DNA from: Antedon mediterranea
Taxonomy: Eukaryota; Echinodermata; Crinoidea; Comatulida; Antedonidae
DNA length: 64,000 nt
Direction: 5' to 3'
Assembly: GCF_964355755.1 (NCBI RefSeq)
Contig: NC_092670.1
Coordinates: 35,451,795 to 35,515,794 of the forward strand
Shown: piece after piece, positions 1-64,000 of the stretch
Position numbering within the stretch: the first letter of the stretch is position 1
Layout: each line of letters opens with the position of its first letter
The notes under the pieces: generated by a model
Databases searched by the model: none
What the model was told of the DNA's origin: nothing
What the model saw: only the letters and a program-made list of their open reading frames with translations
Translations under genes and position numbers: made by a program

Positions 1-689
1 TTGGTGTCATATTGTAGATCAAATGGGGCCATGTTTCGTGAGATCTGGATGTGATCTCTGGGTTGTTCAGATAAACAAACAAACCAACCAACCAACCAAC
101 AAACAAACCTATGGGAGTGGAAACACAACCGCCTACGTATACATTCTTTGTACACACTAGGCCTAGTAATGTTACTTTCAATATACATTATAATCTGTAT
201 TTGATAGCACGTAACAATGCTAAATGTCATACGAGGTATTACAAAAAGTTAAATCTTTTGAGACAGCCTAATAAAATAACATTAAGTTTTGACAAATCAC
301 CGACAACAGTTCCAAATGTAGCTTCTTATAGCCTATGAAATATCTAGTGTGCACGTAGAGGAGGTCCGGGGTTTTAACAGCTACATCCGGAATAGATTAA
401 ATTATCATTAATTGCACATCAAAGTCGTGGTTATTTGATATGCATTTTTAATCTCAAAAATTATTTTGAATAAATTTTAATTTATTTAGGTATCCTATTA
501 TTGACATGTATGTTACTTATAAACTATGTTTAGTGAATAAACACAGACCAATATTCAGAGAGAGCGTTTGTACGTTCAAATTCAAATATTCTTTATTCAT
601 CCTCAATCATGAAAATATACAACAACAATATATGAGAACATAAAAAAGATGAAAAGGAAACACATAAAAACTCAAAAGAGCTTGACGTT

Positions 690-1215
690 TGCTCGTTATT
701 CCAAGCATTTACTACCGAAATGATCATGAGTATAATTTTTCATAGTATAATTTTTGTAGTTAAGTGTTTGCATATTTTAATTGATTTTGATATATTTGAA
801 TACCTTACAATTAATTCTCGGTATCCAGAGTCCCTCACCTTTAAACACATGTATGCTAGAACTAATGCATTTAAATACTCCCTGTTTGTTAATTTCCCTC
901 GAATATGGGAATGTATCCCGCATGAAGTTCGTAACAAAGTCCTGTTTAACTTTAGGGGGTTTAGAAGGGATTTGAAAAAATGTATTACTGATATCGAATT
1001 CATCTAGACTATCACTGTGTTTTTATGTCTATTGCGTTTTTCGTACTATTAGTTGGGAAAGCCACTCGACAGTGCAGTTCTTTTGAACTGATCCACTTTT
1101 GGTTACCCGCAGGTGCTGATAGTACTTTTGTTCTGTTTTGTTGAATGATGCCGTACCTTGTTTATGATATTTGTATGTTACCTGGAAATTGAATAAAATA
1201 AAATAAAATAAAAAT
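690..1215 (+). mobile_element. LINE 3' end (ORF2 C-terminus plus tail)
   Basis: The ORF at 720-1007 encodes about 95 residues. Its end (positions about 840-1005) has the pattern of a non-LTR retrotransposon ORF2 C-terminus: R-T-N then about 10 residues, an F-x-x-x-P-R-I-W-E-x-I-P stretch, and F-R-x-x-L-K-K. After the stop comes about 180 bp of 3' UTR ending in an AAAAT repeat at about 1190-1215, typical of a CR1/L2/Rex-like 3' terminus. The element is strongly 5'-truncated. The clade is uncertain. Confidence 0.6.
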
Positions 1216-1453
1216 GAGAAGGCTTTAAAATACAGTTTGATATCTTTTATAGAGAAATATAATAATAGGGCCTAAATCTCACAGATTAGACAAGGAATTA
1301 TTTAGAATGAGTTTTAAACTTAACATAATAGGCCTGTTTTTGACAACATAAAAATACACACAAGTGTTTATACCATTATATAATTTAGAATACCACAGTT
1401 GTAGAAAACTAAGCGGAAAATGTTGCTATTCATTTACAAAATGGATACCGCCT

Positions 1454-1693
1454 AAAGGCCTGTTCATACTAGGACGATAACAAACGACGATATATGAATG
1501 TACACATTTCCTACAAAAAACTGAACAAGTTTTCATTTTATACTTGTAATATCTTTTGTGAAAATTAGGGAAGAGTGAAATTACAAATGAAAATTATTAA
1601 TTTCACTCTTCCCTGGTGAAAATAATATTTCACAAATCGTAACAATAGAGTTATTGATCGTCATTAGTTATCGTCCAAGTATAAACAGTCATT
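1454..1693. mobile_element. Palindromic MITE, family A
   Basis: Both ends carry the same inverted terminal sequence around a GGACGATAAC core (left about 1460-1480, right about 1665-1685). An inner inverted repeat around 1566-1615 contains AGGGAAGAGTGAAAT and its complement. It is related to the larger element at 2081-2490. No coding capacity. Confidence 0.7.
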
Positions 1694-2080
1694 TAAGTGA
1701 CGTCATTTGGGTATAAATAGTTGTCTTAGTTCTTACTGATGTTTTCATATAATAATTTGGATTGTGATGATAACTTTGTATTCACGGGAACAATATAGTA
1801 AGTTGATGCTGGTTCATCTTCTTTGATATTATAATTCATGATGGTGTTGAACATTTTCATAATAAAGAGAAAGTTATTTCACATTATTGTCAATGTGTTT
1901 CCAATTAAAGTTATTAGTGGTGAAGTGAAACATTAAACTAATAATACTGGTAATACACAATGCACACATACACCACCGGTGCATACACAAATCTCTAAAT
2001 ATAACTTTGGAACAAATTGTTTCCATGGTACAAACGTGTAAAAGTGTTTCCGTTTTACATTGATGTAAAATCTAAGAGCT

Positions 2081-2490
2081 TTAAAGTCCCGTTTACACTA
2101 GGGCGATACCAATCGAAAATAAATAGATAAACATACATTTTTCTTACATAAAACAAAAATAAATTGGAAGTTTTTCTTCTACCGCAATATGATAATCATT
2201 TAATACTGTCCTTGATAAATGTAATATTTTAAAAAATCTAATCAAATGACGTCATAATCAATAAAAACAATAAAATCGTTGTATTGTCACTATATTATTG
2301 CACATACTAATCATGACGTCATTTCATTGGACGTGTGAACATAATTATTATTTTCATCAAAGGCAGGATAGATGGTTATACTATAGTTCTAGGATAAAAA
2401 CTTGTTAGATTTCTTTTGTTTTATGTATAAAAAATGTATGTTTATCTATTTATCGTCTATCGTTATCGCCCTAGTGTAAACGGGCATTAA
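2081..2490. mobile_element. Palindromic MITE, family A, TTAA-flanked
   Basis: Long inverted repeats of about 70 bp begin with CCCGTTTACACTAGGGCGAT at 2088 and end with the complement at about 2485. Both ends are bounded by TTAA (2081-2084 and 2487-2490). TTAA duplications are typical of piggyBac and Kolobok DNA transposons. The interior has no ORF, so this is a non-autonomous element. Confidence 0.8.
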
Positions 2491-3407
2491 AACACATACA
2501 AAATGATTGTAAAAGCATCACCGCTACAAAATGTGATTGATAATGAATAATTGGATCTATTGTCTTGTCATCTTCATGTTATAGTTGCCAAAATGCAAAA
2601 TATAATATGATAATGCATTTCCCGTACAGTACTTAACCTGACACACTTGTAGCTAACCTGACATAATATGATTTTATTTGATTTGAATTTCATTTTTGAT
2701 ACAGACACTATGTTGATATCACTCACTTAAACACGTATTATGTTATTTCAAATTAAAGGATCATTGGCAATTGGTAATATTTTCTAATAATCAGTTTGTC
2801 TCTTTTAGCACCAACATGTTCTAAGTCTCTTAATATATAAATACATAAATATTGTTTCAGGTTATGCGACAGTATAGTCGCTTTGTAAATATTTTTATTT
2901 ATAAATTCCATGACTAACTTCTGTGCACAAATAATATAGCCACGTGGACGATTTTTGAAGTTTGCCTTTTGGGACAAAATGACTCAAACTAGACCTAGAC
3001 CTATGTCATCTTTAAACTGTTTTGATTTTGTTTTTGTCTGATTAGATGACGTCATAAATAATCGTATAGTACATTTAATTTATTGAAATGATCATTAATT
3101 GTAGTTTATGTATGCAATGGTTATGACTCAACGCGTGCGAACAAACAGCAGTCAGAATGGACTGGAATGGCCTATAACGTCGAGTCGAGTTCGAATCACA
3201 GATTCGCAATGGCGCATTCGTAATTGCACGAACAACTAACATGTTTATTATCTTTAAAGAGCGAAATGAATGAATAATTGAAAGGAATTACTTCTGTTTA
3301 AATTCGTACCAAAAAAATGCTTTGTGGTGTTACTTTATTGTAAAAATGAAAAATAAAACATAAATGATTTGTAATTTATTATGTTATTTTTATTATAAAA
3401 ACATCAG

Positions 3408-6400
3408 GTTGAAGTTTCATGGACAATATCTTGGGATAGAAATGTAGAAAAAAGTTTGAAACCGTTGTTTGATTGTCAGGGAAGAGATGAGATCAAAGGC
3501 GAAGGTCTTCTTTTTTGTCTTAACTGTTCAAATCCTGTGGCTTACCCCAAACCACTGCGACTAAGATGTGTTGGTTACAGCATACAGGATGGGTACAGTT
3601 TGGGCCGAAACTCGTTTGTATTTGAACCAAGAGATAAAAAGCAACCGTTATCAAAGTTTATGCTGTCGTAAGTAAACATATTTTACGTTAAAAAAAGATA
3701 CACATAGCAGAAACTTTCTTGGAAACTTCCCGTGAAACGTAGATGCATGTTTTAACTATATGGCCATTCAGAAGGACACAAACATTTTGTTCAATTGGTT
3801 CCACTGTAACTGTATTAACATTAAAACTGTATATTATTTTGAACTATTACACAACAGTATTAACTTGAATTGTACTTAGATGTTCTTCATATTTTCTTCA
3901 ATTTCAAACACTAATCAGCATTGTGCAATAAGCGCTATATAAGAACGAGTGTATTATAATTATTGTTTTTTAATAATTTCACAAGATATCAACGTTCCAA
4001 GAACATCAGTCGATCGAGTAGTTATTGGCGGCAAATATCAAATTACGGCGGCGGATCAATGTACAAATTATGGAGAATGATGGTAGATATTGACACGACA
4101 ATCGAAAACTCATCGCCAATAGCAACATTTCCACCTATATACATCGTGCAATACGCATGCGGAGATGTGAAGATTAAAATATCTGGTGTGTAGGCCTATC
4201 TTTTGTGTTAACATATATACGCCTAGATCATAAGTCTATTACAAAGGCCCCAGTTATCTAATGGTAGGACCTCTACGTCATATTAAGCAGAATGATTTCT
4301 TCAGCTTAACCATTTTACAATTGATATTAAAGTTCTATATGGTTCTTGTGTGGTTTAGAATGTCTTATGTTCCTTTCAAATTGATATAATAAATCGTAAT
4401 GACAATAATAATTTCTAAATCGAAAGCTTAAAAAGTACCATCTGTGTGTAGGTTAAAATGTTAAAAAAGTATATGATTTGATTAGGCTGTTTATACTGGA
4501 GGCCTACTTGGAAGAAACAGGAGTGAAGTTGTTACCTGGTGGTTATGATGCTTGGCTACCACTCCAAGGGTCCTGGGTTCAAGTCCTGTCACATGTCAGG
4601 ATTTTTTCTAAGGACCAAATTACTCCACTCCCAAAGACTTGTAATAAGACTTTGTTTATGTAGAGCATCTTGTGTATATGTTTGTCTTGTGAACCTCTGA
4701 GGGTCCGTAATGATCAGCAATAGCTGGATGGATCACCCTCATTAAAAAAAAAAACATTATTAAAAACAGGTTATTGTACATGTACTATAAGCTAGTTAAA
4801 CGTAACTATTATATCTTTGTTTTATATTGTTTGAAGGTTTGCATGGAGAAATCAAATATTAACATAACGTTTGCGGTACACCACGTATATTAGTTTCGCA
4901 TTCTTACTCGGCCTTAGAACGATCAAAGCATATTGATGAAACGTCGAGAAACTCAACAGTTCTTTTCAGAACTAATATACCTGGTGTACCGCAAACTTTA
5001 CATCAACATATCTTAATTGTTATTCTTTGGACTTTTTTTTTTGTAGTTTATGATCCCGACGGCGATAAAGTGAGATGCCGGTGGGCAAGTGGTCCAAGCG
5101 AATGTCCACCACAAATTATGAATGTTGAGCCGGTATGCGGTCAAATATCACCCCATACAATAATGGATGAGGTATGACACATAAAAGCCTATTCTAGCCT
5201 GAAATTGACACACGCTAATCATAGTTCTATAGTTTTTCTAATATACGGAAAATTTTCAAATTGTTCACGATGTCGAGCGTTGACTGTTGCTTTCAAGCAG
5301 CTGTGATTGATCAACGTAAACTCCTATGTTACAATGTGAATGTTGAAATTTTTTTTAATGAGATGTAAACTTCGAATGTTGTATTTTGAGCTACTCTGTA
5401 ATTTGGTCACTAACCGGATAATTATAACGCCCACACACAATATGACATTGCTAAATAAAACTTTCCGGGTAATGCTTCGGAGATATTATGTTTTCCCTTA
5501 TAGAATGATAGGCACGGCCGGTGATTAACCTTTTTGTGACTTTATAAATTAAGTTACTTGCTTCTCTGCTTTCAAATTAAAGACAAGAATCACTTAAATT
5601 AGGCATAAATTTGATTTTCAACTTACTTTTTACTAGAAATTTCAATGGCTTGGGTTTTTCAAAAAACGAATACATATGTTACTGTAACAAATACAATACA
5701 ATGGGTATCAGTGGCTGGATCTCTAGATACCGTAGATACAAATGAAATAAGAAAAGAGTTAAATCAAAACGGTAAAGTATATAATTAGGCCATATACACG
5801 GCTGCAGTCGCGTGCTCAAATTAGTGTTTACCGACCAACCGACTGTAGAGTCACGTTACACGCAACTAAAAAGACAGAAAGTGTTAATCTTTTGGAAACA
5901 CTAACATGGCTATATATCGGCTTTATACAATTATTTAGTTTTACTTAATTTAATTAATAGCATACAGAGCTGTATACATAGGCATAGTTAAACAGGCTAT
6001 AAAAAGGTACACAATAAGAGTGAACATAAAATATTCAATATTATTTTTTCTGTATTGAATATGATATCAGAATGATACTTATGCTAGTAATACATTATTT
6101 CAATTTTAGGATAACTGTGAATATACGTTTCCCGTGTCCTCACTTACCTACAGAAACCCCGATTATGGAAACCGAAAGAAAAGCTACTGGTTTGCCGTTC
6201 CGATAACTATCGAGGATTTCCGAGACGGCAAAAGACTAAGCAAAGTTCCATTGCAGTATTTAATAAGAGTAGATAAACGAGGTAGTGTATAATCATTACT
6301 CTTCATAATCATTTCATACACCTCTCCTAACTGTTTACAGGGATTGAAACCTCACCCATGTCCCCCTTCGCTGATGCTCTCAACAGGGACATGAATTAAA

Positions 6401-9400
6401 TTACCCGGGTAAAAACTATGCCTAAAAAGTTCGAAAAACTCTTTTTGATGTTTCGCTGAAATGACCAAACACAAGAATCCCTCCTGTCTACATGATAGAT
6501 GCTAATCTCCACATTTCCATTTACCTCTTCCTGGCATATATATGGAAATTAAATTCCACTGAGATAAAAACATCATTTTTCAAATTTAAAAACAAAAAAG
6601 TGCAATGATTAACACGTGTCTAAGCATTTCCGATATAGCCATAATAAAAACCCCAGTTGTTTGGAGATACGGACCTTTCACAAACATAGCTTTCCCTGCA
6701 GTTACGTGTACTCCATTGGGGGTCTACACAATTCTTCCCTGGCCTACTCTTTTCCTTACAAGTATTGAACTCATATCATCATATTGTTGTTAATTCGGCC
6801 TAGCGCCAAAACGTCTTATTACTAAATCTGCAACGTTATGGGGCACTTCTCCGGGGATTTGTCGTGAGACATGATGAGTTGTACTGAAGACATGAATAGA
6901 CTTCATCGGTTCCTAACAGAAATGAATTTCAATGGATGATCTATACTGTATAAGAAACTTTTTGGCAGTAACATGATATTAGGCCTATGTAGAAAATCTT
7001 TGTTTAATGTGACAATTTCCGTTTTTATATTGTTCAATTACTTAGCTCATTTCCCCATCTTATCTTCAACACCAGTCTAGCTAAATTGAATTGAATGACC
7101 CAATTTATAACGACATTTCTTATAATATTCTTAAAGATGTATTATCACCCAAAAACCTTAAAAATTAAGATAAATTAAATCAGATTTTAGTTTGGTGAAG
7201 TTATTGTGTAGTTTTAAATTCCGTAGAAAAAAACGGAAATAACAATGCTTAAAAAATTACAAAATAAACCAAAAACCCATTTGCAGCCAATTTGACTATT
7301 TTTACTTTAAATTTTTTTTTCGATCCAATTTTTTATCAAAATGGAAAACTATTATGTGACATTAAAATGGCATATTCTACAAAAAATGGGACAATACATC
7401 TTTTATGTTTCCTTTGTTTTGTATTAGTTCCTAGTGTATGTGAAAGGCCAACGTTGCAAATTGGACAAGAATGCCTTTATCTACTTGTGGGAGAAATGTG
7501 GATGCTTACAGTGAAGGCTGATAGTTCGTATGGGTATGACAATCCTAGTTTTTATTTTTTTAATTTCAACTATCTTTAAAGAGAGTAACTCTTCCAGTTT
7601 TAGTTCAATGAGTTAACCGATATTCAGGGGTCCTCTTTAATAAAATTAAAATACATTGCAAATTAACAATAGCAAGCAATTATCATTAAAATTAGGAATA
7701 TCACAAAAAAATATATAAAATAACATCTAATAAATCAATACTGTAGCTTTCATCTTTCAAATTTTAATAATTTTACAGCAAAAAAAAAATCGAATCTATT
7801 TAAATAATTTATAGCTACAGTTGCATATGGCAACATACTCTGTTTAGTTTTCATTACGATAATATTGTTCCTTAAAATATATATTAATTTTTTTGTAGTT
7901 ATCAATATGCTATTGTTTATTACAATTATGTTTTTTGTTGTTATTACAATGCTACTTGTCTTTTTACAATTCCACTAGTATAAGGGACATTGCGATTCTC
8001 CCTGGAACAACCGACATTACGATGTTTGAACTAAACGACGCCTCTACAAAAACTTCAGGATTTAGAAAAATAACTTGGACTCCCACTGCTGGTTTTACCG
8101 GACAACATTTCATATTCATCTACGCTATTGACAATAACGGGTAAAGTATCATTAAATTATTCACAAAGTCTAAACAAAAATAATGGAAAGAAAAAAAAGA
8201 AAACAAAATCCAAGGGAAAAAAACCAATTATAATAACTACATAATTATTTAGATAATGAATGTGAATTTAGATACAGGTAAATGTGTAGTTTGTTGAGCC
8301 ATGAAAAAAGCCATACGTACTATTGATAATAATACAGTAACGTTTTACAATGTTTTGTAACAAACCTAATTAGGGAATAGAGTGGCTTATACTATTAAGT
8401 GCCCATATATGGACATGGTGGTGTCATATCGTTACCATATTTTGGCATATCACTACCATTATATGGTGGCTTATACTATTATATTGCCTAAGGTTTGACA
8501 GCTTTGCATGTAAGTAACTGTGCCGAGCAATTAATATCGTATAAACAATTTCATCAAACTTTTAGAGTTTAAAATAAGTTTTATACAGTAAAGGTTAAAA
8601 GTTGAAAGCTCATAATTATGTGGATTAAATGATCTGATGGGGCTAATCATTCCTCATCATGGAGAGTAACAACTGTTACTAGTTATTCGGTTGCCTTATC
8701 CTCGAGTACATCCTAGAGGATTCTAAAAACATTCAAATATCTTGAAAATGAATTATTAAATATGTGTTTTTCTTTCTTTCAAAAATTGGGTCATTTATAG
8801 TTCATGTTTTAAATGTAAATGTTTGGTGTTAGTTTATGATCATTTAGTACTGTAATTTAATTTAAAAATGTCAATTAAAAAAAAAAATGTATTTTTCGAT
8901 CTTTCAAAAATTGGATCATATTTATAGTTTTTTGTTTGTTTTAAATGTAAATGTTTGATGTTAGTTTATGATAGTAGTATCATTTAGTATTTTATTTTAA
9001 AATAGCAATTAAAAAAGAAACATATTTTGTATTAATATTACAATTTTTTAGACTGATATTAAGCTAAGGAAATACAATTGAACGTTTACAGTACTTCACA
9101 GTAATTGTAATGGTAAGGGTCCTGCAATGAGAAAAGGTCATTGGATTAACATAAAGTTCTGTCTACACTATCAAACCATATATGGACATGATGATGTAAT
9201 ATCGCTACTATAACACATTTTAACAAGTTTTAAAACTAAATAATACATTTTGTAATTTTCCAAATATATACTAATAACATTAATTACTTTTTACTGTATT
9301 TTAATCATAGATATCGCAGTGAATATAAGACAATTACGGTTAATGTAATTCGTAAGTAGAAATTTCATTTTAATGTCATTTTTTATTTGATTAAAAAAGT

Positions 9401-12400
9401 ATTTTTCCCCAAAAATAAAAAAAAATTAATATTAATAAACTTAATCGCTTTCGTTAAAAAAGGAAATAAATATATACAGATAAATATTGTTTTCAATTTA
9501 TACAGTATTATCTTTAAGCTAATCGGAGAAATTAATTACCATAATTCCTTTAAAAAAATATAATGATTATGCTAATTGGACTCATTATTTATTATAGAAA
9601 AATGGGCTGATACAAAAATACCGGAAACACCCGAGGTCACAGGTCACTACCCAGCATCAAATAAAGTCTATGATATCGAGAATCGCTTCTGGAACATTTC
9701 ATTTGATCATACGGTAACGTGGTTATACTGTATTATATTGATGCGCTGGTTTCCACATGTTTATCTTATTTTTTATATAGAAGATTCCATCATGAACCCA
9801 GTAAAGAGTGAAGTTTGATACACGGCGCGGCAGTAAGAAAAGCGACAATGTAATGGTAGTTTGCGCATGCCTACGGAGTTGATCTATATTCCTCTTTATA
9901 ATTATTCAGATACAACGTCCAAGCGACTCCCGTTACGTCACTGTTTTTGATGATGCTGACAACAAAGAGACATTCAAAGTGGACTTGTCAAACGAAACTG
10001 CTGTCAAAATAAACGACCGGAAAACCTATCACTTTTACGGACCTAGGCTGGAGCGTGGCCAAACGTACCGTGTCGTCATCGATACTGGCGCTACGGAATC
10101 GCAATCATGTGACGCGTGCACTACCAGTTGCGCACGTTTTCCGTCAAAGGGTGTTACTTTTCAAGTGCTTACTGGAGAAATAGGTATTTTTTTTAATCTT
10201 AAAATTCTAACGTAATACAATAACAGTATAGTATTGTAATCATTACAGATAAACCGCAGCACCCATGAGGATCTGGTTATTGAACATGCTGGAAACATTG
10301 GTTTCTCTGTTTGGAAGTTTGAATAATAACAAAACTATCATTTTTTTTCGTAGTTGAGGTAACCGAATCTCCTTCTTGCGATTTGATCCTGCCAGAGGTT
10401 GACATTGGACGGAACTGTACCTATATACAAGTAGGTTCGATATGGCAAAGAACAATTACTGCAGTGAATACAAATGGGTGAGTTTAATGCTATACATTTT
10501 ATTAATGCTACCGGGTATTGCTAAACCCCGCGAACTAAACAAAAACATAGCAAACCCATTTGACCGAAATACAATTTATTGAATCATATATAGTGTACGG
10601 TACGACTCACTTGATAAAGTGTATTAGTTATAAAAATTAAATTATGTTTGTTAACTTTTTATTTTTGGGTTAAAACATCATTTTTTGGTTAAAAAGGATT
10701 GTGTTAACAACTGGTGTTTTACCCTATATATATTTGTTACAAACCAAAATGTCATTGTTTTGGCTGGCATACCAAGTGAGTCGTACACTATTCAATTACA
10801 TTTATTTCGGTTCAATTGCGTTTGCTGAGGATTTGCGGGATTTAGCAATACATATGCTACCAACTATATGCAGTCAAATTATGGTAAATTGTTGAAGAGT
10901 AGTAGGAGCATTATGTGACTCTCCTAAAACCTCAATTAAATTCAAAATACTTAATAAACTGCCCAAAAATTCAAAATTTCAGATTCATGTCACTGTTCAT
11001 TGAGGGCGTCAATGGAATGACCATAAGCAATGGTTATTTAAGAGGGGATTTATATGTCCGGAATCTGTCGTGGAAACCAAAGAAAGTTAACAAAGGACGG
11101 AATATAGTACAAGTTATAGCTATTGGAAGTCATGGGTAAAGTATAAATATTCATTCATTCATCAGTGGAAAATTACTTCTATTTATTGTAATTTGCATAT
11201 AAAATATACATAGAAATTATGTTTGCTCTGAGATATACAAAAACAGAAAAATTGAAAAACTAACAAAAACATTCACTCTCGTACGGTATACGTATTCAGT
11301 GCCCGAATGGCAGCTAGATAAAAGCTGTTACGAAACCTATTTGTACGAGAGACGATGGACCGGTAAACGTCTACCACTACGTAACACCTCAAATACATTA
11401 TGCATGGGATGAGTAGAATCTTGCGATATAGCATGTGTTTTTTAAATTAATCGATTTTCAAAAAAACGGATTCAATAGAACTCTGCTCTGTTCCAATATA
11501 CATGATGCGTATAATAGTTGTTCACATGACTGTATAAACCTATACAGAGTGTGTTAACGTTCACTTAAGCTTGGTTCCCACTAGAACGTAACGCAAGGAC
11601 GTAAACGCAACGCAAGCGTTTTAACCAATGACAAGCGAAGTTATAGACAGTTAGCAATCACAAGCGATCAAGCCATCGCTTGTGATTGGTCAATTCACTT
11701 GCGTTGCGTTACGTCCTTGTGTTGCGTCGCTAGTGGAAACCACGCTTAAATGCTATTGTTACCATGACCAATAAAACAATTACTGTATCTTACATTAAAG
11801 GCATAATACATTCCATTTACAATTACTCCTGGGTCTGAAAGCAGTTTATTCTGTAGAGAAAGTTCGTAAATGAGAAGTTCAGAAGAAAACTCTACACTTA
11901 GGAAAAATGACGAATGCCATGCAATTATGAAGACAATTAAAGTCTACTTCCATTTTTAACTGTCGTAATTGAGTTAGTAATAATAAATCATCTATTCTAA
12001 TATAACTAAAGTAATAATTGTATTTCTAACTTTACAATATAATGTCAACTAAAGATATTTTTTTACAAAACCATTGACGATCTTTCAGATTTGATTTGAT
12101 TGATAGAAAGGTAATCACCAATCAACTTAATACAAATGTATTAAGTTATTTACTTTTAGCAAATCAAAAAGAGGTTAGGATGTTTATGAGTGAATGTTAT
12201 TTTAAGATTCTAAAAAGTCCAAAAGCCAAACTGATGGTGTTCTAGTTAGTGTGAAGGACGCCACTAAGCAAGCAAGATCAATGAAGTTAATTTATTCTCT
12301 TTGTGGAAAATCCAATGGATTTAAACATAATTTAGGTGATCACGATACTTTTCTAGGCCAAGCTGATGTGATTTCCAAAAAAAAGATACAAAATGGTTTC

Positions 12401-14173
12401 ATCTTACAGGCCACCATATGGCAGGCAAACGCCACCAAAATCAACCATGTTGAACTAAACTGGAATTTGATTATAAAATATACTGTCATTTCTATAATTT
12501 ACAGAATGTCTAGCCTTACTGAAGAAATAGAACTGATTGTTGTCGGTAAGAACAAACAAATAATAATTCTTAATACAATAATAACAATGACAATAATATT
12601 CAATACAACTTTGTAGAAAGTTTACATCTTGTTCCTGATGCTCTTTCTACTACCGTCACTAATTGATACTTTTCTTTCTTCTTGTTGTTTTTACAATAAC
12701 AATTATAGGACTTCTTCGTCTTTATAACGTGAATTTCTTTGTTTATATAAAGTTTACGGTACACCACGTATCTTAGTTCTGAAAGGAACTGTTGAGTTTC
12801 TTTTTATCTCATCTTTGTTTAGGCATGTCTGTCACAAGCTTTTTGCTTTTTTTGAACATGCCTTCTTCAATTTAGTTACCTTTCTTTACACCATTTTGTA
12901 TACTGTTTTAATTTGAAGAAAATAAATGTTACTTTGATTGATTGATTGATTGATTGATTGAGTTTCTCGACGTTTCAATCAATATGCTTTGATCGTCTTT
13001 AGGAGTGAGAATTCAGAAAGTTCAGAAATTGAAATATGCTTAAGTCGCTTAAATGTATACACTACAGTATTCTGTTACAATATTGTTGATAGTGTAAATG
13101 TTGAACATGGACTATCATATTTTCAGACCAAGCACCAAAAGACCAAGATAATATCAGCGGACCAGCAGTAGTTACGAGAGAAAGCAAACCTCACCAGAAC
13201 GAAGTAGTAACATCACCAATTACTAACATTACTATAGCATTTGATATGAAGGTAATACTTCCTAAAATTAAAATGCTTTACATTATAGGAAAAAAATCCA
13301 TATTTACTCCTCGGTTAATTAGAGACAAAAATGTGAAAATATTATTTTTGTACATTTTTTTAAAAGATAACAAAACCTGTTAGTTCGGCATACATCCACA
13401 TACAACAACAGACAACCCCACACACCGTATATAAAATTGATGCGTCTGGTGAAGACGTCACAATCGATGACGTCACAGGACGTAAAATGACGGTTCTTCT
13501 ACCCGATGGAAGTATACATGGTTCATATAGAGTGGTAATTGACGCTGGCGTCGCTGTTTTTCTATTCTGTGATATTTGCAATAGTTCACCAGAGTGCAAC
13601 TCATTCAAATCACAACCAGCTCAATGGGAATTTCATATAGGTAAGACGATATTTAAAATTTCAATTTATTGAAGAATACAACAAATTCAACCTCACAGGA
13701 GAGCTCTTAAGTTTGAGTTATGGGTCTCATTTTTTAATATAGGGAAGTGGTGAACATAATATGTATATTTCTACAAGCGATTCCGATTAAAATCATACGT
13801 TATGGGCGCAAATTGTCTCAATGTTTATACACAGTGTCAAACTAATAATGTCCGGGATGGCGTAGTTTAATTAAAAAAATATTTATAATTTATTCCACTT
13901 GTTATAGTCGTTGTTCGAATTTTGAGAAAAGAAAGAAGTGGGAGAAAACTGTAATTTAGGCCGACTATAAGATTTGAGTTTTAGCCTATTCCGCTGTTAA
14001 TGTTCAGTGGTATCTCCTAAAAATCCTTATATCCTTAAATATTTAACAGTTCCAATCATTGTTTCTTGTTTTCAGACAAATGTGGTTGCAACACAATCCT
14101 TCAACGTTTGAACGATGCTGAAGAGCGCCTCTTGCGGTTAGAATCAGCTTTGCAAAATTTAAATTCCAAGTAG
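3408..14173 (+). CDS. Secreted multidomain protein with tandem cassettes and C-terminal coiled coil (5' partial)
   Basis: Fifteen exons join in phase: 3408-3667, 3986-4185, 5047-5171, 6110-6281, 7428-7533, 7979-8140, 9311-9351, 9598-9713, 9910-10183, 10354-10477, 10983-11135, 12505-12545, 13127-13251, 13412-13640, 14076-14173. They total 2226 nt, or 741 visible residues plus stop. In order: an N-terminal Trp/Cys domain (1-153); a domain opening with YDPDGDKVRCRWA (154-252), a signature I recall from uncharacterised invertebrate extracellular proteins; two copies of an Ig-like plus Big_5/SbsA-like module (253-485 and 486-709); and a tail with CGC followed by Leu heptads (710-741) that should oligomerise. 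The gene is paralogous to the one at 30062-39541. The signal peptide exon was not found, so secretion is inferred from the paralogue. The acceptor of exon 14 is weak. Function unknown; likely extracellular matrix or recognition. Confidence 0.83.
4528..4755 (+). mobile_element. tRNA-derived SINE
   Basis: The head looks like a degenerate tRNA, with an A-box-like TGGTTATGATGC near 4537 and a B-box GGTTCAAGTCC near 4576. The tail (TCTGAGGGTCC, then a GATCAGCAATAGCTGGATGG segment, then CACCCTCATTAAA) ends in poly(A) at 4743-4754. The same tail occurs at about 54973-55022, as expected when a SINE borrows a LINE 3' end. It lies in an intron. Confidence 0.7.
4867..5002. mobile_element. Palindromic MITE, family B
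   Basis: Inverted ends GCGGTACACCACGTATATTAG and the near-complement at 4970-4995 flank a core with AAACGTCGAGAAACTCAAC. It sits in the intron just upstream of the exon at 5047. A second copy, in opposite orientation and interrupted, is at 12747-13005. Confidence 0.65.
7131..7404. mobile_element. MITE, family C, next to a splice acceptor
   Basis: The ends read TTAAAGATGTATTATCACCC (from 7131) and GGGACAATACATCTTTT (to 7404), inverted copies of each other. Other copies are at 32891-33215, 51259-51600 and 57395-57705. The right end is about 24 bp from the 3' splice site at 7427, so the branch point or pyrimidine tract of that intron may come from element sequence. Confidence 0.7.
7428..10183 (+). 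other. Cassette copy 1 (five exons, phase 1-1)
   Basis: Exons of 106, 162, 41, 116 and 274 nt form a unit that enters and leaves in phase 1, so it can be duplicated without a frameshift. The first three exons encode an Ig-like domain (Cys in the first exon, a W-T-P motif in the second, then a final strand). The last two encode a domain resembling bacterial Ig-like domain Big_5/SbsA, with proline near the start and a TYRVVIDTGA strand near the end. The family assignment is from memory of the pattern. Confidence 0.75.
8380..8490. mobile_element. Diverged MITE, family D
   Basis: The stretch contains CCCATATATGGACATGGTGG, CATATCGTTACCATAT and CATATCACTACCAT, matching the interior of family D copies at 23377-23472, 34825-34955, 36238-36385, 47355-47460 and 56083-56227. 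The ends are degraded. A further fragment is at about 9163-9215. Both lie in introns. Confidence 0.5.
11566..11749. mobile_element. Palindromic MITE, family E (184 bp)
   Basis: A near-perfect palindrome bounded by TTAA, with arms GGTTCCCACTAGAACGTAAC and the complement near 11735, and an interior rich in AACGCAACGCAAGCG and CAATCACAAGCGAT. More copies are at 22273-22629, 31569-32045 and 38873-39035. It lies in an intron and has no ORF. Confidence 0.85.
12747..13005. mobile_element. Family B MITE split by a retroelement insertion
   Basis: The left part (12747-12801) and right part (12958-13005) together match the complement of the element at 4867-5002, though the right end is diverged. The break is occupied by 12802-12957, and the host sequence TTGAGTTTCT is present on both sides (12792-12801 and 12958-12967), which is a target-site duplication. 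Confidence 0.75.
12802..12957 (+). mobile_element. 5'-truncated retroelement with GATT tail
   Basis: A 156-bp insert ends in AATAAATGTTACTTTGATTG followed by (ATTG)n, typical of a non-LTR element 3' end with a short-unit tail. The 10-bp duplication TTGAGTTTCT brackets it. It sits inside a family B MITE. Confidence 0.75.
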
Positions 14174-15623
14174 ACCTAACTGAAACAATCTATTTTTATA
14201 TATAAATATAAATACAAGGACGACTAGTGCTTAATGAAACTACTAACAATGTTACTGAACAAACGGACAATGCTAATTCAGACAGTGTTAATTTCATACT
14301 AAAGTATTTATTAGATCTCGTTTAATTACAGTAATCTTCTCCTCTTCTAATCAATTAGGTCTATTGACATAGTGAAAGTGTGTCCTAGCCTAGGCTGGAG
14401 TCTCTGATTAGGTACAAAAATCAAAACTAACAGAATTCAAATTAGGCCTATTTAGACCCTCAATGATTTTGTTTTGGGTCATTCCTCTTCCTGGATATGT
14501 CGCAATCGGCGTTTCATACGATAATGCATAATAACCCATTTACGATCAGTATCCGATGGTAAAATCTATAGTTTTTAATTAACACGATGAAAATGTGTAT
14601 CTGAAAGAAACTTTGCCTACCTCAATTAAAGAAGAATGATACAAGTCATCATTAAGTCAAAACACTTTATGTATGAAACTTTCAAAAATAAATCCATGGA
14701 AGAGTTAAAGCCTTCCTGATATGTGTACGTTACTATCGTTATGGCGGTAATACGTTAGTGACGATTAATACCAGTTTAAAATGACGCTTGAATGAACATG
14801 CATGCCGGTGACGTAACCATAATTACGTAATACTGTATTTATTTAAGGCATGTAAGCTATTTGTGATTTTTCATAATGCATATTCATGTCGGTCTTACGT
14901 CACGTCATTCTGAGGGACGGAATCAAGTGACGACCGTAATGACGTAATGAAAACGTCATCAATTATGAAACATTGTAAGCGCAACGGTAGATCAACTAAC
15001 TAGTTTAAACGATTAGATGTACCTATGTAGTTGTGTTATTTAAAACATGTTGATACATAATGCAATCTAAATATTGAATTGCAGAAGTTTAACAATCAAA
15101 AAATAAAATTAAGATAAAAGGAAACATTAATAAGAACCAAAAAAAATGTATATAACAATAGTCTAAACTTAAATCAGATGTAAATAATTGTGATTTGCAG
15201 TACACTATTACATTTTGGTATTTAACAATTGTATATAGTATTAAAAGCATACATACATACATCCATACAAACAATTTATTTTGCGCCTTATCAAACAATT
15301 TCAAGGCGCATTTAAATTATTAATAATGAGCATCAATAAAAAGTATAATAAGTTTTAACAAATGTCTTGTCATTTGCCCAAAAATGTATCTAAAATGTTA
15401 CAAACAATTCATAAATTAAGTTTTAAGATTTAAAAGCAAAGCTACAATTGGTAAACGTGTTAAACCAATTTATGTTACGGCAGAACTAAGAAGCTTACTA
15501 AAACATTGATTGCAAATGTTAAAATACAGCATCAACGTGCATAACATATGCGAGAGAGTGGATACGCCATACTTTCAAGCGATAATGTTTCCTTTTTGGT
15601 GTAGGCACTGTTAATAAAACAAA
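14174..15623. other. Convergent intergenic gap
   Basis: This separates the stop of the left gene (+) from the stop of the CUB gene (-). I see no coding exon. 14740-14960 is relatively rich in ACGT words (several TGACG/CGTCA sites). The complement strand near 15272-15277 offers AATAAA as a distant poly(A) signal for the CUB gene. Confidence 0.5.
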
Positions 15624-18600
15624 TTAGCCGGCAAGGTCTTCGTCAACAGACGATGAAACAAAGCTAATGGAAGCCTCGCTGTTACCATCCTCACTTGGAA
15701 AGAGTTCGTCATAGTGTTTCTTGTCATATACTTCTATTATGAAGCCCGCCATCTGTTTAACATCATCAGACGTGAAAAGCATCCATCCTTCAGATCCAGA
15801 CGTCGTGTAAACATTAGGAGTAGGTAGCTCTCCACTGTGCGTCTCGATAAATGTATTGGTCATATTTTCGTCCGGTTCAAAGCCATCGCCAAGTGTAAAT
15901 TGATCATAGTTTTCCTCTGTTTCAAAATCTAGAATCTTGAACGTAATCTGGCGTTCCTGGCTGTGGACGAACTGCCATAGGCATTCACTTGAAGGCTCGT
16001 AATTTTCGGGAAAGTTTTGTGAGGTAACTACTATACTCTTTCCATCTGGTACCGTCAATTGACCACCACATTCTAGATAAAATAAAGTAAATTAAGTGAT
16101 TTAAAAAAGCTTACAGTACAGTAGTTATTATACCATCACGTATGAACTTTTATTTGAATACTCTTATAATATAACCAGTTGTTTTGTCGACGTAGTATAT
16201 TTAAAGCACATCTAAATATGACATTGTTAGAAGATGACTTTGAAAAAAAGGTATATTTCGTTAATAAATAACTATAATATAAAATTCTAGAGAGATCAAG
16301 TACATTCTGTATAACCAGTCGACGTAATATCATTTTCAGCACATTATAAATATGACATTGTAACACGTGGTATTTGTTGCTTTCTCTTGGAAGATGGCCT
16401 TTAAAAAGTATATAATCGTTAACCAATAACTATATAATATATGAGTTATAGACTAACAGTATTGTCCTATTTTTCATGTGTCAGGGTACAACAAGACACG
16501 TCATACTTACCAGAGTAGTATTTTTCTTTAACCTGTATTTGAAAACCTTTTCGGTTAATGGCAGCATTTGTCTCAAACTTGATCCATACTTGGTTACTCT
16601 TAGACACGATGTTCGTTGGCGCTTTACCACCACTGAACGATTTCAACAGATTTGCAGTCCTTTGGAAATTAAAATTAAATCGTAACATAGTACATATTTT
16701 ACCATAATAATTCTATCGTATTAAGCCAAAGAACTTATAACACAAGAATCTCCTGTCCTTCAATTTGCATTCAAAACACAGTATCGGAAGTACAGGGTTA
16801 AAAGGTCAAACTGGGCGACGCCATTTCACAGCATGGAGCAGCGCCCCCTCCAAACTAGGAAGTCAATTACTCTACCCCCTAGAGTATTAGCAGATCCCCT
16901 CTATGATTTTGACTTTCTAATTTGATGCGGGCGCCCTACTCCTCAGTCAATTAATCTATACCCCCTAGAGCAATAGCAGAACCCCTCTATGATTTTGACT
17001 TTCTAATTTGATGCGGGCGCCCTACTCCATGGCTCATAATGGCGCCACCCATAGCTCTATTCTATCCCACAATGCCTTTCGAAATTGTTACGCGCTTCGG
17101 ACGAACAGGAGATTCTTGTGTTATAAGTTCTTTGATTAAGCGTCTTTCACACCTGTTCCGGCGACGGCAAATCCAATCGAACGTCAATGTTTCGTTTTTA
17201 CGCGGCTACGCTTGGCCGCGTGGAGCGTCGTGAAAACGAAACATTGGCGTTCGATTCGCCGGACCGGAACCGTGCCGGAACAGGTGTGAAAGGCCCTTAC
17301 ACCTGCTCCGGCACGGTTCCAGTCCGGGTCAGGCACATCAAATCTAACGTCAATGTTTCGTTTTCACACGGCTACGCGCATATCGATTGGTGCATAGCCG
17401 CGTAGAGCGTGGTGAAAACGAAACATATTGACGTTCGATTTGATTTTCCGGCGTGCCGGAACAGGTGTGAAAGACCCTTTACTCAACTAACATCGGTCTC
17501 CGCAGGGCATCTGGTTAATTTAAACATTAAGATGACATCTGCTCCCGCAGAATCTAGATGTACAGTTTATAATCATTATAAAAGTGGAGAAATAAGTTAC
17601 CTTCTAGGATCAATTCCGTCACCGATGTTTATATCGTCATGGTTGTCTTCAGTAGAAAATTCGATAAAGTTTATACTAATATGGCGTCCGTTACCGACTC
17701 GATATTTCCAAATACAATCCATATTTGAACTGTAAAATTTCGGGAAGTTTGGGCTTTCTACAATAACCGTTTCTCTGAACCCTATTTCAACTACCTCTGT
17801 GTTACCACAAGCTAAAATAAAAACACGAAGTTTGAATATTGTATTCAAAGGTGTGTGCACAATTATTGGTGCTACTGCAGTTTTGCACCTGGGCATAAGA
17901 CTTCACAGTCACCATCACCGCCGGGAAATTGGGAAAGCTCGGGAGATTTAGGTGCGAAAGTGCAGTATCACCAATTTAGGGATTCGGACATATAAGATAC
18001 ATAATAATTTGATTATTATTATAATAATATTGATTATTATTTTGAATATTGTATTAAATTATGTTTTCTCTGGTCGTATCTACAATCAACAACCTCTTGC
18101 ATTAAGCACAACTTTCGCTAAACAGTGGCACACTCTGAGTTCGCAAACAAATTTTTACTAGTGTATATTATGCTGCTTTTGTAGTATATTTGGGAAACCT
18201 GTCAAATATGTCAGCGGAGAACAAAACCAAAACAATTACAAATACTACTGTAGTATAGTATGTATTTAAACCAGCAAAAGTATATCTCATTCGAAAGATA
18301 AGGAATTACATTTAAAACAATCTTTAGGGCTTAGTATTAGGAAGGCAAACGGAAGATCGACTGATGTATACTTACATATCCGTTCGGTATTCTTAAACGC
18401 ATTCTCACCAACAACCTTAGCCTCTAACAAAAGCAAATGTTAAAAAGTTAATTTAAAATACTTTATTTTTTAAAAAGCGCAAATGTTAATCACAGGCTTT
18501 CATTTGTTGTTCTACATTTCGTTAAATTAAGGTATAGAGGGCAGCATACTGTTTTTCACACACACACTCTTGCCTGCTTTGTTTGTATGACATGAAATAG

Positions 18601-21600
18601 TGTTTTATCTTCAATTCCCGATGCCTAATAAAACAAGGCAATTTATCCCCGTTTTCTGCTGATAATATTTGAATAATTAAATGAAAAATAAAACATCTCA
18701 CCCTTGACCCTTGTGTTAAAAAAGTCAATAACAAATCCTTTTCTGCTGTCCCAGTCATCTGATTTGAATGTTAACCACATAACGTTACCTACGAATTAAA
18801 AAAGTGGATGTAAATGTCCATATTTACACTCATGAAATTATATTGACAAATTATAATAGAAAAAAAATGCTAATAGGAAACAAAGGTAGGCAAATAGGTC
18901 TAACAGAAGGAAAACAGTTATTTAAATAATTTTACCTCTATCTCTCTTTTATTGTATCTAATTGTTTTTAAGAAAGGAGAAAAAGAAGAAAAATGTTGTA
19001 CATGTACTTGTTTGGACGAAATTTAATCTGTGTTTGTAAATATATATCATTTGATGTTTTTATCTGTGTTTTAATTGTACAAATGTGGTCAGCCATAAGC
19101 CATAATTGGCTGTTCTTGTAGTAAGCAAGAGTGTGATTAATACAAATAAATATATATATTATATATATATAAACATATGATGTTTATATATATAATTATC
19201 TGCACTGACGAGATCTAATACGATCGAAACAGTACTGTCTGCAGATTGGATATATATATAAACATATGATGCTTAATACGGTTAATAGAGGTCATCGTGG
19301 AAAAGTTATAAATCCAAATCCACGGTTATTAATCAACATCAACAGAAAAACAATTTAATAATAATAATAAATAATAATAAATAATATATTTATACAGGAT
19401 AAAACAATCAGATAACAGTGTATCTGTTTTACATTGTGGTCCTGTCTAAATCAAATCGTTATACCAGTGCTAGTGAATGACTTTGGTTTTGGTAAGTTTT
19501 CCCCACTGTGTTTATAGACGATCGTCTCGGCGTCATTGTCGTATTTTTCGCCGTTTCCGACACTGACATAGTCGTAGTTCAGCTCTGTGTTGAACTGCCG
19601 GAAAAAGACGCTGATCCTGTCGCCCTCTGGTACACGAATTCTCCAGAAGCAGAAACGGTCGTTGTAGTAGTTATCAGGAAAGTTCATGGAACGGATTCTT
19701 CGACGTTTGGCTTTCTTGTCTCCGCTGATGAAATAATCTTGTCCACATCCTAAACGCACAATTTATAGAAACATTTTTCGTTTATTTTAATATAATTTCA
19801 ATAGTAGTATTATGAATTGAGAGTGAATGTGATGTGTTAAGATAGTTGGATTTACATAGCAGTTGGTGGATGAAACAAGGTGGCGGGAGGCATTATTTCT
19901 TTTCCTATTAGGTTATGGTAGAAACAATAGAGGGCCTGAATCCATGCATTAATATTCATGATGTGACGGAAAACCTTGGAAATAGTTTTAACGCGGTAAT
20001 CGAAAATAATCTCTCGTCGCGCTGCTAGGGTAGGTGCTGAAAAACTCACCAACCATGTAGCCGCACCTACCGTGTACGTAGGTTTCTTAACCTAATAGTG
20101 AAACAAAATAATGCTGGCTGGAGGAATTAGTATTATTTAAGGAGTAAGCATAGGTTAATCACAAATATGTTATGCTTAACTTCCAAACATTAGACCTATT
20201 GTTCCAGGATGACTGTTAGACGTCCATTGACCTCAGGATATAAACGTACATGTGTCTTGTTTTTTAGAAAGTTTACTTACTTTTTGGCGCCATTTTCTTC
20301 CAAACACACCAACGTTCGTTCTCATCTCCATCGCACATGCGCTTATCTACTTTACCGTAGCTTGCTATCGTACGATCGATGCACTGGCTTTTATACTGGA
20401 TCCCACAAGTCTGTTCGCCATCGCAGATTTGATGCCAGTCCACGCAGACCATTTCCTCTGGACATTGGACTCCTGAGTATGGATCGCTATTACAAACTAC
20501 AATTTACAATAATATAGGCATAAGAATAGCGAATTAGTATTAGTTACTTGAGTTAGGTTTCAGCACTTTACTTTGATGTGTGGTATATAGTACCTTTGTG
20601 TGGGAAGGTTATTGGGGGAAGGCACAGTACTTAACATGTAGTATTCTTGGCTTCCAAAAAATTATTCTTAATATTAATAATGTTGACATAATTAGCAATG
20701 TTCCGAACTTGGTATTACTTTGGTATCCAGTACCTTTGACCTTTGTGTGGGAAGGTTATTATGGGAAAGCACAGTACATAAAATGTAGTATTCTTAATCA
20801 TATGTTTACATAATTTATAATATGTAGACATAATTTGCAATGTTCCGAACTGCGCCTCATAACGTATCGCCCGGTTACCTTTTAACTTTGTGTGGGAAGG
20901 ATGTTATAGTGAGGAAGTCACTGTACATAAAATGTAGTAAATTTTCCTTCCAAAAAAGTATTCCTTCCTAATAATATGTTGACATAATTAGCAATGTCCT
21001 GAACTGCGCCCCGTAACGTATCGCTCTGTATCTTAAAGAATATAGATTTTTATTCAATTTGTAGTGTGTCATTATCAAAATAAAGAGATTTATTCATACC
21101 GGAATTGATCATAAGGGAAATAATCCGTTTAAGTATCATTGGAAGTGACTGTTAGGTGTTACACTATCATTACCCTTCATTAATATTGTTCTGACGAAAT
21201 AAAACTTATACAATGAGTAATTTCGTAGGTTGGAGACTTTGCCAACCCTTGAAAACCTCTCAAACATCATGTATGACGTGTCCTACAGGCCTACAATATG
21301 CTGTCGCTTGTTTCTGTCGGTGGCCTTTACAACGTACAATGATAATAACCTTGTTTTTTTTTTGCAAATACGGTTAGCCTATGCGTTTTTAATGACAGCA
21401 AAGAAGACAATTTAACTGTGTACATATATGGATTTACATGGATTCATTTGCATTACTGTTCGCTATTATAATACAAAGACAAAATAATACTTACAATATA
21501 AATCTTCGTTATTCAGATGTACTCTTAATGTATTAATTGTTAGCTGTGTATATTTATTTGAAACATCTACGTTTCTCCGAGACCGCAACGATCTATCAAT

Positions 21601-24600
21601 CTATTTAAAAAAAAAAAAAAAAAGAAGGAACACATAAAACCTCGAAATCGAAAAGAATCCCTTCTCTTTGGTCTGCAAAAGTAATCTCGAAAAGAAGCCC
21701 ATCTCGAAGTAGGCTTTATTTCGAGATATTGAATATCAAAGAAACAAGATGATTTAAAGTCTTGGTAACATGACGCAGATATAATGTATGGTCGAGTTAT
21801 GTTGTACAGTACATTCATTTTACAGTTTTAAAATGGTATTTTGATCACAAATATGTAAAATTGGTAATATCTTAACAATTCTATTATTGTACTACAATTC
21901 ACAATATTTACGGCAGTCATTTTGAAAAGAAGCCTCTTTTGTTTGCATACTTCTCAAACAGATTTTTAGTTAATTCCTCTTATAAAAAATCCCCAGCATA
22001 CTTATAATAATTACTATACTATATGTATCTTTAATCAAAGATGTAAAAGTCCCTGATATATCGATGTATTTGCATATCACTGTTATTGATATCAATGTGT
22101 AGATTGTTAGTTAATTTCACACTGCGGGGGTTATTTAAACTGGGAGCTTATTGTAGGCTGTCTACACGCAATACTGTATTATAACAACAACAAAAAACGT
22201 TTAACTTTGTAACTCTATGGGATGAATAGAATGGAACTGCGAACATGTATACTGTACCGTTACTGTGTACGATTAAGCGTGGTTCCCACTAGCGACGCAA
22301 CACAAGGACGTAACGCAACGCAAGTGAATTGACCAATCACAAGCGATGGCTTATTGGCTTGTGATTGCTGTCAATAACTTCGCTTGTCATTGGTTAAAAC
22401 GCTTGCGTTGCGTTTACGTCCTTGCGTTACGTTCTAGTGGGAACCAAGCTTACGCGTGGTTCCCACTAGCGACGCAACGCAAGGACGTAACGCAACGCAA
22501 GTGAATTGACCAATCACAAGCGATGGCTTATTGGCTTGTGATTGCTGTCAATAACTTCGCTTGTCATTGGTTAAAACGCTTGCGTTGCGTTTACGTCCTT
22601 GCGTTACGTTCTAGTGGGAACCAAGCTTTATACAATAAATTTACTGTACGACGCAGTGAATTTACATTATCTATGACTAAACAATGACGAAAATTGTCTT
22701 GATATATACACTGGTATAATTGTATTGTTCTACATTGTTTCTACCTACTCCAGAAATAAGCATAATTTATAGACTAGATGGTACGCGGCGGGCGAATCAC
22801 GTGGTTAAAATCAGTACCGAAAGTACGAGCCAACTTTATATACTACCATCGAGTAAACATTTTAGAAGTAACGCGCGATTAACCGAATTTTGCCCAATTA
22901 CGTAAATTTATATATAGGCCTAGATGATATAAATTACAGCAGCATAAATCAATTATTATTTTTTTGAATTAAAGTCTTAATATAGGCCTATGCCTAGTAA
23001 CATTAAAATCATGATGTGCTGTACTTGGATAACATTTTTGTTGAACTGTATTTTTTTTATTGTTATTTTTATAAAGTGCAAACACCTTTCATGTTTCTTG
23101 TTTGTGGTGAGCATTTCCATAACTTGTTAACAGCCATTTCCCTAAAGTGAATGTAAAGGAACTACTTAGTTTAGTACTTAGTAAAGTGTCAATAACACAC
23201 ATGATTAAACATAAAAAAGTTCTACGAAAAATGTATTTAGGTTTAAGATATTATACAGCATTTATAATGTGTCAGTGACGTCACTAACAGACGTAAATTC
23301 AACGTACGCGCAAAAAAAAGTTGTCAATTTTTAAAATTATTGTGACGCACGCGTCGTACAAATAGAGCTGTCTAAAGCTCTGTCTACACTATCAAACTAG
23401 TTTGACAAAACCAATGTGATGTGCCTAAATATGGTAGTGATATGCCCAAATATGGTTTGATAGAGAGAGCCTAATGTTCATCAGTATATCGTTGATATAG
23501 TTTTTTTTAAACAAATGTTCAAAGGTTAACAGAATAGAAAATACACGTGTGGTAGTAATTATTTAATAGAACAAATACGTATTGTAACAGTAAAGCGTTA
23601 GCTGTACTACTGTAAAACTACAAGAAAAACATACAAATATGAAAGGATCTTGGGTCACTAACATCCTTATTGCTTAATCCAGCTAATCCACTTAAAATTA
23701 TTGTCGTCCGATATTAACAAGTGATTGCTGTTAGTTGTTTATACAAATGCTATTTATTCTAAAAATATAAATGTTATACTTTATTTGAACCAAAATGCCT
23801 TATAAATGAAAAGAATGTCCTTGAGCAATGTGTGGAAAACGAAATTGTAAAAAACACACTTGCAATGTAACAAGTTAAAATATGTTATCACTATAATTTT
23901 TAATCACCATGAAGATTGATGTGTTAGTTAAGGACACGTGGTAGTCATGTGACCTTAAGGGGTCATAGGCTGCATGATACGGAATGTTCTAATGCAACGA
24001 TGTATTTTTATGTGAAAACAAGTTGCTAAGGAATGTGGAAATTGCTATTTAAACACTTTTGTATAATTATATTGCCTTTTATAGAAGGTAATAAAAACAA
24101 CAACCTTCAAATTCTACCGCTGCGTTTTCAATTTGACAATTGCTGTACTATTGAAATGCTTTCACTCAATGACAGCTATAAAATAAAATAGAACATAAGT
24201 CGGACGTTGATAGTGTTATGTACAATAGTTTCCTGTGGCCTACTGCTGCTAATAGTTAATACGGTAAAAATACGTGTGTACAAAATTCGAGTAAATGGCG
24301 TTCACAAAAATATTAATACTAAGATGTATGGCATTAAGTCTGAATTTCAGAACTTGTAAAAGATAATATCTCAACAGATATTCATTATTTTAATAGTTAA
24401 TATTATCTATAATAAGTTTTAATGGATATACATTTTTAAAATAATATATTTCCAGTAAAAACAAATATATCTTGTTATATCTCTATCTTGGGATTAAAAG
24501 AGATTAATATCTTGATTAACAGAGATATATTTTCAATTCAAGATTACAATACATTTATTTATGTTACAATTAAAAGACGCTGTAAAACTTCATTTTAAAT

Positions 24601-25116
24601 TTGTATTATTATTTGTATAATAGTCTAGTATTATACTGATTTATATGCACCTTTAGGTACCGTACAGTTTCATATTCTAATATTATAAAACTGTACATAA
24701 AGGTGCATACATAAATCAGTACTATAAATTTTAAATAAACTCGCATCATTATTCTTTTGAAGAAAATAAAATATTATTTAGACGACGGTATCCCTGGTAG
24801 GCCTAATAATTAAAGTAAACAACACAGCATTTTTCAGCGAACCCCAAATAATCTATGCTACGGGGTAGTGAGTACAAGGCCTACTTCACTACTATATGAC
24901 TATATGACAGTCTCTGTCATAACATTCATTTACTGATCCGGCAACAGAAAATGCATTATAACATTCACACAGAATGTTTCTTTATTTACCAAGTGTTGTC
25001 TTTAGCTCAAAAAGTTTCACCCTTACCTTTGACATCCTTGTCTCCTTCGCTGAAACAGACCCGCTGAAAACAACGAATAAAAGAACAAATATCGGCCTCA
25101 TCTTCACGAGAATCAT
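15624..25116 (-). CDS. Secreted LDLa-like plus triple-CUB protein
   Basis: Nine exons on the minus strand join in phase: 25116-25027, 21543-21495, 20496-20281, 19749-19465, 18788-18702, 18423-18376, 17811-17601, 16659-16511, 16072-15624. They total 1584 nt, 527 aa. Residues 1-23 are a signal peptide (MILVKMRPIFVLLFVV core; an internal Met at position 6 could also start it). Residues about 47-118 form an LDLa-like Cys-rich module with CVDWHQICDG and CDGDENERWC. CUB1 (119-240), a short linker, CUB2 (259-375) and CUB3 (378-495) follow, then an acidic Ser-rich tail. Each CUB starts C-G-x and has the second Cys in an FCFW/DCIW/ECLW motif, plus NYDY or NYDQ calcium-site residues, but the usual third and fourth Cys are missing. 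The product is likely an extracellular binding protein; ligand unknown. The 49-nt second exon is the least certain. Confidence 0.87.
16857..17030. repeat. 86-bp direct duplication
   Basis: A segment with CCCCTAGAG, then CCCCTCTATGATTTTGACTT, then TGATGCGGGCGCCCTACTCC occurs twice at a spacing of 86 bp (16901 and 16987 mark the same word). It lies in the intron between the exons at 16659 and 17601. Confidence 0.8.
17136..17480. mobile_element. GC-rich MITE, family F, tandem dimer
   Basis: Two head-to-tail copies, each with ends CTTTCACACCTGTTCCGGC-like and its complement GCCGGAACAGGTGTGAAAG, join at about 17295. Each interior has an inverted pair around AACGTCAATGTTTCGTTTT. TTAA is at the left boundary (17136-17139). 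A 65-bp ends-only version is at 38185-38252. Confidence 0.8.
20593..21030. repeat. About 145-bp tandem repeat, three copies
   Basis: The word CTTTGTGTGGGAAGG recurs at 20593, 20741 and 20886. Each copy continues with AGTATTCTT or AGTAAATTTTCC, then TTGACATAATTAGCAATGTT or a close variant. It is an intronic tandem array of the CUB gene. Confidence 0.8.
22273..22629. mobile_element. Family E MITE, tandem dimer
   Basis: Two almost identical copies (22273-22451 and 22452-22629) lie head to tail, sharing a junction AACCAAGCTTACGCGTGGTT. TTAA is present at the left outer end. Their near identity implies a recent event. They lie in the first, long intron region of the CUB gene. Confidence 0.85.
23377..23472. 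mobile_element. Family D MITE
   Basis: A short palindromic element with CTCTGTCTACACTATCAAAC at the left end and a degraded complement (TTTGATAGAGAGAGC) at the right. The interior has AATATGGTAGTGATATGCCC. The left-end word is shared with the copies at 9163, 47358 and 56088. Confidence 0.7.
24634..24725. repeat. Long hairpin (about 40-bp arms)
   Basis: The left arm TACTGATTTATATGCACCTT pairs with the right arm AAGGTGCATACATAAATCAG, and the outer and inner parts also pair (GTACAGTTT with AAACTGTAC). The loop is short. It is either a palindromic MITE or a structured intronic RNA hairpin. Confidence 0.7.
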
Positions 25117-28100
25117 CCTCTTCCTTCTGCCAAACAATCGGTATCTCCAGTCTTCTTCAAGCACGCGGTTTTTCCAACCAAGGTTAGAAATGTTTTTGAT
25201 TACGCTCTCGGCACGACTACAGGCTTGTCAAGCGGACAAGAATGTTTACCAGCGGGAACTTGAGGGGGCCTACGAAGTGTCAAGATAATAATACTTCGCG
25301 GAATAATTATTTGTGTCTGGCCAAAACAACGTGTGCCAAGTTAGGAAAAAAAAAGAAAAGCAAACGAACATCACACCTGTTAGTTCAAAGGTCAAGATCG
25401 AATTGCCAATTTTTGTGTGACGTTTTGGACTGTTTTGTCAATTATGTCTTAAAACTTTTTAGAAGTTAGCTCACTGTCTAGCGGAACTTTTGTTGCGGTT
25501 TAAAACCTTAATCGCATATACTTAGAAATGTATGCGATGTAAACACGAGGCCTAGTGTTGACAGTACCATTTAGATAATTGAGTAACAGGATTTTATTAC
25601 AATTTATTTATTATATAGGCATTTTTAATTTCAAAATAACAATTTCAACCCCGGATGAAGAGGGCATCTTGAAATTTCGATGAAACCTGTCATTACGTCC
25701 TGAATTTATTTTTTAATCGTAAATTTTAGTCATTGGACTTTAGTGTAAGCAATAACGTTATCTGCCCGTAGTAAATAACATGCTAGTACTGTTTTATACA
25801 GTTTGGAACTAAAAATAAAATAAAAAAAGTAAGAAGAATATTTAGAATATTTAAGTTTAAAACATACAGAAAAATCAAATAATTAAAAGAAATTGTGAGA
25901 ATAATTAGAAGTATATAATAAATAATAAATTTGTTTGTTTTATACATACAAAAAACACATTTAAACCAAAGGAAAATTACAATTAAAATAAGTTAAGTAA
26001 GAAAATAATAAAGCACCCATAACCCACTAGGCCCTTAAGCAAGATCTACAATGTTGTTAATCTGTTTAATATGAATTTAAGGCTTTTAAAATCATAAATA
26101 GTGTAATAATATTGGAAATGTGGTACATTATTTTTTATTCTGCAGGCATAAATATAATGTTTTGTAAAGTAATAATTTTGTTAATTAGTTCGCAGGCATG
26201 CGTATTCATGTTCCAAATTTCTCTCTACGCATGCGTATAAGTTGACGCTTTCGATTCGCGCGAACAAATTCGCCTAGTGGAAATAGGCTATATTCCATAG
26301 TGTTTGAAACATTCTAATAAATCTAACGCTGCTGCCGCTTCAGTGTAGGCCTAATTGATATCGACCAGTGCTGCCGACCGACATCCATGATGATTTCAAC
26401 ATAAAAGTTGATACTATATCAAGTTAGAGGGCGGTACTGCAATCTAAGTTTTTGATTTTGTTGATCTTATTCTTATATAAAAATAGGATTAATATTTAGA
26501 ATATTTAAGTTTAAAACATACGAAGAAAATCATATAATCATACGAATTAAATAATGTACTTATTAGTAAAATATAATTATTATATTATTTTATAAAAAAA
26601 AACTTGATATAAAAAGAGGCTACTAACAAGGCTATCAAACACTACACTGAGTGAACGACATAAATTAAAGTTGATACTATACTAAGTTAGAGGGCGGTAC
26701 TGCAATCTAACTCATTCTTATTCTTAGTCGAATAGGACACTCTCTGATGACGCCCTAAAGTAATTGTCTTGTCTTCGTTCCCTTGCGAACGCCACCAGTC
26801 ACCAGTGTTTTGATTCAACTAAAAGTATACATATGACACACAATGTTATGCCGTTGCTGTCTAAACCCTAAACTATAACAAAAAGTCATTTGTATCTCAT
26901 TGGATATATTGATTGATGGAATTTCTTTAAAATCATCATGGTTATGACGACAAGACAGCATATTAGACCAATTTATTGTTATGTAATAATATGATAATAT
27001 ATATAATATAAAACTCAAGTTGATGATGATGACAAACAAAAACATTATGTAATAATTAATTTTGTGAAACTGTCTTGTAAAACATTTGGTCAGGAATAAA
27101 TCATATCTACTTAGTCATCATCATAAAACAAAATTAATACGTTTCCCGGTTTTTAAACAAGCACGAATGTGCAATACTCGGGGTACAGCGAAACAAGCTG
27201 TAATGACGTCATACGACCGGATGTAACGTCACATACACATCAATAACCGCGCTACCAAATACGGCTATACGGTACCATCTTCGAGACGTGATATGGCTGC
27301 ATCCGGTTTGAAATTAAAAAATCCGGCTCTATAGCTTTGAGGACATGTCCCTGTAGTATATTCAGGCTAAATCCGAGCTCAATACTACAAACAACTAATA
27401 AGGGAGGAGTAGTACTTTAAAAATCGCACTTTTTACTCAATAGTGTCTAGATGGAGGAGGAGGAAAAAATGAGCAAGTCCTAGACTCGGGTACCCCGAGT
27501 AAAAAATAATGTAGTTAAACATTAACTATAGAGGGCGACATAAACTTTTATCCAACCTATGATTTTCACCAAACCGTACTGTGAGCGAGTATACATTTTA
27601 TTGAATTGTGTACGAATAAAAACATTCTATATTCCGCCACAGTTTATTACACTTTTTCTTTCTTTAAATATAGGACAGTTTATAGTTTGATTTATCGCCG
27701 GAATTGACCTAGAATTGACCCCTGTTAATGTGAAAGTTTGTATACAACAGCCTTTGTTAGGAAATACGTCATTGGAATTTAGATTTATTTTACAGTTCAA
27801 TATTTTTGATTTTTTAAATATATCATAGATACCTAGTAGGACAATATCTTAGCGCTGGGAACAGTTTTTAAATTTCAGATTACTATTTATTGTGCAGAGC
27901 TTTATCACGCGTGATAGCCTGAAATGACCAGTTAGATTACTGTTTATTCATTGGCTAAATTCAGTATTTAAAAAAATAAATTAACAATAATAATATTTTA
28001 TATGAGATTTTTTTTCTATTCGTTCACATTATTTATTAGAAATAGGCCTATTTAAAAATATAACAATTAAATTCACACAATTTAAATAAGTAATAGAATA

Positions 28101-28307
28101 ATATGTTTCAGGGATCTTATAACAACCTTTAAAGAGAAAAAAAGAACAAACAATAGCAACAACTATTTAACTAATAATTATAGTTAATAATAATCAATAG
28201 TAGGCCCTAGTACTAATAATGATAACGACAGTGGTGATGAGAGTAGCAATAGTGGTTATGATATACAGTAGTGATCATAATATCGGTGATAGTAGTGATG
28301 GTAAGTG

Positions 28308-28830
28308 ATGAAAGTAGTGATTGTGGTGGTGATATAGTGATGATGATATCAATGATAGTGATGAAAGTAGTGATTATGGTGGTGATATAGTGATGATGAT
28401 ATCGATGATAGTGATGAAAGTAGTGATTATGGTGGTGATATAGTGATGATGATATCGATGATAGTGATGAAAGTAGTGATTGTGGTGGTGATATAGTGAT
28501 GATGATATCGATGATAGTGATGAAAGTAGTGATTGTGGTGGTGATATAGTGATGATGATATTGATGATACAGTGATGAACGTAGTGATTGTGGTGGTGAT
28601 ATAGTGATGATGATATCGATGATAGTGATGAAAGTAGTGATTGTGGTGGTGATATAGTGATGATGATATTGATGATAGTGATGAAAATAGTGATTGTGGT
28701 GGTGATATAGTGATGATGATATCGATTATAGTGATGAAAATAGTGATTGTGGTGGTGATATAGTGATGATGATATTGATGATAGTAATAATTGTGATGGA
28801 AGTGATGAAAATAGTGATAGTGGTGGAGGG
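28308..28830. repeat. 53-bp minisatellite
   Basis: The word ATGAAAGTAGTGAT recurs at 28361, 28414 and 28467, a 53-bp period, for about nine degenerate copies. The units are built from GATGAT/AGTGAT words. Flanking DNA to about 29130 is a degenerate version of the same sequence. Confidence 0.85.
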
Positions 28831-29128
28831 TGATATAGTGACAATAATATTGATGATAGCAGTGATGATAATATTTATGATAGTAGCGATGATAAGTGAT
28901 GAACGTAGTAAAAGTAGTAATTAATAGAGGTGATAATATACTGTACAGTAGTGAAGAGAATATTTATGATAGTAGCGATGACAAGTGATGAAAGTAGTGA
29001 TAGTGGTGATGATATAATGATGATGATATTGATGATACAGTGATGAACGTAGTAAAAGTAGTAATAATAGAGGTGATAATATACTGTACAGTAGTGATGA
29101 TAATAGTTATGATAGTAGGCATAATAAA

Positions 29129-29802
29129 CGGAAGATGTGATGATAGTGACAATGTTGCCGATGATTGGTGATGATAGTGACAATGTTGCCGATGATTGGT
29201 GATGATAGTGACAATGTTGCCGATGATTGGTGATGATAGTGACAATGTTGCCGATGATTGGTGATGATAGTGACAATGTTGCCGATGATTGGTGATGATA
29301 GTGACAATGTTGCCGATGATTGGTGATGATAGTGACAATGTTGCCGATGATTGGTGATGATAGTGACAATGTTGCCGATGATTGGTGATGATAGTGACAA
29401 TGTTGCCGATGATTGGTGATGATAGTGACAATAATGCCGATGATTGGTGATGATAGTGACAATGTTGCCGATGATTGGTGATGATAGTGACAATTTTGCC
29501 GATGATTGGTGATGATAGTGACAATGTTGCCGATGATTGGTGATGATAGTGACAATGTTGCCGATGATTGGTGATGATAGTGACAATGTTGCCGATGATT
29601 GGTGATGATAGTGACAATGTTGCCGATGATTGGTGATGATAGTGACAATGTTGCCGATGATTGGTGATGATAAGTGACAATGTTGCCGATGATTGGTGAT
29701 GATAGTGACAATGTTGCCGATAATTGGTGATGATAGTGAGAATGTTGCCGATGATTGGTGATGATAGTGACAATGTTGCCGATCGTTGGTGATGATAGTG
29801 AT
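29129..29802. repeat. 31-bp minisatellite, about 22 copies
   Basis: The unit is GATGATAGTGACAATG followed by TTGCCGATGATTGGT, highly homogeneous. Because 31 is not a multiple of 3 and the complement unit has no stop in any frame, the minus strand is open in all three frames for 160-280 codons. The His/Ser/Ile-rich translations are artefacts. Confidence 0.95.
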
Positions 29803-30061
29803 AGCCTACAATCGTATGAATATGACCATTTGTTTGCCTGTCTATGGTTTGATTATTTCAGAGGACAAAAATTTCGTTTAGCCTTGAATTGCCCAAGGGT
29901 AATAACATTTACCTAGTTTTTAACAATGATTTATGTATTTCTTTATGATTACCATGGTAACCATTACATCGTACCTTTCATCACATATTTAACAACGTTC
30001 CAACAGGTAACAGTTCATTTGGAAGAATTTGGAAATATTTTAAACAGAAACGAAACAAACA

Positions 30062-33000
30062 ATGGTAAGATTGAGTTATTTCATTTTTACGCTATAGGCC
30101 TATTCTACAGTAAGACGAGAAATGTACTATCTAACGCAATGCGCAATTGAATCCGCGTCGTCGTAACAACATCATATTATGCGATTATCTTTGCAAACCT
30201 TTCTATTTTTTTGTTATGACTCTCCAATAAGGTTGAACCAAATTATTTAGGACAACAATTATGGGCCTATAATCTATGGTTGCTGGTTAGAGGTTACGTA
30301 CTCATTCCGCCTGAACATTCAGCCTTTTCAAAATAATAACTATTTCTCAACTTTTGTAGGATATCTGGTATCACGGTGTTTTACTATTAGGCGTTGCTCT
30401 TTTTTCTTCTGTGGAATCAACTCACTTCCGCGGAGGGATACTTGGATGGAGACCCGCTGAAGACAACAACAAGGTAGGCCTAAGTCTGAAAGAATTTATT
30501 TTAAAGAAAATAGTCGTTATTTACTTCAATAAACATAATTTCACTTACCATTGCAGCACTAATATATTGACATATCATCTAAACACGTATCCTATTTTGT
30601 AAATAGTTAATGAACCAATTGAATTGAATATGTTACTCTAAATTTCAATACTTACGTGGCTAGTTTGATTTCTAATAAATCCAGATTGTAATCTTCTGGC
30701 AAGTCGCATGGCGTCGTTCTTGGGACACACAAACCACGCATTGTAACACGCGAGGTGAAGTAAAAAACGGAGAGGGTGTAATCAGGTGGTGTCAAGAAGA
30801 AGAATGTGATACTAGTGGTAGACCCTCGTCTGAATTGATCCACGGACCACTTGAGTTTGACTGTACCGATTTTAATGAGATTGAAGACTGGAGCACCGGA
30901 GTAGGCTCGTACGAGTACCAGTACACGCAAACTGAATTTACTATACAGTAAGTCTCTTAATTTGAAGTAGGCCTAACTACCAACTTTTAACGAAAGAATT
31001 AATTTTCTATACTAATTATGTCGACATAATACACTTAAGCTACACAATAGGGCCACGGATTCCGTTCTGCAAAACGTGCGTATGTGAACGCAGCGCCCGG
31101 AAAACGTAACTAACACGGCTCAGTGTGAACGTACGGTTTCAAGTATAATAGCCAAAATATAATTTATATTATATATTAAAAATAAGAAAGCATTCAAGTC
31201 TTTAAATCATCATACTAATACTGATTATCTGCAGCTCTCTTACCGATGACAAAAAAAAAAACGCTGATGGTGCTTGCGTACAAGTGTGACGTTTAAGCTA
31301 GGTTCTCACTATGACGTAAGCACAACGTTAGACTTGCCCCAAGTCTGTAGTTATTTCAACGCTTTTCAATGTTTGTCTGAAATACAGTGGTATACATATG
31401 AAACGCCGTATGTGCCAAATTTATTTTTTTACTAATATTAAGTCAAAACTCCAGACTAGCACAACGTAAGCCAATGACAAGAGAATGTTCAGATAATCAA
31501 TCGCTTGTGATTGGTCAGATCACTTTTGCTGCGCCCTTGCTTTGGGTCTCTAGTGTGGGAATCAATCATTAAGCGTGGTTCCCACTAGCGACGCAAGTGA
31601 ATTGACCAATCACAAGCGATGGCTTATTCGCTTGTGATTGCTAACTGTCTATAACTTCGCTTGTCATTGGTTAAAACGCTTGCGTTGCGTTTACGTCCTT
31701 GCGTTACGTTCTAGTGGGAACCAAGCTTACGCGTGGTTCCCACTAGCGACGCAACACAACGACGTAACGCAACGCAAGTGAGTTGACCAATCACAAGCGA
31801 TGGCTTATTCGCTTGTGATTGCTAACTGTCTATAACTTCGCTTGTCATTGGTTGAAACGTTTGCGTTGCGTTTACGTCTTTGCGTTACGTTTTTATTTTA
31901 TGTCTTTAGGCAATGTTGCCAAGGATTACCAATAGTGAATTAATCACTGTCCTATCAGATAGGTGGTAATCCCCCTGATACAGGGGCTATTGTGTGAACC
32001 AGTTCACCGGGGTAACCCCTTACGTTCTAGTGGGAACCAAGCTTTAGCGTTGCGCTTACGTCAATACGTTGCGTCCAAGAGTGGCTCTGGAATGTGTCAC
32101 TTTTCATCTGGTTGTGTTCAGGCAGTGACCACATCACGTTTACTAATCTAAAAGTATTTAGTTTGTAACATTTCTTACAATACAGTGACCAAAGGTTTAT
32201 TTCAAAATACATCATATTTACTATTATAGTATACTACTTTTCAGGTACGCGCCACTTTATTCTAATAGCTACTGGATAAATCTTCAAAATTATGGAGACG
32301 CACAAAAATGGAAACTGGTCTCTAAAGTAAACATATCGGTGAGAGCCGATAAAGAAGGACGACTTAATTCATCACCGATTACATCTATGATACCAGTCAT
32401 CAAGGTACAAGAGGGTTGTAGTAGCACAATAAATATTCCAGGTAAGGAGTTACAGTATATGTGAAGTGAATAATATGGTATCCTTAAGGCCAACTCCGAC
32501 ACTGTCGTACGACGAGGCCTGACGAAACGTCTTGACTCGTCGGTGCTATCTGAGTTGAATCACGACGAGACGAGTCATCTTGAGATAACGACGGACTTTG
32601 TTTTTATGTCGTCGGAAGAACATTGAACACGTCGTATTTTCTCCCGACGAGGCGACTCGTCGGGCCTCGTCGTAGGACACTGTCTGAGTTGGCCTTAATT
32701 CAATTGGTTCTCAAACAATAATTTGTGACCAAACGAATTGTTAATGCCTCGGACGTGCACGAGTTCTATCACGCGTGATACCATGAAATGATCATCTACG
32801 CACAGTACGTTTACATATATTCCATTTTCCAGTCCATCCCGTTCACGTTAGTTTAAATGAACTAAAACAATTAAAACATATTGGACTGTAACATTAAAGA
32901 TGTATTCGTTCCACTGAAAAAACTATTTTTTTAATATGTCATTTTAATGTCGCATTTATTCTGTTTGACCAAAAATTGGATCGAAAACAAAAATATTTAC

Positions 33001-36000
33001 CTGAAAAAACTGTGATTTAAAGAAAAAAAAAGGTCAAATTGGCTGACAGCCAATTGGTTTTTGGGTAGAAGTTACCAGTTTATTTTGTCTTCTTATAAGT
33101 GAAAACATTGTCGTTTTTTTTTTATACGGAAGTGATTAACTTGATTAAAACTACAAACTGACATTTTTATTTTATCAATTTTCATTGTTCATGTTCTTGG
33201 GGGACAATACATATATATATATATAAACTTTAATTAGACACGAGACTGATGTGCAGTACAACACATCTTTAACTCAGCGATAACATCATAATTACTAAAT
33301 ATTTAATAGATAGCCTCTTTTCTAATTTTTGCTCACTATTAAAAAACCCAAATGTTTTTAAAGCACGTGATCCGGACGGTGACGTTGTCCGTTGTCGGTG
33401 GGCAGATGATAGTAAAAAGGAGTGCCCTGATCCTGTGAACGGTGCACGTGTTTGTGGTCCTCTGTCAGACGACAGCTATCTTGACCCGGTAAGGATACGA
33501 ATGTACCATGTTTAGTTCGTTATTTAATGTTGTCTTTTCATTAGCAGTTTTAATGAAGGGACAGTTGATGTTGTAATGACATTTAATGATCATCCGGACA
33601 TAGCATGCCTCCATGTATACAGTGATAATAACAACACGTATACACACAAGTTACGTACCGGTACGTCTCAACAATGCAGTACCACTTTTTAGACGCTTAT
33701 CGTTTTAGTTTCTTTGTTTGCAGGACACGTGTCAAATCACATTTAATGCTACGGGTAATCCAGGATGGTACGCTGTGTCCGTCATAATTGAAGACTTTGC
33801 ATTAAAGAACTCCACGGAAGCAATCAGTCAAATACCACTTCAATTTCTCATTAAAGTGTTCCCACTGTGTAAGTCAAGCCTAAAGTGACCATCCCAGTTA
33901 CTCACAAGGCGAACTTTAAACTTCCGCACCTATTAGCTGCTTTCACATAACCGAATGTTTATTGCGCCCCGTAGTGAGAACTAACAAAACAATAAGTCTA
34001 AACTCGTACAGTGTATAAGACGAGACTTGTGAATTCCATTTATTTTTGTTTAAATTACAGCCGACATTTGCAGAAAAATTTCTATAATCGAGCCAACTGG
34101 ATCATGTGACATCATCAGACCAGGTGAACATTGGCAAATGGATATAGTAGCCAAACCCGCAAGACCATCTGTTGAGTAAGTGTGTCTACTAATTAGTATG
34201 GGTTCCATACGGGGTTTTGACTTAATATTAGTAAAAAGGTAAAGATTTTGGCACATATGGCGTTTCATACGTATACTACTTGAGCTTGTATTTTTAGACA
34301 AAAAATCGAAAAAAAAAAAAAAATTTAAATAAAAAAGACAATAAATACAGACTTTGGGACAAGTCTATTTACTATTAAACGCTTTGAATTTAGTTTCAGG
34401 TGGTACTGGCATACCACCAGGTGACATTTACTGCAGTAACGCAGGTTGTTATAAATGACACACATTTTTGTAATTATATTGATAAATTAATGTATTATTG
34501 TTCATCTAGTATTACGCAGATTTCGACTTCCTCTCCATCCAACGTGGCTAAGACGTCCCTCATGCAGTATAATACGGGTACTGAAACACTATACAACGTC
34601 ACGTTGGCGTGGACACCGACAGACAACGATATCGGTGAACACTTTGTTTGCTTCTTTGCTACCGATGACGACGGGTTAGTAGAATTACATGTTCACTTTC
34701 AATATACATCAATAACTAAACGTATAAACCTGACTCCATAAAAATTTTAAAATCCAGAAGCATTTTTACTGAAACTAAATTTACGACGCTTCTCATGTTC
34801 GACAGTTTGGCGCGCCATACGTAAAGCCCCGTCTACACTCAAACTTTATGTGACAAAAAATGTGATGTGCCCATATATGGATATGATGATAATGTCAAAC
34901 CATATTAGGCATATCACTACCATATTTGGATACATCACACAGACAGAGCCTTAGATAGCCTAATATCGGGTAAATCTAAAGAACTAATCTCAAAGATGCT
35001 GAGCATTGTTAATAATAATAACAAAACAGAGATATGAACAATTATTATTTATATTTTCAGGGTCTCATCTGATCAACAATGTGTTACATTGATTGTCACA
35101 AGTGAGATTTTTTAATATCATTTTTACGCTCGAGTTCATTATTATTTTGTATTCTCTCCTTTAAAAGCATACTTATGAATTTCCATACATAAATACAGAT
35201 TCTTTCGAGGACTGTCTTGTTCTGTTGGTTTTTCCACTTTTCCATATCTAAATTCATAACAAGGTCTATTGCTCAAAAACAGATTCTTATTTAAAGTTTT
35301 TTCCGGTTTTTTTAAATATTTTATTTTACATATTATAGTAATTATATAAATCGTAAAAATGTCCAAAATAGGATCTTTAAATAGAAAGTATTTCATACAT
35401 TTTTACAATTATTTAGACGAACAACTTACCCCGCCTTCATTGTTGCCGAGTGAGTCTGTGCCGAACGATAGGATACCTTTAAACCCCGAAGCCGAGGAGA
35501 TGATATTCGTATTTAGTACCAAGGTAAGAATGCAGATCCGTTGTATACGTCGTGAGCCACACCCCGTGTATACGGGGCGCCGTATAGACACAAAAATATG
35601 CATGCATGTTAACTACAAATAATACTTTTTATAGTGGTTTTTCTTCCATTTATTATTTACAAATAGCATTTCATATCTGAATGTATATACAAACTATACC
35701 ATGTTGATAGATTAATGAGTGAAGTCAGTTAACTTCGTAATTGCATTCTTTCTTGTGTACACTAGATACAGCGACCAAAACAATCTAAGTACGTGTCAAT
35801 ATATAAGTTCCGTGGTGATACCTCGCGCCGGATTGCACGATATGATACGTCTCGGTCTAGACGAGTGCAGTTTCCTGAAGATGAGCCAACAACTGTAAGA
35901 ATCAATATCACTAACCTCAACCTACGGCATGACCGCATTTACTATGTCGAGTTGGACAGTGCAATCGTTCTAGGCCACTACAGCGACTCGTGCTCAGCCA

Positions 36001-39000
36001 CGAGACCTAACGATGGCGCAATGTGGTTTTTTGCTACAGGTAAGCTAAACGCTATTACCACTAGATTGAATCTATGACATGACCACGGATACATTTCCAT
36101 ATAAAAAAGGATCTTCAAATCGTGTGGGACCTAATTACATGTTTTTGTGAATATTTGTTCAAAATCTGATCCCGTTATCGTGCTACAATTATTATCCTAC
36201 GCACTGAAAATGTATACATTCTTGAATACACGTGCCTTAAGCTCTGTCACAAACTTAATGTGACAAAAAATGTGACGTGCCCTTATAGACATTATGATGT
36301 CATATCACTACCATGTTTTGACATGTCACTACCATATTTAGGCACATCTCACTTTTTGCCAAACTGTATGATATTGTAGTCAGAGCTTGAGTCCAAGGTG
36401 TTAGAGCACAGTAGAAAACCTCCTTCAGGAAACTCCTATTCAGTAGAAACGTGAAATAAAGGGACAATTTTCCATGAATCAAACGAGGGAAAAAATATGT
36501 TTTAACACTACGGTAAACCCTAAGGAGCACCCTATTAAAGGGATACATTGTTGGTCATGATTGTGTTTGGAGACTCTCCTGCTCAAAATCAAATTATAAT
36601 TCTAAATTAGCCGAAGAACCAACAACTACAGTACCACCGACAACAACCACTATGCCACCGACAACAACAACTATGCCACCGACAACAACCACTATGCCAC
36701 CGCCAACCCCAGAAGCCATCACTGCACCGGTAGCTGAATGTAGCAGCTCTGGTATTCGGGTCCTTGTTCCTAAACTTATCGTAGGTGATGTAGATCCAGG
36801 ACATTTACATTTCAATGACCCGAATTGCATTGGTCTATCTGCTAACAGGAGCGTTATATTAATGGAAACTGGTTACGATAGATGCGGAACAATCACAAGA
36901 GTAAGTCAAACCTTTAAAACAAATTATTCATAAGAAAATAAATGCTTTTAAAATCTAATAAACTATACGATGTAATTGTTTCATAATTGTGATTAATTGT
37001 AATTGTTTTAAGGTAAAGCCTAGTGGACGCGTTAGATACTTGAACACAATTTTCTCAGAGCCACTGCCTGTAACCGATACACGCATAACACGAGAGCGGG
37101 AAATTCAAATAAACATTGTCTGCGAAACGAGTGCAGATGGTGTTATTCACGCAGTTTTTGATCCTGATACGTCACCACTTGTCTTTGATATTCGTGAGAC
37201 GGCTTCCTTTAACTTTGCACTTCATATGTTTCACGATGAAACTTTCCTGGAGCCCTACACGGCACTGGATTACCCTATTCCCGTACAGCTACGTGAGCGT
37301 CTGTACTTCTCTGTTAGAGCATCAAATCCAGGATTACATATCAGCATAGATAGTTGTAAAGCTACACCCCAGGCTGATCCAGCTGCTCAGGATTATTTCT
37401 ACTTCATTCTCAATCGGTACGTAAACTAATCCATATCTCTCTAACCCATATTTCACGTAAGGGCGTGTGGCGCATTGTGTTGGACGTTTGACTACTGATC
37501 GTGAGATCGAGGTTCGAATCTAACTCTCACCGCATTGCTTGTATCCTTAGGCAAGATACTTTACTTACCTTTGCCTCTCTCCACCCAGGTGTATAAATGG
37601 GAACCCAATTAGATCAAGACACAACTTTGCGCAGATTACTAGCTGCATTATGGGAGTACGTTTAATCCCAAAAAAAATGACTGGGGTAATAATGTTCAGC
37701 GCTTAAAGGTTTCATAACATTATGCGCTATATAAATCCAGGATAATATTATTATTATTACTTCAGTTTGGTAATCAACCTTCATACTACTTAATAAAACG
37801 CCCTAATAACTCTTATTTAAAAAAAAACATTGTCTTCCTATACTCATTATAACTATACACTTACTATTTGTTTTTACGACAGTTGTTTTGAAGATAGTAC
37901 TGTAGAACTACACCAGTCACCGTCATTGTCGGAAGTGAGGTTCTCAATCGAGTCTTTTGAATTTCATCGACATGGGATGTTGGACACGGTAAAGAAAACA
38001 TATTAATTCCTTTAAAAGTATGTGACAGCTGAATCTTCATTCCTAGTACACCTTTTCGTACCCTTTAGAAAGATGGTTTTGTTATATTACGTCATTCATC
38101 TGCATTGAGGAAATTAAGCCCGTTGTGGACCCATGTCAGCCACAGTACAGCGCCTATCATGAACAAACGACTATTAGGAGTAAAGGGCCTTTCACACCTG
38201 CTCCGGCACGGTTCCGGTCCGGCGCCGGAACAGGTGTGAACGACCCTTAAGATGGATCAGTGCACCGGGGTAGCTCTCTCCCAAATGATACACTGGTTTC
38301 TTTGCATTCGATCAGTCAGGTGTGTACACTGGATCTTTAGTCTTGGAGTATTGTTCTACTAACAGAACAATTAGTCGTGGGGAGCCTTAAATCGGTGCCG
38401 ATACTACAGTTATGGTTGGTTTGTCCGGAGCCTGAGTTAACCGCTCGATCAGAAAATTCGACTGCTTTTTTATTCTCTATTCAAGGCAAGACATAATGTT
38501 CATCTAGGGTGGTACAATGCCATAGTAGTACCTCTTAATCAACATGAAAGCACCACTGTCAAGGAACCTAGATTACTTTACATTTCAAAATGACGAATAT
38601 TTAGAAAAAAAAACATTAACGCCCTTTTTTTTAAATTCAGATTTTCATCAGCTGTGATGTAAACATTTGCTCACAAAACGATGTCAATTCAGTTTGCCAG
38701 CAAGGATGTTCAGAAGATTTAGACGACCAATTAGAAATAAGTGATGATGCCACTCGAGGTGATGGTCCTCTCCGCAAACGCCGGTCCAGTGTCAATTCCA
38801 ACGCTGAAATCGAACATAGCGCACGCATACCCTTGATGTTTGCTGCAAGTAATGAACAAAGTAAGAATTCGGTTAAGCGTGGTTCCCACTAGCGACGCAA
38901 CGCAAGGACGTAACGCAACGCAAGTGAATTGACCAATCACAAGCGATGGCTTATTCGCTTGTGATTGCTGTCTATAACTTCGCTTGTCATTGGTTAAAAC

Positions 39001-39541
39001 GCTTGCGTTGCGTTCGAGTGGGAACCAAGCTTTAAACATTATATTCTTCCTTTTCTTTATGTAAATACGTTTATGAATTAAAAGGAAAAAGTCTGCGTAT
39101 TTATGGTGAAGTATAGGTATAATACTGTATATTCACCTAACGGTGGAATGCGTGTCGCGGCCAAACAGTCAATCAACACTGTGTTCCTTCAATTACGAAT
39201 ATATTGGTCTATGAAAACACTTTCATCGATTGTAAGGCTCTGAGTTTCTTATTAATAAACCATGTGGCCACATTTATAGTAAATGAAATGTAAATCAGTT
39301 GCTTGCTCTTGCAGAATCTGGTGACACGGTGACTTCTAATACTGGACTGTTTGACATCACAGTACTGGTGGTTAACATCTGTCTCCTTGTCATCGTTAGT
39401 GTTGCCACGGTTGTCGGCATCAAGCTAACAAGAAAGCTAACCCGCTTCAAACAAAGCAGCGACAATACGCATGTGGAGGAGACAAAGGCCACTAAATCCA
39501 TTATGAGATATGATAATAAAAGCTATGAGATTGATATTTAG
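30062..39541 (+). CDS. ZP-domain transmembrane protein with DPDGD, Ig-like and Big_5-like domains
   Basis: Sixteen exons join in phase: 30062-30064 (ATG only), 30360-30473, 30685-30947, 32245-32441, 33364-33488, 33724-33868, 34061-34175, 34510-34674, 35061-35101, 35417-35523, 35766-36039, 36611-36900, 37013-37416, 37883-37988, 38641-38860, 39315-39541. They total 2796 nt, 931 aa. In order: signal peptide (1-21, WYHGVLLLGVALFF); N-terminal domain beginning THFRGG (22-192); domain opening RDPDGDVVRCRWA (193-282); Ig-like (283-389); Big_5-like (390-516); TTTTMPP repeats (517-545); ZP domain (about 546-800) with four ZP-N cysteines (AEC, PNC, DRC, IVC) and ZP-C cysteines; furin site RKRR (828-831); transmembrane helix (871-892); 39-residue tail. 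ZP proteins polymerise outside the cell after cleavage between ZP and membrane anchor, and this layout fits that. The ATG-only first exon is inferred. Confidence 0.86.
31294..31566. mobile_element. Old family E copy carrying an inserted repeat
   Basis: The outer parts (GGTTCTCACTATGACGTAAG and TCTAGTGTGGGAATC) match diverged family E ends. The interior 31385-31472 is a different repeat, found inverted at about 34205-34290 (shared words TATGAAACGCC and TTAATATTAGT, read as complements). A related piece is at 59768-59800. Confidence 0.6.
31569..32045. mobile_element. Family E tandem dimer with nested SINE
   Basis: Copy one is 31569-31730. Copy two is 31731-32045 but is split by a 128-bp insert at 31892-32019. 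The insert is flanked by TTACGTT on both sides (31885-31891 and 32020-32026), and removing it restores the usual family E right arm. Confidence 0.85.
31892..32019 (-). mobile_element. SINE-like insertion
   Basis: Read on the minus strand it begins GGGGTTACCCCGGTGAACTG and ends in AGACATAAAATAAAA. The last 60 bp (GGACAGTGATTAATTCACTA, then TTGGTAATCCTTG) match the 3' part of the SINE at 52880-53065. It is bounded by a 7-bp target duplication. Confidence 0.75.
32484..32698. mobile_element. CpG-rich palindromic MITE, family G
   Basis: Inverted ends GGCCAACTCCGACACTGTCG and the complement at 32675-32694 are bounded by TTAA on both sides (32484-32487 and 32695-32698). The interior is dense in ACGACGAG and CTCGTCG words, unusually CpG-rich for this AT-rich window. 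Confidence 0.8.
32891..33215. mobile_element. MITE, family C
   Basis: It starts TTAAAGATGTATTCGTTCCA and ends GGGGGACAATACAT. The interior has CCAAAAATTGGATCGAAAAC and GGAAGTGATTAAC, shared with the copies at 51259 and 57395. It lies in an intron of the ZP gene. Confidence 0.75.
34825..34955. mobile_element. MITE, family D
   Basis: It begins AAAGCCCCGTCTACACTC and ends CAGACAGAGCCTTAG. Inside are TGTGATGTGCCCATATATGG and CATATCACTACCATAT. It lies in an intron of the ZP gene. Confidence 0.7.
36238..36385. mobile_element. MITE, family D
   Basis: It begins TTAAGCTCTGTCACAAAC and ends near GTAGTCAGAGCTTGAG. The interior has GTGACGTGCCCTTATAG and two ACTACCAT words, in line with the other family D copies. 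Confidence 0.65.
37456..37770 (+). mobile_element. tRNA-derived SINE
   Basis: A tRNA-like head with an A-box-like GTGTGGCGCATTGTG (about 37465) and B-box GAGGTTCGAATCTAAC (37509) is followed by a body with TTAGGCAAGATACTTTAC and a tail ending GCGCTATATAAATCC plus (ATT)n. A fragment with the same GCGCTATATAA word is near 3930. It sits in the intron between the two ZP exons at 37416 and 37883. Confidence 0.8.
38185..38252. mobile_element. Ends-only family F element
   Basis: About 65 bp made almost entirely of the two family F ends (CTTTCACACCTGCTCCGGC and GCCGGAACAGGTGTGAA) back to back, with TTAA at the right edge. It looks like an internal deletion derivative of the elements at 17136-17480. 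Confidence 0.8.
38873..39035. mobile_element. Family E MITE just after a splice donor
   Basis: It is bounded by TTAA at 38873 and at about 39032, with the usual GGTTCCCACTAGCGACGCAA end. It starts 12 bp after the exon end at 38860, so it occupies the donor-proximal intron. The right arm has lost about 20 bp. Confidence 0.85.
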
Positions 39542-40487
39542 TACGGTAACGAAAAGAAAACATTAAATATGTTTCTTCTTTTCATGAAATGTCTTTAATG
39601 GTCAATGATGTTAAACTTTTCTTATTTAAAACGTGTCACTAGTGTAGGCCTACATGCTTTGCTCAGCAATTCAAATTTATTTGTAGTTTTTTATCCAGTG
39701 ATATGATACGGTATAGCTTGGTCTAGGCCTAATATTAATAAAATGTTTGTATGCAATCTATACAGTCTACGGTATTCGCTGGAATAATAATGGTATAACA
39801 AAAATCGGGTCAGATAATATACTCTAGGTAGGTGTTCCACCTTCCTTCTATAGTTCACGTCACCAGGTGTACTTGGGTGAACTATTTTTGAAAGGAGGTC
39901 CGATAGAACCGGTTGCCAAAGAGTTGTGGAGCTACCGAATGAGAATGACCAATGACCTGGCATGATCAATATAATGGTCAATTTATAGGCCTAATGTACG
40001 TTGGATGATACAATACAACATTGTCAAAATATTCGTATTTTAATTAGCACAAATGACGTGAGTTTCCACGAATGAGACGCTCCATGGCCAAGAACGAAGA
40101 CATTGGCATTTTTATTCGGCACACCGAATAATTAAGCTCAATAATTCGAGCAAAATGTTAGTAATGCGTCTTTTGCAGAAGAGCCGACACTTATACCTGT
40201 TGAATCCCGCCCTCAACCATTTTCACATGGTCTAACGATTGTATTGTGTTATTGTGGTCTATCGGTAAAACTCTATTGTGTTTACTATTTTGGTTAACAA
40301 TCGGACAATAAGCCTCATGTATTGAACGTACGTTGATACTTATGAGTGATTAAACGGAAACGAAGCGAAATCTCACAGTATGAGCTATCGAAGAATGTAG
40401 ATAACGGCCTAGATAATATCATTAAAAAGAAAGCCGTGTTTACATAAGGAAGAAACGGGTTTAAATCTGCTAAGGGAAACAGCTACG
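39542..40487. other. Gap between the ZP gene and the 338-aa gene
   Basis: Head-to-tail spacing of 946 bp. It should contain the 3' UTR of the ZP gene (AATAAA at 39737) and the promoter and 5' UTR of the next gene. No mobile element was recognised. Confidence 0.5.
39737..39742 (+). promoter_or_regulatory. Candidate poly(A) signal of the ZP gene
   Basis: AATAAA lies 196 bp after the stop codon at 39541. No nearer perfect hexamer was seen on this strand, so it is the best candidate 3' end signal. Confidence 0.4.
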
Positions 40488-43400
40488 ATGGCATCAGAAA
40501 CAAGAGGTGACATTCCACCGCCGACGATTGCAGTCACAAGTACTAGTAGTGTAACTATTAGTACGGTCGCCGAGAATGGAGCTGGTCCTGAAGCAGGCGG
40601 ACCCCTACAAATTCCGGACAATTGCATGATAAGTATTGCCTTGATGTCTGATTTCATTAAACAACCACCTCATCCATTTCAAGTGAAAGGTGGTACTGGT
40701 AACGGACAGCAAATAATTACGACTGGCAGCGACATGGATAACCGTATAACACACGACCGAGACATAGTCAATGTTTGTGTTCGATTGCCAGAGAATGAAT
40801 CAAAATTTGATAATAATATGGGCGGGTAAGTTTTATCTGATATATTCATTAAATTATTCGCAATTTCGTGAAATACTACACATTTAATTAATTATCTAAT
40901 GACACAAACGGAAAGACAAATGCGCAGGCTTTTGTACACGTGCGTCAAATACATGCTGCACCATCATGATATGCTATCTCAGACGTAGGCCTACTAAAAT
41001 TAATCAAAGAAGATGTTCAAATAAAAATGTATATAAAAAAACACGCCTGGTAGGTTCTGCATAATATAATACACGTATTGTACCTGCTGCTAATGGTAAT
41101 TATAAAGCAGATCTCTGACTTTATGACTTGATTGCCTTTAATAGCGGTATTATAAATAAAATAAATACGGGTTATTAAATAAACATAGTATAATTCCACC
41201 TTATCCTCGTTTATATGTATATTATCATTTCGATTGCTCCATAAAACTAAATCATCAACACCGCTACTGTGTTTAAACCTTGTTCACGCACATTGGCATC
41301 GACACAATTTCATTTCTGTTGCTGTATCAATAGTATAAGTTTATCACTCTCACAAAATCATATACGGAAGTGCTTTTTATTTAAGAAAAGCCTAATTATA
41401 AGAGCTCATCGATAGACTTGCAACATACTGTTTGTGTCATCAATGTTACCAGCGAGTGCATGTTGTATTCATAAAGCCACTCATCTTTTGTTCACGGTGT
41501 AACATGTTATTAAAAAAAATGAGATATTATTAATCAACAATAGAAAATATTCTATATGATATACCATGGACATATCCGTGTATATACCAATTAATCAACT
41601 ATTGACATTTGATTGAGTAGGTATACAGCACCGTTACGTACACAGTCGTTCTGTTTTATACGATAAGGCAGCCAAATCCAAAAATTCACTCGGGTATATA
41701 TCATGAGTCTACAAAACGATTTTAAATCTCAAATGTGGAGATCATTTTTGTGTTCTCGATATACACATTACTCTCCGATTATCGGTACTATATATAAATT
41801 TGTCCAGTAGGCCTATACTATAGGAAGGGTACCGTGATAAATTATGACATGTTTTTCACATGTATCGCCCGGATCATAGACACTAACATAAACCTTATTT
41901 TCCATGATACAGACATCACGTGTTTTGTATTGGTTATTATCGTACGTGTTAATATAATTATTATTTTATGTATTTGTAATATTATGTGTGTAGAACATTT
42001 ATTGAATATTGAATAAACGAATGAATAAATAGGAGATGCCGTATGACGGAATTAATCGACACTGGACATTAGCACTGGTAATCGAATGTATTAGCCCTAT
42101 CCTTTTATAACTATAAGATGATTATTAAAGTATTTATTCTTTATATTACATTATACATTGTTTGTATAATTTTCTACGTTATATACTTGAAATAGAATAA
42201 TGAATTCAAATATTGATCTAAGAAGAGTGTATACAAATTATGCGGGCAATACCGTCTACCAATGTGAACTGTACTCTAGAGTAGAAGCAGCACCCGCATT
42301 AAGTAATTACAATTAGGCATATAGGCCTAATAGCCGAATAAAAAAAAGTACAATAAAATAGATAGCCGTATTGCAGTACTGAATAAGCCTCGAGGAGGAG
42401 ATACACAAGTAAACACAACCATTTATATTGCATTGAATATAGACGAAACGATTTAGCATGATGCAAAACATTTATATAAAATAGGAGTACAATACAAAAT
42501 TAGTACATAAACATAAGGCCATAAAATGGAGGCATTAGTTCTGAGTCTTCCATGATCATACAAGGCTAACATGGCGTACGATACCGTATGCCTTATATCC
42601 CAGAAAGGTAGGCCTACGCGATGCTTATAAAGAAGAAAAGTCTTCCAATAAACATTTATAGATAACATTCAATATAGTGATTGAATTCAATACAATCGTT
42701 AAAATAATAACAAAATCATTAAAATATGATTTTTTCATTAATTGATATAGAATTTTAAAGATATGGCGTGTGGGGATTGGTTTTAGTTTCGAACGAATTC
42801 ACCATGATGAACATTAAAGAGCTTTCAATATGCGGCGACTGACGACCAACCTAGGTCTAGTCAATCGATTGATCGTCGCCTGGACCTAGAAACCATCAAA
42901 TCTATGTGTCCGCACCAATGAATCAACATGACGAAGTTTGGTCATCGGTTGTCGTAAATCGAATTCACCATGATGAACATTAAAGAGCTTTCAATATGCG
43001 GCGACTGACGACCAACCTAGGTCTAGTCAATCGATTGATCGTCGCCTGGACCTAGAAACCATCAAATCTATGTGTCGGCACCAATGAATCAACATGACGA
43101 AGTTTGGTCATCGGTTGTCGTAAATCGAATTCACCATGATGAACATTAAAGAGCTTTCAATATGCGGCGACCGACGACCAACCTAGGTCTAGTCAATCGA
43201 TTGATCGTCGCCTGAACCTAGAAACCATCAAATATATGTGTCCGCACCAATGAACCAACATGACGAAGTTTAGTCATCGGTTGTCGTAAATCGAAACCTT
43301 CAAATAACCAGGATGTTGACGAAAAAATATTAATTGATCAAGTACTTTTATAGTGTTGCCACTCTACAATAGAATTATTCTCGTAATCACAATAGTTGGG

Positions 43401-46400
43401 AATTAACGGTTAGGACACATAAATTGATACTACAATCATTGAACTATTTGTAAGGCTAAATTGGTTCCTAAAATATGTTCCTTCACTTGTAAGACCGCCA
43501 CGAATTTTTTATTGATGAAATGTAGGCCTACTTAATTTTACGGTAAGTACGACAATGCAACACATAAATTGATTCTACAGTATAATCATTAAACTATTTG
43601 TAAGGCTAGGCTAAATTGCTTCCTAAAAAATGATAATTATGTTTATAATAGAGATGTACCGTAACTCCCACTGTCTAGATTATTGGTAGGGAAAGAATAA
43701 TTTATTCATTATTCAGGAAATTAAGATACATGTTACGAAAACTCATTTATAAATTTTCTGTGAATTAAATCACTGCCAGCAATTCAGTCATTACTTTTCT
43801 TGCAGTAGATCTTTAAGACGAATAATCTCATGATTAAATTGTGTTTATGATATGTCTAGAACGTGAATTATTCCTGTTATTGAGCGAGGCCAGAAAAAGG
43901 TAAATTAGGAAATTGAAAATTGCAATCATATTGTTCTATAATGCTTTTCGAAAAGGTAGTGTCCAAAGATTTTCAAACCGCGAGATTGGAATCACTCGTG
44001 TTTTCTTAATCTGGCTGTATAATGGTTATTAGTTAACAAACATAGCATATATTCCTTCGCGACTTGTGTAGAAACACACCTGTATTGGGCCTAAAGTAGC
44101 AGAGGTCTACATATCTACCACGTAAGGCACCAATATAGTGCGGCATACTGTTGCCTCTATAATGGAGGCAACAGTTAATTTTGCCCGGTGGTACATCCAT
44201 GTAGGAACTTCATCTCTATCTACAATGGATGCAAAACATAGTTTACCCATATTAGGTATCCATGTAGGGACGTCATCCTCGTCTACATTGGATGCAAAAC
44301 GGAGTTTACCCCGATGGGATATCCATGCTGTAGGAACGCCATCTAGGCCTAGAATGGATGCAAAACGGAGTTTACCTGTACCCCGATGGGATATCCATGC
44401 TGTAGGAACGCCATCTAGGCATAGAATGGATGCAAACCCACCATGTGATGAATGCAAGTACAGTCACGTCGCCATTTCCATCTACAGACTAATGACGAAC
44501 ATGTTTACGTACCCCCATTTGGGATATTCTTGTAGGAACAACGTCATCTCTGTTCAAGACAGATGGGAAAATGAATAGATGCAAAAACCCATGTGATGAA
44601 TCAAAGTACAATCACGTTACCCTTTGCATCTGCAGACGAATGACGAACAATGTAGGAACGTCATCTCTGTTTTAAGATGGATGGAAAAATGATTTGATGC
44701 AACCCATTTGATGAATCTAAGTACAATCACGTCGCAATTTCCATCTACAGACGAATGACGAACATGTTTACCCACGTGGGAAATTCATGTAGAAACGTCA
44801 TCTCTGTTCAAGACAGATGGAAAACGAATGGATGCAAAACCCACGTGAGGATCGAATACATAGGCCAGTAATCATGCCGCCATTTCCATCTACAGACGAA
44901 CGAATGACGAACAATGTAGGGACGTCATCTTTGTTCATGGAACAATGTACAGATACAGACGTCATCTCATTAACGACGGACTCTGATGGTGGGGTCAACG
45001 AAATTGAAAAGAGTAGGCTTATTTATTCTAGGCTTGATTCCTCAAAACGGGATCTTTAGACGTCGTTCGTGTTCCTCATTAAAGTGAAATTGAAAATTAC
45101 CACTCAAAGCATGTTTCTACGGATCTGCGCCATTGACGAACGATGCAAAACATGTAATTAGGCCTAAACATTTGTGAGATATAAAGTTTAAAGTTTATGT
45201 GTAAGAGGAAGTTCAACAATTATTTACTGTTGGCTCGGAGTTACAGAAGTTTTGACAGGACGGAACGACCACAGCCGACCTGGAGGCAGCGGGGCACGTA
45301 CTGCCGTACCACATTTTAAACACTTTAAATCAGATTCAGTGATTCGCGCGCCGGCGTTACAAAATAACAATGTACACCAATATTAGTGTTAGATAATAAC
45401 GATAGAATTTAATACCTGAATAACTTCAAACTCGTTGCACTAACTAGGCCGCAGTAGAAAACTTCACCACAGACATGTCAAAAGATGTTGAAAGAGAAAC
45501 ACGAAGGCCGCGTCACATGGTCTGAAAGCTTGCGCCCTCAAGTGGATTTTATTTATTCACAATTCATTTTAATATCATATTTTTAACCAAGAAAAACCCC
45601 AATAAAAACAGGTCAGGAAATTCAAAAACCGACCTAGGCCACTATGACAGAATGAGTCAGTAATACCTTTATATGATATAAACATTGGGTACAATAATTA
45701 TTATGAAAAGCACTATTTACAATAAAATCAAATTACAGTACTGGACCTACAAATTTAAGATTTCAGGATAAAAGACAGTATACAAATTTGTATTGATTAA
45801 AAATCTATATATTATAATATATTCGTTAATAAAAGGCCGTGTGTCAATTATTAACAATAATATTAACCTACAATAATTTATCTTAAATTTCGGATTTCTG
45901 AAATAATATTATATAATATATTCTTTGATAAGTTTGCAGGTACATCTAATTTGCCTACGGTTTTTTTTATATAATATAAGACATAATAACTATAGTCGTT
46001 AATATTTTTTTTTAATATCGGATGCTCTTTATCATTTATGATAATTGAATGATTGAATTTGCATTAGCATATGTTTATAATAATATTATTTTTTACGATG
46101 AAAGAGTCCGTCGGATACTTTTCCAGTTGCGTCAATTGATTTACAAATGACGGAATATTATATAAAGTTTATCTTGATAAAAAAAATGTCCTCGTGTCCA
46201 AAAGGATTTTTAAAACACTAGATGTGTGCACAGTCTGCTCACCGCTTTACCTGAACAATTACCGCTTTACCTGAACAATTACCCCTTTAAAAAGCACAGC
46301 CAATGACGATCCCATCCCCTTCTCCAGGCCCTACCCCTTTTCTCCAGGGCCATCCTATTTTCTTCAGGGCCTTCCCCTCTTTTTTTCTCCAAAGCCTACC

Positions 46401-49400
46401 CCTTTAATCCAGGGCCTAACCATTTTCTTTAGGGCCTACCACTTTTCTCCAGGGTCTACCACTTTTCTCCAGGGTCTACCACTTTTCTCCAGGGTCTACC
46501 ACTTTTCTACAGGGCCATCCCCTTCTACAGGGCCATCCTATTTTCTTCAGGGCCTACCCCTTTAATCCAGTGCCTGTCCATTTTCTCCAAGGATTACTCC
46601 CTTTCTCCAGAGCGTACCTCTTTTCTCAAGGAAGGCCTACCCCTTTTCTCCAGGGCCACCCCTTTTCTAAAGGCCAACCCCTTTTCTCCAGGGCCACCCA
46701 TTTTTTCCAGAGACACCCATTTTCTCCAGGGACACCCCTTTTCTCTAGGGCCTACCCCTTTTCTCCAGAGCCTATCCCTTTCCTCCAGGGCCTACACCTT
46801 TTCTCCAGGGCCACCCTTTTTCTCCAGGGCCACCTCTTTCTTCCAGGGCCTACACCTTTTCTCCAGAGCCTACCCGGTCCTTTCCTCCAGGGCCTACACC
46901 TTTTCTCCAGGGCCACCCTTTTTCTCCAAGGCCTACCCCTTTAGCGAAGTACTGAGAAGTCCAGTCTGTAATAACTAGATCACGCGCAGCGAGTCATCAC
47001 ACTATTTATTTTTTTTATCAGTGTATAACTAATCACCTAATGTGTGGTTGTATAAAGAAAACCTACGTTCCTTAATCCGTTATGAGTCAGAAAAATTAGA
47101 TTTTTGTGCATAATATAACAGTCGGCTTATATTGTGGTTTAGCATGAAGGATAAATTTTATGAATTTGTAATTATTAAATGGCTAAATATTGAATATAAT
47201 AATTGTTATTAAATGTCAGTGAAACTAAGTTTGCGCATGTGCAGCCAAAATTTTGGCAACGATGTGTATGAGATATAATAATAAGATAAGAAAGTTAGTT
47301 AACCAATCACAAAAAGACAGATGATCGACTGGGTCGTGATAAAATCACTTGCGTAAAGCTCTGTCTACACTATCAAACTTGTTTGATAAATATGGTAGTG
47401 CTATGACGTCATCATGTCCATATTATGCGCACATCACATTTGTTGTGTAGACAACATTTTTAGGCTTGCGTCCTTGCGTTGCGTGTCCATTCAAGTGAGT
47501 AAATATTACCCTACAATGGTATATTATGCTTGAACTTGTGCGCACGCCTATGGAAAAGAGGCTAACCTCCTCATAACCTATCTGTATATTGCTTTTTTAT
47601 AAAAGATTATTATTGGTTCTTGGCATTCAAAATAGTAAATACAGTGCTTTTGGGACACTTTGCATTTTTTTTATTCTTTATTTTTCTTTATTTAGTCCAA
47701 TATAAAAAATACATCAGAAATTCCTCTTTTATACACTGCAGAGATAGTAACAAATACACATACAAAATACAAATCAATATAAAATCACATATAAAATATT
47801 AACATGTCTACGATCCAGATGTTCTCTCTCCATGAGTTAGCGTTGGATGGACAAATTTGTTACAGTGGTGACAATAGACTGTGGGACAAATGATTTATTA
47901 TAGCGTTTAGTACGGCTTCGAGGCAGACGGATACGAATATTAGATGGAAGAAAAGTGTATTCCTTATGGAGGAGTGGTCTGTTTGGGAGAGTATACGTTT
48001 TACCAAGGAGAGAACACCTGCATCATAGTTGAAATTAAGTAGTACGGATACATCAACTTCAATAACTCACCCGGCCCTTCTGGTAATTTTATTTATTAAT
48101 TCTTTATCTTAATAATGGTTCTTTCAGGTTCTTCCATATTACAACGGAGTCGGACCTTGAGGCTATTTCTCGTACATTGTCAAACAGACCAATTTTGCTA
48201 GACGTTCGATTGAGGCAGAAAACCAAATACAACACAAGTACAGTAGTAATTATACATGGTACGTACAGCCAACAGTAATGTACACATTTCAAACAATGCA
48301 TTATAATTTATTGATTTTTTTCTACATAATTATCATTCGTCTATTTTGACGCTATTAAAAATGTTAATTTCATATAGTTGAACCATGAGGTAATAATCTG
48401 ACGTACTAATCGCTTCGTTCCCATTGTTACGTTGCGTGTGAACTAGCGCGGGTATTGACGCAGCGCGGATAGACGCACTCACAGTGGGAACGTAAAAACA
48501 AAAGTGGTTTTTCTGATTGAGGTTCCTTATAACGACATGTTAGATGAATATGAATACAGGAGGTGTATATTTAAAATGGTTTTTTTTTTAAGTTTGACTG
48601 TTCCATGCATCTCGGTTCCTCATTATTCAATCCTTCAACTCGTGATAGTCTCTCCATTAAACTCATGACATTTCATTAAATGCAGTTTGTGTTTACATTT
48701 TTAGATGATTTTGCTGTGTATATCAACACACAGCACGAACGAATTAAGCAGCAGCTAGATAGTGCCTTCGAAGAGGCCAAGTCATGCGCCAAAATCGGAC
48801 GAAAGTTTGTCTTGACGGTTAGTAGGCTATACAATGTATTATGATAAAAAGCATTTCATGTCGGAGTTAAAAATACGTGTTTATTCCGTTTCCTGATGAA
48901 GAGGAGTGAATCTATCTATGATTAATTATTACTAATAACAGAATGGTGATAATGATTTACACTGGCAAACTCTTTTTTTTCCCGAAAGTTTTCCTACCCT
49001 AGAAAAACACAATTTAAGAGCAGAATAAGCATTTTTTTGTTGTTCACCATCACCTTTATTCATTCATTGTCTTATGAATAATAATGAATGCATAATTCCT
49101 ATATACAGACAAAAAGCTTAATGCACGTTCCTTTCAGCTTTTGTACTGTTCCTTACGAAACTTTTTATTTATTGTGAAAAATACCATTAAACTCATAAAC
49201 ATTCAAATGTTATACCGTACATTAACACTTTTTGTTTTATTTGAATAGCTTGATTTTGGTCCGCTTCTGAAAGAGTGGCTGAATGCCTTTTTAGAGGAAC
49301 AAGGTATGCAAGAGTACGAATGGTACACAAAGATGGAATCCAAAAATGGAAGATTAGTGATAACAAACCATTACGAATTACCCGAACATTGTACTGGGTC

Positions 49401-49891
49401 ACGTGACAACTGTTTATCGTGGTTGCTGTGTTTTCCATGTTGTTTCATGACATGCCCATGTTATAATGTACGTTTAGTTGAAGTTAATACTTATACATTT
49501 TGATTCTTGATCGGATGATCGTACGTGCATAAACTAGGCCTGACGAACAAGAGTCATGGTCAATTTTCCAATAATGATAATCTACATGCGTCAATTTTCC
49601 ATTATAAGTAATTATGTTGGCAGACTACCTAAACTAATTATTATTATAATAACATATCGGTGTCTTTTTTTTTAGATATATCGTGCATTTGCATGTTACG
49701 ACAGGAAGATACGCCTTCGTGCTCAGGTATCGTTAATGCATAAAGAGGGCGCTAAATTGGCAGACACCAAATCCGAACTACTTTCGTTAATCCATCGCGA
49801 CTCGGCGAGATTTGGAGCCTCCTGGAGAAGGAGTTATCATCGACTCCGGCGCATGCTCAGTAACTTTTCAAAGGGAAAGTTCTTACAGTAA
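40488..49891 (+). CDS. Unrecognised Cys-rich protein, 338 aa
   Basis: Five exons join in phase: 40488-40825, 48128-48258, 48705-48817, 49249-49467, 49676-49891 (1017 nt, 338 aa). The ATG at 40488 has a purine-rich context (ACGATGG). Residues 1-45 are Ser/Thr/Pro-rich and probably disordered. The middle has mixed alpha/beta character, with a helical stretch around HERIKQQLDSAFEEAKSCA. Residues about 249-267 form a short hydrophobic Cys cluster, NCLSWLLCFPCCFMTCPCYN, which could be a membrane-dipping or palmitoylated segment. The C-terminus is basic (SWRRSYHRLRRM). There is no signal peptide, so the product is probably cytoplasmic and membrane-attached. I do not recognise a named family. The first intron is 7.3 kb and full of satellites. 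Confidence 0.75.
42794..43294. repeat. 166-bp satellite, three copies
   Basis: CGAATTCACCATGATGAAC recurs at 42794, 42960 and 43126, exactly 166 bp apart, and each copy ends GGTTGTCGTAAAT. Copies differ at only a few positions. An internal near-palindrome surrounds TCAATCGATTGA. Confidence 0.95.
44140..44960. repeat. Degenerate compound tandem repeat
   Basis: The left part has units of about 75 bp with ATGTAGGAACTTCATC and GGATGCAAAACGGAGTTTAC. The right part has longer units (roughly 110-150 bp) with CCATTTCCATCTACAGACGA, GACGAACAATGTAGGAACGT and GATGCAAAACCCATG. The long unit seems to have grown from the short one. Confidence 0.75.
46245..46945. repeat. Pyrimidine-rich minisatellite
   Basis: Irregular units of about 20-28 bp on the theme CCTACCCCTTTTCTCCAGGG, some with CCATCC or CCACCC variants. 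The ORF of 124 codons at 46570-46944 (Phe/Pro/Leu-Gln repeats) is a by-product. The strand asymmetry (C/T against G/A) could favour unusual DNA structure. Confidence 0.85.
47355..47460. mobile_element. MITE, family D
   Basis: It begins AAAGCTCTGTCTACACTATC and ends TTTGTTGTGTAGACAAC. The interior has TATGGTAGTGCTATGACGTC. It is followed directly by a short family E-like fragment (TGCGTCCTTGCGTTGCGT). Confidence 0.7.
47640..48010 (-). mobile_element. LINE 3' end on the minus strand
   Basis: Translated on the minus strand, about 47865-47990 gives a fragment with RIRLPRSRTKRYNKSFVPQ, the pattern seen just before the end of many LINE ORF2 proteins. The following UTR ends with AATAAAG and poly(A)-like sequence near 47655. 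The element is 5'-truncated. Clade unknown. Confidence 0.55.
48405..48500. mobile_element. Short palindromic element
   Basis: CGTTCCCATTGTTACGTTGC near 48417 is mirrored by the complement-like GACGCACTCACAGTGGGAACG at about 48473-48493. The core is CpG-rich (GCGCGG). It resembles family E ends but is distinct. Confidence 0.5.
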
Positions 49892-50069
49892 AATGTGTGT
49901 AATAATTGTAAACATGTTTACAGATTTTATTTTCATAAAACAAATATCGTGTTGAATATTTCCGGCGCATGTTCAGTAACTTTTCAAAGGGAAATTTCTT
50001 TGAGTAAAATGTGTGTAATATGTTTACAGATTTTATTTTCATAAAAAAACTAATATCGTGCTGAATATT
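49846..50069 (+). repeat. Tandem duplication of the terminal coding end and 3' UTR
   Basis: Copy one (49846-49961) includes the last 14 codons and stop of the gene ending at 49891. Copy two (49962-50069) repeats it after 116 bp. The second copy keeps the same frame from CGCATG to TAA with about four amino-acid changes, but lies in the 3' UTR. Both copies share AACTTTTCAAAGGGAAA and ATGTTTACAGATTTTATTTT. Confidence 0.9.
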
Positions 50070-51258
50070 AAAAATGGAAATTTATGACAGTAATAATGTG
50101 ATTTTATTTTTAAGATTATTTAAACATAACTATTATTCCTATGAATGTTTGAATTATTGTTTATAATATGCTTATGCACAAAATTATATGTTAGTGGTTT
50201 TTTTTTCTCTTTTGTGAGGGCAACCCACTTTTATTGCAATGATAAACAATATATTATTAATTATAAATTATATGTTAGTGTTATGGACTTTTCTTCTGTA
50301 ATTGTTGAAGACCTAATTTCTAGGGTTCATTAAATTAACAATAGGAAAAGACAGGTTGATTTCGCCATGCAAAACTTCGCCTTCTTGAAATTAAATATTT
50401 AATATATTATAATAACGGTAAGCACGACGCACTAGTTACTTTCAACTGAAAGATATTATTTTAACGCTGTTTAATTTACCAAATTAATTTAAATTATTTA
50501 TCATAATTTATTAACGTGTTTTTCCGTTCTTCTTTGCTGTTATTGAATCATTGTTGTCTTCCATCCTATTAAACGTTACGTAGTGTGTTTGAGTTAGGCA
50601 TAATGGTAGTTTGACGCCATTATACGGAAATAGGCGTTTACAGGGAAGGAAAACAGGAAATGGGGGATGGTTTTCTTCAACCTACATTTTCTCACCGTGA
50701 TTATCCACTTTGTATATTATATATAAATATATATAACAATACCACATTAACGGTTCTTTTTTATATGACATTCAACACAATTCATGCACCCTATGGTAGT
50801 GACGTTTCACCTTGATGTAAGTTTGTATAATAGTATCATAAGCAGGAGGTACTAGGTAAAAAGCCTTAAACACTTGTACAACAAGGTATACCCGTGGCAC
50901 TTTTAAAACGAGTATATCTTTTGTTATGATTAAGGTTTTCAACAGTACATGAGAGATATATTTTGGTGACGGTATGTAAATATTCGTTGATAAATAATAT
51001 TTAAAGTTTTATATATTGTAAACATTGTATTGGTGGTCTTAAATATGACATATTGAAATAAAGATATAGTATGGTTTTGTATGTTTAATTTATTTCTATT
51101 TATCTAAATGGTGTCGCTCATAGCACCTGCCAAATGATAGAGGGCGTACTGAGTTAATAACCATTGCTCAAAATCAGACATTAAACTTGACACTCGATAG
51201 ATACGTTTTTATACACACATACACAAGCCGCACCCGTGATCATGGCACGAAATACAGA

Positions 51259-51600
51259 CATTAAAGATGTATTGTCCCCCTGAAAAAAAAATTATTTAAC
51301 ATTTTTCTGTTGAATATTCCATTTTAATTTCACTTAATAATTATCCACTTTGACCAAAAATTAGATCGAAAAAAAAAATGATTTACCTGAAAAAACTATA
51401 ATTTAAAGCAAAAAATGGCCTATGGATTTTTGGTTGAATTTAACCATTTATTTTGTCATTTAAAAAGGGAAAACACATTTTTTTTTCTTTTTTCCTACGG
51501 AAGTGATTATACTTCATTAAAACTACAAAACAACCTATCCAAAGTCTGATTTAATTAATATTTATTTTTCATGTTTTTGGGGGACAATACATCTTTAAAA
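51259..51600. mobile_element. MITE, family C, TTAA-flanked
   Basis: It starts TTAAAGATGTATTGTCCCCC and ends GGGGGACAATACATCTTTAA, perfect inverted ends. The interior is A/T-rich with no ORF. It abuts the 102-bp satellite on its right side. Confidence 0.85.
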
Positions 51601-51602
51601 GG

Positions 51603-52250
51603 CAGACTATGAACAACCCAACACAGACAGAAATTTCAGACTATGAACACGCAACGCAGATACTTAAGGGCACACTATGGACACCCAACACAGACAGTAA
51701 AAGGCAGACAATAAACAACTCAACACAGACAGAAATGTCAGACTATGAACACGCAACGCAGATACTTAAGGGCACACTATGGACACCCAACACAGACAGT
51801 AAAAGGCAGACTATAAACAACTCAACACAGACAGAAATATCAGACTATGAACACGCAACGCAGAGATACTAAAGGGCACACTATGGACACCCAACAAAGA
51901 CAGTAAAAGGCAGACAATAAACAACTCAACACAGACAGAAATGTCAGACTATGAACACGCAACGCAGATACTAAAGGGCACACTATGGACACCCAACAAA
52001 GACAGTAAAAGGCAGACAATAAACAACTCAACACAGACAGAAATATCAGACTATGAACACGCAACGCAGATACTAAAGGGCACACTATGGACACCCAACA
52101 AAGACAGTAAAAGGCAGACAATAAACAACTCAACACAGACAGAAATGTCAGACTATGAACACGCAACGCAGATACTAAAGGGCACACTATGGACACCAAA
52201 CACACACAGTAAAAGGCAGACTATAAACAACTCAACACAGACACTAAAAA
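51603..52250. repeat. 102-bp satellite, about six copies
   Basis: GCAACGCAGA recurs at 51651 and 51753 and then about every 102 bp. Since 102 is a multiple of 3, the repeat stays open on both strands, giving ORFs of 87-123 codons with a 34-residue unit (for example SDYEHATQILKGTLWTPN). It lacks a start context or splice sites and I treat it as non-coding. Confidence 0.85.
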
Positions 52251-52879
52251 AGAGACATGACACTTCATCCACACTAAAAGGCAGACTACCCGACACCCAA
52301 CATAGACATTAAGCGGCATGCCATGGACACCTCATTATAGACACACAGTACATATATGTTCATATTTAAAGGTTTGATCGATTTCCTCTTTAAACAATAT
52401 CCATTATGCAAGTTCCTGATAATTATTTTTTTCAATCAAACTGTAAAGGCTTCCTTCCACGTTCAATATAATAATGCAATTACAATATCTAATTAGTTTT
52501 CTAATTTCTTTATTAAAAATTCCAAGAAAGGTAAACAATGGTAAAAAGCAATATAGTTATAATTATATCACTAAGGAAGGAAAAAAAATCAAATTAAACC
52601 AACAAAAAAATTAATAACACAGCTTATAAAGGCTTGAAATATAAAAAGTGTTTGAAAGAAAAATAATCATAAAAAGCCTTTTAAAAAGCAAGTACGACAG
52701 TGAGTGACACAAAAAAAAAATGCGATTTGGCAAAGATATTATTAAGGTTTTCAATAATTTCCATTAAATATTTTGTTGAAGTCATGTCTAACAGAGTTAC
52801 GGCCAAGCCCCGTTATTACAAGTTTGTCACAAATAACTTACGCCCTTATAACAGTATAGTAATAAAAATCAAATCATTC

Positions 52880-53065
52880 AGCCAAACAGCCAAATGGCTG
52901 AGGCATTGGTTAAGGCAGAACCGTACCTAAAGAGCCAACAACATCGGAATGAGTTCGAGACCGCCCCACTGCTAGTTTTGGTGGTGGCTCCTGGTCTTCT
53001 CGGACAGTGATTAATTTAGTATTGGTAATCCTTGCCCTCTATGTAGACATAAAATAAAAGTAAAA
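52880..53065 (+). mobile_element. tRNA-derived SINE
   Basis: The head has an A-box-like ATTGGTTAAGGCAG (about 52905) and B-box GAGTTCGAGACC (about 52952). The tail GGACAGTGATTAATTTAGTA, then TTGGTAATCCTTG and ATAAAATAAAAG, is shared with the insert at 31892-32019. Confidence 0.75.
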
Positions 53066-53148
53066 AATAACGGTTCTGTGTCAGAGGGCATAACCAGTAA
53101 AACATGTTGGAGAACGTTATAGCAGAAGACAAGAAACTACCTGAACTG

Positions 53149-53154
53149 TTTATT
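53149..53154 (-). promoter_or_regulatory. Poly(A) signal of the GalNAc-transferase
   Basis: AATAAA on the minus strand lies 62 bp after the stop codon at 53216, a normal distance for a short 3' UTR. Confidence 0.55.
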
Positions 53155-53215
53155 GGCACTAGACATGATACCGTACAAGAAACTCATTCTGATTTTTCAG
53201 AGATGGCATTATCTT

Positions 53216-56200
53216 CTAAATAACCATTCGTTTGCCTTCATCGTCGTAATAATTGCTCCATCGCCATTGTTGATTTTTCCCACCATTACATACCCGTAGC
53301 GCCACACCTCTTAAATTATCTCCCATGTCTAAACATTTACTTCCAGAAGTAATATACATTGCACCGCCCTAAATATAAAGGTAGTATGGTTATTTTTAGT
53401 AAGGGGAAACTTACTGTTGATTGTATTTGGTCAGGGATCTGGCGTAACTGCGTCGGCCAGGGAAGATTCAACAGACAGGATGAGACCAAGGCAATCTAAC
53501 AACAAGGCACTGAGTGTAACGGTCCTTTGTTCTTATGTCTGGCTGCGACAAATATCAACAGTACTGTACTAAGTACATTCTTCGCGGTGCGCGGTGGGGT
53601 GGTACTGATGCGTGTTGGTGCCACAGATAAACCCTTTGATCTCTGGAACTCAGCATCTTGCTGTTAGATTGCCTTGATGGGATAATAAGTATCCACGTTT
53701 GTACTTTTAGGACTCGTATCTACAAGTTTTCATTGAAATGAATTACTTTTAAAACTCATCATGCATCGACGGAGAATGTATCGCTATATGTTCATTGTGT
53801 TGTACTAACTGTGTCAGCTCATTGTATCGTACTCACATCGTAGTCAGTGTATGTACTTTGTCAAACACTATTCACTGTTACTGTTATACACAATATACCT
53901 CCCACCCACGACTGTCGTATTCACTGTGCCGTACCCATTGTGTCAGGCTCACATCTTCCTACTCACTGTCGAACTCACTTTGCCATACTAACTGTCGTAT
54001 TCAACGAGTCGTACTCAATCTATCGTGTCCAATATCTATATCTCAATCCTATACTCAATACCACTCTCACATTAAATGATATTATTTTTTGTAGTTTTTT
54101 TTACTGCTATCATTTCTTACCTGTCTATGTTCAAATTTAAATGCCTTGCTTTCCGAATCACACTGAAGAAAGGTTATAGTCAACGCATGTTGATTGAAAC
54201 TTCCAAGACATTTGTCGAAGCCGCTGCTCATTAGTTTACCTTTTAGACTATACATAAAATACTAAAATGTATAAAAAGAAAGAAAAGTAAATATTACTAA
54301 ACCATGTTCGTGGTTTCAAATCCAGCTACATTATTTTAATCACTTTTATTTTTGACATAAATCATTTTTTTCTTTAGAATGATAGGCCTACTACCAACCT
54401 GATTTGCTCCTTGTCCATGACAAGGAAAAATACCAGGACTACCCTTGCCACCCATGTTATCAAGGCATCTATCTAGTCCAACATTTCTGAGCTGAAATAA
54501 TAATTACAAAAGCTATAAAGATTTATGAAATATTATTTGTTATGCTTTTTCTTCATTACACATATATATATATATAAATTGATATAGCCGATATTCAAAA
54601 AATATGGAAATGGGAAATCGTGAGAGCAGATATCCCTGTTTTTGTATCCTGTAGAGTTGACGTACTTTATGTACAAATTCAATAAAGAGCTAATTATTAT
54701 ATTCTGCGTAAGTGGAGTCAAAAGCATACGAAATTATTATTATTTTTTATCCTTTCTTCATTCAAAACTAGACTTATGACTTTTCTCTAAACTATGTAAT
54801 CCTTTTCCAGACTTTAAATTTGTAAAATATTAGTTCTAAGTATATATATTTATTATTTTTGCATAATTTAACAGTTATTTATTATATAAGAACTTAGTAA
54901 TTTATTTTATTTATAGGATTTTGTTTTTCTTTAACTTTTCTGTTATTGTTGTATTTTGTGTATTGTATCTGTTCTGAGGGTCCAAATGATCAGCAATTGC
55001 TGGATAGATCACCCTCATTAAATATGGTTCAAATAAAAAATATGATTTTTTACTCAAGTCGATTGTAGACGTCTGTTCGCCATTTCCCTCTAGTATTCAT
55101 TTATTACGTACAGTATTATTGAACAGACAAAATACATGCTTACTTCTCCATCAGCCCTAAATCTTGTTTCTGGTACGGACAGTGCTGGATATACCGTTTT
55201 CAAATACCAGTCAAAGCTTTTACACTGCTTATCCTTTTTAAACTGCAGTCGCTCACTGATGTCCCCAAAGTCCTTATGTACTAGTGATGGTCGCATTTTA
55301 TAAAATATCTTCTTATATTTATCATCAAGCCATACTTCAACAACTCGTTGTGTGTTATAAAGGAACGTTCTTTAAAAAAGATAAAAACTATACGGTCCAA
55401 TTTACACGGTACTGGCTACAACTGAATTTAGAGAAGACCAACAAACAAGTAGTATAGATTTTTTTATAGGATTACCGTATATTATAATCATTATCAATTT
55501 GAGCATTGAAGATCAGTAAAAGGTATGGAAATACACTTATTTCTATTTTTATGGTGTAGGCCTATATTATTATACTAATAATCAAATCAACTAATCAAAT
55601 AATAAGGAAAATCCAAGTGTTCATCAATAAATATCTGAGAAGGATTCTCAGAATATGGTGGCCAGAAAAAATAAGGAACGAGGATCTCCTGGTTAGAACT
55701 GGACGAGAGCCAGTGGAAATTTTAATTAGCAGAAGGAAATGGAAATGGATTGGTCACACACTAAGGAAACCAAAACACAAGATAACTAGGCATGCCCTAA
55801 CATGGAATCCCCAAAGAAAACGAAAAAGAGGACGCCCAAGGAATGCATGGAGGAGGGAACTGGATAAGGAGGTGAAGGATGCTGGCTATAACTGGACAGA
55901 GGTGGAAGGAATTGCCCAGAACCGTGTGAGATGGAGAGGTGTAGTTGATGGCCTATGCACTTCTAGGTGTAACAAGGCTTAAGTAAGTAATTCAAAAGAA
56001 ATAATTAAAGCGGGAAAGTTTACTACGTTGCAACAAGAAATTAAATAAGACCATGTGTACGCATATTTAACAAGTCACCTAAAGCTATGTCTACACTATC
56101 AAACTGTGTGACAAAGAAATGTGACACACGATTGTGTCACATTACAACAATTTGGGTATTGCACTACCATATTTGGGCACATCACTTTTTTTGTCGAACT

Positions 56201-59200
56201 AGTTTGATAGTGTTGACAGAGCGCTTTATATTTTATTACCCTTTTGGTACAATGCAGTATACAAAGCATACATTTAGGCGTACTTACACCATATTTCCTT
56301 TTGGAAATTTGTAAGGTTGAGTTGATCTGAAGACATGGCCTACTCGCGAGCACGGTAATATCTCCAGACTACCCCCGCACATCCAAATCTAAAAATGTAA
56401 GAGAATTATTGCATTCATCATAATTGTATGAAATAGACCTACGAAAGAACTGTTAGAATATTCTGTTTATTTAGTAGGAAGCTTACGAGCTAGACAAGCT
56501 TGTTTTATTTTACTTATATTGGTTTGTAAACAATTAGTTATTTATAAGAATTATTCGTTTATGGCAAAGATTTTTCTTCTTTTTTTTCTTGTAGTTTTAT
56601 TGTTTTTTATTGTCTTCATTATGTCAAGCAAAATGAATTTCCATTTTAACTGGACCAATAACATGTCTTGAATCTTGAAGATAATCTTGACATTAAATAA
56701 CTTACTTTAAAAGAAAGTTCCAAGTTTTCGCCACCCCATATATCTAATCCTGGATCGTAAGTTCCGAGTTCATAAAAATAAGATTTATTTATTGAAAACA
56801 AACCTCCTGCCATCGTCGGAGACCTGTAGATAATTTGATAACAAGTTGAATTTCATTAACATACTTTTCTGTGTACCAGGTAAGAAAATAATTCATCTTA
56901 CCCCGCACCGTGTAAAATATTGGTTGCATCTTCACATTAAACAGTTTCAGATAAAGTATTGTTCAATATGATGGTATCATGAATTTTTAATAGCTTTATC
57001 GTACTAAAAATCATCTCAATTCAACAAGTTTGGTAATTCTTCGTCTATTAAAACTTAGTACCAGTACGGGTGCGCTATGTGGAGGAAATATGCACATTCA
57101 GCGGACGCGACGTCACAAATGCCACTAGGCCTAGTTGAGTTCTAACGACCAAATACTATTCATAACATTATGATTTTGAATAACGAATCGTCCTCAGTCA
57201 CAAAATCTAAGTATGATTGATAATCCATTCAGCATATCGCCCTCAAACTAACCTGATAGGCAAGCTTTGATCGGCGCGACGTTTTAACTCGTAGTCTGGC
57301 ACTGCTGCCCATCGGAACTGCATCTCCCAATTAAAAGCTCCAATCAAATTACCAGATTGCATGTACCTGAAGAAAGAAAGGTTTGTCGAAAAAAACTATT
57401 GAAACTTGAAAAAAATAATTCTTAAAAGATTTTTTGTTGAATGTGCTATTTTAATGTCACCTAATAGTTATCCACTTAAATGACCAAAATTTGGATCGAA
57501 AAAAAATGTTTTGCCTAAAAAACTGTAATTTTGGAAGCAAAAAACAGTCAAATTGGCTGCCATTTATTTTATCATTTATAAGTGAAACGTTTATTTGTTC
57601 CGGTTTTTTTTACGGAAGTGATTAACTTTATTAAAACTATAAAATAATCTATTCAAATTCTGATTTATTAATTTTGTTTTTTTTGGGACTACATCTTTAA
57701 GCAAAAAATAAACTTACTTGAATGTTTTGTCATCAATGGCGTCAATAACTGGGCAGACGACTGTTGTTCTGTCCTCCCAAACTCTTTGCAGAAGTGGTTC
57801 CAACCAGCCTACGTTGCATTCAACGTGTGAGTCAAGGAACGTTAGCACTTCTCCATTTGCAATCTCTGCACCCTTTAACCTGGCACGGATTAAACCTTCT
57901 CGTTTTTGAAGTCGTAAAATTTTTACTTTTGGAAATTTCTTCATGTAGTTTTCTAGAGGTTCTTTTAAATATTGATCTAAAAATAAGAACAAACTTCACT
58001 TACCTAGTCTTACTTCATTAAACGGTTTTCACTGTATTTCATTTCAAAGAAAATTGGAAATAGTAAAAACAGTTGCAAAACGACTTTCTTAGCATTACTA
58101 ATAAGATAGTTGTAGCAAAAATAGCAACTTTACTATATTACCTGTTGAAAACTACCAGATTTTACATGTCTCTAGGTAGATCATAACTGACTATTGACAG
58201 TCATTTAGATACGTATCTTGCTGTCTGGTGAATATTCAGACACCATAAACTCTTTTTTTTTTTTATCAAAATGAGATTCATTACTAATTATTTTTGTGTT
58301 AACTTTGTAAACTAAACGTAAAGTACATTCTGTCCACACAAATGCTATGGATGCTACTTATATAAGTTGTTTTTGCCACCAAACAAACTGTTCACTGTTT
58401 CCACTACTACTCGTATACTCAGTTTTAACCTACATTAGAAAGCTACTATATTGTTTACCTCTTTGGCTATAGTCATCAACCAGAATAATTTCTTCAATAA
58501 GTTCGGGAGGTGATCTGTTAATTACGCTATGAACTGTGCGTAAAAGTGGAGTCCATGATTCCTCTGTGAAGCAGATGATCACACTCGTTGAGGGCAACCT
58601 GTTTGAGTATTCTTTTGACTTGCATCTAAGTTGAAAAGGGAAATGTTTTTTAAAACTGGTGTAATCAGGGGTAAGTCTAATAAATTGTACGATTCTGTAC
58701 CGGGCCTAAAGTTTTTTTTTAAAAAAAGCTGATCAAAATACTAATGTTGTCAGAACACTGGTAAGAACTCAAATATCACGTAATGCGCATGCGTAGATTT
58801 TGAATATAACTCCCTTGTTCTTATATCATAAACGGATTTTTTGTTTATTATTATTGTCAAAAATCACGAAGAACAATGATTGGCTAACAATAGGAAGATT
58901 CTTAAATAGGAAATGAAGTTCACAATATCGATTTCTGTAACTGTAGATTCATGAAATGGATATTTATTTTCTCCATCATGGTAGAGTATATTACTGTTGC
59001 GTGTCCATCTAACGACTATTGATTGATCAAACATTTTGTTTTCTATTCAAAAAATGATAATGTGTAGACAAGGATTCTGTTACAAAAAATAGCTAGGTCA
59101 AAGTTCAAAACAATAGACAAATGGATGAGCATTGTAAACCAAATACGGGAAATTAATTGCATTGTTCTTAGGCCTATATCAGATTCAGTCTCATCGATAT

Positions 59201-62200
59201 TTTTATTCCATGATCAAAATAAATAGGATACACAATAATGACACGTGCTTTAAACATGTAATTCTACCAAAAATAACCAAATTTATAACCAAAATTGCGA
59301 TTTCTTATCATAAATTGATATAATTTTCAAGAATGAGTTGTTTTGATCTCTGTTTTACAGATTGTTCTACATGATCTGTCAAATTATTCAAAATACATGT
59401 TCCTTGATAAGATATACATTGTTGACCTATAACTTTTGTGCGTTTCAATTGTGGACAAAAGTTTGTCCTGTTTTTCTAGGTAGTAATTATAGAATAGAAC
59501 GAGTCAATAACTGCAAGGTTATTAAACGATACTGGATGAATAGATCATTTTTATATTGGTACATAAATATGTTAGTGTATTCAACATAAAGTTAAACAAT
59601 ATTTAATGAAGAATGTATAAACTGAACGAGACAATATTTACTAATAAGGAGAATTTTTAGGAGAATGAATAAGTGGTTTGTTTTACCATAGAAACAAATG
59701 CTATTTTGACTTCCTACATATTTATAAAAAGAGGAAGCCATGTATTTTTAAGTTATGTTAACTGTATTGCGTTTCATAAGTATACTGCTTGAGCCCATAC
59801 TTGGGGAAAGTCTAGATGTTGAAGTGCTATTAAACTAGTCTCACTATTCTTTCCTAGTATATGGATTTTTGCAAATCAACCACTGTACCACTTCTATTGT
59901 AATCGTTTTCTTCTTGTACTTGTTCGTGTATATTGTTATTGAAATTATCATTACCAAATATAAACGAATGAATGAATGAATGAATGGGAATTCTGGTAGA
60001 GGATCTTTCAACAATACCAAACGTAAAGCGCGAACCATGACGACCCGCATGACGATCTTGTCACATGTTATACCGATGTACTATTTGTAAAGTACCGTCA
60101 AGGGAAATGCTCCAAATGTTTCACCCCATAGACAGTGCTAACATGTAAAACAATAGTATGGCATTATTCACGTGTAACGACGAAGGAAACAATAGATCAT
60201 TAAGCGATTTTAAAAACCCCGGAGGATAGTCATGATAGAGATCTCTATGGTCATATCCTACACTAAATTGCACGTGAGTCTGAAATCATTTTGGCAGTGG
60301 TGTATAGTAACTTATTAGGTAGTGTGTTCTGTTTAAACCAAGGTTTATAACTTTTGTATAAATACTATTATGTCGCATTGCAGTAAACAATGATCATGCA
60401 TTGTCTGTTACTGGTTTACCTACTCTTGTTGAGAGAAGAAACAAACTTGTGTTGTCTTTCGGGGAAGGCTTATTAAAATCCGAGCTGTTTAGAGAAACTT
60501 CCCCCTCTTCATAAGCCAGCTCGGTCTCTCAGATTCAACCGCTTTCTAGAAGTACCTCATTGTAAAACCAGCAGACTTAGGTCGTCTCCAGTTCCCACCA
60601 TGGTGGATATAATTAATAGGCACCACTAGCTCTTTTTAGATATGTAATAAGTGAATGTTTTAAGGTTTTTTATTCATGTATTTTTTTAATTTTATGGTAC
60701 GATATCTAATTTTAATAAGATGTTTCTATTTTTATAGCAATTTTAACTAATTTTTAGTCATTTGTAATGCAATTCATTTCAGTCCTTGACTGTCGTTTTG
60801 TAATATATTTTTATATACCGAATAAATAAATATATATAATATATCGCGTCCATTTTCCACTTTTGTTTCTTTTCTTGCACTATATTAAAATGTTCATTAT
60901 TGGCTGTATATTTATGTGTTACTCTGTATCTTGTGACATTTTGTAATTTTATTTTGTTCAATCAACCAACATAAACATTTGTTTCCTTAAAAATCAGAAC
61001 AGATAGAAACATGCAACGTACAAATCATAACTTTCATCAGAGAATTATAAAAGAATGGCACAATTTCTCTTTTGAAATGTTTCTGTATAATAAAAAGTAG
61101 CAAAGCAAAAGGTGACAACCTCCAAAAGTCAAGCCTGAGTTGGAGGAGCCATAACTAACTTTTTTGTATTTATCTGTTTTGTATATCTCACAGCAAACAT
61201 AATTTCGATGTGTAATTATTTTATATGCAAATGACAATAAATGGAAGTAAATTTCCACTGATGATGATGATGATGATGATGATGATCTTATGTATACTTT
61301 GTGAAAATAAATACTGTATTATTATTCGTTTAAAACATGCCATATTGTTTACAAATTTCCAAGAAGTTCTTAAAACTAACGTGCCAAAATACACATGGTC
61401 TTCAAGATGATCACATTGAAAAGAAGTTGGAAATTAAGATCTATAACGGTTTCCTGTAAAACATGAGGAACAGAACAAAAATAATCCTTCCTATGGAACG
61501 CGATTAGTGCCTTTATAAATACAATTTATTTTTTATTTTTGAGTTCCACGTTTTGGATTTAGTGATATTAAATTATACTATGGAGGTAAAATAATATACT
61601 TACTGATTTGGTCTGGTATCCGGTATCGATCTTTCTAATGATATCATATCACTAACAAACTCGTTGAACGACGCATGACGCCACCCATCGTCCACTTTCT
61701 TTCTGTCTGCTATGTTAGTTTCAACGGGTAAGCCGCTTTCACCAGGTGCATTTTTGTCACGTGGTGATGAGGTTACATCCAGGTCTTTCACTAGATGAAA
61801 CTGAGAAAATAGTAGCGAAAAAGCTGATCAAATAATAACGAAAAACAAAGCAAACAGAATCGAATTACATGTATAAACATTAGTGCTAATAGAAGAGAAA
61901 CGTCACATACGAGGTTTAAAATGGAACGGTTATAAATAGCTAGCAAATGTCGACGTTCATTTAAGAAGAGATGTGTCACTGCCATTTTAATCATTGTCAA
62001 TATCAACATTATTACTGAATAATCTAAATTAAATGACGTCATTACTTTAATCATACTACGTCATCGATCCTCTGGTCAGGTCACTTTCTTCAACATCATC
62101 AAGCTTCTTCTATTAATTATTATCATATCATCAACAGCATTTCAATCTTGGTAATAATTTGTTATGGAAATCGTTCTCAAAATACTTTCTGTAACTTGTG

Positions 62201-63533
62201 TATTAAAATTGTATTGATGAAAGCGAAACCGATTTTACGAATCATGCCAATAACAAACAATGCTTTTTCAATATCAATATTATAATTATTATATATTTTT
62301 TTTGCTTAACAATGTTGGTTTAAAAAAAATATTGTATTTCAAATAAACTAATTATTTTGTTTTACTTCATGCAAACAAAAAGGTCCAATGATGAAAACTA
62401 TAATGTTTCTTAACTGTGTCAAGGCAATTGTGTGATGGCTGAATAGTATCTATCACATAGATTAATGGACTTACTAAGGCTTGGTAACCACGTTTTGATA
62501 GCGTTAAATACAAAACAGATAATGCAGAAAAGGAACACGGGATGCCGGTTGCCGGCTGCAGAAGGATACTACGTGAAATCATGGAGTAATAATTACCATG
62601 ATGAAATCGAAGTGTCACTGTTTATTCACTTTGATTATGCGCATTCAAATTATAACGGTTACTACAGTGCGCGCGCCCATGCGAACGGTATGGTGGTACC
62701 TGTCCTCCCCTCTCTATCTATTCAGGTCTCATCAACGATAAAAAAACAAGAAGAACGATTATGTTGAAGAAGAATGGTATACTCTTATCATTCCCAACAA
62801 AGAAAATTTATAGTTTATTTATATAGATTGCCTTCCAGGTATTAACGAAAATCTATATTTTTGTACAGCACTAAAATTGATCTTAATAATGCTAAACACG
62901 TATTCAAGCTATGTTTCCCTACTGCTTCGAACATATAATAATAATTATTAATAAAAAATCATGCGTTTGATATTCGGTAATGAGGATAAATTGTTGATAA
63001 GCATACGATGTGTAGGCTTGTATTGTAAGGCCTACTAAAGAATTCCAATCCTCGAATTTCATTCGAAAATTACACGCGAGTAACTTCTTAAAATGAATCA
63101 AGCTTACCTTTTTGTTAACAACCGGTATATTATTATTATTCTGGATATCCGGATGTGCGTCTTGATGCATTGGAAGAGGATGATGTACTAAATTGTTGGA
63201 GAACTTTACATTTTTTATATCACCTACGTCGGACTCAATTTGTTTTAATCTAAGCTTTAAACTGTCTATATAACTGACTAATTTGTTCTGTTTATCTTTA
63301 AGATTACTTATTTCGTCGCTCATTCCACTATCAACAGGCACTTCCACTTGTATATCCTTTTGCCCGTCGTGAGTTTCATCTCGTACGTTTAAATTGGGCA
63401 ATTTCATTGATGCATTTGGGTTGTCCGCCCCAGAAGACATTTCGTAAAGTGATATTAACAACATATCAAGTGTAATCCATAACACAGACGTCATGATAAT
63501 AGCTCGTATAATTTTTCTTGGTATTGACATCAT
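53216..63533 (-). CDS. GALNT: Polypeptide N-acetylgalactosaminyltransferase
   Basis: Eleven exons on the minus strand join in phase: 63533-63108, 61800-61604, 58625-58459, 57976-57718, 57366-57253, 56823-56706, 56388-56288, 55369-55144, 54491-54399, 54261-54121, 53368-53216 (1995 nt, 664 aa). The enzyme starts mucin-type O-glycosylation in the Golgi, moving GalNAc from UDP-GalNAc to Ser/Thr. Residues about 9-30 are a type II signal anchor. A stem with a coiled coil follows (about 70-105). The GT-A catalytic domain runs from about 211 to 500, with metal-binding DSH (312-314), TMAGGLF (391-397), WGGENLE (417-423) and VGHVFR. The ricin-type lectin domain (about 540-664) has CLD, CLG and CLD repeats ending QQWRW. 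Motifs such as [15 protein letters not shown] resemble vertebrate GALNT5 as I remember it, but the subfamily is not settled. It looks intact. Confidence 0.95.
53790..54065. repeat. Degenerate short tandem repeat
   Basis: Irregular units of about 12-16 bp on the theme CGTACTCACTGTGTC fill part of the last intron of the GalNAc-transferase. The two overlapping ORFs of about 95 codons here (Ser/Thr/His-rich) are by-products. Confidence 0.6.
54930..55035 (+). mobile_element. LINE/SINE 3' tail
   Basis: TCTGAGGGTCC, then AATGATCAGCAATTGCTGG and ATCACCCTCATTAAA, match the tail of the SINE at 4528-4755. Upstream (54840-54970) is T-rich and not tRNA-like, so this may be the partner LINE or a truncated copy. 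Confidence 0.55.
55590..55985 (+). mobile_element. LINE ORF2 C-terminus in an intron
   Basis: The 121-codon ORF at 55617-55982 has the typical end of a non-LTR reverse transcriptase polyprotein: [39 protein letters not shown] and a final R-V-R-W-R-x-V-V-D-G-L-C. It is antisense to the host gene and lies between the exons at 56288 and 55369. The intact frame suggests a fairly young insertion. The clade is not settled. Confidence 0.85.
56083..56227. mobile_element. MITE, family D (near-complete)
   Basis: It begins AAAGCTATGTCTACACTATC and ends GTTTGATAGTGTTGACAGAGC, clear inverted ends. The interior has GCACTACCATATTTGGGCAC. It lies 60 bp from the exon at 56288-56388. Confidence 0.8.
57395..57705. 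mobile_element. MITE, family C, 12 bp from an exon
   Basis: The interior words CCAAAATTTGGATCG and GGAAGTGATTAAC and the right end GGACTACATCTTTAAG match family C. The left end is degraded. It lies between the exons at 57366 and 57718, with its right end about 12 bp from the donor-side exon border. Confidence 0.65.
58626..61603. other. Intron 2 of the GalNAc-transferase
   Basis: No further exon was seen. 59768-60000 has a retroelement-like end with (GAAT)n at about 59970-59988, and 61259-61287 is a (GATGAT)n microsatellite. The rest is AT-rich single-copy-looking sequence. Confidence 0.55.
61801..63107. other. Intron 1 of the GalNAc-transferase
   Basis: AT-rich, no exon or clear mobile element. 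A perfect TGACGTCA lies at 62034-62041 and a CpG-bearing stretch with GTGCGCGCGCCC at about 62667. Confidence 0.55.
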
Positions 63534-64000
63534 GTTAAAAGTTTATTCTACTTGTTCACGTATTCCTGACAATTTCGACTATGTTTTTAAAGAAAAATCG
63601 CGAGATGGATGCGGCATGCTCCAAACAAAAAATCTATCGTCGCTGTAAGCCTAATTTAAAATCATCTCTCGTACATTGTCTCGTCTGTACCCACTACATA
63701 CACAACGTGATGATACTCAGATACCATAGGTGTGCTCCAGCTGACACCAACTGTAGGTATACTACGTGGATGCATCGATCGATTATAATTTGTCAATAAA
63801 TCCAAAAGTGACTATAATAATCGCGCACACAATACAAAAGCTACATCCAACACTAATAGATAATACAGTTCGATATCAAACTCCATCCGTGAGTTAATTA
63901 ATACAAGTACGGATGGTTGAATTATTCAATGGGTTTGCTTCATCACCCAAGTTGGTTTAGTACACTATGATTTGCTTGTAGACGGAATTAGCATACGATT
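63534..64000. other. Upstream region of the GalNAc-transferase
   Basis: This should hold the 5' UTR and perhaps the proximal promoter of the gene read leftwards from 63533. I see no TATA box that decides a start, and no gene in the other direction. Confidence 0.4.

What the first reader, a model, noticed from the sequence alone, without database searches (positions are those of the whole stretch)
3408..39541. Two paralogues with swapped C-termini: coiled coil versus ZP plus membrane anchor
The genes at 3408-14173 and 30062-39541 share the N-terminal, DPDGD, Ig-like and Big_5-like parts (for example a 125-nt exon opening with DPDGD in both). One ends in a CGC plus Leu-heptad tail. The other ends in a ZP domain, furin site and transmembrane helix. 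One product would be a soluble oligomer, the other a matrix polymer, and they may bind each other through the shared part.
Basis: partly seen in the sequence, partly recalled or inferred. Interest (0 to 1): 0.75.

Follow-up and report, generated by a model that had tools for sequence, protein, structure and literature searches.

The report
Matrix-protein gene that lost ZP end
In an unnamed animal genome, two neighbouring genes share the same secreted front half, but one ends in the usual matrix-building ZP part with a membrane anchor while the other has instead a short tail that may tie several copies together; most relatives found in the genome keep the ZP part, so the odd one looks like a derived side branch rather than half of a matched pair.

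Summary
Gene A (3408-14173, plus a signal-peptide exon about 0.6 kb before the window) and gene B (30062-39541) share sequence, exon phases and several exon lengths from the signal peptide to an Ig-like/Big_5-like module. B continues into ZP-N, ZP-C, RKRR and a membrane helix. A has a second Ig/Big_5-like module and ends in a 32-residue Cys-Gly-Cys plus heptad tail; family profiles find no ZP exon in the window outside B.

The pair reading does not hold as given. The front half occurs at 25 loci that I could find in this genome; 21 carry ZP. A groups with two ZP-bearing genes 170-200 kb away (100/99), not with B (A+B rejected, p-AU 0.0185). So A most likely lost ZP and gained a short tail; the ends were not swapped. 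A soluble oligomer is plausible for A and a ZP polymer for B; nothing found shows that they bind each other.

The front module gave no Pfam match better than E 0.02, no PDB sequence match and no confirmed prokaryote relative. It also precedes other ends, at one locus probably CARDB and RHS repeats. Transcripts, orthologues and oligomeric state are untested.

The parts
3408..3667 (+). gene A, coding exon 2 (first in window)
   Evidence: open frame, matches B exon 30685-30947. Exon 1 (signal peptide, NHYLGG) lies upstream of the window at C1:35451116-35451223
3986..4185 (+). gene A exon 3
5047..5171 (+). gene A exon 4, 125 nt, DPDGD
6110..6281 (+). gene A exon 5
7428..7533 (+). gene A exon 6, Ig-like module 1
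7979..8140 (+). gene A exon 7, Ig-like module 1 (WTPT)
9311..9351 (+). gene A exon 8, 41 nt
   Evidence: one of 2 candidates
9598..9713 (+). gene A exon 9, Big_5-like module 1
9910..10183 (+). gene A exon 10, 274 nt, Big_5-like module 1
   Evidence: Pfam Big_5 4e-4, below cut-off
10354..10477 (+). gene A exon 11, Ig-like module 2
10983..11135 (+). gene A exon 12, Ig-like module 2 (weak acceptor)
12505..12545 (+). gene A exon 13, 41 nt
   Evidence: one of 10 candidates
13127..13251 (+). gene A exon 14, Big_5-like module 2
13367..13640 (+). gene A exon 15, 274 nt, Big_5-like module 2
14076..14173 (+). gene A last exon: Cys-Gly-Cys plus heptad tail and stop
   Evidence: best-scoring acceptor of 118 AGs between 13660 and 16000; heptad run reached by 22 of 20,000 shuffles
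30062..30064 (+). gene B start codon exon (ATG, donor GTAAGA)
30360..30473 (+). gene B exon 2: signal peptide, THFRGG
30685..30947 (+). gene B exon 3
32245..32441 (+). gene B exon 4
33364..33488 (+). gene B exon 5, 125 nt, DPDGD
33724..33868 (+). gene B exon 6
34061..34175 (+). gene B exon 7, Ig-like
34510..34674 (+). gene B exon 8, Ig-like (WTPT)
35061..35101 (+). gene B exon 9, 41 nt
   Evidence: one of 3 candidates
35417..35523 (+). gene B exon 10, Big_5-like
35766..36039 (+). gene B exon 11, 274 nt, Big_5-like
36611..36900 (+). gene B exon 12: Thr/Pro linker and ZP-N (acceptor could be 36617 or 36632)
   Evidence: Pfam ZP-N 3.3e-9
37013..37416 (+). gene B exon 13: end of ZP-N, ZP-C
   Evidence: Pfam ZP-C 4e-24
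37883..37988 (+). gene B exon 14: ZP-C
38641..38860 (+). gene B exon 15: end of ZP-C, RKRR site (about 38773-38784), hydrophobic patch
   Evidence: site and patch read by eye
39315..39541 (+). gene B exon 16: membrane helix (about 39356-39421), short tail, stop

Best explanation
A and B are two members of a large ZP-protein family of this animal. Shown by sequence: the members share a secreted front module (HYRGG to DPDGD) with Ig-like and Big_5-like domains; ZP was found at 21 of the 25 loci, B included; A has the front module, two Ig/Big_5-like modules, no ZP, no clear membrane helix and a 32-residue Cys plus heptad tail. Inferred: B is made as a membrane-tethered precursor, is cut at RKRR and polymerises through ZP into an apical or egg-coat-like matrix that displays the front module. 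A descends from a ZP-bearing ancestor shared with L007 and L008, lost ZP and anchor, and is secreted as a small disulphide-linked coiled-coil oligomer that displays the same kind of head free of the polymer. It would then compete for, or cross-link, whatever the heads bind. Exon phases made the change easy: the Ig/Big_5 block begins and ends at phase-1 introns, the phase at which the ZP block begins, so the block can be doubled and followed by another end without a frame shift.
For: Exon lengths and phases; B's ZP domains; family count; A with L007+L008 at 100/99, A+B rejected p-AU 0.0185; no ZP exon in the window outside B with profiles made from the family; A's signal-peptide exon; the tail exon has the best acceptor of 118 AGs in 13660-16000, 29th of 3,061 plus-strand AGs of the window; heptad run in 22 of 20,000 shuffles; A's frame stays open over about 2.4 kb of coding DNA on a branch of 1.58 changes per column, and A keeps 23 of the 26 columns invariant in the other nine rows of the front-module alignment, 11 of 12 Cys/Trp.
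Against: A is one of the three long end branches of the tree (with L023 and L014_13), so relaxed constraint is possible and its place is less sure. The exon model was chosen by hand to stay open, and three of A's acceptors score poorly (3408, 3986, 10983). A last exon has no phase test: any AG would be read in the frame that the previous donor gives. The tail found no second copy in the genome with a short, weak query, and no orthologue was available. 24 of 990 31-residue segments before stops in the window, the tail among them, reach the same heptad run; of the 12 printed most are hydrophobic, some mixed. A has one borderline hydrophobic stretch (1.65). A membrane helix after ZP was found in only 2 of 10 scanned loci, so tethering may not be the family rule. 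No expression data. On re-check I lowered this from 0.62 to 0.58, because the phase argument for the tail exon was void and the background rate of heptad runs is not negligible.
Confidence: 0.58

Rival explanations
1. One reading: A and B are a dedicated pair, a soluble oligomer and a matrix polymer that bind each other through the shared part.
For: They lie 16 kb apart on one strand and share the front half.
Against: A's closest relatives are L007 and L008, which have ZP themselves; A+B as sisters is rejected. With 21 ZP-bearing loci B is not a unique candidate partner. No test of binding was possible.
Confidence: 0.1
2. Gene A is a decaying or truncated copy; the 32-residue tail is a chance open frame after a good acceptor and has no function.
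For: Long branch; no relative of the tail found in the genome; Big_5 and CopC matches below cut-off; heptad runs of this length in 24 of 990 segments before stops.
Against: All 16 coding exons can be read without a stop and end in GT/AG, a signal peptide is present, and conserved Cys, Trp and Asp positions are kept; a neutral copy this diverged should have stops. The tail's acceptor is the best in 13660-16000 and the highest of the 30 acceptors scored for both genes.
Confidence: 0.2
3. A's 3' end is misread: the transcript continues to further exons downstream or the tail is one of several alternative ends.
For: No transcript evidence; sequence only.
Against: Family ZP-exon profiles find nothing convincing in the window outside B (next best E 0.1, minus strand); CUB-coding frames on the opposite strand begin near 15.6 kb; 14076 outscores the other 117 AGs to 16000.
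Confidence: 0.11

Closest known systems
ZP-module proteins (egg-coat and apical-matrix ZP proteins; amphioxus BbZP set, PMC3543715, passages read)
   Same: Signal peptide, upstream domains, ZP module, basic cleavage site, and in B a membrane helix, as reported for some BbZPs
   Different: Upstream domains are the HYRGG/DPDGD module and Ig/Big_5-like repeats instead of the LDLa and vWFA named there; gene A has no ZP at all
Nematode ZP family with PAN, EGF or vWFA upstream and standalone ZP-C proteins (PMC7456536, passages read)
   Same: A family in which parts of the ZP architecture differ between paralogues
   Different: There ZP-C remains in the standalone proteins; here A lacks both ZP-N and ZP-C and keeps only the upstream part
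Pfam Big_5 (PF13205) and CopC (PF04234)
   Same: Weak matches to the two repeated modules of A (4e-4 and 0.0016)
   Different: Both below the curated cut-off; B gives none at E up to 0.5
Pfam SIBA-E_N, integrin beta-like protein A-E N-terminal (Dictyostelium Sib proteins, recalled)
   Same: One of 10 front-module members matches at E 0.022
   Different: The family consensus and two members, one of them already among the ten, give no such match at E up to 10; a lead only

Membership tests
ZP-module protein (gene B) | ZP-N domain | tested here: met
   Pfam PF23344 3.3e-9, 37.4 bits, cut-off 24.7
ZP-module protein (gene B) | ZP-C domain | tested here: met
   Pfam PF00100 4e-24, 85.7 bits, cut-off 24.6
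ZP-module protein (gene B) | conserved cysteines, eight or more in the module | tested here: met
   read by eye from the translation: four in ZP-N, six in ZP-C; connectivity not tested
ZP-module protein (gene B) | basic cleavage site, hydrophobic patch and membrane anchor after ZP-C | tested here: met
   RKRR, ARIPLMFA and helix; helix; patch assigned by eye. A further R-X-R-R match lies in the Big_5-like part
ZP-module protein (gene B) | polymerises into filaments | not testable with these tools
   needs protein
ZP-module protein (gene A) | ZP-N and ZP-C domains | tested here: not met
   no Pfam ZP match at E up to 0.5; family ZP-exon profiles find only B in the window
Front-module family of this genome (genes A and B) | HYRGG to DPDGD module with conserved exon phases | tested here: met
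Big_5 (gene A modules) | score above the curated cut-off | tested here: not met
   21.5 bits, cut-off 23.6
Coiled-coil oligomer (gene A tail) | heptad pattern | tested here: met
   run of 7 (8 with Cys), 22 and 13 of 20,000 shuffles; background 24 of 990 segments. No coiled-coil predictor was run
Coiled-coil oligomer (gene A tail) | forms a disulphide-linked oligomer | not testable with these tools
   only single-chain prediction is offered

The most novel reading that the evidence does not exclude
The HYRGG-DPDGD head is an undescribed animal recognition domain that this lineage places in front of exchangeable ends: ZP polymers, a covalent coiled-coil oligomer (A), and CARDB/RHS or TIL/EGF/HYR ends. 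Gene A is then a natural ZP-less modulator that occupies the same ligand sites as its ZP sisters and so caps or cross-links the matrix.
Probability: 0.2. Interest if true: 0.7.

Novelty: new variant of a known kind. Interest (0 to 1): 0.42.

Why it matters
It documents a ZP family in which one member appears to have discarded the whole polymerisation module and kept only the presumed recognition part, which would let the jobs of the two halves be separated experimentally. It also points to a front module of about 250 residues, found at 25 loci of one genome and joined to several different ends, for which ten members gave no Pfam match better than E 0.02.

Tried and rejected
Tail search in the whole genome with 30 residues: only itself, with a single first-look candidate. 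Prokaryote relatives of the front module: none confirmed among 44 pattern matches. PDB sequences: none at E up to 10. Structure prediction of the front module on the intronless copy with exon fragments as alignment: mean pLDDT 50.9, blocks up to 79 only in the DPDGD half; Foldseek gave no match at E 0.001 or better, the best ones mainly Ig-like; nothing is concluded from it. Two earlier fragment alignments were discarded because MAFFT misplaced exons. COX1 search to learn the organism: no match. Rfam: no match in the window at gathering scores. Repeats of the window: those listed do not overlap the coding exons, except the 21-nt Thr/Pro repeats in B exon 12. A membrane-helix candidate downstream of L010 was dropped by the stricter filter. 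Literature: seven searches of the held open library (ZP with Big_5 or amphioxus, SibA, ZP with RHS, ZP with coiled coil and furin, skeletal matrix, the peptide motif itself, ZP-less isoforms) listed no paper that I recognised, from title or abstract, as dealing with this module; papers outside that library were not searched.
Full report
What was checked. The window lies in an assembly of 354 Mb in 18 contigs, at C1:35451795-35515794; by its genes it is an animal (inference). I built both genes by hand from open frames, splice sites and phases.

Gene A. Fifteen coding exons from 3408 to 14173 join in frame without a stop. The first exon is outside the window: C1:35451116-35451223 encodes a signal peptide followed by NHYLGG and ends with a phase-0 donor. 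The product is 792 residues with 10 N-glycosylation motifs; after the signal peptide its most hydrophobic 19-residue stretch scores 1.65, borderline, inside the second Big_5-like exon. It holds two consecutive Ig/Big_5-like modules, each with a 41-nt and a 274-nt exon.

Gene B. Sixteen coding exons from a lone ATG exon at 30062 to 39541 give 931 residues (924 with the most downstream of three possible acceptors at exon 12, the version measured). It has one Ig/Big_5-like module, a Thr/Pro linker, ZP-N and ZP-C, RKRR, a hydrophobic patch and a membrane helix.

Shared part. Corresponding exons have the same phases and some have the same length (125 nt for DPDGD, 274 nt, 41 nt). The 41-nt exons were picked by common length from 2, 10 and 3 candidates; peptides like B's 41-nt exon also turned up at two paralogue loci. 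The three central exons are 41% identical. The likeness is beyond chance.

The tail of A. The last exon begins at the best-scoring acceptor of 118 AGs between 13660 and 16000; it ranks 29th of 3,061 plus-strand AGs of the window and highest of the 30 acceptors scored for both genes. Any AG there would be read in the frame the previous donor gives, so phase is no support. The residues have an unbroken 3/4-spaced run of seven hydrophobic positions, eight with Cys (22 and 13 of 20,000 shuffles). As background, 24 of 990 31-residue segments before stops in the window, the tail among them, reach seven; of the 12 printed most are hydrophobic and some mixed. Whether the tail makes an oligomer is inference.

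The family. A search with the front half of B gave 84 matches. Grouped by position I count 25 loci with the front module: 8 on C1 near 15.2-15.3 Mb, 11 more on C1 (A and B included), and one each on C2, C3, C5, C6, C7 and C11. ZP exons were found at 21 of these 25: all but A and the C5, C6 and C11 loci. The counts are lower bounds, because the genome search scores only its best candidates, and at the three other ZP-less loci only the fetched DNA was read. The C3 copy is intronless. Downstream of the module the fetched DNA shows TIL, EGF and HYR (C5), an EGF-like stretch at 0.0033, below its cut-off (C6), and HYR_4C, CARDB and RHS (C11).

The tree. On 19 front-module rows (of 25 loci; those with at least three of the four exons in fetched DNA, plus the intronless copy) A joins L007 and L008 at 100/99; holding A with B is rejected at p-AU 0.0185. 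L007 and L008 both have ZP exons. Caveat: A is a long branch, as are L023 and L014_13. In the module tree, of 20 rows, A's two modules are unresolved long branches, so whether they arose by duplication within A is open.

No ZP near A. Profiles made from 14, 15, 13 and 6 family exons, B's included, find each B exon (E 3.9e-18 to 9.9e-43); the next best match in the window is E 0.1, on the minus strand at 19959-20024. So A has no ZP block and no convincing remnant in the window.

Constraint. A has a branch of 1.58 changes per column yet can be read without a stop and keeps nearly all of the front module's invariant Cys and Trp. A neutral copy this diverged should have broken frames. This argues that A is used, but not that its tail is. 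Three of its acceptors score poorly.

How it most likely works. B, with the anatomy of ZP precursors (domain pair, basic site, hydrophobic patch, anchor), would be cut and polymerise, displaying its head. A would be secreted and held together by cysteines and a short coiled coil, displaying the same kind of head without polymer. The Ig/Big_5 block begins and ends at phase-1 introns and the ZP block begins at one, so doubling the block or following it with another end needs no frame shift. Steps shown: gene structure, domains, family distribution, tree. Steps inferred: secretion, cleavage, polymerisation, oligomerisation, competition.

Against my own reading. A membrane helix after ZP was found in only 2 of 10 loci scanned (B and the C2 locus; a looser scan had one more candidate, at L010), though R-X-K/R-R-type sites are visible in five sequences (B, L001, L002, L010, L016). 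The tail found no relatives, and no orthologue was available. Big_5 is only a weak match. After re-checking I lowered the main reading from 0.62 to 0.58 for the reasons given under evidence against, and raised the two rivals about A's tail slightly.

Known relatives. Passages of PMC3543715 describe amphioxus ZP proteins with LDLa and vWFA domains, one with a membrane domain, three with furin sites. Passages of PMC7456536 describe nematode ZP architectures with PAN, EGF and vWFA and standalone ZP-C proteins. Passages of PMC13361971 review regulated ZP polymerisation. I recall, from no call, that some DMBT1 products differ in their ZP part; one search gave only a listing.

Verdict. Observation confirmed; interpretation partly supported: a real difference of ends, but most likely a one-sided loss in a large family, not a swapped pair.

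Noticed in passing
L018 and L022 (C11:22084000-22100500, minus strand): A gene that begins with the same front module has a phase-compatible junction toward exons with HYR_4C, CARDB and TIG-like (below cut-off) domains, and RHS repeats and an RHS-associated core follow on the same strand (PF05593 7.4e-23, TIGR03696 1.5e-19). By these domains it does not look like a teneurin (teneurin make-up recalled); that it is all one gene is likely but not proven.
   Followed up: partly
L001:1060-3438 (C3:5504559-5506937): Intronless copy of the front-module/ZP gene with one open frame of 793 codons; it ends soon after a run of arginines, with no membrane helix by eye.
   Followed up: partly
L023 (C5:22530000-22539999): The front module is followed on the same strand by TIL, EGF and HYR domains.
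   Followed up: no
window 15627-19762, minus strand: Three CUB-domain open frames (Pfam 7.1e-15, 9.5e-9, 1.2e-13) between genes A and B on the opposite strand.
   Followed up: partly
window 28198-29921: Tandem arrays of about 53-nt and 31-nt units with strong GC skew just before gene B.
   Followed up: no
window 11566-11749, 22273-22626, 31550-31903, 38873-39049: A dispersed repeat of about 177 nt sits in introns of both genes and between them, in both orientations.
   Followed up: no
G000:C10:21409211-21514977 and other C10 sites: A separate cluster of ZP-C exons: eight hits in this stretch and three elsewhere on C10, all scoring higher than gene B's exon.
   Followed up: no
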